A DNA stretch of 64,000 bases from Rhodoferax sp. (GTDB lineage Bacteria > Pseudomonadota > Gammaproteobacteria > Burkholderiales > Burkholderiaceae_C), in NCBI GenBank assembly GCA_031291305.1, contig JARLJH010000056.1, forward strand, positions 29,481 to 93,480, given 5' to 3'. The position numbers were made by a program, and so were the translations under genes. Of the stretch, positions 1 to 64,000 are shown piece by piece (the stretch's first letter is position 1; each line of letters opens with the position of its first letter). Under the pieces are notes generated by a model. That model did not search any database, was not told the origin of the DNA, and saw only the letters and a program-made list of their open reading frames with translations.

Positions 1-296
1 GCGTACTGTTCGTCTTCCACACCCATGTCGATGAGTTCCTGGCGCGCCAGCCATTGCTGCATGTCGGCACTGCGCTCGCCAAAGGCTGCTCCGGCAGGCA
101 GATCAAGGGTGGTGTGAGTGCCCTCGGCCAAGCCCAACAAAGCGGCTTCCAGTGCCGGTGACAGCTGGCCAGTGCCCAGCGTCAACGTGGCGGGCGAGCC
201 CTCAAAGGTGCTGACCACCACGCCTGCCGGACCGCTCAGGCGGTAATGCAGGGTCAAAAAAGAGCCGGGTTGAACGCTGGCAGCGGTGCTTGTCAT
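1..296 (-). CDS. FKBP-type peptidyl-prolyl cis-trans isomerase, partial
   Basis: Reading leftward from an ATG, the translation begins MTSTAASVQPGSFLTLHYRL and continues with an FKBP core: a GTGQLSPALEAALLGL stretch and then FGERS, as in SlyD/SlpA-type FKBPs in which the insert-in-flap follows. These enzymes speed prolyl isomerisation and act as cytoplasmic folding helpers. Only the first 98 codons are present; the gene runs off the left edge. It is divergent from radC with about 165 bases between starts. In Burkholderiales this gene is usually followed by ispH, which would lie outside the window; that part is background knowledge. SlpA (FkpB) is more likely than SlyD because no histidine-rich tail can be judged from the fragment. 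Confidence 0.8.
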   Translation of the reverse strand, partial: MTSTAASVQPGSFLTLHYRLSGPAGVVVSTFEGSPATLTLGTGQLSPALEAALLGLAEGTHTTLDLPAGAAFGERSADMQQWLARQELIDMGVEDEQY

Positions 297-461
297 GCTG
301 ATCCTGTACAGATAAAAAAACAAAAGAGAGCCAAACACAAGTTCGGCGTGGCGTACCGGACAAGGCTTTGTGGCCGGTTTCAAACGCCCTGCGCTTGAGC
401 GCATAAACTGGGTGCATTGTAAAAGCCCGCTTGCCCTGCGCCACATCCATCTGCTTTGCCC

Positions 462-1163
462 ATGCCGCTCAAAGACCTGCCCCCCGATGCCCGCCCGCGT
501 GAAAAGTTGCTGGCCCGTGGCCCGGGCGCTTTAAGCGACGTAGAACTGCTGGCCATTCTGTTGCGCACCGGCATCCAGGGCAAGGGCGTGCTGCAAATGG
601 CCCATGAGCTGCTGCAAATCAAGCCCAAAGACGGTGCCGACGCTGGTTTTGACGGGATTGCCGGGCTGCTGAGTGCCACCGCAGACGACCTCAAGCGCGT
701 CAAGGGTCTGGGGCCTGCCAAACGGGCCGAACTGGTGGCCGTGCTGGAACTGGCGCGCCGGGCCATGGCGCAGCGCCTGCAGGAACGCACCGTGTTTGAC
801 ACCCCGGACGCCGTCAAGAACTACCTGCAATTACACCTTTCAGCACGCAAGCAGGAGGTTTTTGCGGTGCTGTTTCTGGACGTGCAAAACCGCCTGCTGG
901 CGATGGAAGAATTGTTTCAGGGCACCTTGTCGCAAACCAGCGTCTACCCGCGCGAGGTGGTGCTGCGGGCCCTGCATCACCAAGCCAGTGCCGTGGTGCT
1001 GTCGCACAACCACCCCAGCGGGACGGTGCAACCCAGCCGCGCCGATGAGATGCTGACGCAAACCCTGAAAACCACGCTGGCACTCATCGACGTGCGGGTG
1101 CTCGACCACGTGATCGTCGCGCCCGGCGAGGCGCTGTCCATGGCCGAACGGGGATTGATGTGA
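462..1163 (+). CDS. radC: RadC family JAB/MPN-domain protein
   Basis: A 233-residue protein that opens [19 protein letters not shown], the standard RadC start, followed by a helix-hairpin-helix-like region ([20 protein letters not shown]) and a C-terminal JAB domain with the metal-binding motif SHNHPSG around residues 181-187 and a downstream SRADEMLT aspartate. The length matches the family. The ATG used here is two codons after an in-frame TTG and directly precedes the conserved PLKDLP. Once called a DNA repair protein, RadC has no settled biochemical role; the JAMM motif suggests a metalloprotease-like fold. The stop overlaps the GTG of the next gene, so the two are probably cotranslated. 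Confidence 0.93.
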
Positions 1164-1810
1164 AGCCCGTCAAGGTCAAGACGCTGACTGATCTGAAAAT
1201 CGTCAAGCGCGCGATTGCCGAGCAGGCCCAGCAGCGCGTCGCGCAGGCCAACGCAAAGGTGAAAGCCATCAAACAGGCGGCCTCGGACCGCGATCTATTC
1301 ATTAGAGCTGCTGGAGCCGTCCAGCCCCTGCCAGACAAGCGCCATGTGCTCCACAAAAGAGAGCATGCCCTGCCGCTGGCGATGCAGTATCAAAAGGATG
1401 AAAAGGCGGTGCTCAAGGAAGCCATCAGCGACGAATTTGATGTCTCGACCCTGCTGGAAACCGACGAACACTTGAGCTTTCGCCGCCCCGGCATTGGCCC
1501 AGACGTGACGCGCAAGCTGCGCCGGGGCGACTGGAGCATCCAGCGCCAGCTGGATCTGCACGGCCTGCGCCGCGACGACGCGCGTGAGTCTTTGAGCATG
1601 TTCATCCGCGAGGCGCACCGCCAGGGCATCCGTTGCGTGCGCGTGGTGCACGGCAAAGGTCTGGGCTCGCCGGGCAAAGCCCCGATTCTGAAAAGCCGCG
1701 TGCACAGCTGGCTGGTGCAAAAAGACGAGGTGCTGGCCTTTGTGCAAGCCAAACCGGCTGACGGAGGCGCGGGGGCACTGGTGGTGTTGCTGATGGCCTC
1801 CAGGGGTTAA
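1160..1810 (+). CDS. Smr-domain (MutS2 C-terminal-like) putative nuclease
   Basis: A 216-residue protein with a lysine/alanine-rich N-terminal helix, a middle segment ([19 protein letters not shown]) typical of stand-alone SmrA/SmrB-type proteins, and a C-terminal Smr domain from about residue 130. The Smr signatures [12 protein letters not shown] and [11 protein letters not shown] are intact. Smr domains nick or cleave nucleic acid; E. coli SmrB cuts mRNA in collided ribosomes, and SmrA-type proteins are DNA endonucleases, so substrate cannot be set from sequence. It starts with GTG inside the last codon of radC (ATGTGA overlap), which indicates translational coupling with that gene. Confidence 0.88.
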
Positions 1811-1861
1811 GCAGAAAGAAGACCAGTTGACGGATGAAATCTTGACCATTCCCAATTGAAA

Positions 1862-1877
1862 ATAGGAATATTCCTAT
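1862..1877. promoter_or_regulatory. 16-bp perfect palindrome upstream of the cytochrome operon
   Basis: The bases ATAGGAATATTCCTAT read identically on both strands. The site lies about 95 bases before the ATG of the cytochrome-porin gene and follows a TTGACC hexamer at 1842-1847, so it could overlap a promoter and serve as an operator. No transcription factor can be assigned. It is AT-rich in a GC-rich region, which makes a chance occurrence less likely, but there is only one copy in the window. Confidence 0.4.
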
Positions 1878-1970
1878 AGCCAATTTCATCCTTGGTCTGA
1901 TAGTCAGCAAGCGGAACCCTCTTCAAAATCGGGGCAAGTATTCAGTACGCACCCCCAGAAAGGCAACGCC

Positions 1971-3338
1971 ATGACAGCACAGGTCAACAAGACAGACATC
2001 AACTTCGCACGATGGATCGCGCTGGCCTTCGCAGTGCTGCTACTTGGCATCGGCCTGCTCCCCAGATATGCCCAGGCTGTGCCGGCATTTGCGCGCCAAA
2101 CCGGGCAAAACTGTGTTGCCTGTCACGCCGGAGGCCAGTTCCCGGAACTCACACCCTATGGCCGCATGTTCAAGATGACCGGCTACACCATTGGTGAGCG
2201 CACCATTCCCGTGTCGGTGATGGGTGTGGTCAGCTCCTCGCGCATTGCCAACCCGCCGACGCCCGACCCCACGGCTCCAACGCCACCCAGCAAGAGCGTC
2301 ACACCCATCTTCGCCACGGGCAGCCTGTTTCTGGCGGGCAAGATCACCGACAACATCGGTGGCTTTCTGCAAGTCACCTATGACCCATACGCCTTCGACA
2401 ACGGCGATGGCACTTATTCGGGCCACTCCAATGCAGACAACATGGACCTGCGCTTTGCCAACCGGATTGCTGACACCCAACGGGATTGGGTCTATGGCCT
2501 GAGTTTGAACAACAACCCTTCCGTGTCCGACCCGTGGAATACATCGGCTGCGTGGATGCAGTATGTGCCCGTGCCTTCTCCATCCAGCTCTGCCTACATC
2601 GATGGCACCACGCCTTTCCCTGGTTTTGGTTCCGGTGGCAACATCGCCGGCCTGAGCGCCTACGTGTTCTGGAACCAGACGGTGTATGCCGAACTGGGAA
2701 CTTACCGCACCGCGTCACAGGCGGTGTCGTTCATGAGCGCTGGCATTGACGATGCAAGCAAGACCAAGCTCAACGGCAGCAATAACCCGTACTGGCGGCT
2801 GGCCGTGTCGCATGAATGGGGACCGAACAACATCATGCTGGGCGCCACAGGTATGACGGCCCATGTCTTTGATCCCGGCAGCGATACAGGCGACGCAGCC
2901 AATCTGGGCAGCTACCACAACACCGGCATCGACATGCAGTACCAGTATCTGCTGGACCCGCACTCGGTCACGATTCAGGTCGCCCACATGCATCAGGAAC
3001 AAACCTATTCTGACAACGTATTGGCCGGCGCCGGACTGAGCTCGGGGCTCAGCGACACCATCAATGTGTCGCGTGCCAAGGTCTCCTACGTTTACAAAGC
3101 CAAGTACGGCGGCAGTCTGGCAGCTTTCAATATGAGCGGCACCACCAACAACCAGGGTGATCCTGGCACTACCGGCATCACTTACGAAGCGTTTTACATC
3201 CCGGTGCAAAACCTGCGCATTGGGCTGCAATACACCACCTACGGCAAGTACCAGGGCGCGACCACCAACTATGACGGCAATGGTCGCAATGCCAGCGACA
3301 ACAACTCGCTGTTCCTGTACGCCTGGTTTGCGTACTGA
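1971..3338 (+). CDS. Cyc2-like fused monohaem cytochrome c / outer membrane porin
   Basis: A 455-residue exported protein. Residues 1-36 form a signal peptide (hydrophobic AFAVLLLGIGLL, cleavage after AQA). The mature protein starts VPAFARQTGQ and carries one haem c site, CVACH at 48-52, followed by FPELTPYGRMFKMTGY. The remaining ~380 residues are alternating polar/aromatic strands with no further haem site and end in FLYAWFAY, an outer membrane beta-barrel signature. A small N-terminal cytochrome joined to a porin, with an FARQTG-type motif, is the architecture of Cyc2, the outer membrane Fe(II) oxidase of neutrophilic and acidophilic iron oxidisers; the length also fits. Related cytochrome-porins without shown iron activity exist, so Fe(II) as donor is inference. 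An AAAGG ribosome site precedes the ATG. The next gene encodes a dihaem cytochrome 29 bases downstream. Confidence 0.8.
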   Translation: MTAQVNKTDINFARWIALAFAVLLLGIGLLPRYAQAVPAFARQTGQNCVACHAGGQFPELTPYGRMFKMTGYTIGERTIPVSVMGVVSSSRIANPPTPDPTAPTPPSKSVTPIFATGSLFLAGKITDNIGGFLQVTYDPYAFDNGDGTYSGHSNADNMDLRFANRIADTQRDWVYGLSLNNNPSVSDPWNTSAAWMQYVPVPSPSSSAYIDGTTPFPGFGSGGNIAGLSAYVFWNQTVYAELGTYRTASQAVSFMSAGIDDASKTKLNGSNNPYWRLAVSHEWGPNNIMLGATGMTAHVFDPGSDTGDAANLGSYHNTGIDMQYQYLLDPHSVTIQVAHMHQEQTYSDNVLAGAGLSSGLSDTINVSRAKVSYVYKAKYGGSLAAFNMSGTTNNQGDPGTTGITYEAFYIPVQNLRIGLQYTTYGKYQGATTNYDGNGRNASDNNSLFLYAWFAY

Positions 3339-3367
3339 GCCTGTCACCCCTATCTCGGAGATTCAAC

Positions 3368-4015
3368 ATGAAATTCAGTCGCATGTTTCTGGTCATGGCG
3401 GCAGCACTGGCCGCTACCGCCTGCTCAAGCATCAACAACTCACGCAATCTGGCCGATCCCAGCGTCTCTGGCGTGACTTTGGCGCAGCAGGTGTGTTCGC
3501 TCTGCCATGGTGTCGCAGGTCAGTCGATCAATCCCAACTTTCCCAACCTGGCAGCGCAGCAGCCAACCTATTTCATGGCGCAGATGAAGGAGTTCAGGGG
3601 GCATGGTCGTCTGGACCCTGCCGGTTTTGAGTACATGTGGGGCATCAGCCGCAGTTTGACGGACGCGCAGATCCAGGGTTTGTCTGACTATTTTTCGTCC
3701 CAGGCGCCCGCGTCGATCTCGGGACCCACGCCACAAGCTACCGTCATGAATGACGGCAAGGCGATCTTTGAAAACGGCGTTCCCGACAAAGGTGTTCCGG
3801 CCTGTAGTTCCTGCCACGGGCCCCAAGCCCAGGGCAACGAGCAGTTCCCGAGATTGGCTCACCAGCACTCAGACTACCTGATCAAGCAGTTGATGGTCTT
3901 CCAAAGAACGGACGAACGTCCCGAAGGCAGCATCATGAAAGTGGTGGCCCACGCGCTCACGCCCAAGAATATGCAGGACGTGGCCACTTACCTGCAAGAT
4001 TTTCCAAAGCAATAA
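3368..4015 (+). CDS. dihaem cytochrome c4-like lipoprotein
   Basis: A 215-residue protein with a lipoprotein signal (lipobox AATAC, Cys19) and two haem c sites, CSLCH at 43-47 and CSSCH at 146-150. Each half has the class I cytochrome layout, with a Met-containing loop followed by LTDAQIQGLSDYFSS in the first half and LTPKNMQDVATYLQDF in the second, as in cytochrome c4. It would sit in the periplasm tethered to a membrane and pass electrons onward. It lies 29 bases after the Cyc2-like gene on the same strand with a GGAG ribosome site, matching the cyc2-cyc1 order known from Acidithiobacillus, where Cyc1 is also a c4-type dihaem protein. The partnership here is inferred from position. Confidence 0.85.
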   Translation: MKFSRMFLVMAAALAATACSSINNSRNLADPSVSGVTLAQQVCSLCHGVAGQSINPNFPNLAAQQPTYFMAQMKEFRGHGRLDPAGFEYMWGISRSLTDAQIQGLSDYFSSQAPASISGPTPQATVMNDGKAIFENGVPDKGVPACSSCHGPQAQGNEQFPRLAHQHSDYLIKQLMVFQRTDERPEGSIMKVVAHALTPKNMQDVATYLQDFPKQ

Positions 4016-4087
4016 CTGCAATGCCGCCGATCACATCTGGTGATGTTGCACTGTCTTATTCCGTGCGCTCGGCCGTGCCAGCCACGG

Positions 4088-5773
4088 TCAAACCATCAAT
4101 GACTTGACCGCACTCGCCTGTGCCGCGTGGCGCAACACGCTTCGCAGCTTGGCCGGACGCACCGGTTTCTGCAGCCAGGTCAGCCCTGCGGCTTGCGCCT
4201 GCTGATGCGCGCTGGCATCCATGTCGCCACTGATCACACAGGCTGGCAATGGTCGGCCCAGCAGGTCACGCAACTGACCAATGGCGAGGATGCCATTGGC
4301 GGGGCCCGGCAAACGGTAGTCGCTCACCACGACATCCACGTCCGGTGACTGCCGGGCCAGCGCGCAGGCACTGGCCGCATCCACCGCGACCACCACCCGA
4401 CAACCCCAACTCTGCAGCAAACCCGCCATGGCCACGCCGCCCAGCACGTCGTCCTCAATCAACAGCACCTGCAGACCCGACAAATCCGCGTTCGTCCGCG
4501 GCCCGCGTCGCCGTTGCATCGCGGGCAATGCGGCGGCCATGGGCACCAGCACACCAAAACGTGTACCGCAACCCACCGCCGAACGCAGTGTTACCGGATG
4601 GTTCAGCAAGCGGCAGGCCCGCTCCACCAGACTCAGACCCAAGCCCATGCCCTTGGCACGATCACGCTGCGGGTTGTCGACCTGAAAAAATTCCTGGAAC
4701 ACGCTGGCGTGGTGCTCGGGCGCGATGCCGACGCCGCTGTCCCACACCTCCAGCCGCGCCTGGGTGTGTCCGCAAGCCGGGCGGCAGGTCACCAGCACCG
4801 TCCCCTGATGGGTATGCTGCACCGCGTTGCTGACCAGATTGAGCAGCACCCGATGCAGCAGCACCGGGTCGCTGCGCAGCCAGATGCTGGAGGGCCGAAT
4901 GCGCAGGCGCAGCCCCTTGCCTTCGGCCATAGCCTCAAAACTGGTGCGCAACTGATCCAACAACTGATTCACCGGAAAGTCCGCCAGACTAACCTGCATC
5001 GACGGTGCATCCAGTCGGGAATAGTCGAAAAACGCATCCAGCATCTCCTGCAGTGCGCGCACTGAGGCGTTCACCCCGACCACCAGTTCCCGCGTGACAG
5101 CATCGTGAGACAACTGACCGAGCCGGGCGACAAACATGCCCATCGCGTGGGCAGGCTGGCGCAGATCGTGGCTGGCTGCCGCCAGAAACCGCGACTTGGC
5201 CAGCGATGCCGCCTCGGCCTCGTCTTTGCCCTGCGCCAGTTGTGCTTCGTAGCGACTGCGCACATGGTTGAAAGCAGCCGCCACCAGGGTGTAAAACAGC
5301 AGCGACAGGACAAAGTGCGAGCCAGTCACCGGCGTGTAGTGATAGGCCCAGGCCAGCGTGGGACCACCGAGTAGGAAATAGGCCGCAGCCACCAGCAGAA
5401 ACGCCACACTGAACATCCACCCCTGGCGCTCTCCCTTCAGAAAGAACGCCAAAAATGGCACCACATAGACCCAATAGAGCCCGGTGCCCTCAATACCGCC
5501 AAAAACAATCAGTGCACCAAAAATCACCCCCGCCGACAAGAGCAACAGCGACTCTGCCAGCCCGACATAGCGCGGACTACGGCTCAGGATCAGCGCTGGA
5601 ACCACCAGCAGCAGCTCAGCCAAACCTTCGGCCAGACCCAGCGCCATCAAGCCAGGCGTGAGCATGTTGAATGCCGCAAACAGCAGGCCAAAAACCAGTC
5701 CGATGCTGCTGGCCGCGCGCACATGGCGCGAGCGCACCTCCCAGCCGATCACCGAATCCACCGCCTCTTTCAT
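4088..5773 (-). CDS. membrane hybrid sensor histidine kinase with C-terminal receiver
   Basis: A 561-residue protein. The first ~190 residues hold about six hydrophobic segments and no recognisable periplasmic sensor domain. A HisKA domain follows with SHDLRQPAHAMGMF (phospho-acceptor His near 201), then an ATPase domain with NLVSNAVQH, DSGVGI and GMGLGLSLVERA, and a C-terminal receiver with IEDD, the phospho-acceptor VVSDYRLPG (Asp near 485) and LQKPVRP. The DLRQP form of the H box is common in orphan hybrid kinases of proteobacteria. The ATG used is nine bases after an alternative TTG. It is convergent with the cytochrome unit, with 72 bases between, so no functional link to it is implied. 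Signal unknown. Confidence 0.88.
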   Translation of the reverse strand: MKEAVDSVIGWEVRSRHVRAASSIGLVFGLLFAAFNMLTPGLMALGLAEGLAELLLVVPALILSRSPRYVGLAESLLLLSAGVIFGALIVFGGIEGTGLYWVYVVPFLAFFLKGERQGWMFSVAFLLVAAAYFLLGGPTLAWAYHYTPVTGSHFVLSLLFYTLVAAAFNHVRSRYEAQLAQGKDEAEAASLAKSRFLAAASHDLRQPAHAMGMFVARLGQLSHDAVTRELVVGVNASVRALQEMLDAFFDYSRLDAPSMQVSLADFPVNQLLDQLRTSFEAMAEGKGLRLRIRPSSIWLRSDPVLLHRVLLNLVSNAVQHTHQGTVLVTCRPACGHTQARLEVWDSGVGIAPEHHASVFQEFFQVDNPQRDRAKGMGLGLSLVERACRLLNHPVTLRSAVGCGTRFGVLVPMAAALPAMQRRRGPRTNADLSGLQVLLIEDDVLGGVAMAGLLQSWGCRVVVAVDAASACALARQSPDVDVVVSDYRLPGPANGILAIGQLRDLLGRPLPACVISGDMDASAHQQAQAAGLTWLQKPVRPAKLRSVLRHAAQASAVKSLMV

Positions 5774-5781
5774 AAGAAACA

Positions 5782-5830
5782 AGCCTTTAGCCCTTATAAA
5801 ACAAGGATGTGAAGTTATACTATTTATAGC
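5782..5830. repeat. interspersed Comamonadaceae-type repeat, copy 1
   Basis: The stretch GCCTTTAGCCCTTATAAAAC followed by AAGG, then ACTATTTATAGC, matches the repeat family seen throughout this window: a GCCTNTAGCCC box, a short AT-rich centre, AAGG, and a TAGC-type end. It lies immediately upstream of the kinase start and may contribute to its leader. Confidence 0.65.
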
Positions 5831-5838
5831 AAAAATGT

Positions 5839-5970
5839 TTAAGCGAACTGACGAGCGTTCAGGGTGCCGCGCCAGTGCCTTTTGGTCGCATCCACCGCCC
5901 GTGGCCGGTCGGGCACGGTCAGGTGGTGGTTGTAAACGTATTCTTTGCCCTTGAAGACGATTTCTGGCAT
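5839..5970 (-). pseudogene. N-terminal stub of a type III restriction-modification Mod methyltransferase
   Basis: On the minus strand an ATG opens MPEIVFKGKEYVYNHHLTVP, followed by DRPRAVDATK, which is the characteristic start of type III Mod / site-specific DNA methyltransferases (FKGKxxVYNHHLxVP, then a VDAAK-like segment). After that the frame breaks: the next codons read RHWRG, while a +1 shift reads KGTGAAP, which is what the family has there, so an extra A in an AAAA run is the likely first lesion. The ORF stops after 43 codons and none of the catalytic motifs (DPPY, FxGxG) remain. The fragment is bracketed by two copies of the interspersed repeat, consistent with deletion of the rest. 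Confidence 0.7.
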
Positions 5971-6065
5971 GACGTGGTGGCTACGCAGGTGGATTGTGCC
6001 AAATTGGCGAACAAGTTTAGCAGGCGTGCGGCCTGCAAAAGCCTGCCCATCTTATATGCTTTTTT

Positions 6066-6113
6066 GGCCTCTAGCCCTTTATTATCAAGGACTAGTAGCT
6101 ACTGACTTTATAG
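6066..6113. repeat. interspersed repeat, copy 2
   Basis: GGCCTCTAGCCC, then AAGGACTAGTAGCTACTGA and TTTATAG, is one of the clearest copies of the family. Together with copy 1 it brackets the methyltransferase remnant. The rest of the gap up to the truncated haemoglobin gene holds no gene that I can recognise. Confidence 0.7.
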
Positions 6114-6171
6114 TATTCCAAATCCAGCTCACTGCGTAACCGGCCGCCGACGGTTACACCAAAGAGGCAGT

Positions 6172-6585
6172 TTATGCCTCAGCTTGATTGCGCATCCAAT
6201 CGGCCGTCTGAAAAAACGACTGCTTGAGCTTGGCTTGCAAAGCCTCTGGCACGCCAGTTTCGAGCATGGCTTGGCTCATGCAAGCCAGCCACTGGTCGCG
6301 CCCCTGCAGGTTGACCTTGAACGGCATGTGCCGTTGTTTCAGGCGCGGGTGGCCAAAGCGCTCGGTGTAATGCTGCGGGCCACCGAGCCAGCCAGACAAG
6401 AACCAGAACAGCTTCTGCCGCGCATCGTCCAGAGTTGCGCCGTGCACAGAGCGTAGTTCGGCGTAGGCGGGGTCTAACTCCATCAGGTCATAAAACCGGG
6501 TTACCAGCTCTTGGACCTTGGTCTCGCCACCGATCCACTCGAACGGCGTGTCAAAGGCAGGTTTTTCTTCAATGTTCAAAATCAA
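6172..6585 (-). CDS. group II truncated haemoglobin
   Basis: A 137-residue protein with the truncated-globin layout: an early FEWIGGETKVQELVTRFYDLM helix pair, LRSVHGATLDDARQKLFWFL, then WLGGPQHYTERFGHPRLKQRH, which supplies the group II YxxxxGHPRLxxRH motif with the proximal histidine, and a terminal DQWLACMSQAML helix with the conserved Trp. Group II globins bind O2 tightly and are linked to redox and NO/peroxide chemistry in aerobes. No ATG lies in the right place; the start is TTG at 6585 or 6579. It stands alone, 47 bases upstream of the permease gene on the same strand. Confidence 0.9.
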   Translation of the reverse strand: MILNIEEKPAFDTPFEWIGGETKVQELVTRFYDLMELDPAYAELRSVHGATLDDARQKLFWFLSGWLGGPQHYTERFGHPRLKQRHMPFKVNLQGRDQWLACMSQAMLETGVPEALQAKLKQSFFQTADWMRNQAEA

Positions 6586-6632
6586 TCAGGCTTGGCGGCC
6601 TGCCCCATCAAGTTCATAAAGCGATCACAAAA

Positions 6633-9155
6633 TCATTGTGCCGCACTGCGCAGCGTCTGCACCACCGGGCGGCGCAACACGTCGCGCAGCCCCCACCAGC
6701 CCGCCAGCAGCGCCAGCACGGCACCGGCCAGCGCGCCGAACACCGGCACCCACAGCGACACCGACCAGCTGAAGCCAAACACGTATTTAGCCAGCGCCCA
6801 GCCCACCGCGCTGGCGACCACCGAGGCTAGAAATCCCGCCAACGCGCCGACACCTGCCAGTTCGATGCGCTGCACCTGACGCAGCAGCTTCTGGCCTGCA
6901 CCCACGGCGCGCATGATGGCGAACTCGCGGGCACGCTCCTCGCGCGTGGCGCTGACCGCGGCAAACAGCACCACCAGCCCAGCAGCCAGGGTGAAAGCAA
7001 ACAGGAACTCCACCGCGCCAATCACCTGATCCAACACGCCCTGTATCTGGGCGATGGTGGTGCTCAGGTTGATGCTGGTGATATTTGGGAACTGGCGTAC
7101 CAGCGCGTTGTCAAAACCACGCTGTTTTGGCGCTTTGAAGGCGCTCAGATAGGTAGTGGCCACACCATCGAGTTTGGCCACAGGGTACATGGCGAAGAAA
7201 TTGGCACGCATCGAGCCCCAATCCACCTTGCGCAGCGAGGTGATTTTGGAAGTCAGCTTGGTGCCGCCAATCTCGAAGGTGAGGCGGTCGCCCAGCGCCA
7301 GATTGAGCGTCTTGGCAATGCCTTCTTCGATGCTGATGGCGCCAACCTCATCGGGCTGCCAGCGCCCGCCCACGATCTGATTCTGCTCGGGTAAAGCGGC
7401 ACTGGTTGAGAGGTTGAATTCGCGGTCCACCAGGCGGCGCGCGCGCTCGTCGCTGTAATCGTTCGGGCTGACATCCTGGTCATTGATGGCCACCAAACGA
7501 CCCCGAATCATTGGAAACCAGTCAAACTGCGTGACGCCCGCGCTTTTAAGCGCCTGCGTAAAGGCTGGGCCCTGGTCTGGCGTGATGTTGATGACAAAAC
7601 GGTTCGGCGCGTTCTGCGGCGAGGCTTGTCGCCAGCTGGAAATCAAATCTGTACGCAGCAACACGAGCAGCACCAGCGCCAGCAAGCCCACCGCCAGAGA
7701 GCTGACTTGCACCACCGCAAACGCTGGCCGCGCAGATATCTGCCGCGTTGCCAGCACCAGGGCGGTGGGTGCTGTGGCGTCGTTGACGCTGTAGCGCAAC
7801 AGTTTCACAGCCAGCCAACTCAAAGAGGCAAACACCACCGTCGCCCCGGCAAAGCCACCCACGGCGATCAGGCCCAGCTTGGCATCGCTGCTGGCCGCCA
7901 TCAGCAGCGCCGCAAACCCAGCCAAACCCACGCCCAGCACCGTGAGGGACGCCGGTTTGAGCCCGCCCATGTCGCGGCGGATGACGCGCAGCGGCGGCAC
8001 CTGGGCCAGTTGCAGCACCGGCGGCAAGCCAAACGCCAGCAACAGCGTCAACCCCATACCCATGCCAAACAACACCGGCCAGAGGCTGGGCGGCGGTAGG
8101 CTGGTGGTGACCAGGCCAGACAACAAGGCGACAAAACCGTAGTGCACCGCAAAACCCAGCAACACGCCCACAGCGCTGGACAGCAGGCCAACCAGCAAAA
8201 ACTCCAGGCTATAGGCTGCGGCAATCGTGCGCTGGGGCAGGCCCAGCACGCGCAGCATGGCACAGTCGTCCAGATGGTTGGCGGAAAAGCCGCGCGCTGC
8301 CAGCGCCACCGCCACCGCGCTCAGCAGCGCGGCCAGCAATGCCACCAGATTGAGAAATTTTTCGGCTCGGTCGAGTGTGCTGCTGATCTCAGGGCGACCA
8401 CCCTGCAGCGCATCCACCCGCACGCCGCGCACGCTATGCGACAGAATTTGCGCCTGCGTCCAGTCCACAAAGGCCTGCACCATCTGGTCTGAGCCGGCGA
8501 CCGCCAGCCGGTAGTTCACCCGGCTCGCCGGCTGCACCAGACCGGTGGCGGGTACATCGGCCAGATTGATCATGACACGCGGCGAAAAGCTCATGAAACC
8601 GGCACCGCGGTCGGGTTCATTGACGATCACGCGGGCAATGTGCAGCGCGCTGTCACCCAGCATCATGTTCTGTCCCGGTTGCAGGCCCAGGCTGTCAAGC
8701 ACGGCCGCATCCACCCAGACCTCACCCGGCGCGGGCACATCGCGGGTCAGCGTATCGGCCGCGCCCGAAGCCAGACTGGTGCGCAAGCTGCCGCGCAGCG
8801 GATAACCAACCTGCACGGCTTTCAAGGACACCAGCTTGGTTTGCGGCGCACCCTGCCCGTCCGGCGTGCGCGCCATGGTGGGAAAGCTCAGCGTCTGGGC
8901 GCGCTGCAAGCCCAGCGACTGCACCTGCGCCAAAAAGGCAGCAGGCAAAGGGTTGTCGCTGACCACCACGGCATCGCCGCCCAGCAGTTGGCGCGCATCA
9001 CGCTGCAGTCCACTCTTGAGCCGGTCGGCAAAAAAACCCACGGCGGTGAGTGCGGCAACGGCCAGCGCCACCGCCACAATCAGCAGACGCAACTCGCCCG
9101 CGCGCAAATCACGCGCCAGCGAGCGCCACCCCAGAGTCAGAAAAGAAATGCTCAT
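6633..9155 (-). CDS. YbbP-like ABC transporter permease (FtsX/MacB fold)
   Basis: An 840-residue membrane protein that begins MSISFLTLGWRSLARDLRAG, a standard YbbP opening, followed by a transmembrane helix, a large periplasmic region, a central four-helix block, a second periplasmic region and a C-terminal FtsX domain (TREERAREFAIMRAVGAGQK, then three helices). Length and duplicated FtsX layout match E. coli YbbP, which partners the ATPase YbbA; that ATPase is not next to it here, so it must be elsewhere or shared. The start was placed at the ATG before SISFLTLGW because upstream codons do not match the family. The substrate is unsettled (lipoprotein or hydrophobic compound export has been suggested for the family). 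Confidence 0.88.
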   Translation of the reverse strand: MSISFLTLGWRSLARDLRAGELRLLIVAVALAVAALTAVGFFADRLKSGLQRDARQLLGGDAVVVSDNPLPAAFLAQVQSLGLQRAQTLSFPTMARTPDGQGAPQTKLVSLKAVQVGYPLRGSLRTSLASGAADTLTRDVPAPGEVWVDAAVLDSLGLQPGQNMMLGDSALHIARVIVNEPDRGAGFMSFSPRVMINLADVPATGLVQPASRVNYRLAVAGSDQMVQAFVDWTQAQILSHSVRGVRVDALQGGRPEISSTLDRAEKFLNLVALLAALLSAVAVALAARGFSANHLDDCAMLRVLGLPQRTIAAAYSLEFLLVGLLSSAVGVLLGFAVHYGFVALLSGLVTTSLPPPSLWPVLFGMGMGLTLLLAFGLPPVLQLAQVPPLRVIRRDMGGLKPASLTVLGVGLAGFAALLMAASSDAKLGLIAVGGFAGATVVFASLSWLAVKLLRYSVNDATAPTALVLATRQISARPAFAVVQVSSLAVGLLALVLLVLLRTDLISSWRQASPQNAPNRFVINITPDQGPAFTQALKSAGVTQFDWFPMIRGRLVAINDQDVSPNDYSDERARRLVDREFNLSTSAALPEQNQIVGGRWQPDEVGAISIEEGIAKTLNLALGDRLTFEIGGTKLTSKITSLRKVDWGSMRANFFAMYPVAKLDGVATTYLSAFKAPKQRGFDNALVRQFPNITSINLSTTIAQIQGVLDQVIGAVEFLFAFTLAAGLVVLFAAVSATREERAREFAIMRAVGAGQKLLRQVQRIELAGVGALAGFLASVVASAVGWALAKYVFGFSWSVSLWVPVFGALAGAVLALLAGWWGLRDVLRRPVVQTLRSAAQ

Positions 9156-9241
9156 GGCTGGAAGATACCGCAGTCCGTTGCGGCGAGACAGGCGGTGCGC
9201 CACTTCACCCCAAAGTGCCAGGTGCCAAGGCGCAAAACTCC

Positions 9242-11140
9242 TCAGGACTCCAGCACCGGGACTTCCTGACCAGTCGAGTTGTGTGTGAGCGACAGGTGAT
9301 ACTGGTTTTTGCCCGCCAGTTTGGCCTTGTACATCGCCATGTCAGCCTCGTTCAGGAGTTCCTCTGCTGAGCGGTTGCCAGAGAAGGGGAAAAAACTTAC
9401 GCCGATGCTGGCGGTGACTTGCAGTGACTTGCCGTGCCAATCCAGCGGACGAGAGGCGGCTTCCAGCAGGCGCTCCAGAGTTGGCACCGCATCTTCTGGC
9501 GCAGCCAGCTCTGCCAACAAAGCGACAAACTCATCCCCACCATGGCGCGCCAGCGTATCACTCTCACGCAACACCTGGCGCATGCGCTTGGCCAGTTCGA
9601 CAAGCACCAGATCACCGGCTTCATGTCCCCAGTTGTCGTTGATAGCCTTGAAGCCATCAAGGTCGATAAACACCACCCCCAACCATTGCTGATGGCGCTG
9701 GGCCTGAGTCATGGCCTGGCGCATGCGGTCAGCCAGCAACACGCGATTGGGCAAGTCGGTCAGCGGGTCGTAGCGCGCCGTGCGCTCCAGCTCGTTTTGG
9801 TAAACCTTCATGGCGGTGATGTTGTTGAAAATCGCCACGTATTGCTGAACCTTTCCCAGCGAGTCATGCACAGCGCTGATGGTCAGCATTTCGGCAAGTA
9901 TTTCGCCGTCTTTGCGCCGGTTCCATATCTCGCCACGCCAGTAGCCAGCGGCCAGAAGCTCAGACCACATGGCCTGATAAAACGCCTTATCCTGTCGCCC
10001 CGATTTTAGAAAACGCGGATTTTTCCCATGCACTTCTGCCCTGCTGTAGCCGGTGATACGCACAAAGGCATCGTTCACGTCGATGATGCTGCCATCCGCC
10101 TCGGTGATGAGGATGGCTTCACGGATATTGGTGAAAACGAAGGCTGCATTCACGCGTTGCAGCCGCTCGGATTCGGCACGCTGCAGCTGCAACGACCATT
10201 GCCGCCGGTGCAAGCGGACAGCCAGAAAGCTCAGCACGACCAATACCGGGAACAAGACGCCGAGCACGGCCTTGACTTCAGTAAGCCAGCGCTCCAAGGC
10301 GACGTCGCGATAGAGGTGTGTAACCACCACAAACGGGTATTGGGACGACACCCGATACGCCGTCAATGACGGCTTGCCCAGACCGGCTCCATCTTCTAGC
10401 TGGCCAAATTCATGTTCCTGAAAACGTAGCGCCTGCTCCATGCCATAGGGAGTTTTGCCCACTTGCAGCTCTGGATTGGTGGTCATCAGGCGGGTGCCAT
10501 CCAGCCGCAGCACCTCAGCCATGCCGACTTGCGTCGCCAATTGCTGAGACATCTGGTTGACAAAATAGTCGGGGTTCAATGCCACCAACAGCCTCAGGGC
10601 ACCGCCGTCGTCCTGCACTGGCGCTGTCACAGGGATCAGGGTTGAAACACCGTCGACTCCGGCGACAGCGCCCACGGCAGTCTGCCCGGCAGCAAAATCG
10701 CGGCCAAGCCAGGGTGGCCCCATGCGCAACACGGTTTGTGGACCTGAAATCAAAGGCAGATAGCCAGTGGTGATGACCTGCTGCCCCACATTGGCGGGAT
10801 TCGAGCTGGCCACAATGCGGTCCCGACTGTCTATGAGCGACAAGGAACGAAGATATGGCGCACCGCGCAGAGTATGGGCAAAGTCAGCCTCAACATCACG
10901 CAAACTTGCTTTACCTTGCGTATCCGAGATGGCGTTGGCTGTCGCCTGGCTGGTCGCATAAAGGCTCTGCGTGAGCGTATTTTCAAAACTGCGAGCCATC
11001 AGAGCCGACACCTGAAAGCTACCCGTCAACGCTTCATCGCGTAGCAGCCACAGGGAATAACTGGTGATACTCAGCACAGCGACGATAAACGCTGTGAGCA
11101 TCAGGAAAAACCTGCGCTGATGATGCGATTCGCTCTCCAT
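9242..11140 (-). CDS. membrane diguanylate cyclase with Cache and PAS sensor domains
   Basis: A 632-residue protein: N-terminal transmembrane helix (FFLMLTAFIVAVLSITSYSL), a ~260-residue periplasmic region of dCache type (ending with a second helix VLGVLFPVLVVLSFLAVRL), a PAS domain (FTNIREAILITEADGSIIDV), and a C-terminal GGDEF domain with an intact HGGDEFVALL active site near residue 535. An inhibitory I-site RESD sits five residues before GGDEF. It should therefore make cyclic di-GMP in response to a periplasmic ligand, with product feedback. No EAL domain follows. It is transcribed toward the YbbP-like gene, 86 bases away. Confidence 0.92.
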   Translation of the reverse strand: MESESHHQRRFFLMLTAFIVAVLSITSYSLWLLRDEALTGSFQVSALMARSFENTLTQSLYATSQATANAISDTQGKASLRDVEADFAHTLRGAPYLRSLSLIDSRDRIVASSNPANVGQQVITTGYLPLISGPQTVLRMGPPWLGRDFAAGQTAVGAVAGVDGVSTLIPVTAPVQDDGGALRLLVALNPDYFVNQMSQQLATQVGMAEVLRLDGTRLMTTNPELQVGKTPYGMEQALRFQEHEFGQLEDGAGLGKPSLTAYRVSSQYPFVVVTHLYRDVALERWLTEVKAVLGVLFPVLVVLSFLAVRLHRRQWSLQLQRAESERLQRVNAAFVFTNIREAILITEADGSIIDVNDAFVRITGYSRAEVHGKNPRFLKSGRQDKAFYQAMWSELLAAGYWRGEIWNRRKDGEILAEMLTISAVHDSLGKVQQYVAIFNNITAMKVYQNELERTARYDPLTDLPNRVLLADRMRQAMTQAQRHQQWLGVVFIDLDGFKAINDNWGHEAGDLVLVELAKRMRQVLRESDTLARHGGDEFVALLAELAAPEDAVPTLERLLEAASRPLDWHGKSLQVTASIGVSFFPFSGNRSAEELLNEADMAMYKAKLAGKNQYHLSLTHNSTGQEVPVLES

Positions 11141-11187
11141 CAACCTACCACGATGAGCTCAAGCCTGTAACTTTGGTTTGACGCTTG

Positions 11188-12279
11188 TCAGGTGCCTTTG
11201 GAAATCTTGATCGCCGGGAACTTGCTGGAAAAGTCCTTGTTCTTGGCGGCAATGGCCAGCGCCACCTTGCGTGCCACCGCCTTGTACAGGCCGGAGACCT
11301 CGCTGTCGGGGTCGGACACCACTGGCGGCATGCCGCTGTCGGACTGCAGACGGATGTGCATCGCCAGCGGCAGCGCACCCAGATAGTCCATGTGGTACTC
11401 GGCCGCCATTTTCTTGCCACCATCGGCACCGAATATTGGCTCCACATGGCCGCAGTTGCTGCACACATGGGCTGCCATGTTTTCAACGATACCCAGAATC
11501 GGCACACCCACTTTTTCGAACATCCTGATGCCTTTGCGAGCGTCCAGCAGGGCAATGTCCTGCGGCGTGGTGACGATCACAGCACCCGTCAAAGGCACTT
11601 TTTGCGACAGCGTGAGCTGGATGTCACCGGTGCCAGGCGGCATATCGATGATCAGGTAGTCCAGGTCTTTCCAGTTGGTCTGGCGCAGCAACTGCTCCAG
11701 CGCCTGTGTGGCCATGGGGCCGCGCCAGATCATGGCCTCGTCCTGCGCCACCAGCAGGCCGATCGACATCACCTGCACGCCATAGTTTTCCAGCGGCTCC
11801 ATGGATTGGCCGTCGACGCTGTCTGGCTTGCCGTCAATGCCCATCATCATCGGGATGCTGGGGCCGTAAATGTCAGCATCCAACAGACCGACACGCGCAC
11901 CCTCTGCCGCCAGCGCCAACGCCAGATTGACGGCGGTGGTGCTCTTGCCCACACCGCCCTTACCGGAGGCCACGGCGACAATGTTTTTCACGCTAGGCAG
12001 CAGCTGCACACCGCGCTGCACAGCATGTGCCGTGATCTTTGTCGTCATGTTGACAGACACGTTGCTCACACCGGCCACAGACTTGGCGGCGGCGATCAGC
12101 TCCTTGCGAAAACCAGCTATCTGGCTTTGGGCAGGGTAACCCAACTCTACGTCAAAGGCGACATCGCCATCACTCACCGTCAGATTCTTGACAGCTTTAC
12201 TGGTGACGAAATCACGTCCGGTGTTCGGGTCAATCACGCTTTTCAGCGCGTCAAGTACGGCTTGCTCGTTCAAGGTCAT
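11188..12279 (-). CDS. apbC: Mrp/ApbC-type Fe-S cluster carrier ATPase
   Basis: A 363-residue protein with an N-terminal DUF59/MIP18-like domain (ALKSVIDPNTGRDFV, residues 1-85) and a P-loop ATPase domain with the deviant Walker A ASGKGGVGKSTTAVNLA, switch I DADIYGPS, Walker B DYLIIDMPPGTGD and the cluster-binding CSNCG pair near residue 268. The family (Mrp, ApbC, NBP35) carries 4Fe-4S clusters to apoproteins in the cytoplasm, which fits a genome region rich in Fe-S enzymes (nadA, two NuoB-like subunits, a ferredoxin domain). The ATG chosen is preceded by a GGAG site; an upstream in-frame start lacks one. In Burkholderiales it is often near metG, as here on the opposite strand. Confidence 0.94.
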   Translation of the reverse strand: MTLNEQAVLDALKSVIDPNTGRDFVTSKAVKNLTVSDGDVAFDVELGYPAQSQIAGFRKELIAAAKSVAGVSNVSVNMTTKITAHAVQRGVQLLPSVKNIVAVASGKGGVGKSTTAVNLALALAAEGARVGLLDADIYGPSIPMMMGIDGKPDSVDGQSMEPLENYGVQVMSIGLLVAQDEAMIWRGPMATQALEQLLRQTNWKDLDYLIIDMPPGTGDIQLTLSQKVPLTGAVIVTTPQDIALLDARKGIRMFEKVGVPILGIVENMAAHVCSNCGHVEPIFGADGGKKMAAEYHMDYLGALPLAMHIRLQSDSGMPPVVSDPDSEVSGLYKAVARKVALAIAAKNKDFSSKFPAIKISKGT

Positions 12280-12369
12280 GTTTTTCTCCGAAAACACCGA
12301 GTCTAGCCAAGACCGAACAGCCCCTGCCCAGACAAGCCATTCTGGATGTGCCCAAGCAGGAACGGCGCG

Positions 12370-13353
12370 TCACTGCAAGCGAACCATCACCATGGTCTGG
12401 TTCAGCAGTTGGTAGGCGATTTCGCCAAAAGTAATGGGACCTTCAACGCCGCCAATGGCCTTGCCTTCAAGCTCACCGAAGAGGAAATTCAAAATGCAGT
12501 TGCAAGACATGGCAACACCGTTGCTGTCGACACCCGACAGGCGCTGGCGAAATGCTGCCGCATAGTCGCCCACCGGCTTGGCAAACTTGTAGTCGACACC
12601 CGGAAACACGGGTGCATACAAGGCGACTTTGCCGCCAGCGGGACCGACGTTTTGCAACGAGACATTAATGTGCGCACCACCAAAGTCACCCACCAGTGGC
12701 AAGGTGCCGTTCTCAAGGCCGTGTTTGCGGATGTACTCGGCAAAATTGGTTTTGACACCGTTGACTTCGCACACATCCACTTCAAAGCTGGTCTGGCTGA
12801 AGTGCAAGACATCGCCGTCGCCCGGCTCAAACAGGTTGACGATTTCCAATGATGCCAGCTTGTCCTCTGGCAGCTTCACGTAGGCAACCACAGCCCGGTC
12901 TTCGTACTTGGTAGCGGTGCGCCCGTCATAGACCTTAGGTTTAACCGTGCCCAAATCAGACAGATGCACCCCAGAGATCCAACCCACGGTGGGTTTCAGG
13001 AATGCGTCTTCGTAGTTGGCTGCATCATGGGCAAAACGCGTGTGAGAGAGACTGCCCGCCGGGATGATCGCAACGCTGAAGCCATTGTCAGGGGCGTTGG
13101 CGGCAATGCCAGCCAGATCATCGGGGCCATAACTGGCCACATTGACGGCGCCCAGGTTGGACAAGTTGGTCGCAAAGACCTTGCCGTCGTTCACAACCAC
13201 ACCGCCGCTGGAAATCATGAAGTAGGGAATGGTGCCGCCAATCCAGTTGCCTGCAGGCAGTTGGTCCAGGGCAGATTCTGGGCCAGCCAAGCTGAGGGCC
13301 GCCCCGCTTTTGACCAGCTCGATGGCGGTCTGTACAGTGATGAGTTCGTTCAT
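12370..13353 (-). CDS. uncharacterised 327-residue protein
   Basis: The translation begins MNELITVQTAIELVKSG and contains ALDQLPAGNWIGGTIPYFM, a DGKVFATNLS strand and a cluster of cysteines late in the chain (AMSCNCILNFLFGELEGK). No signal peptide or membrane helix is evident, so a cytoplasmic location is likely. I do not recognise a characterised family; the pattern of glycine-rich turns and a late CNC suggests a soluble ligand- or redox-sensing domain somewhat like FIST proteins, but this is only a resemblance. It is 10 bases downstream of a small gene with which it must form a unit, and the Asn-Glu-Leu start is the only ATG that precedes the compact fold. Confidence 0.7.
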   Translation of the reverse strand: MNELITVQTAIELVKSGAALSLAGPESALDQLPAGNWIGGTIPYFMISSGGVVVNDGKVFATNLSNLGAVNVASYGPDDLAGIAANAPDNGFSVAIIPAGSLSHTRFAHDAANYEDAFLKPTVGWISGVHLSDLGTVKPKVYDGRTATKYEDRAVVAYVKLPEDKLASLEIVNLFEPGDGDVLHFSQTSFEVDVCEVNGVKTNFAEYIRKHGLENGTLPLVGDFGGAHINVSLQNVGPAGGKVALYAPVFPGVDYKFAKPVGDYAAAFRQRLSGVDSNGVAMSCNCILNFLFGELEGKAIGGVEGPITFGEIAYQLLNQTMVMVRLQ

Positions 13354-13363
13354 GATTGGGTTC

Positions 13364-13579
13364 TCAGAGTTTCTGTATTTGCTGGATTTCGCTGCCGAGT
13401 GTGCGTTCCCACTTGACAAAGAACGAATGCACTTCAGCAGCCTTGGTGGCAACGGAGTCGGTACTGCGCTCAAGGCGCTTGCTCATCAACTGGAGAACCA
13501 GTTGTTGAGTATTTAACCGGGCAAGTCCACCGTTGGCAAGTTTTTGCCAGCAGGGGTGGTCGGGGGGAGGCAAGGCCAT
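13364..13579 (-). CDS. small uncharacterised protein
   Basis: A 71-residue protein beginning MALPPPDHPCWQKLANGG, with an amphipathic helical middle (TQQLVLQLMSKRLERS) and a hydrophilic C-terminus ending GSEIQQIQKL. An AGGAAA ribosome site lies at the right distance from the ATG. It is directly upstream of the uncharacterised 327-residue gene, with 10 bases between them, so the two are very likely one operon and perhaps partners. Codon use is like the neighbours. Function unknown. Confidence 0.65.
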   Translation of the reverse strand: MALPPPDHPCWQKLANGGLARLNTQQLVLQLMSKRLERSTDSVATKAAEVHSFFVKWERTLGSEIQQIQKL

Positions 13580-13896
13580 GAAAATTTCCTTTGAAGTTGA
13601 ACATAAGACACAAAATGACACCCCCCCGACTGTTCCAATTTTTTCTGCATAACACGCGGGCAATTTGAATACAAATGACCTCAAAAAGATATCGTCCCGC
13701 CGGTTGATCGTCCTGCCTTTTTGATAGACGTTTGATATGTATCAAGCAAACGTGATGCCGAAATGAAAACGGTCAAATGCAGATATGCGCAGACAACCAA
13801 CTTATCGTCAACCCATCATGTTGGGCGTCCCAGCGACGGTGCCATTTAGGCCTCGTTCACCACCCCAAACGCGTGCAGCTTGCGCATAATCAAGCC

Positions 13897-15210
13897 ATGC
13901 CTCTCTACCCAGCCTCCTCCAGCCCCGCACCGCCAGCGGCTGAAACATTTGCCGCCCTGATGCTATCGGGCGGCGGCGCGCGCGCTGCCTACCAGGTGGG
14001 TGTGCTGGAAGCCATCTCCGAGCTGCGCCAGATCTGCGGCGAGCAAAACGGACCCAATCCGTTTCCGATCATCAGCGGCACGTCGGCTGGCGCCATCAAC
14101 GCCGCCTCGCTGGCCTGCGGCGCCGACCAGTTTGACCAAGCGGTGCGGCGCATTGCCAACGTGTGGCGCAACTTTCACGCCGAGCAGGTCTATCGGGCGG
14201 ACTCGGTGAGCATGCTGCGCTCGGGGGCCAAGTGGATGACGCTGCTGTCCATGGGCTGGCTGATTGCCAAATGGCGGCGCGTCAAACCCAAGTCTCTGCT
14301 TGACAACAGCCCACTGGACGAATTGCTCAGACGGTTGGTACCGCTGGAGCGCATTCCCATGCTGATACGCGACGGACATCTGCAGGCGCTGGCCGTCACG
14401 GCATCGAGCTATACATCAGGCGAGCATTTCACTTTTTATGAGGGCGACAAGCGCCTGGTGCCGTGGACGCGCTCGCAGCGACGCGGTCTGCGCGACAAGA
14501 TCACCCATGAGCACCTGCTGGCGTCCAGCGCCATTCCGTTTGTTTTCCCGGCGATACCACTGCACCTGAACGGCGAGACGGCTTATTACGGCGATGGCTC
14601 CATGCGCCAGTCGGCACCAGTGGCGCCAGCCATTCATCTGGGTGCGCAACGCATTTGCGTGATTGGTGCCGGACGCGTCATGACCTCCAAAAAATCGGGC
14701 AGCCCGGGCGATGCTGGCGATTACCCCAGTCTGGCGCAAATTGCCGGGCACGCTCTGGCGAACATCTTTCTGGACGCACTGGATGTGGACATCGAGCGCA
14801 TTCGCCGCATCAACCAGACTCTGAGCCTGGTACCACCCGAGATGCGTGCCGCCAGCAACCTGCGCCCAGTAGAACTGCTGCTGATTTCGCCCTCTGAACA
14901 GTTGGACGTGATCGCCGCCAAGCACGTGCACGAACTGCCTGCGGCAGTGCGCAGCGTGCTCGGCAGCCTGGGCGTGTCGTCGCAGTCTTCCGACGAGCGC
15001 GGCGCGCCTTTGGCCAGCTATTTGCTGTTCGAATCCGGCTACACAGCAGAATTAATGGCGCTGGGTCACAAGGACGCCATGCAGCAACGCGCCGAGATTT
15101 GCAAGTTTTTTGACTGGACCGACCCCGAAGCCGAACCAACAGCGAGCCAGAGTACCGCCCTGCCGCCGCACCTGCCCGAGCGACGGCGCGACCCACTGCG
15201 CCTGCGTTGA
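13897..15210 (+). CDS. patatin-like phospholipase family protein
   Basis: A 437-residue protein with the complete patatin motif set: oxyanion loop [13 protein letters not shown] near residue 22, nucleophile elbow GTSAGAINA near residue 66, and the catalytic Asp in DGSMRQ, here in the DGS variant of DGG/A. There is no signal peptide, so a cytoplasmic or membrane-associated acylhydrolase is likely. The translation start was placed at [10 protein letters not shown] because the upstream in-frame residues look like translated leader. The substrate lipid is unknown. It lies 59 bases upstream of metG on the same strand; the C-terminal tail after residue 400 is poorly conserved, proline-rich and basic. 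Confidence 0.87.
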
Positions 15211-15269
15211 TCCCGCCGGGCAGACTTGCCCGACTAAAATCGTGGGCTGTTTCAGAAAGACCAAGCCCC

Positions 15270-17447
15270 ATGCCACGCCAACTCTTCGTCACCACCGCCC
15301 TGCCCTACGCCAACGGCAACTTCCACATTGGCCACATCATGGAATACATCCAGGCCGACATCTGGGTTCGTTTCCAGCGCATGATGGGTAACACGGTCGA
15401 TTTTTGCGGGGCTGACGACACCCACGGTGCGCCGATCATGATTGCGGCTGAAAAAGCCGGCATCACCCCCCAGCAGTTCGTGGCCAACATTGCTGCCGGG
15501 CGCAAGCAGTACCTGGACGGCTTTCACATCAGCTTTGACAACTGGCACAGCACCGACGCGCCAGAGAACCACGAGCTGGCCCAGGCCATCTACCGTGGCC
15601 TGCGCGACAACCCCGAAGGTTCTCTGATCGAGACCCGCACCATCGAGCAGTTTTTCGACCCCGAGAAAAACATGTTCCTGCCAGACCGCTTCATCAAAGG
15701 CGAATGCCCCAAATGCCACGCCAAAGACCAGTACGGCGACAACTGCGAAGTGTGCGGCGCGGTGTATGCCCCGACCGACCTGATCAACCCTTACTCCGCC
15801 TTGTCTGGCGCCAAGCCGGAACTCAAAAGTTCCGAGCACTTTTTCTTCAAGCTGTCCGACCCGCGCTGCGTCGCCTTCCTGGAAAACTGGACGCAAGACG
15901 GCAAACTGCAACCTGAAGTGGCGAACAAGATCAAAGAGTGGTTCACCATCCGCACCAACCCGGACGGCACCACCAGCGAAGGCCTGGGCGACTGGGACAT
16001 CAGCCGTGATGCACCCTACTTCGGCATTGAAATCCCCGACGCGCCGGGCAAATACTTTTATGTCTGGCTGGACGCACCGATTGGCTATCTAGCCTCGCTG
16101 AAAAACCTGTGCACCCAACGTGGTGTGGACTACGAGGCCTACATGGCCAACCCGACGCTGGAGCAATACCACTTCATCGGCAAAGACATCGTCACTTTCC
16201 ACACCTTGTTCTGGCCCGCCACGCTGCACTTCAGCGGCCGCAAAACGCCCGACAACGTCTTTGTGCACGGCTTTTTGACGGTGAACAACGGCGAGAAGAT
16301 GAGCAAGAGCCGTGGCACCGGCCTGGACCCGCTCAAATACCTGAATCTGGGCATGAACCCCGAGTGGCTGCGCTACTACCTGGCCGCCAAACTGAGTGCC
16401 CGCAACGAAGACATCGACTTCAACGCCGACGACTTCATGGCCCGTGTCAACAGCGATTTGATTGGCAAGTTTGTCAACATTGCCAGCCGCGCAGCTGGTT
16501 TCCTGAGCAAGCGGTTTGAGGGCAAGCTGGGCGAGGTGTCCGAAGACGGCGCGGCCCTGCTGCACCAGTTGCGCATTGAGCGCACGCCTATCGAACAGCT
16601 GTATGAAACCCGCGAATACGCCAAGGCGCTCAAAGAAACCATGCTGCTGGCCGACCGCGTGAACGCCTATGTGGATGCCAACAAACCCTGGGATCTGGCC
16701 AAAAAACCCGACCAGGAAGCGCGCCTGCAAGACGTTTGCACCGTCTGCATCAAAGCCTTCCGCGTCCTGACCTGCTACCTCAAACCCGTTCTGCCCGCAC
16801 TGGCGGCCGAGGTGGAAAAATTCCTCAACGTCGAGCCACTGAGCTTTACCAACATCGGCGAACCATTGCCCACCGGACACGTCATCGGCAACTACCAGCA
16901 CCTGATGCAGCGCGTGGATGTCAAGCAGCTTGATGCGTTGTTTGAGCCTCCAGCCCAGGCAGAATCTGGGCAACAAGCTACAGAAACAGAAGCACCCTCC
17001 AAAACCACCAACAGCAAGAACGTCGCCAAGGCCGCTGCACCGACTACCCCGATTGATCCCGCGGCACCAGGCGGCGAAGCCATTGCGCCTACCATCACCA
17101 TTGACGACTTTGCCAAGATCGACCTGCGCATCGCCAAAATCCTCAACTGCACGGCGGTGGCGGGTTCAACCAAGTTGCTGCAGCTGACGCTGGACGTGGG
17201 TGAAATCGACAATGCCGGTCAGCCCAAGACCCGCAACGTCTTTTCAGGCATTGCCAGCATGTACCAGCCCGAACAACTGGTGGGCAAACTCACCGTGCTG
17301 GTAGCCAACCTGGCCCCACGCAAGATGAAGTTTGGCCTGTCTGAGGGCATGGTGCTGGCCGCCAGCCACGCCGATGAAAAAGCAGAGCCTGGCATCTACG
17401 TGCTGGAGCCGTTTGCCGGAGCCAAGCCGGGGATGCGGATTCACTGA
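15270..17447 (+). CDS. metG: methionine--tRNA ligase, long form with C-terminal tRNA-binding domain
   Basis: A 725-residue class I synthetase. The HIGH signature is within [12 protein letters not shown] near residue 18, the zinc knuckle is CPKCH...CEVCG, and the KMSKS loop appears as [10 protein letters not shown] near residue 342. After an alanine/threonine-rich linker (residues ~570-610) comes a C-terminal EMAP-II/Trbp111-like domain ([15 protein letters not shown] to the end), which dimerises and binds tRNA. It charges methionyl-tRNAs in the cytoplasm. The ATG before [15 protein letters not shown] is the usual start. A TAAAAT hexamer 30 bases upstream is a likely -10 element. Confidence 0.97.
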
Positions 17448-17596
17448 GGGTTGGCTGGCATCTGCACCTGAGGGCTATGCCACCCAGCTGGACGAGTGGG
17501 CCTGCAAGAGCACCCAGGCCGCTGATCGACCCCTGCCAGCATTGGGCACAGCGCGTTGGCATGACTTAACTTGATGCACTATTTCCGCAACTCGCC

Positions 17597-18802
17597 ATGC
17601 TGAAGAAATCCATCAAAAATTACCAGGCGGTTCCGCCTCTGGTGTGGAAGGTCTTGGTCACGCAGTTTTTGATGAACTCGTCTCACTTCATGACCGTGTC
17701 GCTGCTGGCGGTGTACATGGTCAACACGCTCAAGTTTGGGGCTTGGGAAGTGGCCACCGTGATGACCACCAACCTGATTGCCGCCCAAGTGTTGCCGTTT
17801 TTATTTGGCTTGATGGCTGATAGGTACGGGTTTCGGCATTTCATGGCTGGGGGGCTTTTGCTGCGCGCCTTGGGGTTAATTGGCTTTGCGTTTGGCCATG
17901 GCTGGGCACCGCTGTCGGCCATGGCCTTGGTGATGGGCGTGGGTGTGGCGATGTACGAATCGTCGGTGTACCCGTTCTTTTCCAAACAGCCCTTGCCCAT
18001 CGCCACCCGCGCTTTTGTCCTGAACAACCAGATGCTGAACATGGGCGTGGTGGTGGGGCCGCTTTTATCTGGCGTGCTGTTGATGTATGACATCCGGCTG
18101 GCTTTTGTTGTGAGCAGCTTGATGTTCGGCTGCCTGGGCCTGTGGGTCTTTGCGCAGAAAGACATTGACTCGGCCTTTACCAAAGGCACGGTCTTGTTTG
18201 TCAGCCTGCAGCGCGTGTTGACCGACCGCCGGTTTTTCTTCTTTCTGCTGGCCGTGGTGCCGTGGTACTTCTTGTTCGCCCAACTGTATGTTTCCTTCCC
18301 GATTTTCCTGAGCCAGATCGCCGGTGACGCTGCCGTGCCAAAGATGTTTTTGGTGAATGGCGTGGTCGGCCTGGTCTTCATGGTGGGTGCCATGACCGTG
18401 ATGGACAGCGCGGCACCCCGCACCGTGTTGCCGCGGGTCTATGTGATGGGGGCGGTCTTTTTCTTCGCTGCGCCACTGCTCGCGACGGCTTGGTGGTTTC
18501 TGGTCTTTGTGGCCTGCTACACGATGGTGGAGACCCTGATCCTCCCGGCGATTGAAACCTTGGTGACCGAGTTGGCGCCAGACGGCAGTCAAAGCACCTT
18601 TTTTGGCGCGCTTAGCGTGGCTTCCGCGATTGGTGGTTCTTTGGGCTATTACGCAGGCAGCTGGATGACGCTCAACATGGATAGCCGCAGCATGTGGTCG
18701 ATATTTTCTGGCGTGGGTGCGCTGGGGTTTGCCTTGTCATTCTGGTTTGTCAGAACTCAGCGTGAACTCATACCCGACCAAAAACAAGATATGGCCAGTT
18801 GA
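17597..18802 (+). CDS. major facilitator superfamily transporter, MdtH-like
   Basis: A 401-residue membrane protein with about twelve hydrophobic segments split into two halves, and the MFS motif A-like loop LMADRYGFRHFMAGG after the second or third helix. The shape and length fit the DHA1 drug-efflux group to which MdtH belongs. Nothing adjacent suggests the substrate. It is followed by the manganese riboswitch unit, which has its own promoter-like element, so the two are probably transcribed separately. Confidence 0.82.
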   Translation: MLKKSIKNYQAVPPLVWKVLVTQFLMNSSHFMTVSLLAVYMVNTLKFGAWEVATVMTTNLIAAQVLPFLFGLMADRYGFRHFMAGGLLLRALGLIGFAFGHGWAPLSAMALVMGVGVAMYESSVYPFFSKQPLPIATRAFVLNNQMLNMGVVVGPLLSGVLLMYDIRLAFVVSSLMFGCLGLWVFAQKDIDSAFTKGTVLFVSLQRVLTDRRFFFFLLAVVPWYFLFAQLYVSFPIFLSQIAGDAAVPKMFLVNGVVGLVFMVGAMTVMDSAAPRTVLPRVYVMGAVFFFAAPLLATAWWFLVFVACYTMVETLILPAIETLVTELAPDGSQSTFFGALSVASAIGGSLGYYAGSWMTLNMDSRSMWSIFSGVGALGFALSFWFVRTQRELIPDQKQDMAS

Positions 18803-18856
18803 GCCATCAAGGCGGCATGAGACCATAGGACTGCCAGCGCAGCGCAATTTTCCGTC

Positions 18857-18865
18857 TGATATGAT
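18857..18865 (+). promoter_or_regulatory. extended -10 promoter element before the Mn riboswitch
   Basis: TGATATGAT combines an extended -10 TGn with TATGAT, one mismatch from consensus. It predicts a transcript start near 18872, directly at the 5' edge of the aptamer. No good -35 hexamer is visible at the usual spacing, as expected for an extended -10 promoter. Confidence 0.5.
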
Positions 18866-18871
18866 GCGCCG

Positions 18872-19045
18872 CGTCACTGGGGAGTAGTCTCCCTTCGAGC
18901 CATTCGGAGGGGCTTGCGTCAACATACTTGGTCATCGTTTGACCATGGTGCAAGCGGTTTCAAACTTGACAAGACCTTTGACCACGTTGCCCCGGTTTGG
19001 CCAGGGGGTTTTGTGGTCATCGTTTTTGTCTGGCCCTGGAACCCC
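18872..19045 (+). ncRNA. yybP-ykoY family manganese riboswitch
   Basis: The leader contains the conserved parts of the yybP-ykoY aptamer in order: CTGGGGAGTAG at 18877-18887, the CGTCAACATACTTGG segment at 18917-18931, and AAGACCTTTGACCAC at 18970-18984, separated by stems of the right size. The family senses Mn2+ and mostly controls manganese exporters, which is exactly what follows. AGGGGGTT near 19004-19011 can pair with AACCCCCT at 19040-19047, directly before the ATG, so ligand-dependent release of the start region is a likely mode; this pairing is inference. I was able to identify it by sequence pattern only. Confidence 0.85.
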
Positions 19046-19048
19046 CTC

Positions 19049-19627
19049 ATGGAAGCTCTCTTCATCTCTACAGGCGTCGTCGCTCTCGCTGAAATCGGCG
19101 ACAAAACGCAGCTCCTCGCCTTCATCCTGGCAGCACGCTTCAAGAAACCCATCCCTATCATTGCCGGCATCCTGGCAGCTACGCTGGTGAACCATGGTTT
19201 GGCCGGTGCGCTGGGTGCCTGGATAACGTCGGTGGTCAGCCCAGACATCATGCGCTGGGTACTTGGTGGCTCATTCATCGGCATGGCCATCTGGACCCTG
19301 ATACCCGACAAGATTGAGGAAGAAGAAACGCAGGTTGCCAAGCAGTTCGGCGTCTTTGGCGCGACATTGATCACCTTCTTTTTGGCCGAGATGGGTGACA
19401 AAACCCAGATAGCCACGGTCGCGCTGGCGGCCCACTATGGAACGCCCCTGTTGGTTGTCGCGGGAACCACATTGGGAATGTTGATTGCGGATGTTCCCGC
19501 TGTGTTCGTCGGTAACAAGTTCGCGGCCAAGATCCCGATGAAGTTGGTGCACGCCGTCGCCGCAGGCATCTTTGCCGTCATGGGCCTGCTCACCCTCTTT
19601 CAGGTGGACAAGTTGTTTCACGCATAG
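19049..19627 (+). CDS. GDT1/UPF0016 (TMEM165) family Mn2+ exporter
   Basis: A 192-residue membrane protein with six hydrophobic segments and the two family signatures ExGDKT: AEIGDKTQL with Glu15 and AEMGDKTQI with Glu114, in two inverted halves. Bacterial members (MneA of Vibrio, MntX of Xanthomonas) export Mn2+ from the cytoplasm. The start MEALFISTGVVALAE is the family start; upstream in-frame codons belong to the riboswitch. Control by the preceding yybP-ykoY element makes manganese efflux the most likely job. Confidence 0.92.
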   Translation: MEALFISTGVVALAEIGDKTQLLAFILAARFKKPIPIIAGILAATLVNHGLAGALGAWITSVVSPDIMRWVLGGSFIGMAIWTLIPDKIEEEETQVAKQFGVFGATLITFFLAEMGDKTQIATVALAAHYGTPLLVVAGTTLGMLIADVPAVFVGNKFAAKIPMKLVHAVAAGIFAVMGLLTLFQVDKLFHA

Positions 19628-19641
19628 CCACTAGACAATTC

Positions 19642-19686
19642 AGCCTGTAGCCCAGGTAATACCTTAGAAAGTAGCTATAAAATACG
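19642..19686. repeat. interspersed repeat, copy 3
   Basis: GCCTGTAGCCCAGGTAATAC, followed by CTTAGAAAGTAGCTATAAAA. Its first 14 bases are identical to those of the copy inside the large-subunit gene at 28371. It lies just after the manganese exporter stop. Confidence 0.65.
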
Positions 19687-19762
19687 CAGCAATTAGTAAA
19701 GCCATCGGACTGACCGCCAACCACACCAGTTTGCTAGGATGACTTATTTGACCGGAGCCATG

Positions 19763-20125
19763 ATGCCTGCCGCCACCCCCTTGGAAGTGATCCAGGCCCA
19801 GCTTGCCGCTTACAACGCCAAAGACATCGATGCATTGCTGGCGACCTACGCCGCAGATGCCGAGCAATTCACGCTGCACGGTGAACAACTGGCCAAGGGG
19901 CATGAGGACATGCGGGTGCGATTTTTGACCCGGTTTGCGGAGCCAGACCTGCATGCACGCCTCTTGTCGCGCACAGTCATGGGCAATGTCGTGGTGGACT
20001 TGGAACTGATTACCCGAAACTTCCCCGAAGGGATGGGCACGCTGGAGATGCTGTGCGTTTATGAAGTGGCCGACGGGCTCATTCAAAAGGTGTCGTTTGC
20101 GATGGGGGAGAAACGGCTGGGCTGA
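19763..20125 (+). CDS. SnoaL-like / NTF2-fold protein
   Basis: A 120-residue protein whose opening PAATPLEVIQAQLAAYNAKD is a SnoaL-like polyketide cyclase/isomerase start (VxxQLxAYNAxDxDA), followed by FTLHGEQLAKGHEDMR and strands to the end. The NTF2 fold hosts many small hydrolases and isomerases, so no reaction can be assigned. The start was placed at the second of two consecutive ATGs because a GGAG site lies five bases before it. It is a single gene between the manganese exporter and a minus-strand pair. Confidence 0.75.
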   Translation: MPAATPLEVIQAQLAAYNAKDIDALLATYAADAEQFTLHGEQLAKGHEDMRVRFLTRFAEPDLHARLLSRTVMGNVVVDLELITRNFPEGMGTLEMLCVYEVADGLIQKVSFAMGEKRLG

Positions 20126-20248
20126 ATGGCGGCAATTGTTCGTTCCAGCTGCAAAGCAGTCGCGTCCCAAACAGGCAAACTATCGGTCAGCCTGATGTTC
20201 CTGTGGGCGAGCCCATATTGGAAGGTTTAGCCCACAGCGATGTCGCGG

Positions 20249-20791
20249 CTAGCGTTGGGTTGCGGGATGCGCTTCGGCTGCCGACGCGGACTCTCGCATG
20301 CCTTCGAGCTTTTGAACCGACGGAATCACTTGCTCGTTCCATGCTTGCAGGCCCGCCAATCTAAGGACAACCCGGTTATGCATGACGATCTCGAACAGCG
20401 GCGTCGGCGGACTCAGCTGATACCGGTCTCGTCGCTCTTGGTAAAGAAAGTGCAATTCTGGCGGGTAGAGCGACTCGTCTTCGCTGCCTCTGAGGCTGGC
20501 CCTGTCGATCAGAACAAAGTGCACGTGCGGCCAAGTTTGCGACAGCTTCATCCCAAGCGGCAGACCGGAACTGGATTTGCGCCAGACCTTGCAGATCGGG
20601 CAATCGACCGCAGAATGCGCGACCACGTAAACGGGATCATCGCGTCCGAGCACCACTTTCCCTCTTTGGGCCTTGGTTTCACTTACTGCGCTGCTTTGCG
20701 CAGTATTCTGCTGCGCCACCGCTGCCGGTTCGGCAGCCAGCGCGGATACACAAACAAGATGGCATAACAGGACGGCGATTTGGCGAAACAT
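20249..20791 (-). CDS. exported thioredoxin-like protein with CPIC motif
   Basis: A 180-residue protein with a signal peptide (IAVLLCHLVCVSALAAEP, cleavage after ALA) and, after a low-complexity stretch, a thioredoxin-like region with a CxxC pair in AVDCPICKVW near residue 64. The strand PTPLFEIVMHN near residue 130 is a candidate for the cis-Pro segment. It would act in the periplasm as a disulfide reductase or oxidase; the partner is not known. A strong AGGAG ribosome site lies within the last codons and stop of the AbiV-like gene upstream, so the two are translationally coupled. Confidence 0.72.
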   Translation of the reverse strand: MFRQIAVLLCHLVCVSALAAEPAAVAQQNTAQSSAVSETKAQRGKVVLGRDDPVYVVAHSAVDCPICKVWRKSSSGLPLGMKLSQTWPHVHFVLIDRASLRGSEDESLYPPELHFLYQERRDRYQLSPPTPLFEIVMHNRVVLRLAGLQAWNEQVIPSVQKLEGMRESASAAEAHPATQR

Positions 20792-20802
20792 GGGTTCGAC
20801 TC

Positions 20803-21621
20803 CTACTTTGGGCTAATGTTTGAGATGCGAGGCATGACCAGGCTTGCCGGGGCATGTTCTCTCGATTGAGAGACCTCCGGCATCGGCACGCCTTCATAGA
20901 TGAACCGCTCCATTTCGTTGACACCGCTCTGGTATAGCCCTGCTTCCTGCATTGCGGCGTACCAAGCAACGAGTGCTTGTTTCATACCCGCTAGGTCGCC
21001 TTTCGACGCCGACCCAACATGCGTAACCCAAAGTTCAATCTCCGTAACTGTAATTTCTCGCTCGCTCACAAAAAGGTTTGCTATTTGAACAAGGCTTTTG
21101 GCTAGTTGGGCATCGACTACTTCGATGGGAGTCGACCAATGGCAATTACCAAGGCAGTCTGTGTAGAACCCGAGCTGTTTGACGTGATCAAGAACAACAG
21201 GGTGCTCTGCTCCCTCTTCAAAGAGGGAACGGAAGTCTTCCAGTTTTCTAGCGCCTTTGACGGCGAGCTCGGGTAGCAGCCACTGAACATTCTTGCGGGT
21301 GTGCGACCGATAGCTCTTCCAAGCCACTGCCACCTCTTCTGGAGTTGTCGCTGTTGCCAGCTGACGGAGTATGGAGACCTTGCCAGACTCCTCTATTGAC
21401 AGAGCAGCCAATGATGCAGCTGTTGGAGCGCGGCCAGCGTCTAGCAATGCCTGAGCATCTTCTTGAAGCCGCTTAGCGTTTGAGGTGGCTGCGTTCATTC
21501 CGGCTGCGACTTGCGAAGCAGTTAGTCGGCCTCGGTACGCATTGAGCTTCTTCGACGACATAAAGGTCAACGTATTGTCTAGCACCTGCAAATATGCTCT
21601 ATAAGTTGGAAGCTGCTCCAT
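20803..21621 (-). CDS. AbiV-like HEPN-domain abortive infection protein (candidate phage defence)
   Basis: A 272-residue soluble protein. The N-terminal half matches the AbiV pattern: RLQEDAQALLDAGRAPTAAS then LAALSIEESGKV near residues 75-87, followed by KSYRSHTRKNVQW near residue 125. In AbiV proteins this alpha-helical HEPN-type domain holds the conserved EE(L/S)GK and SHxxK. AbiV of Lactococcus stops phage growth by blocking translation; many chromosomal homologues are untested. The C-terminal half is not recognised. It overlaps the ribosome-binding site of the exported thioredoxin-like gene. No mobile element is obvious next to it, but about 500 bases upstream of its start contain no gene, so a small inserted cassette is possible. 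Confidence 0.65.
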   Translation of the reverse strand: MEQLPTYRAYLQVLDNTLTFMSSKKLNAYRGRLTASQVAAGMNAATSNAKRLQEDAQALLDAGRAPTAASLAALSIEESGKVSILRQLATATTPEEVAVAWKSYRSHTRKNVQWLLPELAVKGARKLEDFRSLFEEGAEHPVVLDHVKQLGFYTDCLGNCHWSTPIEVVDAQLAKSLVQIANLFVSEREITVTEIELWVTHVGSASKGDLAGMKQALVAWYAAMQEAGLYQSGVNEMERFIYEGVPMPEVSQSREHAPASLVMPRISNISPK

Positions 21622-22123
21622 AAGTTGGCCATCAAATCCTCCGGGAAGTGGATTGCTGCCACACTTTTACTGATATTCGACGTTATTCACCGGATAACGA
21701 CATTCTGGCAGACACAGCGTGGCACCCGGTGCCTCTTCATGACGACAGCACAAATGAAATACAAATTGGACAGACGCACCCCATTTCTGCTTACACCCCG
21801 CTACTGTGATCCACAAGCTGCAAGCGAAAGACTTCATCGTCATCTGGTCGAAGCTTGCCGGACACCTCCAAAAACTGAAAATCGCGTGTTGGTCTTCTGA
21901 ACTCCACCGCATCAAGCCCTGTTGAAGGCAGGTGGTGGGGTTTGCGGGCGCAGGCCCCATTCGCGTGGCGTGACAGCAAGCAACCAAAGACGTGCGCAAA
22001 GCCAAGCCACCAACCCACCCAACGCCATCGCCCGCGAGGTGGGCCGGAGAACGCGAACCACGCCACCCGCCTGGAGCCACCTATTCCAACATCAGACTCA
22101 AATTAGAAGTTGTTGATGTTTTA
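21622..22123. other. 500-base stretch with no recognised gene
   Basis: Upstream of the AbiV-like gene. Both strands carry open stretches (up to ~138 codons on the minus strand) but neither has codon patterns or motifs of a real protein. The part from 21664 to 21800 has a lower GC content than its surroundings and a small inverted repeat GTTATTCACCGGATAAC at 21682-21698, which could mark the end of a decayed mobile element. I could not identify it. Confidence 0.35.
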
Positions 22124-22172
22124 TGCCTCCAGCCCTGATAACACCTGGGCAACCAGCTACGCATTAAATAGC
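22124..22172. repeat. interspersed repeat, copy 4
   Basis: GCCTCCAGCCCTGATAACAC, then CTGGGCAACCAGCTACGCATTAAATAGC. Fits the family boxes and lies in the gene-free leader region of the first hydrogenase-like set. Confidence 0.6.
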
Positions 22173-22524
22173 ACCCAAGAAAACCCAACATCCATCAAGC
22201 AGCAGCGCCAACCGCCTCCCCCGGCCACCCCATGCCAGGCCAGCCACTCGCAGTTTTCACCGGCAGCCTAACTCGGGAAAACCACACCCGCCCCACCGCA
22301 CCTGCCAGCGTAGAATCCGCCGCTTCATGAAACGCTTGGCGCGCACCCCCACTCACGGACAGACTCTGATGCTTTCCAAGCGTCGGCAGTTTGACATGCG
22401 CTTGCATCACAGTGGGCCACCCCACCACAACCTTGACATTGGCTCGTTCATTGTTGTTGTGGTGTCCCATGAACTCACTTTTACCTCTCTCCCTTTGTCC
22501 GTTTAACCCCCGCAGGTTAGCCGC
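22173..22524. other. upstream region of hydrogenase-like set 1
   Basis: No recognised gene. A 59-codon reading frame (22327-22506, opening MKRLARTPTHGQ, ending LPLSV) could be a short leader but has no known homologue pattern and no clear ribosome site. A TAGAAT hexamer at 22312-22317 is a possible -10 element, which would give set 1 a leader of about 200 bases. Confidence 0.35.
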
Positions 22525-24531
22525 ATGAACCAGTTGCTGGCTGCGGCCTTGGTGCTGCTGGTGGGCGCTGCGCTGGCCATGCTGCCGGTCAAAAACAGCT
22601 GGCGCGCGGGATTTGGCATCGTGTCGCAAAGCGTAGCCACGCTGCTCACCTGGGTCGCCGTGCTGCCGGTGCTGGCGGGCGGCCCCGCGCCGTATGTGGA
22701 GCTGCCCTGGGGTTACCCGATTGGCGCGGTGCACTTCAAGCTCGATGCGCTGGGGGCCTTCTTCTTGAGCTGGTCGCTGCCGATGACGCTGCTGGGCGCG
22801 GTCTACGCCGTGGGCTACCTGCGCAAGTTCTTTGACGGCCCACGTCATGTGGGTGTGCACTTTGCACTGCTGAACATGATCTCGCTCTCGTTCCTGATGG
22901 TCTACACCGGTGAACACGCGGTCACCTTTTTGATGGGCTGGGAGATTGCAGCGCTGTCGGCCTGGCTGCTGGTGATTTGGGACTACACCAACCAGAAGGT
23001 GCGCTTTGCCGGCTTCAATTACCTGGTGTCCACCCACATTGGCCTGATTTTTCTGGTGGCGGCGTTCATGATTTTGTACACCCAGACGCAAAGCTGGTAC
23101 CTGGACGACTTTGGCGACTGGATGAGCACGCACCCCGGCACCATTCGCAACACGGTGTTTTTGCTGCTGCTGACCAGCTTTGGGCTCAAGTCGGCGTTCT
23201 TCCCGTTTCACTCGTGGTTGCCTCGCGCCCACGCCGCTGCACCGGCCAATGTGAGCGCGCTGATGTCGGGCGTGATCCACAAGGCGGGCCTGTTTGCGCT
23301 GCTGCATTTTTTGCTGATTCAGGGCAAGCCTGCCGCCTGGATGGGTTGGGCGCTGATTGCGTTTTCAGTCACCTCGGCGGTGATTGGTGGCCTCTACACC
23401 GTGGGCCAGCGCGACCTGAAGCGCCTGCTGGGCTACTCGTCCACCGAGAACGTGGGCATTGCCGGCATTGGTTTTGGCATTGGCACGCTGGGCCTGGCCT
23501 GGGGTGTGCCGGGACTGGTGGCGCTGGGTTTTGCTGGCGGCATGTTGCATGTGCTGAACCACGCGTTTTTCAAATGCCAGCTGTTCTATGCCGCAGGCTG
23601 CGTCTACCAGGCCAAACACGGCGTGGACATGGAGCGTCTGGGCGGCCTGGCCAAGCTAATGCCGCTCACCGCTTTGAGTTTTTTGGTGGGCGGCATTGCC
23701 ATTTCGGCCCTGCCGCCTTTCAACGGTTTTGCCAGTGAATTTTTGATCTACAGCGGACTATTCACCGGCGAAGCGCTCAACGTCTGGGCCAAGCTGCTGC
23801 TGGCCGGGGTGGCCACGTTGCTAGCCTTTGTGGGGGCGGTGTCGGCTCTGTCCATCACCCGCGCTTACGGCGTGATCTTCATGGGCAACGCGCGTGACGA
23901 CAGCTTGCCCGCAGGCCATGAGCCCAGCGGCTGGATGCTGGCCCCGCTGTTGATCCACACCGTGGGCACGGTGCTGCTGGGCCTGATGCCGGTGCTGGGC
24001 TTGGCGCTGGTGGCGGCGCCCACGCGGCTGTTTTTGCACGCTGCACCCAGCGCCGCCACGCAGCAAGCCATGCAACAGGTGCAAGACGTGCTGGGCCGGG
24101 TGAGCCTGATCAGCGTCTACGTGGCCGCGCTGATTGGGTTGGCCTGGGGTTTGCGCCAGTTGTTCAGAAGACAAAGCGCCGCCAGCGGCCCCACTTGGGG
24201 CTGCGGCTACACCGCTGGCAACGCGCGCATGCAGTACAGCGGCAGCAGTTTTGCCAAAGACTTCACCAAAAACTACCGCGGCGTGATGCTGCTGCTCAGG
24301 CGCAAAAAAGCGCCCACCGGCTACTTTCCCGACGATGCCTACGTGATCACCGACTGTGTGGACGCGGTGGAGCACCGCCTGTACAACGTGATCGGCCACG
24401 GCGATGACTCGGCCTCGCTGATCTCCAAACTGATGCACGAAGACGACCCCCGCATTGCCTTTGCCCTGGGTCTGGCCGCGCTGGTGGCGATTGCCGCCAT
24501 GGTGGTACTGGCCGAAGGAGCGCTGCAATGA
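22525..24531 (+). CDS. HyfB-type antiporter-like membrane subunit, hydrogenase-like set 1
   Basis: A 668-residue membrane protein of the NuoL/NuoM/HyfB family with about fourteen or more helices. The residues used for ion translocation in the family are present: the Glu in GWEIAALSAW, the Lys in FGLKSAFFPFHSWLPRAHAA, SGVIHKAGLF, and HAFFKCQLF. A hydrophilic C-terminal segment (TWGCGYTAGNARMQYSGSSF) and a last helix are typical of HyfB/HycC rather than NuoL. It should form part of the proton- or sodium-pumping arm. First gene of a six-gene unit whose members overlap by four bases or lie within a few bases. The symbol is withheld because the complex lacks the NiFe site. Confidence 0.88.
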   Translation: MNQLLAAALVLLVGAALAMLPVKNSWRAGFGIVSQSVATLLTWVAVLPVLAGGPAPYVELPWGYPIGAVHFKLDALGAFFLSWSLPMTLLGAVYAVGYLRKFFDGPRHVGVHFALLNMISLSFLMVYTGEHAVTFLMGWEIAALSAWLLVIWDYTNQKVRFAGFNYLVSTHIGLIFLVAAFMILYTQTQSWYLDDFGDWMSTHPGTIRNTVFLLLLTSFGLKSAFFPFHSWLPRAHAAAPANVSALMSGVIHKAGLFALLHFLLIQGKPAAWMGWALIAFSVTSAVIGGLYTVGQRDLKRLLGYSSTENVGIAGIGFGIGTLGLAWGVPGLVALGFAGGMLHVLNHAFFKCQLFYAAGCVYQAKHGVDMERLGGLAKLMPLTALSFLVGGIAISALPPFNGFASEFLIYSGLFTGEALNVWAKLLLAGVATLLAFVGAVSALSITRAYGVIFMGNARDDSLPAGHEPSGWMLAPLLIHTVGTVLLGLMPVLGLALVAAPTRLFLHAAPSAATQQAMQQVQDVLGRVSLISVYVAALIGLAWGLRQLFRRQSAASGPTWGCGYTAGNARMQYSGSSFAKDFTKNYRGVMLLLRRKKAPTGYFPDDAYVITDCVDAVEHRLYNVIGHGDDSASLISKLMHEDDPRIAFALGLAALVAIAAMVVLAEGALQ

Positions 24532-25460
24532 GCACCGTGACGTTTTTAACCGTGGCCCACATCGCCGTGGCGCTGGTCATGCCGTTTTTGCTGGTGGGGG
24601 TGATCAACCGCACCAAATCCTGGTGGGGCGGGCGCAAGGGGCCGGGGCTGTTTCAGTCTTACCACGACCTGCGCCGCCTGCTGCGCAAACGCCCGGTGGT
24701 GAGTGACACCGCCACGCCGCTGTTTCGCCTGGGGGCGTATGTGGTGCTGGTCTGCGCCTTGGCGGCGATGGCCTTTGTGCCGCTGCTGGGCCAGTTTGCG
24801 CCGCTGGCGTTTGCGCATGACTTTGTCGCCGTGGCCTACACACTGGGGCTGGCGCGTATTGTGCTCATGCTCTCGGCCATGGATGTGGGCAGCCCGTTTG
24901 AAGGCATGGGTGCGGCGCGTGAGGCCAAGTTTGGTGCGTTTGCCGAACCCGCGCTGTTTTTGCTGCTGGGCACGGTGGGTGTGGCCACCGGCTTCAGCAG
25001 CTTTGCCGACATGCTGGGCCAGCTGCACCACACGCCCACTTACGCGCTCATCGTGCTGCCACTGACGGCGGCGCTGCTGATCCTGCTGCAAACCGAGGCC
25101 GCCCGTGTGCCGGTGGACGACCCGCTGACGCACCTGGAGCTGACCATGATCCACGAGGTGATGATCCTCGACCACAGCGGCCCCGAGCTGGCCGCCATGC
25201 AGTACGCCGCTGGCCTGAAGATGACGCTGTATGCCGGGCTGATCGCCACCCTGCTCAACCCGTTTTCTCCGATGAGCGATCCGCTGGCGGCGCTGGCCGC
25301 ATCGCTGGGCATCATGCTCGCGGTGGCCGTGGTGGTGGGCTGTTTTGAGTCGCTGATGGCACGCCTGCCGCTGCCCTGGGTACCGCATTACGTGTGGCTG
25401 GCGGGCTGGCTCACGCTGGCGGCGGCAGCGGTGGTGGGCATCGCCGGAGGTGGCCTGTGA
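24528..25460 (+). CDS. HyfC/NuoH-like membrane subunit, set 1
   Basis: A 310-residue membrane protein with eight or so helices. It has the NuoH/HycD family loops GRKGPGLFQSYHDLRRLLRK near residue 36, AMDVGSPFEGMGAAREA near residue 122, and EAARVPVDDPLTHLELTMIH near residue 194, the acidic loop that couples the quinone/cluster-side chamber to the membrane arm. Its start overlaps the previous stop by ATGA. It anchors the peripheral subunits (large and small) to the membrane. Confidence 0.9.
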   Translation: MSTVTFLTVAHIAVALVMPFLLVGVINRTKSWWGGRKGPGLFQSYHDLRRLLRKRPVVSDTATPLFRLGAYVVLVCALAAMAFVPLLGQFAPLAFAHDFVAVAYTLGLARIVLMLSAMDVGSPFEGMGAAREAKFGAFAEPALFLLLGTVGVATGFSSFADMLGQLHHTPTYALIVLPLTAALLILLQTEAARVPVDDPLTHLELTMIHEVMILDHSGPELAAMQYAAGLKMTLYAGLIATLLNPFSPMSDPLAALAASLGIMLAVAVVVGCFESLMARLPLPWVPHYVWLAGWLTLAAAAVVGIAGGGL

Positions 25461-26086
25461 ACATCACCCACAACACCACCCTGGCGCTGATCGCCTGCCT
25501 GATGGCCACCGTGATCCCGGTGTTTTTTGGCAAGCTCGCCATCACCCCCAACTGGCTGAGCCTGCAGGCGCTGGCCCTTGGGTGGATCACGCTCAACAAA
25601 CACCACGAGCTGGACTTGCACGCGCTGGCGGCCGGGCTGGAGGTACTGATCATCCGCGCCTGGCTGGTGCCCCACCTGCTGCGCCGCACGCTCTCTGGCC
25701 ACAAGGCCGCCGAGCACGACGTGATGCCGTCGAACCTGTTCACCTGGGGCGTGGCGGTGACGCTGATCATTGTGGCCTTCCAGTTCGGCGATGGGGCCCG
25801 CGCCGACGTGCGCGCCCTGACTCTGGGCGTGATTGCCGCCACCGTCACCATCGCCTTCCTGCTGCTGGCCACCAACCGCGAACCGGTGGCGCAGCTGGTG
25901 GCCCTGCTGTTCATGGAAAACGCCCTGGCACTGTTCGAGTCCCTGATGCCCGAACCCTGGCCGCTGCCCGTGCACCTGGCCATCAGCACGGTGTATGTGG
26001 GCACGGTGGCGGTGGGGAGCTGGTTGATACGCAGCTCCGACGTTTCCAAGCTTTTAGCCGCCAAGCCCGGAGATCACGTGCAATGA
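25457..26086 (+). CDS. HyfE-like membrane subunit, set 1
   Basis: A 209-residue membrane protein starting with GTG in overlap with the previous stop. It has six hydrophobic segments and the HyfE/NuoK-like features: LNKHHELDLHALAAGLEVLI, VVAFQFGDG, and MENALALFESLMPEPWPLPV with the conserved Glu pair. HyfE combines a NuoK-like fold with extra helices and belongs to the ion-translocating arm of group 4 hydrogenase-type complexes. Confidence 0.82.
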   Translation: MNITHNTTLALIACLMATVIPVFFGKLAITPNWLSLQALALGWITLNKHHELDLHALAAGLEVLIIRAWLVPHLLRRTLSGHKAAEHDVMPSNLFTWGVAVTLIIVAFQFGDGARADVRALTLGVIAATVTIAFLLLATNREPVAQLVALLFMENALALFESLMPEPWPLPVHLAISTVYVGTVAVGSWLIRSSDVSKLLAAKPGDHVQ

Positions 26087-27561
26087 CCGCTTCAACTTCA
26101 ATAGCAACTTCACCCTCCACCGAAGACGTGGCGGCAAACCACCACCCTTTTGCCAGCCACATGGCCGAAGAGCTGGTGCACGGCACCCACTGGATATCGC
26201 CCGCACTGGTGGGCGTGGCGCTGCTGATGTGGCTAGCAGCGATGGGCGTGTTCCTGACCCACCCGTTGAGCGAACTGCCGCTGTACTTTGCCAACCGTTA
26301 TCTGGTGCTCGACGCCACCTCGCTGCTGTTCATTGTGGTGATCAACACCGTGTTTCTGGGCATTTGCGTCTACCTGTACTCGCGCGAGCGCAACACCCCG
26401 GCGCTGACGCTGGACATCCGCTCGCGCGCGGCGCTGATGCTATTGTTCATGGCGGTCATCAACATCGGGCTGATGGCCAACCACCTGGTGCTGCTGTGGA
26501 CGTTGATCGAGATCAGCACCCTGTGCGCTGCGCCGCTGGTGGCGCGCGGCGAGCTGACCAACCCCAAAGCGGTGGCCTGGCGCTACATGCTGTACTCGGC
26601 CATGACGCTGGCCATCACCTTTCTGGGTTTCATGGCGCTAACCCAGTCGGCCGATTTGCGTGGGGTGGAGGTGAGCTTCATGGTGGACCGGCTGGGCGAA
26701 TCGCTCACTCGCGATGCCAATGGCTGGCAGCGGCTGGGCTTGTCACTCATGTTGTTTGGCCTGGGCGGCAAGCTCGGGCTGGCGCCCTTGTATGGCTGGA
26801 TGCCCGAAACCTATGAGGCCGCACCGACCACCACCAGCGCGCTACTGGCCTCCATCCAGTTCAACATCAGCGTGGTGGCGGTGTTTCGCATTCTGCAAAT
26901 CTTTCACGGCTTTGAGTCCGGCTATGTTTCCCAAGAGCTGCTGGTGATGGGCTACTTCTCGCTGGTGGTGGCGGCCATCCAGATCATGGCCAGCAGCAAT
27001 TACAAGCGCCTGATTGCCTACGCCTGCGTCAGCTCTTCGGGGGTGATAGCGCTGGGTCTGTCGGTGGGCAAGGCCGCTGCCTACGGCGTGGTGCTGTACA
27101 TCGTGAGCAATGCGTTTGTGAAGTCGCTGCTGTTTTTGACCTCTGGGCGCATGCGCGCCGTCTACGGTACCAACGAGGTCGGCCCCTTAAGCGGCGTGAT
27201 CCGCACCTTGCCACTGGCCGGGCTGCTGTTCACGCTGGGCATTTTTGCGCTGCTGGGCTTTCCGCCCTTTGCCAGCTTTCTGGCCGAGATGCTGATCCTC
27301 TCGGGCATCGTCCAGGCCGGCAATCTGCTGGCCTTCACGCTGATGTGCGTGATGCTAACGGTGATTTTTGTCGCCACCGGGCGCACCGTGTTCCCCATGC
27401 TGTGGGGCGCGCCCAAGGTACAGGTCAGGGCACCGCGTGACCCCCGAATCACGCTGCTACCCAAGCTGGGCTTTGTCGCCATACTGGTGATGCTGGGCAC
27501 CTACACCCCCACCCCGATCACCGACTTGCTGCGCGCCGTGGCGGTGTCGATTGGGGGCTGA
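26083..27561 (+). CDS. HyfF/NuoN-like antiporter-type subunit, set 1
   Basis: A 492-residue membrane protein of the NuoM/NuoN/HyfF family, starting at an ATG that overlaps the previous stop. Ion-path residues are present: the Glu in LLWTLIEISTLCAAP, the Lys in GLGGKLGLAPLYGWMPETYE, and the Lys in SNAFVKSLLFLTSG. A hydrophilic N-terminal tail of about 35 residues (MTASTSIATSPSTEDVAANH) precedes the first helix and is longer than usual. Second antiporter-like module of set 1, so the complex could translocate ions at two or more sites. Confidence 0.87.
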   Translation: MTASTSIATSPSTEDVAANHHPFASHMAEELVHGTHWISPALVGVALLMWLAAMGVFLTHPLSELPLYFANRYLVLDATSLLFIVVINTVFLGICVYLYSRERNTPALTLDIRSRAALMLLFMAVINIGLMANHLVLLWTLIEISTLCAAPLVARGELTNPKAVAWRYMLYSAMTLAITFLGFMALTQSADLRGVEVSFMVDRLGESLTRDANGWQRLGLSLMLFGLGGKLGLAPLYGWMPETYEAAPTTTSALLASIQFNISVVAVFRILQIFHGFESGYVSQELLVMGYFSLVVAAIQIMASSNYKRLIAYACVSSSGVIALGLSVGKAAAYGVVLYIVSNAFVKSLLFLTSGRMRAVYGTNEVGPLSGVIRTLPLAGLLFTLGIFALLGFPPFASFLAEMLILSGIVQAGNLLAFTLMCVMLTVIFVATGRTVFPMLWGAPKVQVRAPRDPRITLLPKLGFVAILVMLGTYTPTPITDLLRAVAVSIGG

Positions 27562-27562
27562 C

Positions 27563-29287
27563 ATGACCCACACCACGCCAAACGCCATGCCGCCCACCGC
27601 TTCAAATGCCAGCCCAATGGTGCCGCAGGGCTTACCCCCTCTCCCTCTGGGAGAGGGCGGGGGTGAGGGCTGCCCGCAGCAAAGTAGCCAAAACATCCAC
27701 CCTCACCCTAACCCTCTCCCAGAGGGAGAGGGAATAAGTCCAGTGGCACACCTGCCAGCAACACATAAGTTACTATCAATATCAGAGCTACTTGCACAGG
27801 TAACACAAGGGCTAGAAGCCAAAAACACATTTATTTCCTTGTTTGGACGGCACGCCATTGCAGGCGAAGAAGCGGGGGTGATCGTCACCGCCGTGCTGCT
27901 CACGCCCACGGGTTTCCAGGTGCTGCGCGCCCATGTACCCAAGGGTCAAAGCTACCCCAGCCTGACCGCCCGCTTTCCCGCAGCGCAAATCTTTGAACGC
28001 GAGTTGTGGGAGCAAACCGGCCTGCTGCCCGAAGGCCACCCGTGGCTCAAACCGGTGCGTTTTGAAGGCGCGCGCCAGCAGCACATGGACGACTACCCCT
28101 TCTTCAAAGTGCGCGGGGCCGAGGTGCACGAGGTGGGCGTCGGCCCGATCCACGCCGGGGTGATTGAGCCGGGGCACTTTCGCTTCATGTGCCATGGTGA
28201 GCAGGTGCACCACCTGGAAATCCAGCTCGGCTACCAGCACCGGGCTGTGGAAGCGCTGCTGCTGCACAAGCCGCCACAGCGCCTGAGCCCGCTGGTGGAA
28301 TCCATCGTCGGCGACTCGGTCGTGGCCTACAGCTGGGCTTTCAACGCTGCGCTGGAATCTTTGGCAAATCGGCCTGTAGCCCAGGCAACACAAGGGCTAC
28401 GTGCTATTGGTTTGGAACTAGAGCGGGTTGCCATGCACCTGGCCACGCTGACCGGCCTGGCCACCGACATTGCCTACCTGCAGCCTGCGGGCACGCTGCA
28501 GCGCCTGCGCACCGCCATCATCAACGCCAGCCAGCGCGTTTGCGGCAACCGCTTTGGCAAAGGCTGGATTCGCCCCGGCGCGGCGGCGCCCATTGGCGAG
28601 GCTTTGCGGGCCGATTTGCTCAAGACCCTGCGCGCCTTCCAGACCGATTTTCTGCAAGTCAACGCGCTGCTGAGCAGCAGCCGCAGCACGCAAGCGCGTT
28701 TCAAAGGCGTGGGCACGGTGTCCACCCTGGCCGCGCAAGACATGGGTTTGACCGGCGTGGTGGCGCGTGCCAGTGGTGTGGCGCTGGATGTGCGCCGCGC
28801 CCTGCCCGATGGCCTGTATGCTGCTCACCCGCCCGAGCTGATCACGCAAGCCACGGGCGACTGCTGGGCGCGCGCGCGCCAGCGCATGCTGGAGGCTGAG
28901 GCCAGCACCCAGTGGCTGATCGACCGGCTGGCGGATCCGGCGTTGAATCTGACCGACACGCCTGCGCCGTTTGCCAAAGCCGTACCCTCCAACACCGGCG
29001 CTACCAACGTGCGCCGTGAAGGTGTGGCTCCTACAGTGGCAACCGGGTCTGCAGCGTGGGCTTTGCAAGCGAGTAGCTTGTGTGTCTCGCTGATCGAAGG
29101 CGTGCGCGGCCCGGTGATGGTGGCGCTGGAGACCGATGCCAGCGGCCAGCTCCTCCACGCCAAGGTGCAAGACCCGAGTCTGGCCAACTGGTTCGGCCTG
29201 GCCTTGGCGCTGCGCGACCAGCAAATCTCGGACTTTCCGATTTGCAACAAGAGTTTTGACCTCTCGTACTGCGGCAACGATTTATAA
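27563..29287 (+). CDS. HyfG/NuoCD-like large subunit without NiFe ligands, set 1
   Basis: A 574-residue protein: a NuoC-like 30-kDa domain (to ~165) and a NuoD-like 49-kDa domain. The group 4 motif GPIHAGVIEPGHFRF is intact at ~194-208, but the following Ni-binding RxCGxC is SIVGDS at 247-252, and the C-terminus DFPICNKSFDLSYCGNDL has no DPCxxC. It cannot hold a NiFe centre in the usual way. Residues 24-57 (LPLGEGGGEG, PHPNPLPEGEG) are the translation of a REP palindrome, and residues 71-88 and 270-285 are encoded by copies of the interspersed repeat, all without a frameshift. The NuoD helix around 275-290 still aligns with the family. The first ATG after the previous stop is used. Confidence 0.85.
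   Translation: MTHTTPNAMPPTASNASPMVPQGLPPLPLGEGGGEGCPQQSSQNIHPHPNPLPEGEGISPVAHLPATHKLLSISELLAQVTQGLEAKNTFISLFGRHAIAGEEAGVIVTAVLLTPTGFQVLRAHVPKGQSYPSLTARFPAAQIFERELWEQTGLLPEGHPWLKPVRFEGARQQHMDDYPFFKVRGAEVHEVGVGPIHAGVIEPGHFRFMCHGEQVHHLEIQLGYQHRAVEALLLHKPPQRLSPLVESIVGDSVVAYSWAFNAALESLANRPVAQATQGLRAIGLELERVAMHLATLTGLATDIAYLQPAGTLQRLRTAIINASQRVCGNRFGKGWIRPGAAAPIGEALRADLLKTLRAFQTDFLQVNALLSSSRSTQARFKGVGTVSTLAAQDMGLTGVVARASGVALDVRRALPDGLYAAHPPELITQATGDCWARARQRMLEAEASTQWLIDRLADPALNLTDTPAPFAKAVPSNTGATNVRREGVAPTVATGSAAWALQASSLCVSLIEGVRGPVMVALETDASGQLLHAKVQDPSLANWFGLALALRDQQISDFPICNKSFDLSYCGNDL
27634..27732. repeat. REP/BIME-type inverted palindrome pair inside a coding sequence
   Basis: Two units face each other: CCCCTCTCCCTCTGGGAGAG with a GGGGGTGAGGG tail, then CCCTCACCCTAACCCTCTCC followed by AGAGGGAGAGGG. 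Each unit is a hairpin, and together they form a large inverted repeat. This is a widely distributed proteobacterial intergenic element (commonly mistranslated as PHPNPLPEGEG). Here it lies in frame within the 5' end of the large-subunit gene. Confidence 0.85.
27775..27826. repeat. interspersed repeat, copy 5, in frame in the set 1 large subunit
   Basis: TATCAATATCAGAGCTACTT, then ACAGGTAACACAAGGGCTAG and AAGCC. It is in the opposite orientation to copy 3 and shares AACACAAGGGCTA with copy 6. It encodes residues 71-88 of the large subunit. Confidence 0.7.
28371..28415. repeat. interspersed repeat, copy 6, in frame in the set 1 large subunit
   Basis: GGCCTGTAGCCCAGGCAACA, then CAAGGGCTACGTGCTATTGG. 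Its first box is identical to copy 3 (GCCTGTAGCCCAGG), yet it encodes residues 270-285, which align without a gap to the NuoD family. Confidence 0.65.
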
Positions 29288-29294
29288 GCTCACC

Positions 29295-30059
29295 ATGTTT
29301 CAATCCCTCGCCGTCCGCAAAGCCCAAGGCAGCCAATTCATCCCCGACCTGCGCGCCGCCCAGCCCGGTGGCTTTCGCGGCAAACCTGTCATTGCCGATC
29401 TGGCTTGTGCCCCCAACTGCCACGTGTGCCAGGAGGTGTGCCCGACAAGCGCTATCGACTTGAAAGCAAGTTCCGCCGATCCCGTCGCCATTGATCTGGG
29501 ACGCTGCGTGATGTGCGGCGACTGCGCGCCGGTGTGCCCGAGCCAGAAATTGAGCTTCAACAACGACGTGAAGCTGTCGGCCACCACGCGCAGCGGACTG
29601 GTGGTGACCGCCGCCCGGCCCAACATCGACCCGATCAAGATATCTGCCGAATTGCACAAACGCTTTGGCAGCTCGCTCAAACTGCGCTCGGTGTCGGCGG
29701 GCGGCTGCAACGGCTGCGAGATGGAGGTCAATGCCCTAAGCAACGTCAACTTCGACCTGGGCCGCTATGGCATCGACATGGTCGCCAGCCCGCGCCACGC
29801 CGACGGCATCGTGCTCACCGGCCCGATCACCCGCAACATGGCGAAAGCGCTGCAAATCTGCTGGGACGCGATTCCTGAACCCAAGCTGCTCATCGCCGTG
29901 GGCGCCTGTGCGATTTCAGGCGGGGTGTTTGCCGACAGTGATGCCTTAGGCCGCGAGTTTCTGGACAAATACCCGCCCAGCCTCTATGTGCCCGGCTGCC
30001 CGGTGCACCCGCTGACCTTCATCAGCGGGGTGATGGATGTGCTGGGTATGACGACGTAG
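29295..30059 (+). CDS. ferredoxin-NuoB fusion small subunit (HyfH+HyfI-like), set 1
   Basis: A 254-residue protein. The N-terminal part has two 4Fe-4S sites: Cys 38/42/45/49 (CAPNCHVCQEVCP, with an unusual x3 first spacing) and Cys 71/74/77/81 (CVMCGDCAPVCP, canonical). The C-terminal part is a NuoB/HyfI small subunit with GGCNGCEMEVNAL (Cys 138, 141), the third ligand in GACAISGG, and PGCPVHP. It would pass electrons through three clusters to or from the large subunit. In E. coli Hyf the ferredoxin (HyfH) and small subunit (HyfI) are separate, so the fusion is notable. Last gene of set 1, seven bases after the large subunit. No soluble dehydrogenase follows, so the electron partner is unknown. 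Confidence 0.87.
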   Translation: MFQSLAVRKAQGSQFIPDLRAAQPGGFRGKPVIADLACAPNCHVCQEVCPTSAIDLKASSADPVAIDLGRCVMCGDCAPVCPSQKLSFNNDVKLSATTRSGLVVTAARPNIDPIKISAELHKRFGSSLKLRSVSAGGCNGCEMEVNALSNVNFDLGRYGIDMVASPRHADGIVLTGPITRNMAKALQICWDAIPEPKLLIAVGACAISGGVFADSDALGREFLDKYPPSLYVPGCPVHPLTFISGVMDVLGMTT

Positions 30060-30125
30060 GTTTAACGACGTCAAGGAAATCACGACTAGGGAAGTTTGGA
30101 CCTTGGGCTACGCCAGATAGGCGAA

Positions 30126-30956
30126 TCAAGCGCCCAGCCATTCCAGCAGTTTGCGCAATCGCACTTCTTCAGTGACCACAAAGCCGTTGATGCCTATGCG
30201 CTGAAGAATCTGCTTTCCCGGACCCGTGCTGCCCAGATCGGTCAATGCGCCCCGCAATTTGTCAACCTGCTCGACGCTCAGATTGCGCGAAGCCACCAGC
30301 GGCATATACGGCTGTGGGCGAGATGTGTGCAGAACCCGATTGCCGCTCTTAAGCCACTGTTTGTAAGCGCCTGAGTAAGAGGCAATGCCTCCTACATCGG
30401 AAATTCTGGTCTCAACGGCAAAAGGAATCGCCCCCTGCTCCCGAACATAGAAGACTCTTTCGCCCTCAATCAGGATGCCTTTGTCGCGCAGTTCAGCCCG
30501 ACAAAAATGCGTCATGTACGCCGACTCTTCCGGGAAGACGAAATTTTTTCCCTTCAGATCTTCAACCTTCTTGATGGGCGAGTCTTTATGCACGATCAGC
30601 ACGCACTGCCCATCCGGGCTCGCCGACGCGACAAACCTGTATTGGTGGTCACGCATGCCGCGCGCCGGGTAATCCGAGGGACGGGCCAGAACGAGATCAA
30701 ACTGGTTTTCCTTCATGCCATTGGCCAGTCGATCAAACTCCCGCACAAAAACCACTTTGACCTCGGCATTGATCGCTGAACCCAAGACGTCGGCCAATGG
30801 TTGGTACTTGGCATAGGCAGCCTCAGCGTTGATGCCACCCGAGGTACCTTCACTGACAGCCAGGGTCAGCTGCTGTTTTTTCACGACTTCTGCCGCATTC
30901 ACACCCAGTGCGAACAGGGCAACCAGCATCAACCCCAAGGTATATCTTTTGAACAT
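30126..30956 (-). CDS. PhnD-like periplasmic phosphate/phosphonate-type binding protein
   Basis: A 276-residue exported protein: signal peptide (LGLMLVALFALGVNAAEV) and the PhnD fold with LTLAVSEGTSGG, YQPLADVLGSAI, ANGMKENQFDLVLARPSDYP and VEDLKGKNFVFPEESAYMT in the expected order. This family holds oxyanions such as phosphonate and phosphite, and also serves as a sensor domain in orphan proteins. No ABC ATPase or permease is adjacent, so it may serve a transporter elsewhere or a sensor. It is convergent with set 1 (66 bases between stops). Confidence 0.82.
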   Translation of the reverse strand: MFKRYTLGLMLVALFALGVNAAEVVKKQQLTLAVSEGTSGGINAEAAYAKYQPLADVLGSAINAEVKVVFVREFDRLANGMKENQFDLVLARPSDYPARGMRDHQYRFVASASPDGQCVLIVHKDSPIKKVEDLKGKNFVFPEESAYMTHFCRAELRDKGILIEGERVFYVREQGAIPFAVETRISDVGGIASYSGAYKQWLKSGNRVLHTSRPQPYMPLVASRNLSVEQVDKLRGALTDLGSTGPGKQILQRIGINGFVVTEEVRLRKLLEWLGA

Positions 30957-31208
30957 TTAAAAATCTCCCGCAAAAAAATTTGGCGGAGTATCGCATTGGG
31001 TTTGACCGATCCGCAGTCACCTCGGGAGCGAGGTGATGAACTTGCTGGGGATGACGAGGTAGCTTCGGCCGGCTATCTCAAAGGCATCCCTCTGGAGAAC
31101 TCCCTGTCACGCCGCGCTGGCTCTGACAAATGCATCGACCAGCGGAGCCGCTTGACCTTTCAAAGCAGGCCGATACAGACTTTGCGTGGAAACGTCATCG
31201 CTGTCACC

Positions 31209-31823
31209 TCAAACAATGGGAGTTGATAGAAATACAGGTAGCTCTTCGGCCCATGCGGAAAACTGTCTCAGCTTTGGGAAATCCTCGCACCTGACGATCT
31301 CCGGTAACATCAGTTGGGTGAATCGCCAGGCCACGGCAACGCTGACCCCGGACAAGCCGATGCTGCTCTCATCACCATTCTCCGCAGTTGCCATTCCATC
31401 GTGTTCAAGCGCGGTGTAGGCATCCAGCAATTGGCCGCGAAAACGCGCCATCAAAGGTTCATGCTGCTTTTCAATCGGCCGCAGATTGCGTTCGTAGACG
31501 ATTTGCACCGTCTTTTCACAGGCCGCCAGCGCCAAACCGATGTGCCGCAGCGCCGTGACCCGTTCAGGGGTGGTGTCGGGCAACAAAGACCGCTTGGCCC
31601 CCAGACAATGCTGGGCATAGTCGAGGATCAAGCTGGAATCCATCAAAACCTGCCCGTCATCCAGGATCAAGGTGGGGGCTTTCACCACCGGATTGAGAGC
31701 CCGAAATGCATCGAACGTGCTGAAGACGGACAAGGGCAGGTGCTCAAAAGGAATGCCCAGCAGCTTGAGCGCAATCGCCGTGCGTCGCACGTAGGGGGAG
31801 TCCAACATACCGATCAGTTTCAT
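31209..31823 (-). CDS. glutathione S-transferase family protein
   Basis: A 204-residue protein with an N-terminal thioredoxin-like GST domain, MKLIGMLDSPYVRRTAIALK, the cis-Pro and glutathione-binding loop NPVVKAPTLILDDGQVLMDS, then a helical C-terminal domain. The active position after LDS is tyrosine/arginine rather than cysteine, as in several proteobacterial GSTs. It is divergent from the LysR gene, with 155 bases between starts, which is a usual target-regulator arrangement. Confidence 0.85.
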   Translation of the reverse strand: MKLIGMLDSPYVRRTAIALKLLGIPFEHLPLSVFSTFDAFRALNPVVKAPTLILDDGQVLMDSSLILDYAQHCLGAKRSLLPDTTPERVTALRHIGLALAACEKTVQIVYERNLRPIEKQHEPLMARFRGQLLDAYTALEHDGMATAENGDESSIGLSGVSVAVAWRFTQLMLPEIVRCEDFPKLRQFSAWAEELPVFLSTPIV

Positions 31824-31952
31824 CGCAGTTCCTGTTAAATAATCTAATTCATCGTGTGTCGATACAGAATGTGGGAAAGATCCGATTTCCCATCATTCGC
31901 TCTTGCATTTGAATTCTAGGTAACGCTTGCGTCATCGAAAAGCAATGATTCA

Positions 31953-31967
31953 TAACGCTAAATGTTA
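31953..31967. promoter_or_regulatory. candidate LysR operator, TAAC-N7-GTTA
   Basis: A dyad TAACGCTAAATGTTA lies 12 bases before the LysR ATG in the intergenic space shared with the divergent GST gene. LysR regulators bind dyads of this type. The spacing is slightly wider than the classical T-N11-A, so this is tentative. Confidence 0.35.
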
Positions 31968-31978
31968 GGAAAATTGAC

Positions 31979-32896
31979 ATGAGATCCATACCGCCGCTGA
32001 CCGCGCTCAAGTGCTTCGAGGCCGCCGCGCGCTTGAGCAGCGTCACTTTGGCGGCCCAGGAGCTGCATGTCACGCACTCCGCCGTGAGCCAGCAGATTCG
32101 TTTGCTCGAAGAGACGCTCAACGTGACGCTGTTTCAGCGTGAACCCCGAGGGCTGAAGCTGACCGAGGCGGGGCGCTTGTATGCACTGGATGTGCGCATG
32201 GCGCTGCTTGACATCGCCAAAGCCACCCAGTTGGCCCGGGCCAGACCCCAGGAAGGTGAACTCGTCGTCGGCACCCTGCCCTCTTTTGCGCTGCACTGGC
32301 TGGTGCCACGCTTGCCCGGTTTTCGCGCCACCCATCCGCAAGACCGGATCCGCCTGCACACCTCGCTGGAGGTGCAGGATCTGCGCAGCGGTCTGGTCGA
32401 CGTGAGCATTCGCATGGGGCCAGGGCACTGGCCCGACCTGATGACAAAGAAACTGTTTGAAGATCGGCTGCTGGTCGTTGCCTCACCCCGTTTTCAGGGT
32501 GGCACATTGCCAACCACCGCAGCGGAAGTGGCCCAAGTGCCACTGGTTTGCGCCTCCACCGCCTCTTGGGACGACTGGTTCGAGGCCGCAGGCGTATCCC
32601 AGCGCCCGGATACCCTGCCATTCTTGACGGCCAATGACTCCAACATCGTGCTTGGCGCTGTGGCGCTGGGCCAAGGCATTGCACTTGAACGGCACAGCTT
32701 GGTTGCAGGCGCGCTTGACCGTGGCGAGCTGGTGCAGATCACCAACATCACCATCCCCTATCCGTATCCCTACTGGGTGGTATGGCCCCCGCGCGATGAA
32801 GTTGCCAGCAAACAAGCCCGGTTTGTGGCGTGGCTTGAAGCTGAAGTGAGCCGGTATCTTTCAGGCCTGCAATCAGGGACGGCCCCGCATGATTGA
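31979..32896 (+). CDS. LysR-type transcriptional regulator, GcvA-like
   Basis: A 305-residue protein with an N-terminal winged helix (PPLTALKCFEAAARLSSVTL to FQREPRGLKLTEAGR) and a periplasmic-binding-like effector domain. The opening RSIPPLTALKCFEAAARL is characteristic of the GcvA subgroup. Its likely target is the divergent GST gene. Its own stop overlaps the start of the decayed ferredoxin-NuoB fragment by eight bases, so the fragment was brought up to the gene by a rearrangement. Confidence 0.9.
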   Translation: MRSIPPLTALKCFEAAARLSSVTLAAQELHVTHSAVSQQIRLLEETLNVTLFQREPRGLKLTEAGRLYALDVRMALLDIAKATQLARARPQEGELVVGTLPSFALHWLVPRLPGFRATHPQDRIRLHTSLEVQDLRSGLVDVSIRMGPGHWPDLMTKKLFEDRLLVVASPRFQGGTLPTTAAEVAQVPLVCASTASWDDWFEAAGVSQRPDTLPFLTANDSNIVLGAVALGQGIALERHSLVAGALDRGELVQITNITIPYPYPYWVVWPPRDEVASKQARFVAWLEAEVSRYLSGLQSGTAPHD

Positions 32897-33010
32897 TCTT
32901 TGCGTATTCCTCGCCATCTGAAAAGCCCACGGTACGCCCATCATCCCCGACCTGCACCCCGCCCATCCCGATGGTTTGGGCGGCAAACCGGTCATGGCCG
33001 ATCTGATGCG
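32889..33010 (+). pseudogene. 5' remnant of a ferredoxin-NuoB (HyfHI-like) gene
   Basis: From an ATG, the frame reads MIDLCVFLAI, a TGA stop, then KAHGTPIIPDLHPAHPDGL and GGKPVMADL. This aligns with the set 1 small subunit (SLAVRKAQG, then IPDLRAAQPGGFRGKPVIADL), with 14 of 22 identical residues over the second part. The TGA stands where set 1 has Arg9, so a CGA to TGA change is the likely first lesion. After MADLM the similarity ends before any cysteine. It differs too much to be a fresh copy of set 1, so it derives from a third, older gene. Confidence 0.75.
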
Positions 33011-33094
33011 GTCTAACCTGACCTTCCGGATTAAGTCTGCTCTAAGGGGTATACAAGAAAATTCCGCGCATTTGGAAATCTCTGGAGTGGCCCC

Positions 33095-33697
33095 TTGAAC
33101 CTGATTGAATCCTACAACCGCAGTCTCTTCTTGATGATCAATGGAGACAACAGCGCCCCCAGATGGCTTGTCGACTTGGCGACTCTGGTGGGTGATGGTG
33201 TCATTTATCTGATTCCGCTCTTGCTGATCGGGCTGTGGCTGTGGGGGAACACTAGGCAGCGCAAGCTCGCCGTCAAAGCGTTTGCTGTGGCGATGCTGGG
33301 TGTCGGGCTGAATCAACTGATCGGTGTCATGTGGCAGCACCCACGACCATTCATGCTAGGCCTTGGGCATACGTGGATCGTTCATGCTGCGGACTCATCG
33401 TTCCCAAGCGATCACGTGACGGTACTTACAGCGATAGGGTTAAGCCTGCTTCTTGATGGCGCAACCGCCGTGGCGTGCCTGACGCTCACCATGGCGCTTG
33501 CGGTAGCCTGGGCCCGCGTGTTCCTGGGTGTGCATTTTCCGCTCGACATGCTGGGCGCAGTGGTCGTTGCTGGCGTCTCGCTGGGCAGCGTGGCCCCCAT
33601 CTGGCAGCGTTTCGGGAGCCAAGCGACGGGCTTGGCAGAACAACTCTACCGAAGGCTGCTTGCTTGGCCGATTTCTGCCGGATGGGTTAAATCTTGA
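33095..33697 (+). CDS. undecaprenyl-diphosphatase, BcrC-type PAP2 phosphatase
   Basis: A 200-residue membrane protein with the three PAP2 motifs: HPRPFMLGLG, SFPSDH (the PSDH form is typical of BcrC/YbjG, against PSGH in others), and ARVFLGVHFPLDMLG with the catalytic His. It should remove one phosphate from undecaprenyl pyrophosphate at the outer face of the cytoplasmic membrane, recycling the lipid carrier. The start is TTG, supported by a GGAG site seven bases upstream; no in-frame ATG precedes the conserved LIESYNRSLFLMING. Confidence 0.85.
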   Translation: MNLIESYNRSLFLMINGDNSAPRWLVDLATLVGDGVIYLIPLLLIGLWLWGNTRQRKLAVKAFAVAMLGVGLNQLIGVMWQHPRPFMLGLGHTWIVHAADSSFPSDHVTVLTAIGLSLLLDGATAVACLTLTMALAVAWARVFLGVHFPLDMLGAVVVAGVSLGSVAPIWQRFGSQATGLAEQLYRRLLAWPISAGWVKS

Positions 33698-33912
33698 TGT
33701 GCCGTGCCCTTGTGTGCCGGGTTTTCCACGTCCTGCGGACGCCCCTCAGCGCCCACCATCCAAAGAATCAGGCCTGCAAGAACGGTTTGTAATCAACTGT
33801 AAGTTGGGTAAAAACCAAGCGACTGCTCGCGAATGCGCGCCATCGCACACAAATGCGTCACAACGCGCCGCGATAATCGAAAGCTGTATTTTTCCAGCTT
33901 TATGGTACCTTT

Positions 33913-34482
33913 ATGAATCAACAATCCACCCCTCGTTACGATGCCATCAGCCGGGCTTTCCACTGGCTCACCGCCATCGCTGTCGTCATCGCCTTCACCA
34001 TCGGGCCAGAACACTTTGGCCGACTCATGCGCGACGGTGTCGACCCCGCCACCATGAGCGATGTTGTCTGGCACGAATCCTTGGGCGTCCTGGTTTTTGT
34101 GCTGACCCTGCTGCGCTTACTCTGGGTGGCTGCGCGTCCTGCCGCACCGCAGATTCCCATGGCACCCAAAATGCAACTGATGGCAAAACTGGCTCACCTA
34201 GCGCTGTGGGCGCTGATGCTGGCTTTGCCAATCTCTGCACTGCTGGCTTTGGGCTCCGAGGGCCATCCACTGACGCTGCTGGGTGGTGTGCGCGTTGACC
34301 AGATGCCTCTGATTGCCAACTCCGCGCTTGCCAAACTGGCCGACTGGGGTGACGTGCATGGATTTTTGGGCGATGCCATTCTGTGGCTGGCTGGTTTGCA
34401 CGCTGCTGCGGCTATCTATCACCATGTGATGCTCAAAGACGGCGTTTTGCTGACCATGCTGCCTCCCAGGAAGACTCGTTAA
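33913..34482 (+). CDS. cytochrome b561 family membrane protein
   Basis: A 189-residue protein with four membrane helices and the YodB/CybB pattern: RYDAISRAFHWLTAIAVV with a haem-ligand His, VWHESLGVLVFVLTLLRLLW, and WGDVHGFLGDAILWLAGLHA plus AAIYHHVMLKD near the end. The histidines on helices 1, 2 and 4 would hold two b haems. It moves electrons across or along the cytoplasmic membrane, for example quinol to superoxide or a periplasmic acceptor. It stands alone between the phosphatase and the end of set 2. Confidence 0.88.
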   Translation: MNQQSTPRYDAISRAFHWLTAIAVVIAFTIGPEHFGRLMRDGVDPATMSDVVWHESLGVLVFVLTLLRLLWVAARPAAPQIPMAPKMQLMAKLAHLALWALMLALPISALLALGSEGHPLTLLGGVRVDQMPLIANSALAKLADWGDVHGFLGDAILWLAGLHAAAAIYHHVMLKDGVLLTMLPPRKTR

Positions 34483-34508
34483 GCGATGCTCAGGAATGAC
34501 CCGTCGTC

Positions 34509-35768
34509 TCAGGGCCGCTGCAGACGCTTTAGCAGCATGGTGCGAAACGCGTCAAAGGCTTTTTGCATGACGGCGGGTTTGTAGGGGAAAAGGTCGACCG
34601 GATCGGTGGCATGAATCCAGCCCCGGCTGTCGGCCTCAAACAGCAGCAAGCGGCCATCGCGGGTTTCGCTGCAATCAAGCACCACATAGTCCAGTCCGAG
34701 CCGACTGGCAATCGCCTGCAAGACCGGCTGGTGCCGCTGGGCAAAATCGGCGTCAAAACTGGCCATGGCGCTGGCCTCTTCGGCGCGCTTGTCCGCATCC
34801 AGCGCCATACCGGCTGATCGGTAATGCACCATCCAATGCTCCGAGACCGCCAGATGACACAAGTAGGGTTGGCCGTCGATCAGCGCGATTCTTGATTTTC
34901 GGTAGCGACCATCGTTGCTGCGGTAGTCCACAAAGTCAGCCACGTGGTAGTCCATATTGGAGTATAGGTCGAAAAAAGTTTCAAGCTCGGCGCGGCTGTC
35001 CACCTTTACCAGGCCATTCCCCCCTTGGGTGTCCACGGGCCGGATGGTGAACGGCAAGGCTGCCTGGCGCGCCTGCTCGCGGCTTAACCTGCGGGTAGCG
35101 GGCACCAGCAGTCCGGGGATGTCGTTCAGCAGTTCATAGACGGTATCGCGCGCGCAATGCCGAATCAGATGCGGCGGGTTCAACACGGGGCGCGGCCAGT
35201 CGACCAGCCGGGCGTCCAGGTAGGCAAGTTGCGGAGCGTTCTTGTCAGACTCGCCGATGGCGACGATGAGCAAGTCGTGCTCAGGCAGGGTTTGCGGCAG
35301 CGCCTGGCCGGGCAGCAGGTACAAAAGGTCGAGTTGGATGTCGCTGTTGTCAATGACAAACTCAAAGCCGGTGTTGTCCAGCATGTCGCCCGGGGCCATC
35401 AGCGCCAGCAGGCGAATCGTGGGCTGATCGGGCCCAGCCATCCGGTACAACACGCGCTGCGTCAGCGCCTTGGCCTGCATGTCCAAGGCAAAGTCGCGCT
35501 GGTCCAGCGCCGTCAGCACATGAAACATCTGCATGCAGGTATGGGCCAGATCGGGGCTGGCGTGGGCTTGCACAATCAGCTCTTTCAACTCGGTGGTCCG
35601 AATGCGAATGAGCTTGGCCAAGCCCAGGATCGGCGGCGAATCAATGAGAGCGAAACGCAACTGTGTGTCTGCTAGCGGGGGAGGCAAAGACTTCATGGCA
35701 GCCATTGTCCGGGAAGACTTTTCCGACAAACTGAACTTGTGCGGTGTTGCAAATCCAGGTGATGCCAT
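34509..35768 (-). CDS. ATP-grasp-like protein of unknown function at the end of set 2
   Basis: A 419-residue soluble protein. Its first half has helical segments resembling TPR-type repeats (HASPDLAHTCMQMFHVLTA), and its second half resembles RimK-type ATP-grasp enzymes: VDTQGGNGLVKVDSRAEL as a grasp loop, and LGLDYVVLDCSETRDGRLLL then FEADSRGWIHATDP as the metal/ATP-binding strands (D-x-E-N replaced by FEADSRG). The reaction is unknown. The ATG is ten bases after the stop of the NuoB-like gene on the same strand, so it appears to be the last gene of the set 2 operon. An internal start at 35705 is an alternative. A cytoplasmic peptide or amino-acid ligase or a modification enzyme for the complex are both possible. 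Confidence 0.62.
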   Translation of the reverse strand: MASPGFATPHKFSLSEKSSRTMAAMKSLPPPLADTQLRFALIDSPPILGLAKLIRIRTTELKELIVQAHASPDLAHTCMQMFHVLTALDQRDFALDMQAKALTQRVLYRMAGPDQPTIRLLALMAPGDMLDNTGFEFVIDNSDIQLDLLYLLPGQALPQTLPEHDLLIVAIGESDKNAPQLAYLDARLVDWPRPVLNPPHLIRHCARDTVYELLNDIPGLLVPATRRLSREQARQAALPFTIRPVDTQGGNGLVKVDSRAELETFFDLYSNMDYHVADFVDYRSNDGRYRKSRIALIDGQPYLCHLAVSEHWMVHYRSAGMALDADKRAEEASAMASFDADFAQRHQPVLQAIASRLGLDYVVLDCSETRDGRLLLFEADSRGWIHATDPVDLFPYKPAVMQKAFDAFRTMLLKRLQRP

Positions 35769-35778
35769 CAGCCAAAAA

Positions 35779-36297
35779 CTACTGAATCCTCCGCCGCACC
35801 GCCATCAGGATGCCGCGCAAAATTTCCACCGGCTCGGGCGGGCAGCCTGGCACGGTGACATCCACCGGGATGACGTTGGCCACGCGGCCACAGGTGGCAT
35901 AGCTCTCGCCAAAGATGCCGCCGTCGCAAGCGCAGTCACCGACGGCGACCACCAGTTTGGGCTCAGGCGTGGCCTCATAGGTGCGCTTGAGTGCCATCTC
36001 CATGTTGCGTGACACCGGGCCGGTCACCAGCAGCAGATCGGCATGGCGCGGGCTGGCGACAAACTTGATGCCCAGACCTTCGAGGTTGTAGTAGGGGTTG
36101 CCCAAGGCGTTGATTTCAAGTTCGCAGCCGTTACACGAGCCCGCGTCGACCTCGCGGATGCTCAGAGCATCTCCTAAAATAGATAGCAGCTCAGCCTGAA
36201 TACGCGAGGCCTCAGCCTGTTTTTCCTCACCAATATCGGGCGCAGGCTCGGTAGCGATGCCGACCCGGGCGATTTGACGGACGACTTTCCAGATCAT
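35779..36297 (-). CDS. HyfI/NuoB-like small subunit without ferredoxin domain, set 2
   Basis: A 172-residue protein beginning MIWKVVRQIARVGIATEPAP. The 4Fe-4S ligands of the NuoB family are present: AGSCNGCELEINAL (Cys 55, 58), GDCACDGG, and PGCPPEP. Residues 25-41 (EKQAEASRIQAELLSIL) are encoded by a degenerate copy of the interspersed repeat. It carries the last cluster before the large subunit. Unlike set 1 it has no fused ferredoxin and none is encoded nearby. Gene order is large subunit, this gene, then the ATP-grasp-like gene. Confidence 0.85.
   Translation of the reverse strand: MIWKVVRQIARVGIATEPAPDIGEEKQAEASRIQAELLSILGDALSIREVDAGSCNGCELEINALGNPYYNLEGLGIKFVASPRHADLLLVTGPVSRNMEMALKRTYEATPEPKLVVAVGDCACDGGIFGESYATCGRVANVIPVDVTVPGCPPEPVEILRGILMAVRRRIQ
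36177..36224. repeat. degenerate interspersed repeat inside the set 2 small subunit gene
   Basis: AAAATAGATAGCAGCTCAGC, then GAGGCCTCAGCC, resembles the family end to end, but is less conserved than other copies. It is in frame with the NuoB-like gene. Confidence 0.4.
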
Positions 36298-36307
36298 GAT
36301 GCCGTTC

Positions 36308-37894
36308 TCATAGGTCTTGCCCCGAATAGCTCAGGTTGAACGACTTGTTGATGAGCGGAAAGTCGGCCACGATGTCTTTCATGACGGCGTGCTCCAGCAC
36401 CGGCCAGTTTTGCCAGGACGGGTCGTGCAGGTGGCAGCGCTCGATGCGGTGGCCCTGTTCAGCCCCGGCGAGTTCCAGCGCCACCATGATTTCACCGCGC
36501 CAACCCTCGACCCAGCCAACGCCTCTGGTGGGCTGCTCGGGCAACATCACCTCGCTGCGCACCTCGCCCTCGGGCATTTCGTTGAGGATGCGTTCGATCA
36601 GGCGGATGGACTCGAACACCTCCTGAAAGCGCACTGACGCGCGGGCGCCCACGTCGCCTCGCACATGGCGGGCCATGACCACCCGCAACTTGTCGTAGGG
36701 CGTGAAGGGGTGGTCGCAGCGCAGGTCTCGGCTCTGCGAGCTAGCGCGCCCGGCCAGGCCGGTCATGCCGAGTTGCGCCGCCAGCGCAGACCTCACCCGC
36801 CCGGTGATCAAGAAGCGGTCTTGCAGCCCGGCATGCGACTCGAACACGTCAAACAGTTTGCGCACGTCGGGCGCCAGCACATGGCAGCGCGCCCTCAGTT
36901 GATCCCGCCCAGCAGGGTCGATGTCGCGCTGGACGCCGCCGGGCACGATGCTGTCCATCATCAGTCGATGACCAAAGGCCGCCTTGCAGGCGCGCAGCCA
37001 GTCCTCGCGCAGCCTGGAGAATTGCGCCAGGGCAAACGCAAAGGCCACGTCGTTGCCCAGCGCGCCCAAATCATTCAAATGGTTGGCAACCCGCTCGCAT
37101 TCCAGCATCAGCGCGCGCAGCCAGGCCGCACGCGGCGGGATGCGAGTGCCACAGGCTGACTCCAGCGCCATGCAGTAGCCCCATGCGTAAGCCACCGTCG
37201 AGTCGCCCGACACGCGCCCGGCCAGGCGGTGTGCTTGCAGCGGCACCATCTGCGTCATGCGCTGCTCGATGCCTTTGTGGGTGTAGCCCAGGCGCTCTTC
37301 GAGGCGCAAAATCTTCTCACCCACCACCGAAAACCGGAAGTGCCCCGGTTCGATGATGCCGGCGTGCACCGGGCCGACGGCGATCTCATGCGCGCCATCA
37401 CCTTCCACGCGTACAAACGGGTAGTCGATCAAGACACCCGGCACGGGTTCAGGCAAGGCTTGCGGGTCTTGCAGCAGTGGGAAGTGGTCTGCCGCCCAGG
37501 CGCCATGGTTGAACCAGGGGCGGGTATCACGCGCGCCCTCGGCGTGCACACCTGACAACTCGGCGGCGGCGCGCTGCATGCGGCTGACGCACGGGAACGC
37601 CGCCGACAGATCGGGATAGCCCGCACGCCCATCGTGGCTGGTCAGCGGCAGCGCCAACCAAAACAACCCATCCGGCGTGACATATGCAACAAATATGGCT
37701 GTAGCCCTCGTTCCACCTTGACTTATAGCTATATCTTCAATAGCTTTTCCAGCCCACAGTGCCACCAGCCGTCCACCGGCATCACGCACCGCTGTGGCAG
37801 CGGTTTGCCACTGCTCAGCATTAACCTGCCCGTACCACACCGGCACCAGCGCAGGCAAGGCGGCAAACTCGACATCCAGACCCGTGATCTTCAT
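36308..37894 (-). CDS. HyfG/NuoCD-like large subunit without NiFe ligands, set 2
   Basis: A 528-residue protein with a NuoC-like N-terminal and a NuoD-like C-terminal part. GPVHAGIIEPGHFRF is intact (~174-188), but the Ni-binding RxCGxC is replaced by RVSGDS at 227-232 and the C-terminal DFPLINKSFNLSYSGQDL has no cysteine. The C-termini of the two large subunits are clearly related, so both share an origin after NiFe loss. Residues 50-67 (KAIEDIAISQGGTRATAI) are encoded by a repeat copy and look like an insertion compared with the family. The nearest soluble partner is the NuoB-like subunit 10 bases downstream. Confidence 0.86.
   Translation of the reverse strand: MKITGLDVEFAALPALVPVWYGQVNAEQWQTAATAVRDAGGRLVALWAGKAIEDIAISQGGTRATAIFVAYVTPDGLFWLALPLTSHDGRAGYPDLSAAFPCVSRMQRAAAELSGVHAEGARDTRPWFNHGAWAADHFPLLQDPQALPEPVPGVLIDYPFVRVEGDGAHEIAVGPVHAGIIEPGHFRFSVVGEKILRLEERLGYTHKGIEQRMTQMVPLQAHRLAGRVSGDSTVAYAWGYCMALESACGTRIPPRAAWLRALMLECERVANHLNDLGALGNDVAFAFALAQFSRLREDWLRACKAAFGHRLMMDSIVPGGVQRDIDPAGRDQLRARCHVLAPDVRKLFDVFESHAGLQDRFLITGRVRSALAAQLGMTGLAGRASSQSRDLRCDHPFTPYDKLRVVMARHVRGDVGARASVRFQEVFESIRLIERILNEMPEGEVRSEVMLPEQPTRGVGWVEGWRGEIMVALELAGAEQGHRIERCHLHDPSWQNWPVLEHAVMKDIVADFPLINKSFNLSYSGQDL
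37696..37745. repeat. interspersed repeat, copy 7, in frame in the set 2 large subunit
   Basis: GGCTGTAGCCCTCGTTCCAC, then CTTGACTTATAGCTATATCT and TCAATAGC. Family boxes are clear. It codes for residues 50-67 on the minus strand. Confidence 0.65.
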
Positions 37895-37898
37895 TGAC

Positions 37899-39353
37899 TC
37901 AGCCTCCCAACATACGGGCTGCAGCCACGTACCAGCCGTTCAGGTACGGCGGAATGTATAGGCCCAGCGCCAAGCCTAGCGCCAGATGCACAAACACCGG
38001 AATCAGCGCGGGCGGGTGTGCCAGCGCTTTGAGGGTGGTGTCGCCAAACACCATGGGCAGCACGCGCACCAGCATCGACGCAAACGCCACGCCTAGCGCC
38101 AAAAAGAGGAACGGCGTGGCCCAGGCTTGCTCGCGCATGGCGGTGGTCAGAATCAAAAACTCGCTGGCAAACACGCCAAAGGGTGGCATGCCCGCAATCG
38201 CCATCACGCCCAGCATCATGCCCCAGCCGACGGTGGGGTTGATCTTGATCAGCCCGCGAATCTCGCTCATCACCTGTGTGCCAGCCTTTTGCGTGGCGTG
38301 CCCGACGGTAAAGAAGATGGCGGATTTGACCAGCGAATGCACCGTCATGTGCAACAGCCCGGCGAAACTGGCAATCGGACCACCCATGCCAAACGCAAAG
38401 GTGATCAAGCCCATGTGCTCGATGCTGGAGTACGAAAACATGCGTTTGACATCTTTTTGCCGCGACAGAAAAAACGCCGCCACAACCACCGACAGCAAGC
38501 CAAAACCCATCATCAGTTGCCCGGCCATCTGGGTGCCCAAAGCGCCATCGGTGAGCACTTTGCAACGCAGCACGGCGTACATGGCCACGTTCAACAGCAA
38601 GCCCGAGAGCACAGCCGACACCGGCGTCGGACCTTCGGCATGGGCGTCTGGCAGCCAGCTGTGCAGTGGCACTAGGCCGATCTTGGTGCCATAACCGATC
38701 AGCAAGAAAACAAACGCCAGCGACATGATGGTCGGATCAAGCTGCCCCTTGATGTCGGCCAGATTGCTCCACAGCAGCGTGGCGTGCTCCGAACCCAGCA
38801 CTTTGTCAGCAGCCATGTAAACCAGAATCGTGCCAAACAGCGCCTGAGCAATGCCAACGCCGCAGAGGATGAAGTATTTCCACGCGGCTTCCAGACTGGC
38901 CGGTGTGCGATAGACGCTGACCAGCAGCACGGTGGTCAGCGTGGCGGCTTCCATCGCCACCCAGATGATGCCCAGGTTATTGGTAGTCAGCCCCAGCAGC
39001 ATGGTGAAGCTGAACAACTGGTACATGCTGTGGTACAGACGCATACGCCGCGCCGTCATCTTGCCGTGGTCTTGCTCCACGCGCATGTAGGGACGCGAGA
39101 AAATGGCCGTGGTCAGGCTGACAAAAGCGGTAAGCGTGACCAGAAACACGTTGAGCGGGTCAATATAAAACTGTTTGTCCCAGATGAACTGCGGCCCCTG
39201 GTCAATCACCTGTGCCGTCATCACGCAGGCTGCCAGAAACGTGCCGAGGCTAAACGCCACGTTCACATTACGCGCGTAAGCACGATGCCCAACCCCCGCC
39301 AGCGCCAAGCCACCAAGCAATGGAATTCCAAGGAGACACAGCAGGATGTCCAT
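37899..39353 (-). CDS. HyfF/NuoN-like antiporter-type subunit, set 2
   Basis: A 484-residue membrane protein. Ion-path residues are mostly present: the Glu in IWVAMEAATLTTVLL, the Lys in GYGTKIGLVPLHSWLPDAHA, and HSLVKSAIFFTVG. The position that is Lys or His in other members is Asn in SGLLLNVAMYAVLR, as in NuoN-like proteins. Four bases separate it from the large subunit. With the HyfB-type subunit it forms the second ion-translocating module of set 2. Confidence 0.87.
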   Translation of the reverse strand: MDILLCLLGIPLLGGLALAGVGHRAYARNVNVAFSLGTFLAACVMTAQVIDQGPQFIWDKQFYIDPLNVFLVTLTAFVSLTTAIFSRPYMRVEQDHGKMTARRMRLYHSMYQLFSFTMLLGLTTNNLGIIWVAMEAATLTTVLLVSVYRTPASLEAAWKYFILCGVGIAQALFGTILVYMAADKVLGSEHATLLWSNLADIKGQLDPTIMSLAFVFLLIGYGTKIGLVPLHSWLPDAHAEGPTPVSAVLSGLLLNVAMYAVLRCKVLTDGALGTQMAGQLMMGFGLLSVVVAAFFLSRQKDVKRMFSYSSIEHMGLITFAFGMGGPIASFAGLLHMTVHSLVKSAIFFTVGHATQKAGTQVMSEIRGLIKINPTVGWGMMLGVMAIAGMPPFGVFASEFLILTTAMREQAWATPFLFLALGVAFASMLVRVLPMVFGDTTLKALAHPPALIPVFVHLALGLALGLYIPPYLNGWYVAAARMLGG

Positions 39354-39356
39354 TAG

Positions 39357-40016
39357 TTACTCATCCTTGAGCGTCTCCAGGTTGTGGATGTCCAGACTGT
39401 CGAACTTCTCGCGAATCTGGAACATGAACACGCCCAGAATCAGCACGCCCACCAGCACGTCCAGCGCGATGCCAAATTCCACAATCATCGGCATGCCACT
39501 GGTCACCGTCGTTGCGGCAAACAGCAAGCCGTTTTCCATCGACAGAAAACCAATCACCTGCGGCACCGCCTTGGAGCGGGTGATCATCATCATGAACGAC
39601 AGCAGCACGCAGGCCAGCGCAATCCCCAAGGCACCGCCCGCCACCGAATGTGACAAGCGAGAAATCGGCAATGCCAGGCTGAAGGCAAAAATCACCAGCC
39701 CAATGCCCACCAGCATGGTGGTCGGGATGTTGATCAGGGTTTCCACATCCCAGCGCACATTGAGCTTGCGAATAATGCGGTGCAGCATCCAAGGGATGAA
39801 AATAACCTTGAGCAGCAGCGTCAGCGCGCCCGAGATATACAGGTCAGGCTGGTTGGTGACATAACCCAGCAAGAACGACGCGGCCACCAACGCCGCGCCC
39901 TGAATCATGAACAGATTGATCAGAGACACAATGCGCCGCTGCGAGATCATGGCAAAGGACAGCAACAGGATCAGTGTCGCAAACAGGTTGATCAACTGGG
40001 GCACGTACTGGATCAT
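39357..40016 (-). CDS. HyfE-like membrane subunit, set 2
   Basis: A 219-residue membrane protein with seven hydrophobic segments. HyfE features are seen: RRIVSLINLFMIQGAALV, SLALPISRLSHSVAGGALGI, and MENGLLFAATTVTSGMPMIVEFG with the conserved Glu, then DVLVGVLILG. It is longer and better preserved than its set 1 counterpart at the N-terminus. Its start overlaps the stop of the NuoH-like gene by ATGA. Confidence 0.83.
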   Translation of the reverse strand: MIQYVPQLINLFATLILLLSFAMISQRRIVSLINLFMIQGAALVAASFLLGYVTNQPDLYISGALTLLLKVIFIPWMLHRIIRKLNVRWDVETLINIPTTMLVGIGLVIFAFSLALPISRLSHSVAGGALGIALACVLLSFMMMITRSKAVPQVIGFLSMENGLLFAATTVTSGMPMIVEFGIALDVLVGVLILGVFMFQIREKFDSLDIHNLETLKDE

Positions 40017-40963
40017 TTGTTCCCCAGCAGCACGTTCACCAGCAGGCCAATCACCCCCAGCAGGAAAGCCGTGCCCAAAAATTCAGGCACGCGAAAAATC
40101 CGCATCTTGGCGCTGGCGGTCTCAATCATGGCCAGAAGCATGCCGCCCACCGCCAGCTTGAACACCAGCACCGGCAAGGCCAACAGCAAGGCCAGCGGCG
40201 CATCGGCCTCGGCCACACCCCAGGGGAAAAACAGCGCCAGCCCAGCACAGGAATAGGCAAACAGCTTGAGGCTGGCGGCCCATTCCATCAGCGCCAGGTG
40301 GCGCGCCGAGTACTCCAGGATCAGCGCTTCATGGATCATGGTGAGCTCAAGGTGCGTGTCGGGGTTGTCCACCGGCACGCGGGCGTTTTCCGCCAAGGAC
40401 ACCATGGTGAAGGCCACGCCAGCCAGCAGCATGCTGGGGTAAATGGCCAGATCGCGGTGCGCCAGCGTCTCCACAATGGTTGTCAGCGAGGTAGAGCCGG
40501 TGATCATCGAGGCGCAGAAGAACACCATCAGCAGCGCCGGCTCGGCCAAAAATCCCACCAGCATTTCACGGCGAGCGCCCATGGAACCAAAAGCGGTGCC
40601 CACATCCATGGCCGCCAGCGAGATGAAGACGCGAGCCAGGGCAAACAGGCCCACCAGCGCAATCGCATCGGCTGCCGGGGACAGCGGCAGATCAGTGGAC
40701 AGCGTCGGGATGATGGCACTGGCCAGCAACATGCAACCAAACACCACATAGGGCGAAAACCGGTACAGCGAGGAGGCGTGCTCGGCCATCAGCGACTCTT
40801 TGTTGAACAGCTTGTGCAACATGCGGTAGGGTTGCAGCAGGCCCGGCGCCGACTTGTTTTGCAGCCAGTGTCGCCATTGGTTGACCCAGCCAGTCAACAA
40901 GGGTGCCAACACCAATGCCGTCAGCAAGGCCAGCAGTTGCGAGAAAACGCCCAGCGCGCTCAT
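40013..40963 (-). CDS. HyfC/NuoH-like membrane subunit, set 2
   Basis: A 316-residue membrane protein. The loops are those of the NuoH/HycD family: NKSAPGLLQPYRMLHKLFNK near residue 35 (where set 1 has GRKGPGLFQ), AMDVGTAFGSMGARREM, and ENARVPVDNPDTHLELTMIH near residue 195. The start at ATG overlaps the HyfB-type stop by four bases; longer in-frame extensions are not family-like. It anchors the peripheral subunits. Confidence 0.89.
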   Translation of the reverse strand: MSALGVFSQLLALLTALVLAPLLTGWVNQWRHWLQNKSAPGLLQPYRMLHKLFNKESLMAEHASSLYRFSPYVVFGCMLLASAIIPTLSTDLPLSPAADAIALVGLFALARVFISLAAMDVGTAFGSMGARREMLVGFLAEPALLMVFFCASMITGSTSLTTIVETLAHRDLAIYPSMLLAGVAFTMVSLAENARVPVDNPDTHLELTMIHEALILEYSARHLALMEWAASLKLFAYSCAGLALFFPWGVAEADAPLALLLALPVLVFKLAVGGMLLAMIETASAKMRIFRVPEFLGTAFLLGVIGLLVNVLLGNK

Positions 40964-42984
40964 CGCTTCACCACCAGCAAGACCACGATCAGGGTGACAA
41001 AGCTGTACATCAGGTACACCGCAATGCGCCCCTGCTGCAACAACCCGACGATTCTGGACACCCATTCAACCAGCCGCGCCACGGGCAGATACAACCAGTG
41101 CCACAGCGGGTCTTCCAGCTTGACGCCATAGGTGGGTTTCTCGTCAAAAGCGCTGGGCAACTGTCGCGTCACGCGGAAAAACGCCTCGAAAATCTGCCGG
41201 ATCGGCTGACCAAAGCCTTCGGCAGTGTCTTGCATGCGCGCCGTTTGCCAAGGGTGACCGCAGTCCCATGGCGGCACACGCCGCAGACGCCCGTGGTAGA
41301 GGCGGCGCACCAGCACAAACGCCAAGCTAAAACTCAGCACTACTCCCAGCAGGAAAATCGCTGGCGCATAGCTGGCACGATCCACACTTACCGGCACCAG
41401 CAGCCAACTGCTGTCAGCCACCATGTGTGCCAGCCCGGCACCCACCAACCGTCGCGTCACCGGGTCCATCAGGGCGATCACCTGATTCGGAAACAAACCC
41501 AGCAAGACACAACCCATCACCAGCCACGTCATGCCCAGGCGATCCCAGCGCCCGCCATCATGTGCCTTGGCCAACTTTTCTTCGCGAGGCTGGCCCAGAA
41601 AAACCACCCCAAAGTACTTGACCATGGTGTAGCCCGACAGCGCGGCAATCAGGGCAATCAGGGCGGCCATTACCGGCACCAACATGTCCAAAAACGAGCT
41701 GGGCAAGCCGGTGGTGAACAAAAAGCTTTGCAACAGCAGCCATTCAGCCACAAAACCACCAAACGGTGGCAAGCCAGCACAGGCCAACACCCCGACCAGG
41801 GTCAGCCAGCCCACCCAAGGCATGGTGCGAATCAAGCCACCGAGCTTGCCCAGGCTGCGCTCACCCGTGGCATGCATCACCGCGCCGGTGCTACAGAACA
41901 GCAAGCTCTTGAAGAAGGCATGGCTCAGCATGTGGTACAGCGCCGCTGTCAACGCCAGGGCTGACAGCGCCTGCATGCCATAGCTGGAAAACAACAATGA
42001 CAAGCCCACCCCGGCGCACATCAGACCAATGTTTTCGATGCTGGAGTACGCCAGCAGGCGCTTCATCTCAACCTGGACGGTCGAAAACACCACACCAAAC
42101 AACGCCGTGGCCAAGCCTAGGCCCATCAGCATCACACCCCACCACCAAATGCGGGTTTGCAGCAGATCAAACCCCACCCGCAAGATGCCGTACAGCGCAA
42201 TCTTGAGCATGACGCCACTCATCAGCGCCGACACTGGCGAAGGCGCTGCCGGATGCGCCTCTGGCAGCCAGGCGTGCAAGGGCAGCAGGCCAGCTTTGGC
42301 ACCAAACCCGAACACCGCCAGACAGAAGGCCACCGAGGCCCAGAAAGAATCCAGATGTTGCGCTCGCATATTGGCAAAGGTGTAATCACCGGTGTTGGCC
42401 TGCAGCACACCAAAACACAGCAGAATGCCCAAAGCGCCGATGTGCGCGACCAACAGGTACAGGTAGCCGGCGTTGCGAATCTCGGGAATGCGGTGGTTGG
42501 ACAGCACCAGAAAGAAAGACGAGAACGCCATGGTTTCCCACATCACCATGAACACATAGGCATCGTCAGCCAGCACCACCATCGCCATGCTGGCCAGAAA
42601 CACGTGGTACTCCAGGCAAAGCAAACCGGGTGGTGTGCCCTCGCCCTGGCGGAAGTAACCGGCGGCAAAGGTGGACACCCCGGCCGACACGCCGCCAATC
42701 AGCAGCAGAAAGAAAGCCGACAGACTGTCCAGCCGCAGATGGAAAGGCAATTGCGGCAGCCCCAGGGGCAGCACCGCGACTTCCGGACTGGCAAATGCCG
42801 CGCTCAACGCCACCGCCATCAGGAGCACGGAAAATACCGCGCCCAAAGGAAACAGGACGGTGGCAACGATTCGGAACCGGCGCAACGCCGCAATACCTGC
42901 CAAGCCAATCAACAGCCAAGCGACCACAACCAGCAACACCCAATCCAGATGGATCCATGGGGTTGCAGGGTTCATGAGATTCAT
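40960..42984 (-). CDS. HyfB-type antiporter-like membrane subunit, set 2
   Basis: A 674-residue membrane protein of the NuoL/HyfB family. Present are the Glu in VMWETMAFSSFF, the Lys in FGAKAGLLPLHAWLPEAHPA, SGVMLKIALYGI, and HAFFKSLLFCSTGA. The C-terminal hydrophilic part (PPWDCGHPWQTARMQDTAEG) and a terminal helix are typical of HyfB. First gene of set 2. Two ATG candidates nine bases apart fit equally well. It is divergent from the DUF3460 gene. Confidence 0.88.
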   Translation of the reverse strand: MNLMNPATPWIHLDWVLLVVVAWLLIGLAGIAALRRFRIVATVLFPLGAVFSVLLMAVALSAAFASPEVAVLPLGLPQLPFHLRLDSLSAFFLLLIGGVSAGVSTFAAGYFRQGEGTPPGLLCLEYHVFLASMAMVVLADDAYVFMVMWETMAFSSFFLVLSNHRIPEIRNAGYLYLLVAHIGALGILLCFGVLQANTGDYTFANMRAQHLDSFWASVAFCLAVFGFGAKAGLLPLHAWLPEAHPAAPSPVSALMSGVMLKIALYGILRVGFDLLQTRIWWWGVMLMGLGLATALFGVVFSTVQVEMKRLLAYSSIENIGLMCAGVGLSLLFSSYGMQALSALALTAALYHMLSHAFFKSLLFCSTGAVMHATGERSLGKLGGLIRTMPWVGWLTLVGVLACAGLPPFGGFVAEWLLLQSFLFTTGLPSSFLDMLVPVMAALIALIAALSGYTMVKYFGVVFLGQPREEKLAKAHDGGRWDRLGMTWLVMGCVLLGLFPNQVIALMDPVTRRLVGAGLAHMVADSSWLLVPVSVDRASYAPAIFLLGVVLSFSLAFVLVRRLYHGRLRRVPPWDCGHPWQTARMQDTAEGFGQPIRQIFEAFFRVTRQLPSAFDEKPTYGVKLEDPLWHWLYLPVARLVEWVSRIVGLLQQGRIAVYLMYSFVTLIVVLLVVKR

Positions 42985-43113
42985 GGATTGGTATCAAAGT
43001 CGGACAAAGTCGATGCGAATATTACACCCTACCCCTCTGGCAGCGAGGCTGTGACTGAGCAGCGCAACATCACGCGGACGCAGAGCTAAAATGAGCCAAC
43101 GAGGCCCAACACC

Positions 43114-43320
43114 ATGAATCTTTTCTACCGTCCCCAATACAAATCCGAAATCACCCAGTTCATCACTGAACTGAAGGCCAAAAACCCGGCTATGGAAGAA
43201 GGCCAACGCCAGGGCCGCAGCTTGTTGTGGGACAAGGCCGTAGACCGAGACGCCATGAGCGAATTCCGTGCTGCCCGGGTGGCGCAGCAGCCTTACGTTT
43301 ATCAGATCACCGGGGAATAA
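43114..43320 (+). CDS. DUF3460 family small protein
   Basis: A 68-residue protein with the DUF3460 pattern: MNLFYRPQYKSEITQFITEL followed by EEGQRQGRSLLWDK and ARVAQQPYVYQI. This family is widespread in Burkholderiales and often next to scpA, as here. It has no assigned function. It is predicted soluble and mostly helical. It is divergent from the HyfB-type gene of set 2. Confidence 0.85.
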   Translation: MNLFYRPQYKSEITQFITELKAKNPAMEEGQRQGRSLLWDKAVDRDAMSEFRAARVAQQPYVYQITGE

Positions 43321-43329
43321 GGCGATTTA

Positions 43330-43372
43330 GGCCTGTAGCCCTTATTTAATAAGGGCCTGTAGCTATTTTTTC
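43330..43372. repeat. interspersed repeat, copy 8, with possible terminator hairpin
   Basis: GCCTGTAGCCCTTATTTAAT, then AAGGGCCTGTAGCTATTTTT. The part at 43338-43356 is a perfect 8-bp stem (GCCCTTAT/ATAAGGGC) with a three-base loop, followed nine bases later by a run of T, so it may end the DUF3460 transcript. Confidence 0.6.
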
Positions 43373-43392
43373 AGCAGCATTTTCCCCAAGCA

Positions 43393-44241
43393 ATGGTCGC
43401 ATCGGTAACCGCGCTTGATCCAGTCGCAGCCAGCGCGGCAGGCATGCCCACGGTGGTTGATCAGGTGGCGGTGGCCCGGCTGTATGGTGAGCCACTGTTC
43501 ACCCTGCCGACCGATTTGTACATTCCTCCCGACGCGCTGGAGGTGTTTCTGGAGGCCTTTGAAGGCCCACTAGACCTGCTGCTGTACCTGATCCGGCGCC
43601 AAAACTTCAACATTCTGGACATTCCCATGGCTGGCCTCACGCGTCAGTACATGAGTTATGTTGAAGAGATTCGCCAGCGCAATCTGGAACTGGCGGCCGA
43701 ATACCTGCTGATGGCAGCCATGCTGATCGAGATCAAATCACGCATGCTGTTGCCGCCCAAGAACGTGGCGCAGGGCGAAGAGGTAGAAGACCCCCGCGCC
43801 GAACTTGTACGCCGCCTGCTGGAGTACGAGCAGATCAAACTGGCAGCAGCCCAACTCAACGAGGTGCCGCAATTCGGGCGCGATTTTCTGGTGGCGCAAG
43901 CCTACATTGAACAATCCTTGCCATCGCGTTTTGCAGATGTCAGTCTCACCGAATTGCAGGAAGCCTGGACGGCCATCCTGCAGCGCGCCCGGCTGGTGCA
44001 ACACCACAAGATCACCCGCGAAGAGTTGTCCGTGCGAGAGCACATGAGCCAGGTGCTCAGACAGCTGCAAGGCCATCGATTTGTTGAGTTTGAAGCTCTG
44101 TTCAACCCGGAAAAAGGCGCGCCCGTGCTAGTCGTCACTTTCATCGCCCTGCTCGAACTGGCCAAAGAAACACTGATTGAAATTACCCAGGCCGAGGCCT
44201 TTGCACCCATTTACGTGCGCCTGGCCTACACCCCGTCCTGA
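43393..44241 (+). CDS. scpA: segregation and condensation protein A
   Basis: A 282-residue protein with the kleisin-like ScpA features: FEGPLDLLLYLIRRQNFNIL near residue 56, YLLMAAMLIEIKSRMLLPP around residue 105, and a C-terminal winged-helix region (FVEFEALFNPEKGAPVLVVT then FIALLELAKE). It joins Smc and ScpB to compact and segregate the chromosome. The first ~45 residues before FTLPTDLYIPP are unusual in length and composition. It is seven bases upstream of nadB. Confidence 0.95.
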   Translation: MVASVTALDPVAASAAGMPTVVDQVAVARLYGEPLFTLPTDLYIPPDALEVFLEAFEGPLDLLLYLIRRQNFNILDIPMAGLTRQYMSYVEEIRQRNLELAAEYLLMAAMLIEIKSRMLLPPKNVAQGEEVEDPRAELVRRLLEYEQIKLAAAQLNEVPQFGRDFLVAQAYIEQSLPSRFADVSLTELQEAWTAILQRARLVQHHKITREELSVREHMSQVLRQLQGHRFVEFEALFNPEKGAPVLVVTFIALLELAKETLIEITQAEAFAPIYVRLAYTPS

Positions 44242-44247
44242 ACACAC

Positions 44248-45864
44248 ATGACACACACCATGAACGCTCGCTCTGTGACCTCTTCCCCGCGCCCTCCCCT
44301 GGTATTTGATGTCCTGATTGTCGGCAGCGGCCTGGCCGGCCTGAGCGCCGCGCTGCTGCTGGCCCCCACCAAAAAAGTGGCCGTGATCACCAAACGTGCG
44401 GTCATGGAAGGCTCCAGCGGCTGGGCGCAAGGAGGCATTGCAGCGGTCTGGAACAAGGACGACACTTTTGAGGCGCACATCCAAGACACCCAGATCGCTG
44501 GTGCCGGACTGTGCGATCCAGATGCCACCCGCTTTGTCGTCGAAAACGCGCCCAAGGCGATTGCCTGGCTGCAAACCATGGGTGTGCCGTTTTCCCAGGA
44601 AGACGGCCACCTGCATCTGACGCGTGAAGGTGGCCACAGTGCTCGGCGCATCGTGCATGTGACCGACGCCACTGGCGCAGCGGTACAAAGTACCCTGATC
44701 GATGCGGTCAAGAAAACATCCAACATCACCCTGTTCGAGCAGCACACCCTGGTTGACCTGATCACCACCGACAAACTCGGCCAGGCCAACAAACGCTGCG
44801 TTGGCCTGTACGCTCTGGACAGCGAGACCGATGAAGTCCTCACCTTCGAGGCACCGCAAACCATTCTGGCCACCGGTGGCGCTGGCAAGGTGTACCTCTA
44901 CACCACCAACCCCGACACATCCACTGGCGACGGCATCGCCGCTGCCTGGCGCGCCGGTTGCCGGGTGCAAAACATGGAGTTCATCCAGTTCCACCCGACT
45001 GCCCTGTACCACCCACATGCCAAGTCGTTCCTAATCAGCGAAGCGGTGCGCGGCGAAGGTGGCCGCCTATTGTTGCCCGACGGCACCCGCTTCATGCAAA
45101 ACCATGACCCGCGCCTGGAACTGGCGCCGCGCGACGTGGTGGCGCGTGCGATTGACTTCGAGATGAAAAAAGGTGGCTTTGATTGCGTCTACCTGGACAT
45201 TTCGCACCAGCCAAAGACTTTTCTGCTGGAGCACTTTCCCAACATCTATGCACGCTGCCTGGAACTCGGCATCGACATCGCCAAACAACCGATTCCGGTG
45301 GTGCCCTCGGCCCACTTCACCTGTGGCGGTGTGCTGGCCGACCTGCATGGCCGCACCGACATCCCTGGCCTGTATGCCATTGGCGAGACCGCCTGCAGCG
45401 GCCTGCATGGTGCCAACCGTCTGGCCAGCAACTCGCTGGTGGAGTGCATGGTGTTTGCCCAAGCGACCACTACCGACATTGCAAATTCTGCCGATGAGCC
45501 TGTGGTAACTCTGCCCGCCTGGGATGAGAGTCGCGTCGGTGACGCTGACGAAGCGGTGGTGATCTCGCACAACTGGGATGAGCTGCGCCGCTTCATGTGG
45601 GACTACGTGGGCATCGTGCGCACCAACAAACGTCTGGAGCGTGCTGCGCACCGCATTGCGCTGCTGCAAGGTGAAATCCAGGAGTTTTACGCCAACTTCC
45701 ATGTGACGCGTGACCTGCTGGAACTGCGAAATCTGGTGCTGGTGGCGGATCTGATTGTGCGCAGCGCTCAGGCGCGCCATGAGAGCCGAGGTCTGCATTT
45801 CAGCCGCGACTATCCCGACCTGCTGCCTGAAGTGCTACCCACCATTTTGAGCCCCAAGCCCTGA
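44248..45864 (+). CDS. nadB: L-aspartate oxidase
   Basis: A 538-residue flavoprotein with an N-terminal FAD dinucleotide fold (DVLIVGSGLAGLSAALLLAP), the SSGWAQGGIAAVW loop of the succinate dehydrogenase/NadB family, FHPTALYHPHAKSFLISEA, and the C-terminal helical domain. It oxidises L-aspartate to iminoaspartate, the substrate that NadA (encoded at 62.7 kb) condenses to quinolinate for NAD synthesis. The start was placed at MTHTMNARS; a second ATG lies four codons later. Overall length fits the family. It follows scpA by a few bases and may share its transcript. Confidence 0.95.
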   Translation: MTHTMNARSVTSSPRPPLVFDVLIVGSGLAGLSAALLLAPTKKVAVITKRAVMEGSSGWAQGGIAAVWNKDDTFEAHIQDTQIAGAGLCDPDATRFVVENAPKAIAWLQTMGVPFSQEDGHLHLTREGGHSARRIVHVTDATGAAVQSTLIDAVKKTSNITLFEQHTLVDLITTDKLGQANKRCVGLYALDSETDEVLTFEAPQTILATGGAGKVYLYTTNPDTSTGDGIAAAWRAGCRVQNMEFIQFHPTALYHPHAKSFLISEAVRGEGGRLLLPDGTRFMQNHDPRLELAPRDVVARAIDFEMKKGGFDCVYLDISHQPKTFLLEHFPNIYARCLELGIDIAKQPIPVVPSAHFTCGGVLADLHGRTDIPGLYAIGETACSGLHGANRLASNSLVECMVFAQATTTDIANSADEPVVTLPAWDESRVGDADEAVVISHNWDELRRFMWDYVGIVRTNKRLERAAHRIALLQGEIQEFYANFHVTRDLLELRNLVLVADLIVRSAQARHESRGLHFSRDYPDLLPEVLPTILSPKP

Positions 45865-45921
45865 CCTGGTACCCAGCCGCACTGGGTTAGACTCGCGCCA
45901 ATTTTTTGGGGAGACACCCTC

Positions 45922-46821
45922 ATGACACAACCCGCCGCTCAAAATGCCACTCCCTATGGCACCCTGCCGACCGCCAGCAACCCAGCCACCCGCAGGCCGG
46001 TGAGTCTGCCGCGCCTGCTGGACATGCACGCGCGCGGCGAAAAAATTGTCATGCTCACCGCCTATGACGCCACCTTTGCTGCGGTGGCCGATGCAGCGGG
46101 GGTGGAATGTATTCTGGTGGGCGACTCTCTCGGCATGGTCTGCCAAGGCTTGAGCAGCACCGTGGGCGTGTCGCTGGAAACCATGCGCTACCACACCGAA
46201 TGCGTGACCCGTGGCGTGCGTCGGGTGCAAGGCACCGCCTGGATCATCAGCGACCTGCCCTATGGCACCTACCACGAGTCCAAGGAACAGGCACTGCGCA
46301 GTGCGGCGGTGCTGATGCAGGCTGGCGCCCACATGGTCAAGTTGGAAGGTGGCGGCTGGACCACCGAGACCGTGCGTTTTCTGGTGGAGCGCGGCATTCC
46401 GGTCTGCGCCCACCTGGGACTGACACCGCAAACCGTGCACGCGCTGGGCGGCTACCGGGTGCAAGGCAAAACCGTGGAAGCTGCGGCCATCCTGAAACGC
46501 CACGCCCATGAGTTGCAAGACGCCGGTGCAGCCCTGCTGGTGTTGGAAATGGTGCCCGCAGCATTGTCGGCCGAGCTCACCGCTGAGTTGCCGCACTGCC
46601 CGACCATCGGCATTGGCGCGGGCAATGGTACGGCCGGGCAGGTGCTGGTACTGCATGACATGCTGGGACTAAATCTGGGCAAGATGCCCAAATTTGTGCG
46701 CAACTTCATGGCCGCCTTGCCCGGAATCCCCGGTCAGCACGGTATCAAGGAAGCCATGCAAGCGTATGTGGAGGCCGTCAAAAGCGGCAGTTTTCCAGAC
46801 AACATAGAGCACGCCTGGTAG
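45922..46821 (+). CDS. panB: 3-methyl-2-oxobutanoate hydroxymethyltransferase
   Basis: A 299-residue protein with a 30-residue N-terminal extension before the enzyme core: [41 protein letters not shown], and [20 protein letters not shown] with [14 protein letters not shown]. This enzyme makes ketopantoate from alpha-ketoisovalerate and methylenetetrahydrofolate in the first step of pantothenate synthesis, in the cytoplasm. panC follows 114 bases downstream on the same strand. The first ATG after a GGGGAGA site is used. Confidence 0.95.
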
Positions 46822-46902
46822 GCCCCACCCCATATCACCTGGCTGCACACATGCCACGTCCCTGCCCCGCTTAACGCCTGCGTTGATCAAGTAAGAAATG
46901 GG

Positions 46903-46920
46903 CTGCTAGCCCCTTAGCAG
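46903..46920. other. hairpin between panB and panC
   Basis: CTGCTAGCCCCTTAGCAG forms a perfect 6-bp stem with a six-base loop, 15 bases before the panC start. It includes a partial GCTAGCCC box of the interspersed repeat. Position suggests possible effects on panC initiation, but there is no T-run, so a terminator is unlikely. Confidence 0.4.
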
Positions 46921-46935
46921 ATTGGATACTTCACT

Positions 46936-47784
46936 ATGAAAATCATACACACCATCGCCGAACTGCGGACGTATCTGACGGCCTTCAAGCACCCCACTTT
47001 TGTGCCGACCATGGGCAACCTGCACGCGGGCCATCTGGCGCTGGTGCGCCAGGCCAAGCCGCTGGGCGACGCCGTGGTGGTCAGCATTTTTGTTAACCGC
47101 TTGCAGTTTTTGCCGCATGAAGACTTCGACACCTACCCGCGCACCTGGGAGGCCGACTGCCAAGCCCTGGAAGCAGCGGGCTGCGACGTGCTGTTCGCAC
47201 CCAGTGAAAAAGAGCTTTACCCCGTGCCTCAGGGGTTCACCATACAAGCACCTACCGAACTGGCCAACATCCTGGAAGGGCACTTCAGACCCGGCTTCTT
47301 TGGCGGTGTCTGCACCGTGGTGATGAAACTTTTTTCCTGCGTGCAACCGCACGTGGCACTGTTTGGTAAAAAGGATTACCAGCAGCTCATGGTCATCCGT
47401 CGCATGGTGCAGCAGTTTGCCATGCCCATTGAGATTATTGGCGGCACCACCCAGCGTAGCGACGACGGGTTGGCGCTGTCATCACGCAACACCTATCTGA
47501 GCCCCACCGAGCGCGTGGAAGCCGTGCAACTCTCGCTGGCATTGAAAAGCATGGCCGATGCCCTGCGCGCTGGAGAAACCGATGTAATGGCACTAGAAAC
47601 GCGTGCCATGCAGGCCCTTGAAGCACGCGGCTGGAAACCTGACTACCTGAGCGTGCGCCAGCGCAGCAACCTGCAACCACCGTCGGCCAACGAGCTGGCG
47701 TTCTTGCTGGCCAACTCAGGCTTGGTGCTGCTGGGCGCGGCCCGCGTGGGCAACACCCGGCTCATCGACAACCTGGAAATCTGA
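46936..47784 (+). CDS. panC: pantothenate synthetase
   Basis: A 282-residue enzyme with [20 protein letters not shown] (the HxGH ATP site), [39 protein letters not shown] and the [12 protein letters not shown] loop (KMSKS equivalent). It joins pantoate and beta-alanine with ATP. The family usually reads GALHxGH where this protein has GNLHAGH. Partner of panB upstream; no panD is present in the window, so beta-alanine must come from elsewhere. Confidence 0.96.
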
Positions 47785-47817
47785 GACGCTCGCTGTTTAC
47801 CCGGTCGCAGCCAGCAC

Positions 47818-48369
47818 TCACTGCGGCGGCGGTGGTGGGTAATACGGTGAAGGCGCATAACCCGGAGGCACTGCATAGACCGGTGGCGCGCTTTGCGGAA
47901 CCGGGGTCATCGTGGCGCGGCGTTGGCCACCATACGCCTGTGGCAGCTGATTGCCCTTGGCATACATACATTGCTCGTAGGCAATGTCATAACGCCTTTG
48001 CAGGTCGTTGGCATCTCGTCCGCCTTGCGATACGCCCACGGCAGTGCCAGCCAGCACACCAAAACCTGCAGTCTGTCCAACCGGGTTATGTCGTCCACCC
48101 ATCGCCGCTCCAGCCGCAGCGCCAACCAGGCCCCCGACCACCGCCGAGCCGACGATGTCCTGCCCACTGGCCTGCGATGGTGTGATGCCAATGGACTGCT
48201 GGGCGTAATTGCGGCACATGCCATCTTCTGACCTGAACTGCTCAAAGGATTTTCCGGGGGGTGGCATGACGGCGACCTGGGGTCCCGTTGGGACGGCAGC
48301 GCAGCCCGCGAGGATCAACACTGACATGGCGAGCGGCAAAGATCGCCGGGAAAAATGAAAGGTCTTCAT
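47818..48369 (-). CDS. lipoprotein with glycine zipper
   Basis: A 183-residue protein with a lipoprotein signal (LPLAMSVLILAGCAAV, lipobox LAGC), a soluble part with FRSEDGMCRNYAQQSIG, a glycine-zipper segment (VGSAVVGGLVGAAAGAAMGG and AGFGVLAGTAVGVSQGG near residues 73-115) that could insert in a membrane, and a tail rich in Pro and Tyr (GYAPSPYYPPPPPQ). The pattern is common in beta-proteobacterial envelope proteins of unknown function. The ATG of this gene overlaps the stop of the next one upstream, so the two are coupled. Confidence 0.8.
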   Translation of the reverse strand: MKTFHFSRRSLPLAMSVLILAGCAAVPTGPQVAVMPPPGKSFEQFRSEDGMCRNYAQQSIGITPSQASGQDIVGSAVVGGLVGAAAGAAMGGRHNPVGQTAGFGVLAGTAVGVSQGGRDANDLQRRYDIAYEQCMYAKGNQLPQAYGGQRRATMTPVPQSAPPVYAVPPGYAPSPYYPPPPPQ

Positions 48370-48821
48370 CGTGCAACTCCAGTCGGTGTGGCAGGCACTG
48401 CTTTCCAGGGCATCGGACAGGTCTGCGCATAGGGGTAATACGCTTTGGCTGGTTCACAGTAATACCAGTACTGCGGTGCCTGGGGTTTAACCACGGCCGG
48501 TGCAGCAGCCTCTGCAGGCATCTCAGTCTGTGGCGCAACCATCACAGGCGCAGCGGGCTCTTCCAACACGGGTGGGCGATAAGGATCCGGATACGGATAA
48601 ATCGGACCGGGATAGAAATACCACAGACCGCCCACCACCCACCACCAGCCCTGCCGGTTGCCGTGACTACCGTGCATCCAGCGCCCGGATCGCCAGCGGC
48701 GCATGTCGTGGGCATCAAACCGCAAGATATCGCCATGCCAGTCCCGATTAGCCTGAGCCGCCAGCGGCGCCCCACCGAGCAGCGCCATCAGGAACAACAA
48801 GCCGACCTTGGTTTTCTTCAT
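48366..48821 (-). CDS. exported Trp/Tyr-rich envelope protein
   Basis: A 151-residue protein with a signal peptide (KVGLLFLMALLGGAPLAAQA), then RDWHGDILRFDAHDMRRWRSG, a region GNRQGWWWVVGGLWYFYPGP, a proline/alanine-rich linker, and the terminal motif QYWYYCEPAKAYYPYAQTCP, which recurs in many proteobacterial periplasmic proteins. Function is unknown. The ATG was chosen because a GGAAGG site lies upstream; an in-frame ATG five codons earlier lacks one. It is translated just ahead of the glycine-zipper lipoprotein. Confidence 0.78.
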   Translation of the reverse strand: MKKTKVGLLFLMALLGGAPLAAQANRDWHGDILRFDAHDMRRWRSGRWMHGSHGNRQGWWWVVGGLWYFYPGPIYPYPDPYRPPVLEEPAAPVMVAPQTEMPAEAAAPAVVKPQAPQYWYYCEPAKAYYPYAQTCPMPWKAVPATPTGVAR

Positions 48822-48873
48822 TTTCAGGCCTTCCATTGAATGAACATGTTAAAAAACTCCTGCCATGCGCTGT

Positions 48874-49422
48874 CTACCCGGCCCGTGGCAATGGCGCCTG
48901 CAGGCCAGTACCCGGTTTGCCTGGCGGTGGTGCCACCACGGTGGGGACACCCATTTCCAGCACCACCCTCTGGTTGTCACTCAGAGTGTTGAACAACGCC
49001 TGTGTCGCAACCTCGATTTGCACCTATCCGGCCAAGCGGTTTCTCGTGACATCGACAGCTTGGCGAATATGGGCCATGCCCTGGCTTGGGAAACCGTCTG
49101 GCATGGGGTCTTTTTTCCGGCTGGCCAGACGATCCGGATCGACGCCCAAAGCACGCACTGCGATCGCGAACTGCTGCCACAAATTTTCCTGGCCGCTGGT
49201 CAGTTTCAGGTCTTGATGCAACACCGTGAGCCTGTCGTCGAGTTGCTCTGCAGTCAGGCCTTGCGGCACAGGAGGTGCGGGCGTGTCGCAAACGATGGTG
49301 GGCGCAGCGCGCCTGGAATGGCCGCCACCCATGCCTCCAGCGTACTGCGCCTGGGCAGGCGTCAGCAACAGGGATGCAGAGACACTGATCGCCACCGACA
49401 CAAGCCTGAGAAATGCGTTCAT
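48874..49422 (-). pseudogene. Spy/LTXXQ-like periplasmic protein interrupted by an in-frame amber codon
   Basis: From an ATG the frame reads a signal peptide (LVSVAISVSASLLLTPAQAQ), then an LTXXQ repeat (LTSGQENLWQQFAIAVRALG), up to RNRLAG, then TAG at 49024-49026. The same frame continues VQIEVATQALFNTL, a second LTXXQ-like box LSDNQRVVLEMGVP and ends in a natural TAG. The second half thus fits the Spy/CpxP family, so the amber is a point change (for example CAG to TAG) in a gene of 182 codons. A readthrough product of full length or a shortened protein of 132 residues are both possible. The family consists of envelope-stress chaperones. Confidence 0.7.
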
Positions 49423-49615
49423 GCTGACCATTTGAGCCATGATTTGAAGAGTGAAAATCTGGCACCCATGGTGCAGCGTCAAGGTTGCACGCCGATTGCA
49501 TGAGGAGGCGGTATGCGTTACATCTGAAACTTGCGGAGAATTCGCCAGAGCCTGCCCACAAACAACCCGCGCTCTTTGAATGCGGCATCAAGGCATGACC
49601 GCATTCACTATCCAT

Positions 49616-49655
49616 ATAAGAGCTACATACCCTTTATATATAAGGGCTGTAACCC
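49616..49655. repeat. interspersed repeat, copy 9
   Basis: TATAAGAGCTACATACCCTT, then ATATATAAGGGCTGTAACCC. It has the family boxes and an internal dyad (CCCTT/AAGGG around TATATAT). It lies between the RND operon end and the amber-interrupted gene. Confidence 0.6.
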
Positions 49656-49665
49656 AATTTTGTAC

Positions 49666-51138
49666 TCAACTATTTTTTGAAACAACTAGCCAGCGGCCAC
49701 CCGCGTTTTTGAGCAGCAGGTTGATGGCAGCAAGCTGTCGGTTACGCACCGACAACAGGCCGTTCTCGCTTCCCAGCACGGCTGTCTGGGCGCTTGCCAC
49801 ATTGAGAAAACTCACCGTACCCGCCTGATATTGGCTCTGCGTAATCTCCAGGTTACGTTTGGCAGCCTGCAAGGCAACTTGCTGCGACTGCAGCTCGCGT
49901 CCGAGCTGATCCACCGTCATCAGGTTGTCTTCCACCTCCTGCAGGGCAGCCAGCACCGTCTGTCGATAGCTGGCAACCGCCTGCTCCGCACTCGCTCGGG
50001 CCTGCTCACTGGCCAGACGCCGCGCACCACCGTCCAAGACGGACGCCACCAGCGACGGACCCAGTGACCAAAGCGCGTTGGGCGCAGCCAGCAAGCCGCC
50101 CAGTGCCGAATTCCGGTAGCCAGCGCTGGCTGACAGCGTTATATCGGGAAAAAACGCCGCATCGGTGACGCCGATCTGCGCATAGGCCGCCGCCACATTG
50201 CGCTCCGCAGAGGCAATGTCCGGGCGACGCGCCAACAGGGTCGAGGGCAGAAAAGTCGGCACCGGCGGCGGCTCGGGCAATTGCCCGGTGGGCGCGATGG
50301 AAAACTCGGAGGGAACGCGCCCCAGCAGCACCGCGATGGCATGTTCAAGCAGCGCGCGTTGCAGGGTAGCTTCGTCACCTTGCGCTTGCACACTCCTGAG
50401 CTGCGTTTGGGCCTGCAAGACATCACTTTCAGCCGCCACGCCGGACGCATAGCGCGCCCGAGTCATATCCAGGATTTTCTGATCAGCGTCCAAAGTGCGC
50501 TGCAGCAAGGTTTGCTGGGCTTCTGTGGCGCGCATGGAGAAATACGTCTGCGCCAATGTCGCCTGTGCAGACAGCCGGGCTGCCGCCAGATCATCGGCAC
50601 TGGCCTGTGCCCGCTCGCCAGCCACCGTGCTGGCCTGCGCCAGGCGTCCCCACAGGTCAGGCTCCCACGCCGCATTGGCCGCCAGCGACACCGTATTGCT
50701 GGTGGTACCACCGGACGAACCAGGTCCGCCAGAACGTGTGCCGGTCAATCCCACTGACAGCGTTGGCCACAGGGCTTGCTGACTGGCCTGCACAGCGGCC
50801 TGGGCTGATTGCAACTGGGCCGCCGCACTTTTCAGACTTTGGTTACCCTGAAGCAATTGACTCTGCAAATTGTCAAGCACCGGATCATGAAACAACTTCC
50901 ACCAGGACTCGGACACCTCTACCGTACCGGGCAATGAATCCGCGCGCTTCCAGATGCCGCTCTCCTTGAACTGCATCGGGGCCGCAAAGGCGGCGGGTGG
51001 TTTGGGCGACTGGGTGGCGCAGGCCGCCAGCAGGATGGGTAGCAGCAATGTCAGCGCACGTGATACCGACCTTGGTCTGGTTGATGTTTCAGGCAAGCTC
51101 AGGGCCCTATCGTGGTGATTCAAAAATCGCTTGTTCAT
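49666..51138 (-). CDS. NodT/OprM-type outer membrane channel of the RND operon
   Basis: A 490-residue lipoprotein with a signal and lipobox ([15 protein letters not shown]) and two repeats of the outer membrane efflux protein fold: [20 protein letters not shown] near residue 94 and [20 protein letters not shown] near residue 310. A long coiled-coil tunnel spans the periplasm as in TolC/OprM. It is the last gene of the operon and overlaps the pump gene by four bases. Products of the four genes form one tripartite pump. Confidence 0.9.
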
Positions 51139-54100
51139 GTCAAGGCTCCGGCAAGGGACACAGGGTGCACGGTAGGAACCGGCTTGGGTTTGCGCCGCAG
51201 CCGGTCCATGCAGACAAAGACCACCGGCGTCGTGTAGAGCGTCAGCAACTGACTCAGCAGCAAGCCGCCCACGATGGCCATGCCCAGAGGCTGGCGCAGT
51301 TCAGCACCGTCGCCGCTACCCAGCGCCAGGGGCACCGCACCAAAGATGGCGGCCAAGGTGGTCATGAGGATCGGACGCAGGCGCAAAGAGGCCGCCCGGT
51401 AGATGGCAGCGCCCGCGCCCAAATGGCCACCGTGGTGTTCACTGGCGTGTTGCGCCGAGATCGCAAAGTCGATCATCATGATGGCGTTCTTTTTCACGAT
51501 ACCGATCAGCAACACGACACCGATCAATGCGATGACCGTGAACTCGGTCTTGAACAACATCAGCGCCAGCAACGCGCCCACCCCGGCAGACGGCAGCGTT
51601 GACAGGATCGTCACCGGGTGAATCAGGCTCTCGTACAACATGCCGAGCACGATGTAGATGGTCACGACGGCGGCCAGAATCAATAAGGGTTGCGTTGACA
51701 GGGACGACTGAAACGCCTGCGCCGTACCTTGAAAGCTACCGTGCACGGCCACCGGCACACCCAGTCCGGCCATGGCCTTCTCCACGGCGTCCACAGCCTG
51801 GGACAGCGATACCCTTGGCGCCAGGTTGAAACTGACGGTGGTGGCGGGTGAACCACTCTGGTGATTCACCGCCAGCGGCGTGTTGGTGGTAGTCACTTTT
51901 GCCACACTGGACAACGGCACCTGCGCACCGCTGGCGGTGGTGAAGTTCAGCCCCTTCAGGACCTCCGGGCTTTGCAGGTACTTCGGCGCGAGTTCCATCA
52001 CCACCCGGTACTGATTGAGCGGGTTATAGATCACGCCAATCTGGCGCTGGCCAAAAGCATCGTTCAGGGTGCTGTCAAGCGCACTCACGCTCAAGCCCAG
52101 GCGTGCGACAGCATCGCGGTCGATCACCAGTGAGGTTTGCAAACCTTTGTCCTGCTGGTCGCTGTTGACATCCACCAGCTCGGGCAACTGGGACAGCGCC
52201 TGGCGGATGCGCGGCTCCCAAGTCCGCAAGTCCGCCAGATCATCGGCCTTGAGGGTGTATTGCCAGGCTGCATTGGCCTGCCGCCCACCGACGCGAATGT
52301 CTTGCACCGGCACCAGAAACAGATTGGCACCGGGCAAATGCGACAGGCGACCCCGCAGCCGGTTCATCACCTTGTTGACATCTTCCTTGCGCTGTGCCAG
52401 CGGCTTGAGGGCGATGAACATGCTGGCCGTATTGCGTTGCCCGCCGCCTGTGAAACCGGTGGCACTGGCCACCGCCGGGTCGCTGCGCACGATGTCATTG
52501 AAAGCCACCAGCTTTTCCTGCATCGCCTGAAAAGAACTGCTCTGGTCCGCACGCACACTGCCCATCAACAAGCCTGTGTCCTGCTGCGGAAAGAACCCTT
52601 TGGCAATGGTGATGTACAAGGTCACATTAAGCGCAATGACGCCACCAAGTACCAGCAAGGTCAACATCTGGTGACGCAATACCCAGCGCAGGCTGCGCCG
52701 GTAGCCACCTACCAGCACACGCTCGGCGGAGGTCGTCATCCTGGCCAGCCGACCCGGTCTTTTGTTTCGGCTGATGGGCCGCAGCAGGGTGGCGGCCATC
52801 ATCGGAGTGGTGGTCAATGACACCAGCATCGACACCATGATCGACACCGACAGCACCACCGCAAATTCCCGAAACAGGCGCCCGATGATGCCGCCCATAG
52901 CCAGAATCGGAATGAATGCCGCAATGAGTGACAAGCTGATCGACACCACCGTGAAGCCAATTTCCTTGGCGCCCTGCAGCGCTGCGGCCCGTGGCGCCAT
53001 ACCATGCTCGATATGCCGTGAAATGTTCTCCAGCACGACGATGGCATCGTCCACCACAAAGCCGGTGGCTACTGTCATGGCCATCAGCGACAGGTTGTCC
53101 ATGCTGTAGCCCAGCAAATACATCGCACCCAGGGTGCCCGCCAGCGATACAGGCACCGCCACCGCTGGCAACAACGCCGCCCGGATATTGCGCAAGAAGA
53201 CAAAAACCACCACGATTACCAGGCCAAAGGAGATCGCCAGTGTTCGCTCCACCTCGCGGATGGAGGCGCGGATGGTCGGCGTGCGGTCCATCACCACCTT
53301 GACATTGATGGCCGGGGAAATCGACGCCTGCAACTGCGGCAGCAAGGCACGCACATCATCCACTGTGGTGATGACATTTGCCCCCGGCGCCTTGTTGAGA
53401 ATCAGCAAGACCGCAGGTTCACCATTGGACAGGCCCGCGTTGCGTACATCCTGCACCGAATCGGTCACATTGGCCACATCACGCAGATGCGCCGCAGCGC
53501 CATTGCGGTAACTCAGAATCAGCGGCGCGTAGTCGGCCGCCGTGCGTGCCTGGTCATTAGCACCTAGCTGCCAATAGCGCTGTGCATCTTCCACCGACCC
53601 TTTGGGCCGGTTGGCATTACTGGCCACCACCGCAGCCCGCACGCTCTCCAGCGCAATGCCATTGGCAGCCAACTGATTCGGATCAAGGTCAATGCGCACC
53701 GCAGGAAGCGCACCGCCACCCACGGTCACCTGGCCGATGCCATCCACCTGCGACAGGCGCTGGGCCAGCACGGTGGAGGCTGCGTCGTACATCTGTCCAC
53801 GCGTCAGGGTCTTGGACGTCAGTGCGATGATCATGATCGGCGCGTCAGCCGGATTGACCTTGCGGTAGCTCGGGTTGCTGGGCATGCCGGTGGGCAACAG
53901 GGCGCGCGCCGCATTGATGCCAGCCTGCACATCGCGCGCGGCACCATCAATGTCGCGATTGAGATCAAACTGCAAAGTTACGCGGGTGTTGCCCAGTGAC
54001 GAGGACGAGGTGATCTCGCTCACCCCGGCAATGCTGCCCAGCGCACGCTCCAATGGCGTTGCCACCGTCGCGGCCATGGTTTCCGGGCTGGCACCCGGCA

Positions 54101-54251
54101 ACGAGGCCGACACCGAGATGGTCGGGAACTCCACCTGCGGCAACGATGCAATCGGCAACAGAAAATAGGCCATGACACCCGCCAGCGCCACGCCCAGCGT
54201 GATCAGTGCGGTGCCCACCGGGCGCGCAATGAAAGGCTGCGAAATATTCAT
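51135..54251 (-). CDS. mdtC: RND efflux pump subunit, MdtC-like
   Basis: A 1038-residue RND transporter with the usual two repeats. The start [20 protein letters not shown] fits the family, TM4 has [20 protein letters not shown] with the two proton-relay Asp, and TM10 has [15 protein letters not shown] with the Lys. A basic C-terminal tail follows the last helix. It shares an operon with a second pump subunit, so the working unit is likely an MdtB2C-type heterotrimer. The drug or bile-type substrate is unknown. Confidence 0.9.
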
Positions 54252-57200
54252 GCCGCCTCGGTGTGTGCCAGTGGCTTGCCGCGCAACCGCTCTGACAGCG
54301 ATGCAAAGCCAAGATAGATCACCGGCGTGGTGAACAGCGTGAGCAACTGGCTGACGATCAGGCCACCCACCATCACCACACCCAAGGGATGGCGCAGCTC
54401 ACTGCCCACTCCGGTACCCAGCATCAACGGCAACGCGCCCAGCAAGGCCGCCATGGTGGTCATCAGGATGGGGCGAAAGCGCAACAGGCACGCCTGGTGA
54501 ATGGCGGCGCGGGGTGATAGGCCTTCATCACGCTGGGCGTCCAGGGCAAAGTCAATCATCATGATGGCGTTCTTCTTGACAATACCGATCAACAACACGA
54601 TGCCAATGATGCCGATGATGCCCAGATCCAGCCTGAACGCCAGCAGCGCCAGCAAGGCGCCGAGGCCAGCCGATGGCAGCGTGGAAAGGATGGTCAGCGG
54701 GTGAATGTAGCTCTCATACAGCACCCCCAGCACGATGTACATGGTGATGATGGCCGCCACGATCAGCAGCAGCGTACTGCTCAACGAGGCCTGAAACGCC
54801 AGCGCCGCGCCCTGGAAGCTGGTCTCCACGCTCAGCGGTAGCTTCAGTGCCGCTTCTTCAGCTTTGATGGCTTCCACCGCCGCGCCCAACGAAGCGCCAG
54901 GCGCCAGATTGAAAGAAATGGTGGCGGCAGGAAACTGCGCCACATGGTTCACCGCCAAAGGAGCGGTACGTACCTCCACATGCGCCACAGACGACAGAGG
55001 GACCTGCGCGCTGTTGGCGCCCGGCACGTAGAGGCTAGCCAGCGCAGCCGGTCCGATCTTGAGCGACGGGGTCACTTCCAACACCACCCGATATTGGTTA
55101 CTCTGGGTGAAGATAGTGGAAATCAGGCGCTGACCAAAAGCGTCGTACAAGGCGCTGTCAATGGCCGCCACCGAGACGCCCAGACGCCCCGCTGCATTGC
55201 GATCAATGTTGATGTAAGCCTGCAAGCCCAGCTCCTGCTGGTCACTCGTCACGTCACTGAGTTGCGGCAGTTGTCGCAACTTGTCCAGCAGTGCAGTGGT
55301 CGATCGGGACAATTCTGCGGTATCGGGCGAGCTCAGTGTGAACTGGTATTGTGTTTTGGAAATGCGGTCTTCGATGCTCAGGTCCTGCACCGGCTGCATG
55401 TAGAGCGTCATGCCGGGCACGTTGCGGGTACTTTGGTCGATACGCCGCGCCACCTCCGTGGCAGACAGACCACGCTCGCTCAATGGCTTGAGCGAAATCA
55501 GCATGCGACCAGCGTTGAGCGTGGCGTTGGCACCATCCACCCCGATAAAGGACGACACGCTGTCCACCGCAGGGTCCTTCAGAATCAATGCCGCCATGTC
55601 CTGCTGGTGCTGCGCCATGGCCGCAAACGACGTGGACTGCGATGCCTCAGTAATGGCCTGAATGGCGCCAGTATCCTGTACCGGGAAAAATCCTTTGGGC
55701 ACCACCAGGTACAGCCCGCCGGTCAGCAACAAGGTCAACGCGAAGACGGTCAAGGTGGCGGTCTGGCGGTCCAGCACCCAGTCCAGCGCGCGGCCATAGG
55801 CAACAATGGTGCGTTCAAACGCACGGCCCACGGCCCGCCACAAGTGGCCATGGCTATCCTCAGTTTCATGGCGCAGCACACGCGCGCACATCATCGGCGT
55901 GAGCGTGAGCGAGACCACCGCCGAAATCAGGATCGACACCGCCAGCGTGATGGCAAACTCATGAAACAGCCTGCCCACCACGTCACCCATGAAGAGCAGC
56001 GGTATCAACACCGCAATCAACGACACGGTGAGCGAAATGATGGTGAAACCGATCTGTTTGGAGCCTTTGAGCGCCGCCGCCATTGGTGGGTCGCCCTGTT
56101 CCACAAAACGCGAGATGTTCTCGATCATGACGATAGCGTCATCCACCACAAAACCGGTGGAGATCACCAGCGCCATCAGGGTCAGGTTGTTGATGGAGAA
56201 CCCGGTCAAGTACATGACACCGAACGTGCCAACCAGTGACAGTGGCACCGCCACAGCCGGAATCACCGTGGCTGGTACGCTGCGCAGAAAGACAAAAATC
56301 ACCGCCACCACCAGGGCGATGGCCAGCAAAAGCTCAAGCTCGACGTCATCTACCGAAGCGCGGATGGTGGTGGTGCGATCATTGAGCACCCGCACGTCTA
56401 TCGATGAAGGCAGCGACGCCTGCAGCGCTGGCAACACCGCCTTGACCTTGTCCACGGTGTCAATCACATTCGCACCCGGCTGGCGCTGCACATTCAGGAT
56501 CACAGCGGGTGTCGTGTCGGCCCAAGCTGCCAGCCGAAGATTTTCAGCATCGTCCACCAGCTGCGCGACGTCCTGCAGGCGCACCGGATTGCCATTTTTG
56601 TAAGCGATGACCAGGCTGGCATACTCGCTGGCACTTTTGAGCTGGTCATTGGCATCAATGGTTGAAGCGCGTTGTGGCCCGTCAAAACTGCCCTTTGCCT
56701 GATTCACATTGGCCGCGCCAATGGCAGTGCGCACATCATCCAGCGACATGCCCAGCGCCGCCAGTGCGGTGGGGTTGGCCTGGATGCGCACCGCAGGTCG
56801 GCGCCCGCCAGCGATACTGACCAGCCCGACGCCGGGCACCTGCGAGATCTTTTGTGCCAAACGGCTTTCCACCAGGTCATGCACGCGAATTACCGGCAGC
56901 GTCGGCGAGGTCACGGCAATTGTCATGATCGGCGCATCCGCCGGGTTGACCTTGCTGTACACCGGCGGCATGGGCAGGTCGCTGGGCAGCAGGTTGCTGC
57001 CAGCGTTGATGGCCGCCTGCACCTCCTGCTCAGCCACATCCAGCGACAGGCTCAATTCAAAACGCAGCGTGATCACCGACGCACCGCCGGAGCTGCTCGA
57101 CGACATCTGCGCCAAGCCTGGCATCTGGCCAAACTGCCGCTCCAGCGGCGCCGTTACCGACGAGGTCATCACGTCCGGGCTGGCACCGGGGTACAACGTG

Positions 57201-57343
57201 GTGACCTGAATCGTCGGGTAATCGACCTCGGGTAGCGCGGCAATCGGCAACAGGCGGTAGGCCAGCAATCCGGCCAGAAAGATCGCCAGCATCAGCAGCG
57301 AGGTCGCTACCGGACGCTCAATAAAAAGTCGTGACGGGTTCAT
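54248..57343 (-). CDS. mdtB: RND efflux pump subunit, MdtB-like
   Basis: A 1031-residue RND transporter. It begins [20 protein letters not shown], has [20 protein letters not shown] with the two Asp, and [18 protein letters not shown] with the Lys. It overlaps the MdtC-like gene by four bases and follows the adaptor by 13 bases. Heteromeric pairs in this order occur as MdtABC in E. coli and MuxABC-OpmB in Pseudomonas. Confidence 0.9.
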
Positions 57344-57356
57344 CAGCTTGGGCGGA

Positions 57357-58763
57357 TCAATTGCCTTGACTGCGTTGCTTCTGGAACCAGGCTTTGCGAT
57401 CCTCCGGGCTCATGGCCTTGAGCTTGTCCTGCATGTCTGGCGGTACCCGGTCCATCCAGCGCGGCCGTTCACCCGAAGCAGCAGCTTGCGCCCCACTGGC
57501 ACCGTGTTTGTGGCTGGTGGCCTGTGTGGCGGCACTGGCCGCCTTGGTCGCATCGATCACCTGAACCTTGGCACCGTCGCGCAGCCGGTCCGCGCCATCG
57601 ACCACCACACGCTCACCTGCCTTCAGCTCACCTTGGACAGCGGTCCAATCGCCATCGACCGCGCCCACGGTGACACGGCGCAAGCTGACCATTGAATCGC
57701 CATCCACCACATACACATAGGTGCCCGGCGCCCCGCGCTGCACCGCCGCACTCGACACCGCCAGCGCCCCTGGCAAGGTGTCCAGTTGCAATTTCACATT
57801 GACAAACTGGTTGGGAAACAGGCTGTTGTCCTTGTTGGGGAACAAGGCCTTGATACGAATCGTGCCGGTGGTGGGGTCAATGGCGTTGTCCGTGCTGGCG
57901 ACCTTTCCCACGGCCAGCAATGTTTTCTGATCCTGATCCCACGCCTCTACCCGCAACGTCGCATGCGCTTGAAGTTGCTTGCGAATACGTGGCAAACGGC
58001 TTTCCGGCACGGCAAAGACCACGTTCACCGGCTGTGTCTGCGTGATACTCAACAAGCCATTGGTGTCCGATGTGTGCACGTTGTTACCGAGATCAGCTTG
58101 CTTGAGCCCGGCCAATCCGGAAATCGGCGCCACCACATGGGTGTAGGACAACTGCAGCTTGGCATTGTCCACACCCGCCTGGTCGGCCAAAACCGAGCCC
58201 TGCAACTGCTGTACCAAGGCCTCCTGCGTGTCCACCTGCTGTGCCGGAGCGGCATCTTTGGCCAACAGGTCACGGTAACGTTTAAGGTCGAGCTGGGCGT
58301 TGCGCAGCAGCGCCTGGTCACGCGCCAGTGTGCCCTGTGCCTGTACCAACGCAATCTGAAAAGGTTGCGGGTCAATTTGCGCCAACCCCTGCCCAGCGCG
58401 CACCGGCTGGCCTTCCTTGAAATGCAGTGCCTGCAATACGCCATCCACCTGGGTATGCACCACAGCGGTATTGCCCGCCGCAATGTTGCCAATGGCATTC
58501 ACCAGCACACGCACATCGCGCTGCTGCACAACCTGCACAGAGACAGGTTGTGCAGCTACAGCCATGTATCGACCAGAGCCGGTCTTGCCCGAGCGCCCCG
58601 TCTCTTCACCACGTGGCACACCCGCCTGATGACGTTGCCACGCGTAACCTGCACCAATGGTGATGCCAACCAGCAGCAACAGCCAAAACCATTTTCGGCG
58701 CTTGCCGGGTGCGGGCGGCATGGAGTTGGTCGCGGAGCGAGTGGTGTCTGCTTGTTGTGTCAT
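57357..58763 (-). CDS. mdtA: RND periplasmic adaptor, MdtA-like
   Basis: A 468-residue membrane fusion protein: N-terminal helix [20 protein letters not shown], then the HlyD-type beta/lipoyl parts ([20 protein letters not shown] and [19 protein letters not shown]), a hairpin domain between them, and a C-terminal beta domain. The final ~80 residues ([32 protein letters not shown]) are an unusual extension. First gene of the operon. It links the pump to the outer membrane channel. Confidence 0.9.
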
Positions 58764-58838
58764 AACGCGATTACTTTGTATCTTCTAGTGGCTGGCAGCG
58801 GGGCCTCGGGCGTTCACGCATCAATGAATATAAAAAAT

Positions 58839-58876
58839 GCCGTCAGCCCTTATTGGTGCTTCACTTATAGCTCTGA
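58839..58876. repeat. interspersed repeat, copy 10
   Basis: GCCGTCAGCCCTTATTGGTG, then CTTCACTTATAGCTCTGAAT. The family boxes are partly kept. It lies in the leader of the RND operon. Confidence 0.5.
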
Positions 58877-58935
58877 ATAATGCAGCACTTTTCCCGTGTA
58901 GAAACGTGACAGAGGCAGAGTGTTGCAGATTTTTG

Positions 58936-61551
58936 TTACGCCTTGTGGACGTTTCCAGGGTGCTGGATTTCAGATGTAACCTGGGGCTTTGCAAGCGACG
59001 CGGTCTCTTGTGCCAGTGCGTTGAGCAGCGCTGCGGCCAATTCGGCGCGTCCCATCGGTTTGCTCACGATCACCGCGACACCCGCAGCGGTTGCGCGCTC
59101 CTGCAACTGGGCACCACCATAACCGCTGACCAGTAACACCGGCAAATTTGGGCGCAGCGCGTGAACAGCAAGCGCCAGATCGCAGCCACTCATGTCCGGC
59201 ATCCGCTCGTCCGTCATCAACGCATCGAAGCGGTCGGGGTTCGCGCTGAATTCCTGCAGCGCCAAGGTCGCCGACCCAAACCCGATGGCCTCATACCCGA
59301 GCCCAGCCAGCAGGTCTTCTGCCATTTCCACCAAAGCCCATTCATCATCCACGACCAGAATGGTCTGACCTTTTCCGTGGTGACTGGGCTCCACCTGCTG
59401 CAAACCAGCATCGGACAGTGGGGCATCCACCCACGGGAAATACAGGGTGAAACGCGAGCCCACACCAGGAACACTCTGTACATCGACGGCACCCTCCATG
59501 TCGACCATCACAGCACGCACCACCGTCAGCCCCAAACCCGTGCCTTGCTGCGGACCGCGGGTGGTGAAAAACGGCTCAAACAGGCGCGACTTCACCTCTG
59601 GCGTCATGCCGTGCCCGGTATCGGTAACGGTCAAGCAGGCATAGTGGCCAGGATTCAGCGTCTTTTCAGACAACAACAGTGACTGTTCCAGATGAAGCTC
59701 ACTCAAGGCGACACCCAGCGTACCGCCTTGCTGCATGGCGTGAACGGCGTTGGTGCACAGATTCATGACTGCCTCATACACCTGCGTGCTGTCGCCCCGA
59801 ACCTGGGCGTTGACAGCATCCATCGAGCGTCGAAGTTGGATGTTTTCAGGAACTGACGCCGTCAGCAAGTCCAGCATTTCATGGATCACCGGGGCCAGCC
59901 GGAACACCGAACGCTGGTGGCTGCTTGGCTGACTAAAGGCCAGAATGCGCTTGACCAGCGCCTTGCCGCGCTCCCCGCCACGCACCATTTGGGCAATCCA
60001 ATGTGCCTGCCGTGAGCCCGGTTCTGCCACGTCTGCAGCCAGCTCGCCATAGCCCTGGACCGCTGCCAGGATGTTGTTGAAATCATGTGCAATGGCGCCT
60101 GCCAGTGTTCCCACAGCCTCGAGCTTGCGCGCGTTGTGAAGCTGGTCCTCCAATGATCGGGTCTGCTCCTGTGCCTGAACCTCGGTCGTGACATCGGCGC
60201 CCGTTCCTGTAAACAGAAGCACCCGACCCTGATCATCGCGGCGAGCCTGACCACGGGCGCGCACGTGGTGCCATTGGCCATCTGCCTGCCGCACCCGAAA
60301 CGTGACATCAAAAAAGGCCTCCCGGCCCTGCTCATGCGCCAGAAATGCGGCACGCAGTGGCGCCAGATCATCCGGATGAACGTGCCCCTGCGCCAGCAAT
60401 CCGGGCTGATCAAGTTGCTCCGCACCACGCTCAAGCCCGAGCAGCTCACGCATGCGTGGTGACATGTGGCTTTCGCGTTGCTCTGGATTCCACTCCCAAT
60501 AGCCCTCTTGCGCGGCCTGAAAAGCACGCACCGCGCGCTCCTTCTCAGCGGCCAACTCGGCCTGCGATGCATGGCGCAAGTATTTTTCCCGGGCGTGGCG
60601 CAAAGTCAGCAAAAAAGTAATCAACAAGGCCGAGGCTGAAAAAGACCCTACCAACCAGGCTTGCTCGGTCCATTCAGTCAGAACCGCTGTGACATCTCGC
60701 ATGATCAAAACCACCAGATCGAAGTGCTGGAGCGGCTGCAGAGCCACCAGTCGCTGCTGCCCATCGGGCAACGCCACTTGCCTGGGCTTGGTGACGGTTC
60801 CAGGTGTCAATAGGCTAGCCAGAACCTCCGCCGGTAACAATTGGTTGGTGTTTTGCCCTGGACCGTCCGAAACCAACTGGCGGTCCCTGCGGTAAATGGC
60901 CATGTGAGCATCGGGCGTAGGGGCAATCCGCAAAAAGTCACCATCCAGAAACTCTGGATCGGCCACCAGTGTGACAACGCCACCAAATTCACCCATCGGG
61001 TTGCGCCAGTCAATCGCGACACCAATCAAGGTCTGACCATCAGACTTGCGCACGAACGGACTGCCAACAAAAATAGCCGAGCCATCGAGCGCTCTGGAGG
61101 TGACAAAGAAATCTCGCTGGGCCATGGATCTTGCTACGCTTTGGTCATTGCGCGAGCTGGCAACGCGCATGCCCTGATCGTCAAGAATATTCAGCGAGCG
61201 AAACTGCGGTAACGCTGCCGCCCGGGCCACCAGCAGGGCGTGCGCTTCGCGGTCATCCACGGCAAGCAGACCGGTACCCAACTCGGCACGGGTAGCGCGC
61301 AGCACGGTATCAGCGACCTCCAGCGTGCTGTTGGCTTGTGCGGCCATCGCAACGGACAATGACTCCAGGGTGCGCAACTCACTTTGCAGTGTCTGGCGCC
61401 GCAAATCCCATAACCCATAAGCCACCAACGCGGCCATCAGGAGTTCCACCAGCACAACTGTCAACAGACCACGTTGACGCAGCAGGTCGTACCAGCGTGG
61501 CAAATTGGGGTGGCTTGGCGGGGTATCCGCAGGGTTGTCGGAATCAATCAT
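58936..61551 (-). CDS. hybrid sensor kinase with Cache, PAS, HisKA, ATPase and receiver domains
   Basis: An 871-residue protein: TM helix (GLLTVVLVELLMAALVAYGL), a dCache-like periplasmic sensor of ~250 residues, a second helix, a PAS domain (WEWNPEQRESHMSPRMRELL), HisKA with AIAHDFNNILAAVQGYGELA (His near 488), an ATPase with GTGLGLTVVRAV, and a receiver with LMTDERMPDMSG (Asp near 779). The start was placed at ATG in front of IDSDNPADT; a GTG four codons upstream is possible. It is divergent from an OmpR-type regulator, with only 42 bases between starts. It is upstream of the RND operon on the same strand, 172 bases away, so it may control it. Confidence 0.87.
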   Translation of the reverse strand: MIDSDNPADTPPSHPNLPRWYDLLRQRGLLTVVLVELLMAALVAYGLWDLRRQTLQSELRTLESLSVAMAAQANSTLEVADTVLRATRAELGTGLLAVDDREAHALLVARAAALPQFRSLNILDDQGMRVASSRNDQSVARSMAQRDFFVTSRALDGSAIFVGSPFVRKSDGQTLIGVAIDWRNPMGEFGGVVTLVADPEFLDGDFLRIAPTPDAHMAIYRRDRQLVSDGPGQNTNQLLPAEVLASLLTPGTVTKPRQVALPDGQQRLVALQPLQHFDLVVLIMRDVTAVLTEWTEQAWLVGSFSASALLITFLLTLRHAREKYLRHASQAELAAEKERAVRAFQAAQEGYWEWNPEQRESHMSPRMRELLGLERGAEQLDQPGLLAQGHVHPDDLAPLRAAFLAHEQGREAFFDVTFRVRQADGQWHHVRARGQARRDDQGRVLLFTGTGADVTTEVQAQEQTRSLEDQLHNARKLEAVGTLAGAIAHDFNNILAAVQGYGELAADVAEPGSRQAHWIAQMVRGGERGKALVKRILAFSQPSSHQRSVFRLAPVIHEMLDLLTASVPENIQLRRSMDAVNAQVRGDSTQVYEAVMNLCTNAVHAMQQGGTLGVALSELHLEQSLLLSEKTLNPGHYACLTVTDTGHGMTPEVKSRLFEPFFTTRGPQQGTGLGLTVVRAVMVDMEGAVDVQSVPGVGSRFTLYFPWVDAPLSDAGLQQVEPSHHGKGQTILVVDDEWALVEMAEDLLAGLGYEAIGFGSATLALQEFSANPDRFDALMTDERMPDMSGCDLALAVHALRPNLPVLLVSGYGGAQLQERATAAGVAVIVSKPMGRAELAAALLNALAQETASLAKPQVTSEIQHPGNVHKA

Positions 61552-61593
61552 CTGAAAATGCACTACAGTGTTTTTCTGAGAGGCTACACCAGA

Positions 61594-62349
61594 ATGACAT
61601 CCAACCCCATGCCTATTGAAGGCTCACCGAACTGCTCCCATATTCTGGTCGTTGATGACGACCCGGCGTTACGCCATCTGTTGCAGGACTATCTTGAACA
61701 AAACGACATGCGGGTGACCGCAGTGGCCAGCGGCAGCCTGATGCAAGAGGTGTTTGACCGCGAAGCAATTGATCTGGTGGTGCTGGACCTGCGTCTGCCA
61801 GGCGAGGACGGCATGCAGCTGGCCCGGCAACTACGTGAACGGGCGACGGTGCCCATCGTCCTGCTGACGGGAAAATCAGAAGAAGCGGATCGCGTGATGG
61901 GACTGGAGTTTGGTGCCGATGACTACGTCACCAAACCCTTCAGTCCACGCGAACTGTTGGCCCGCATTCGTGCCGTGCTTAGGCGCTATCAAGCCCAGAT
62001 CGTGCTGGCCGCCACTGACACCAAACGCCGTGCATTCCGCTTTGCGGGCTGGGAGTTCAATCTGCGCACCCGCAAACTTGTCACGCCCGACGCCCACAAG
62101 CTGGAACTGAGCAATGGCGAATTCAGTTTGCTGAGCGCTTTTTGCAGCGCACCACAGCGGGTACTCACCCGCGACCAGCTGATGACCCTGTCCCGTCTGC
62201 ACAATGCAGAGGTGTATGACCGCACCATCGACGTTCAAATCCTGCGCCTGCGCCGAAAAATCGAACCAGACCCAGCGCATCCACAGTTCATCGTGACAGA
62301 ACGTGGTGCTGGCTACATCTTCAAAGCGTCGGTTGAGTCGCTGTACTGA
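61594..62349 (+). CDS. OmpR/PhoB-type response regulator
   Basis: A 251-residue protein: receiver with HILVVDDDPALRHLL, phospho-acceptor Asp65 in VVLDLRLPGEDGM, and the K of DDYVTKPFSPRELLARIRA; then a winged-helix domain with RRAFRFAGWEFNLRTRKLVT to LRRKIEPDPAHPQFIVTERG. The start at MTSNPMPIE was chosen because upstream in-frame codons overlap the kinase. It is the likely partner of the divergent kinase, whose own receiver would act in a relay or as a phosphate sink. Target genes are unknown; the RND operon is a candidate. Confidence 0.9.
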   Translation: MTSNPMPIEGSPNCSHILVVDDDPALRHLLQDYLEQNDMRVTAVASGSLMQEVFDREAIDLVVLDLRLPGEDGMQLARQLRERATVPIVLLTGKSEEADRVMGLEFGADDYVTKPFSPRELLARIRAVLRRYQAQIVLAATDTKRRAFRFAGWEFNLRTRKLVTPDAHKLELSNGEFSLLSAFCSAPQRVLTRDQLMTLSRLHNAEVYDRTIDVQILRLRRKIEPDPAHPQFIVTERGAGYIFKASVESLY

Positions 62350-62366
62350 TGCATGCAAGCACGCCT

Positions 62367-62615
62367 TTACAGGTAAAACGCCTCAACCTTGCCCCTGACC
62401 TTGATCAGCAGCGGCTTGCCGTGGCGGTCACGCGTCTTGCCTGCAGGTACTTTCACCCAGCCTTCGCTGATGCAGTACTCCTCCACATCGGTACGCTCCC
62501 GGTCATTGAGACGGATGCCAATATCGTGCTCAAAAACCGCAGCGTTGTGAAAAGGACTGCGTGGGTCGATGGACAGATGATCGGGCAGAGGAGGAAGTTG
62601 GGCGGTGTCGGTCAT
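62367..62615 (-). CDS. DUF3297 family protein
   Basis: An 82-residue protein with the DUF3297 pattern: LPDHLSIDPRSPFHNAAVFE, IGIRLNDRERTDVEEYCISE, GWVKVPAGKTRDRHGKPLLI and KVRGKVEAFYL to the end. Highly conserved in proteobacteria and without a known function. The ATG in front of TDTAQLPPLP was chosen as family-like. It lies downstream of nadA on the same strand with a repeat in between. Confidence 0.85.
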   Translation of the reverse strand: MTDTAQLPPLPDHLSIDPRSPFHNAAVFEHDIGIRLNDRERTDVEEYCISEGWVKVPAGKTRDRHGKPLLIKVRGKVEAFYL

Positions 62616-62641
62616 GGAACTGTGGTTGTTCAATCGATTGA

Positions 62642-62696
62642 ATTTGATATCAAATTAGAAGCTAATTAAGCAGCGCCTATATGGGCTACAAGGCTG
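62642..62696. repeat. interspersed repeat, copy 11, overlapping the nadA 3' end
   Basis: TTTGATATCAAATTAGAAGC, then TAATTAAGCAGCGCCTATAT and GGGCTACAAGGC. Its right part provides the last nine codons and the stop of nadA (VAHIGAA), so the protein's C-terminus derives from the repeat. Confidence 0.65.
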
Positions 62697-63799
62697 CCGG
62701 GCACTGGACCCTGCTTGAGTGCGGCGGTAAAGGCCAGCATGCGATCAATGGGTAGGCGGGCGCGCAGGCCCAGCGCCGGATCCACATGAATCTCGTTGGC
62801 ACCGGTTTCCAAGACGCGCGCCACATCCAACAGGCCGTTCATGGCCATCCACGGGCAGTGTGCACAGCTTTTGCAGGTTGCGCTGTTGCCCGCTGTGGGC
62901 GCTTCAATAAAAGTCTTGCCGGGGTTCAAGGTACGCAGCTTGTGCATCATGCCGTTGTCGGTGGCGACGATGAACTCTTTGGCATCCATCTGGCGTGCGG
63001 CATTGAGGATGCCCGAGGTAGAACCCACGGCATCGGCCAACGCCACGATGTCGGCAGGCGACTCGGGGTGTACCAATACCTTGGCACCCGGGTGCTCGCG
63101 CATGAGCTCGGTCAATTCAAAAGCCTTGAACTCGTCGTGCACGATGCACGAGCCACCCCACATCACCATGTCGGCGCCGGTCTCACGCTGGATGTAGCTG
63201 CCAAGGTGACGGTCAGGTGCCCATAAGATTTTTTTACCCTGCTCTTTCAGCGCTTTGACAATGTCAAGCGCGCAGCTGGAGGTCACCAGCCAGTCAGACC
63301 GCGCCTTCACAGCGGCGCTGGTGTTGGCATAGACCACCACCGTGCGGTCAGGATGCGCGTCACAGAAGGCACTGAACGCATCCACCGGACAGCCCAGATC
63401 GAGCGAGCAATTGGCATCCAAATCGGGCATCAGCACACGCTTTTCGGGCGACAGGATTTTGGAAGTCTCGCCCATGAAACGCACTCCCGACACGACCAGC
63501 GTGGTGGCGGCATGGTCGCGGCCAAAGCGGGCCATCTCCAGCGAATCACTAACGATACCGCCGGTCTCCTCGGCCAGGTCCTGCAAATCCGGGTGCACGT
63601 AGTAATGCGACACCATGACGGCATTTTTTTCTTTGAGCAGGCGGCGGATTTTGTCCTTGAGTGCCTGCCGTTCAGCAGCGCCGGGCTCCAACGGCACACG
63701 GGCCCAAGCATGTTTGGTACTGCACACCGAACCACCTTCGGTGTGACTCTGCGGCTGCTCGTAGTCCACCTCTTTGGTGGCCAATTCGACTTCGGTCAT
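62666..63799 (-). CDS. nadA: quinolinate synthase
   Basis: A 377-residue Fe-S enzyme. Features: [20 protein letters not shown] near residue 67, [36 protein letters not shown] with a cluster Cys, [12 protein letters not shown], and [17 protein letters not shown] with the last ligand. It condenses iminoaspartate (from NadB) with dihydroxyacetone phosphate to quinolinate for NAD synthesis, using a 4Fe-4S cluster. The first 20 residues ([20 protein letters not shown]) are outside the core. A group II intron ends 60 bases upstream of its start. Confidence 0.96.
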
Positions 63800-63860
63800 G
63801 CGTCCTCCGACAATCTATTCAATCGCAAACCCAATGGTTTCACAACGAATCGTTGACGAA

Positions 63861-64000
63861 ATCGAGATAGGAAGAAGCCTCACGGCCCCTCCCTCTCACA
63901 CCACCGGACATACGGGTCACGTATCCGGCGGTTCCTTGAAACTTTGTTGATCTCATGCTGCCTTGGCCCTCGCCAATTCGGGCAGCCCCATTTGACGAAA
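63861..64000 (-). mobile_element. 3' end of a group II intron, partial
   Basis: Read on the minus strand, after the reverse transcriptase stop comes GGAACCGCCGGATACGTGAC then CCGTATGTCCGGTGGTGTGA and GAGGGAGGGGCC, a domain V hairpin of a bacterial group II intron, followed by a GC-rich domain VI stem and CTATCTCGAT. The last bases (GAT) are the probable 3' splice site, at 63861. The left flank at 63843-63855 is a near-perfect palindrome CAACGAATCGTTG. The intron continues beyond the right edge. Boundary is an estimate from the family. Confidence 0.75.
63953..64000 (-). CDS. C-terminus of the intron-encoded reverse transcriptase/maturase, partial
   Basis: The minus strand reads FRQMGLPELARAKAA and a TGA stop, then the domain V region. 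The GLPELARAKA end is typical for intron-encoded reverse transcriptases in proteobacteria. Only 15 codons lie in the window. It is inside the intron feature. Confidence 0.65.
   Translation of the reverse strand, partial: FRQMGLPELARAKAA

Follow-up and report, generated by a model that had tools for sequence, protein, structure and literature searches.

Two energy-converting hydrogenase-related (Ehr) complexes are encoded tail to tail in the window, the whole 64,000-nucleotide stretch of a Rhodoferax genome analysed here, and they belong to two old, separate branches of one NiFe-less clade. Judging by the sequences, the NiFe site of their large subunits is rebuilt, not simply decayed, with a residue pattern that is nearly invariant in 175 relatives. 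Both sets are read, with a probability of roughly 0.55, as redox-driven ion pumps that would hold a substrate in the rebuilt pocket of the former NiFe site, and whose donor, substrate, ion and direction we infer.

Ehr complexes, reportedly the subject of work by Marreiros in 2013, occur in many phyla, where annotation labels them hydrogenase 4 or NADH dehydrogenase, and have no established substrate; among 25 plasmid matches listed, most of the named features are 'NADH-quinone oxidoreductase subunit C'. They have been reported from Geobacter sulfurreducens, comammox Nitrospira, Margulisbacteria and CPR bacteria, and the available portions of these reports assign no function (additional literature, likewise as excerpts: PMC10284858, PMC6349859, PMC12361115, PMC7304191). 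The class is already in print; added here are the tail-to-tail branches, the single cluster of type A and the predicted pocket shared by both types.

Two facing gene sets of separate lineage

Set 1, of type B, spans 22,525-30,059 on the plus strand, and set 2, of type A, spans 35,779-42,984 on the minus strand, with HyfB, C, E, F, G and I all open in each. The pair is flanked by metG and scpA. Set 1 begins with the antiporter-like HyfB (22525..24531; Pfam Proton_antipo_M, E 2.3e-50), which retains the key Glu and Lys residues, followed by a HyfC/NuoH-like protein (24528..25460; NADHdh, E 5.1e-25), a HyfE-like protein (25457..26086) recognised by position and conservation in relatives, with no Pfam or NCBIfam match, the antiporter-like HyfF (26083..27561; Proton_antipo_M, E 1.7e-35) and the NuoCD-like large subunit HyfG (27563..29287, its start lying at about 27563 or 27743). 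The last gene encodes a HyfH-HyfI fusion (29295..30059; Oxidored_q6 and Fer4_7), joining two [4Fe-4S] motifs to a NuoB-like domain for the proximal cluster.

On the opposite strand, set 2 comprises the antiporter-like HyfB (40960..42984; Proton_antipo_M, E 1e-50; key Glu and Lys retained), a HyfC/NuoH-like protein (40013..40963; NADHdh, E 3.2e-33), HyfE (39357..40016), which matches the NCBIfam hydrogenase 4 membrane subunit with E 3.9e-26, under the family cut-off, and like its counterpart has no Pfam match, the antiporter-like HyfF (37899..39353; Proton_antipo_M, E 2.9e-52), which scores 884.5 bits against NCBIfam NF005045 'hydrogenase 4 subunit F', above the cut-off, the NuoCD-like HyfG (36308..37894), and a HyfI/NuoB-like protein (35779..36297; Oxidored_q6 only) that carries the proximal cluster and no HyfH domain. 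Proton_antipo_M, NADHdh, Complex1_49kDa, Complex1_30kDa and Oxidored_q6 are common to both sets, so that each holds the NuoB-, NuoCD-, NuoH- and antiporter-like genes of an Ehr operon. The coordinates, gene order and strands given for the facing sets in the initial annotation are all correct; the difference in the HyfH domain was absent from that account. Among the six genes between the sets, only that for cytochrome b561 was seen again, once, in the congener loci read.

Both sets fall within a single NiFe-less clade of the large-subunit tree, that of the known Ehr class, and the question of sisters versus separate acquisitions posed at the outset is answered by two separate branches. Types A, B and a third type, C, are set apart from NiFe enzymes and NuoD-like proteins with support of 100/99, or 100/100 after dropping one row (contig C62); A+C is supported by 100/99, and B by 100/99 and 100/100. 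The outside rows were seven Hyc/Hyf-type proteins, two of the kind encoded on contig C14 of the same genome, E. coli NuoCD and, in the first tree only, the NuoD-like protein of contig C62, which is part of another operon; the tree without it gives the same result. The clade thus stands apart from NiFe group 4 and from complex I, on few outside rows and with published Ehr known by description. Together with the lost NiFe ligands and the operon content, it bears out the original Ehr-type assignment. That one set arose from the other by recent duplication was rejected (AU p=1.3e-4), as was an origin of C as a within-genus duplicate of A (p=1.6e-5). The best explanation is that two separate lineages came to lie tail to tail.

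The rest of the genome contains a true group-4-type hydrogenase. Its canonical NiFe large subunit (RICSLC and DPCISC), encoded on contig C14, is of the sort that could have undermined the proposal of NiFe-less pumps by pairing with these membrane genes. Such an enzyme does exist, but the pairing is unsupported: its own operon has fused antiporter-like, NuoH-, NuoB-, two-[4Fe-4S]-, NuoC- and NuoD-like genes, and since it has its own membrane genes it has no need of set 1 or 2 and was rejected as their partner. A genome with A, B and a true group-4-type hydrogenase allows comparison within a single cell.

The rebuilt NiFe site and the membrane arm

All four NiFe ligands are absent from both HyfG proteins, which therefore lack the RxCGxC and DPCxxC ligands of group 4 NiFe hydrogenases. 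As first read, RxCGxC is replaced by SIVGDS in set 1 and RVSGDS in set 2. DPCxxC had been called missing; it is indeed gone as a ligand motif, but it is substituted in place, by DLSYCGNDL in set 1 and NLSYSGQDL in set 2, where the protein ends. A census of 175 distinct Ehr large subunits (HycE numbering) found at most one NiFe ligand in every relative, with no NiFe Cys in 158 and one in 17. Asp243 is present in 175/175, Asn525-Lys526 in 174/175, and an exact C-terminal end at Asp-Leu in 171/175. The replacement pattern common to both types consists of Asp243, mostly Ser/Thr244, Asn525, Lys526, mostly Ser531 and a C-terminus at position 537. These residues probably form one pocket. The near-invariant residues of both branches mark mutation targets, and such a conserved pocket in place of the metal would be a concrete spot in which to seek the function of Ehr.

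The closest solved large subunit, by profile and by fold, is that of E. coli formate hydrogenlyase (FHL), related to hydrogenase 4. The AlphaFold2 models of HyfG have a mean pLDDT of 86.0 (set 1) and 79.5 (set 2), and the fold search, run with the set 2 model, returned the FHL large subunit 7z0s_E as the best PDB match. Sets 1 and 2 share with FHL the proton-route residues Glu193, His284, Arg395, Glu437 and Arg478, whose roles in FHL and complex I are taken from the consulted part of PMC9474812. According to the same excerpt, the canopy Asp529 is strictly conserved; position 529 is Asn in 141 of the 174 Ehr proteins having a residue there, which may mean a different proton chemistry in the former NiFe site. 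In contrast to FHL and hydrogenase 4, the NiFe Cys are replaced and no HyfA/HycB- or FdhF-like gene was seen near either set. Both HyfG proteins also lack the C-terminal extension, which is 32 residues long in 8/8 Hyc/Hyf-type rows, but two C14-type NiFe proteins lack it as well, so its absence fails to set Ehr apart from every group 4 enzyme.

In the membrane arm, the ion-path residues were checked in all four antiporter-like subunits and are retained, as had been claimed: Glu of TM5, Lys of TM7 and Glu of TM12 are kept in 4/4. At TM8, the two HyfB carry Lys, and the two HyfF carry Asn like E. coli HyfF. The HyfC TM5-6 loop is unlike that of E. coli HyfC/HycD and unlike that of NuoH; as it fits neither, it is left out of the evidence.

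Published Ehr complexes, compared by description from the excerpts available, resemble the two sets in their group-4-like operon and absent NiFe Cys; here, however, two separate branches lie tail to tail in one genome, and type A is without HyfH. The Nitrospira hyfBCEFGI operon (PMC5596200) has the gene list of set 2, with hyfA, hyfD and hyfH unnamed in the portion compared; what differs is its published description, which is that of a putative hydrogenase of group 4.

Redox-driven pumping and its alternatives

In set 1, a ferredoxin-like donor would pass electrons to the HyfH domain, with its two [4Fe-4S] clusters, and on to the proximal cluster, which would reduce a small polar substrate at the former NiFe place, or oxidise it if the reaction is reversed. 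Proton uptake through the Glu193/His284 route could then be linked, by way of HyfC and HyfE, with the movement of H+ or Na+ by HyfF and HyfB. Redox-linked pumping, which we infer for both sets, would follow the same scheme in set 2, but there the proximal cluster is the only one that the operon provides, so the donor must dock on HyfI directly or be encoded elsewhere. A bolder and rather doubtful version makes type A a member of the complex I superfamily cut to one [4Fe-4S] cluster, its operon having no HyfH/NuoI equivalent, with the NiFe place (Asp-Ser/Thr, Asn-Lys and the C-terminal carboxylate) turned into a new polar-substrate site or a redox gate: a nickel-free, quinone-free drive of the same pump, with a ferredoxin-fed type B alongside it in the same cell. 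Should type A truly use one cluster, it would show how little electron chain this pump family requires.

Quinone could be the substrate instead, with both complexes acting as complexes I minus the NADH module that reduce or oxidise it in a complex-I-like chamber. Respiratory complex I does share NuoB-, CD-, H- and L/M-like subunits with the two sets, and the NuoD-like fold, His284, Arg395, Glu437 and Arg478 (or Lys) are common to the superfamily. However, on the beta1-beta2 loop Ehr proteins carry the hydrogenase-type Glu193 (175/175) and Ile192, positions that are Gly and His in E. coli NuoCD; position 242 is Gly in 172/175 Ehr proteins and Tyr in E. coli NuoCD, a residue with a role in quinone binding; and HyfI carries a CxxC motif, not the tandem Cys of the terminal cluster of complex I. 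A quinone reaction is unlikely. In line with the initial annotation, families for hyp maturation, formate dehydrogenase and the NADH module (NuoEFG) were all missing from the 28 other window ORFs scanned with Pfam (40 including the 12 set genes), a scan that left aside some ORFs, including MetG, LysR, NadB, PanB, 58936-61563 and a number of short or doubtful ones.

For type A, it is also improbable that the lone cluster senses redox and opens or shuts the antiporter-like subunits, making a redox-gated or redox-free ion transporter with no net electron transfer to a substrate. The single cluster also counts against the preferred pump reading, since type A may be unable to take electrons from any soluble donor. 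In type A operons a ferredoxin-like HyfH is absent and one [4Fe-4S] cluster is encoded; across 20 A/C-branch loci (13-19 kb) from different families, neither HyfH nor an ORF of at least 55 residues with CxxCxxCxxxC[PAS] was present. The operon stands alone: no recurring gene in type A neighbourhoods hints at an electron donor, and no Pfam family, among the 25 commonest of 151, was found in more than 3 of the 101 neighbour ORFs scanned (of 108 selected, from rough gene calls). On the other hand, the donor gene may sit elsewhere in the genome, and the replacement and proton-route residues are kept just as strictly as in type B, where an electron chain is present. A small HTH gene adjoining hyfB does recur beside type A.

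Reduction of polysulfide by the proximal [4Fe-4S] cluster itself, as in the sulfane sulfur reductase MBS of Pyrococcus, is quite unlikely. MBS is a NiFe-less relative with an antiporter arm, like both sets, and has a proven reaction; according to the part of PMC7684303 consulted, its catalysis depends on a cluster that a motif shorter by three residues leaves with three Cys. Neither window set has that shortened motif: all four cluster Cys are present, in hydrogenase spacing, in 57/57 of the A-type HyfI picked, and the sets have no NiFe Cys, whereas MBS retains two. In the PDB profile search, MbsL reached 123 bits against 290 bits for FHL HycE.

A formate-linked complex, in which the Ehr module would work with a formate dehydrogenase encoded elsewhere, is very unlikely. 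Published proposals of this kind concern Margulisbacteria and Geobacter, and G. sulfurreducens makes an Ehr complex as protein, in larger amounts on formate than when hydrogen is present (PMC7894505, in the part available). Against this, formate dehydrogenase is missing from the window ORFs scanned and from the 25 commonest families of the type A neighbours, and the acceptor would still be unaccounted for.

Spread, co-occurrence and selection

The 80 best relatives of type B come from 18 named phyla, and type A relatives are present in Proteobacteria, to which their search was confined. Two Cupriavidus necator megaplasmids, one from strain N-1 and one from another C. necator, encode A-type large subunits with 62% and 60% identity. 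Type A is carried by 59/89 congeners and type B by 18/72 searched (own genome counted), 15 of which also have A. A and B face each other in 6 of the 18 B-bearing genomes, between roughly 15 bp and 7.3 kb apart, so that of the claim that two diverged sets side by side are unusual the divergence holds, but the rarity is weaker than stated.

Among the 89 congeners, A co-occurs with NiFe hydrogenase (51/59 with A and 13/30 without, p=3.9e-5; labels hand-assigned at best E < about 1e-11), NifH (18/59 and 1/30, p=0.0024) and RuBisCO (43/59 and 13/30, p=0.010), and shows no association with SoxB (27/59 and 15/30). Absence calls are uncertain in incomplete genomes; for the 50 most complete genomes, the values are p = 0.017, 0.043 and 0.24, respectively. 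After correction for kinship on a MetG tree of 79/89 genomes, median p is 0.25 to 0.63 for NiFe, NifH and RuBisCO, with few informative pairs and low power. This tree omits eight genomes without a MetG match, plus G031 and G035 (C-terminal pieces only), and uses one of two pieces for G013, G052, G064 and G065. As the associations fade under this correction, no functional link of A with the three is claimed.

dN/dS is 0.04-0.14 for type A and 0.12-0.23 for type B, compared with 0.05-0.10 for neighbouring housekeeping genes, confirming that both sets, whose frames are open, are under purifying selection. Decay, which would have spoken against conserved pumps, was found as fragmentation of type B in one congener (G044) and not found for type A. 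That both sets are decaying, functionless hydrogenases is hardly credible: the NiFe ligands are gone and that one B copy is broken, but neither set has a stop, dN/dS is far below 1, A is widespread among congeners, and the replacement residues are nearly invariant.

One point speaks against the preferred pump reading: in all three comparisons the subunit with the highest dN/dS is HyfG, which is odd for a catalytic subunit, although its NuoC-like N-terminal domain explains part of the value.

Two complete operons facing each other

Set 1, a type B operon (22,525-30,059, + strand), and set 2, a type A operon (42,984-35,779, - strand), lie on contig C22 of the source genome (G000; 4.98 Mb in 69 contigs). 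As the initial annotation had described, they encode NiFe-less complexes, converge across a gap of 5.7 kb and share the gene order HyfB, HyfC, HyfE, HyfF, HyfG and HyfI, with genes that overlap or almost touch. Pfam recognizes all of these families in both sets except HyfE, which is without a match in either. The antiporter-like genes number two per set (HyfB and HyfF), and no third, HyfD-like one was seen in set 1 or set 2. The last gene of set 1 fuses a HyfH ferredoxin-like domain with two [4Fe-4S] motifs to HyfI; HyfI of set 2 is unfused and without this domain.

Both sets are intact, and all twelve genes are open frames. Against G010, the one congener compared for set 1, dN/dS is 0.12-0.23; set 2, compared with G024 and with G005, gives 0.04-0.14, and the neighboring scpA, nadB and panB give 0.05-0.10. 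HyfG has the highest value among the Hyf genes in every comparison. Decay of both sets in other strains, a possibility raised earlier, was found for type B only in one congener (G044, locus L213), where fragments of HyfG and HyfI are all that is left although the A genes are present; both sets of the window are open. The start of set 1 hyfG is uncertain, because an inverted repeat with two 21-bp arms (CCCTCTCCC...GGGAGAGGG, 27637-27732) lies at the 5' end of its longest ORF. No further copy of this repeat was found in the window or in the congener and relative loci compared.

Type A neighbors scpA-nadB both here and at eight congener loci (L075, L078, L079, L080, L084-L087). The distance from metG to type B, downstream of it, ranges from 22 bp to 7.9 kb across the six genomes examined (window, G010, G033, G021, G060, G039). 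The tail-to-tail layout thus follows the order metG-B-A-scpA. In two genomes that lack B, metG and A are 0.6 kb (G005) or 4.0 kb (G024) apart. The gap between B and A measures about 15 bp (G060), 0.4 kb (G002), 1.3 kb (G022), 2.8 kb (G033), 5.7 kb (window) or 7.3 kb (G064). Among the other 12 B-carrying genomes, A is on a separate contig in seven and without a match in three; in G010 it lies 1.9 Mb from B, and in G039 type C, the third NiFe-less kind, adjoins B, and a portion of A follows at some distance on that contig. Type C is also found between A and scpA (G013, G071) or after A (G067).

Separate branches of a known class

Trees of HyfG-like proteins were built from 87 sequences, from a careful selection of 60 that leaves out L206, L207, L226 and a further 24 rows of types A and B, and from this selection without the row of contig C62. 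In the 87- and 60-protein trees alike, types A, B and C form one clade (support 100/99 in the latter) against the Hyc/Hyf hydrogenases, the hydrogenase of contig C14 and NuoD-like proteins, all outside rows being few and on long branches; inside it, A+C (100/99) and B (100/99) are separate. The rebuild gives 100/100, 100/99 and 100/100, respectively. Whether the two sets are sisters or separate acquisitions had been left for a tree to decide, and they fall on two separate branches. Trees forced to unite A and B of the genus fit worse by 613 log units and are rejected (AU p=1.3e-4), as are those uniting its A and C (p=1.6e-5). Type C HyfG (L081, L088, L210, L211, L212) is 43-46% identical to A, and its nearest relative in the tree is L240, from another family, rather than the genus's A. 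Two further NiFe-less large subunits, L206 and L207, stand on long branches just outside A+B+C in the 87-protein tree; they come from the same order, the second NiFe cysteine pair is absent, and their C-termini read ASFGLTIAGCDR and TFDLSVAENDR.

Beyond the genus, an alignment search with B first yielded at least 580 relatives. The top 80 represent 18 named phyla plus six records without a phylum, and the lower-ranking ones among them are 37-45% identical to the window protein. The A protein, searched against 299 Proteobacteria, has matches at 40-61% identity in 47 other genomes, and the 20 placed in the tree are all on the A/C branch. Eight more matches, at 28-31%, were set aside; the five of these that were fetched carry NiFe ligands. 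Among plasmids, 87 records match; the 25 listed, at 45-62% identity, come from Cupriavidus, Variovorax, Paraburkholderia, Burkholderia, Bradyrhizobium and Rhizobium.

Within the genus, counting the source genome, HyfG of the set 1 type occurs at >=60% identity in 18 of 72 congeners and that of the set 2 type at >=64% in 46, some as pieces. Adding a HyfE search of 89 congeners brings type A to 59/89, while type C is found in 5/72 by HyfG and 7/89 by HyfE. Both A and B come and go, as their presence requires at least 14 (79 rows) and at least 10 (64 rows) state changes on the MetG tree.

Ehr complexes without NiFe cysteines are on record for comammox Nitrospira, Margulisbacteria and CPR bacteria, and an Ehr complex for Geobacter (PMC7894505), with a function given as unknown or not investigated in the passages concerned, and the Nitrospira hyfBCEFGI operon has the gene list of set 2 (PMC5596200). 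Both sets belong to this class, which is already described in print. The open-licence literature searched gave no account of the two branches as neighbors, of a type A with a single cluster or of the replacement residues that the types share.

The former NiFe site and the path of electrons

The loss of the NiFe ligands described for the two window proteins extends to the 175 distinct HyfG sequences (72 A, 98 B, 5 C, typed by identity to those two proteins, with L206 and L207 outside the count) aligned with E. coli HycE, whose numbering is used here. None of the four ligands is left in 158 and a single one in 17; in L188 this is Cys244, in the other 16 (2 A, 14 B) it is Cys241. Ser or Thr occupies position 244 in 165/175, 531 is Ser in 170, and 534 is Gly in all 174 with a letter. 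Asp243, Ile or Leu in NiFe rows, is found in 175/175, Asn525-Lys526 in 174 and Gly242 in 172. From the proton route of FHL, the E. coli formate hydrogenlyase, Glu193, His284 and Arg478 are present in all 175, Glu437 in 174 and Arg395 in 173; position 192, Asp in FHL, is Ile in 175. The passages naming this route call Asp529 strictly conserved (PMC9474812); here, position 529 is Asn in 72/72 A, 5/5 C and 64/97 B, the C-terminal part being absent from the frame of one B row (L092). In 171/175, Asp-Leu forms the C-terminus, its last residue opposite position 537, and in three the protein stops after Cys534. The eight Hyc/Hyf-type hydrogenase rows run 32 residues beyond 537, whereas the two C14-type NiFe rows have none. 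AlphaFold2 models of HyfG, whose mean pLDDT is 86.0 in set 1 and 79.5 in set 2, are of low confidence in the beta1-beta2 loop and last residues; the best structural match of the set 2 model is the FHL large subunit (7z0s_E, TM 0.85). The HyfC TM5-6 loop reads ARVPVD[DN]PxTHLELTMIHE in both sets, unlike those of E. coli HyfC, HycD and NuoH. In MBS, the NiFe-less sulfur reductase of Pyrococcus, it is described as one of three loops lining the chamber (PMC7684303).

The four cysteines of the proximal cluster are present with hydrogenase spacing in 57/57 A and 4/4 C automatic HyfI picks; in B, each ligand is present in 74-81 of 85 picks, some of which are wrong ORFs. A stricter pattern count finds all four in 47/69 A, 71/92 B and 3/4 C downstream stretches; 2 A and 15 B stretches have no ORF that fits. 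The shortened motif of MBS, by comparison, holds a three-Cys catalytic cluster (PMC7684303). Two extra [4Fe-4S] motifs ahead of the HyfI part occur in 56/92 B, 0/69 A and 0/4 C. No CxxCxxCxxxC[PAS] ORF of >=55 residues was found in 20 cross-family A/C-branch loci (13-19 kb), and in 16 genus loci and the window the only one is B's own gene. The A and C operons therefore encode one cluster, and this is what chiefly sets the two window operons apart in function: a single cluster in A, a HyfH-bearing chain in B.

In the mechanism that we infer as most likely, a ferredoxin-like donor would feed electrons to the proximal cluster of type B, and a donor not encoded as HyfH in the operon would do so in type A. 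There they would react with a substrate in a rebuilt pocket, and the resulting charge movement could power HyfF and HyfB, whose ion and direction of transport are likewise conjectural; Glu of TM5, Lys of TM7 and Glu of TM12 are kept in all four antiporter-like proteins. That type A is instead a redox-gated or redox-free ion transporter seems unlikely. A link of the Ehr module to formate dehydrogenase, proposed in print for Margulisbacteria and Geobacter (PMC7894505), is highly improbable here; nothing within the window speaks for it.

Neighboring genes and other complexes

A gene with HTH_17 and PTS_EIIA_2 domains (Pfam in two) precedes hyfB on the same strand in 21 of the 58 B loci that have HyfB and >=1 kb upstream (L094, L118 and others); its ORF, stop to stop, overlaps that of hyfB or ends <=0.7 kb away. 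No such gene turned up in the window or the genus loci. Similarly, a small HTH gene, HTH_3 in the one scanned by Pfam, lies upstream of hyfB in 6/20 cross-family A loci (L227, L228, L230, L232, L233, L237). Both gene types suggest possible control of hyf in part of the range.

Other neighbors include a SulP-family transporter-like ORF in 9/80 B loci by raw count (L093, L095, L105, L122, L123, L132, L134, L143, L146; Pfam on two) and, in the window, an AbiV-type HEPN gene (Pfam; 20803-21621) upstream of set 1 on the opposite strand. A 419-residue ORF (34509-35768), 10 bp downstream of set 2 hyfI, is without a Pfam match; no counterpart was seen in the congener loci compared, and it reads like a putative ATP-grasp protein.

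A canonical NiFe large subunit of group 4 type that might pair with these membrane genes does exist elsewhere, on C14 (L006/L069; RICSLC, DPCISC), but within its own operon, which encodes a 1279-aa fused antiporter-like protein and NuoH-, NuoB-, dicluster ferredoxin- and NuoC-like proteins. The source genome holds a further complex-I-type operon on C62 (L073, ~1624-9827), with a 1041-aa antiporter-like protein in which two stretches match Proton_antipo_M, with NuoB- and NuoD-like proteins in which the NiFe ligand pairs are absent (RVCVPE) and, downstream, a Fer4_20 and Pyr_redox_2 oxidoreductase. Its NuoD-like protein has matches of 402-410 aa in G002, G005, G022 and G024 as well.
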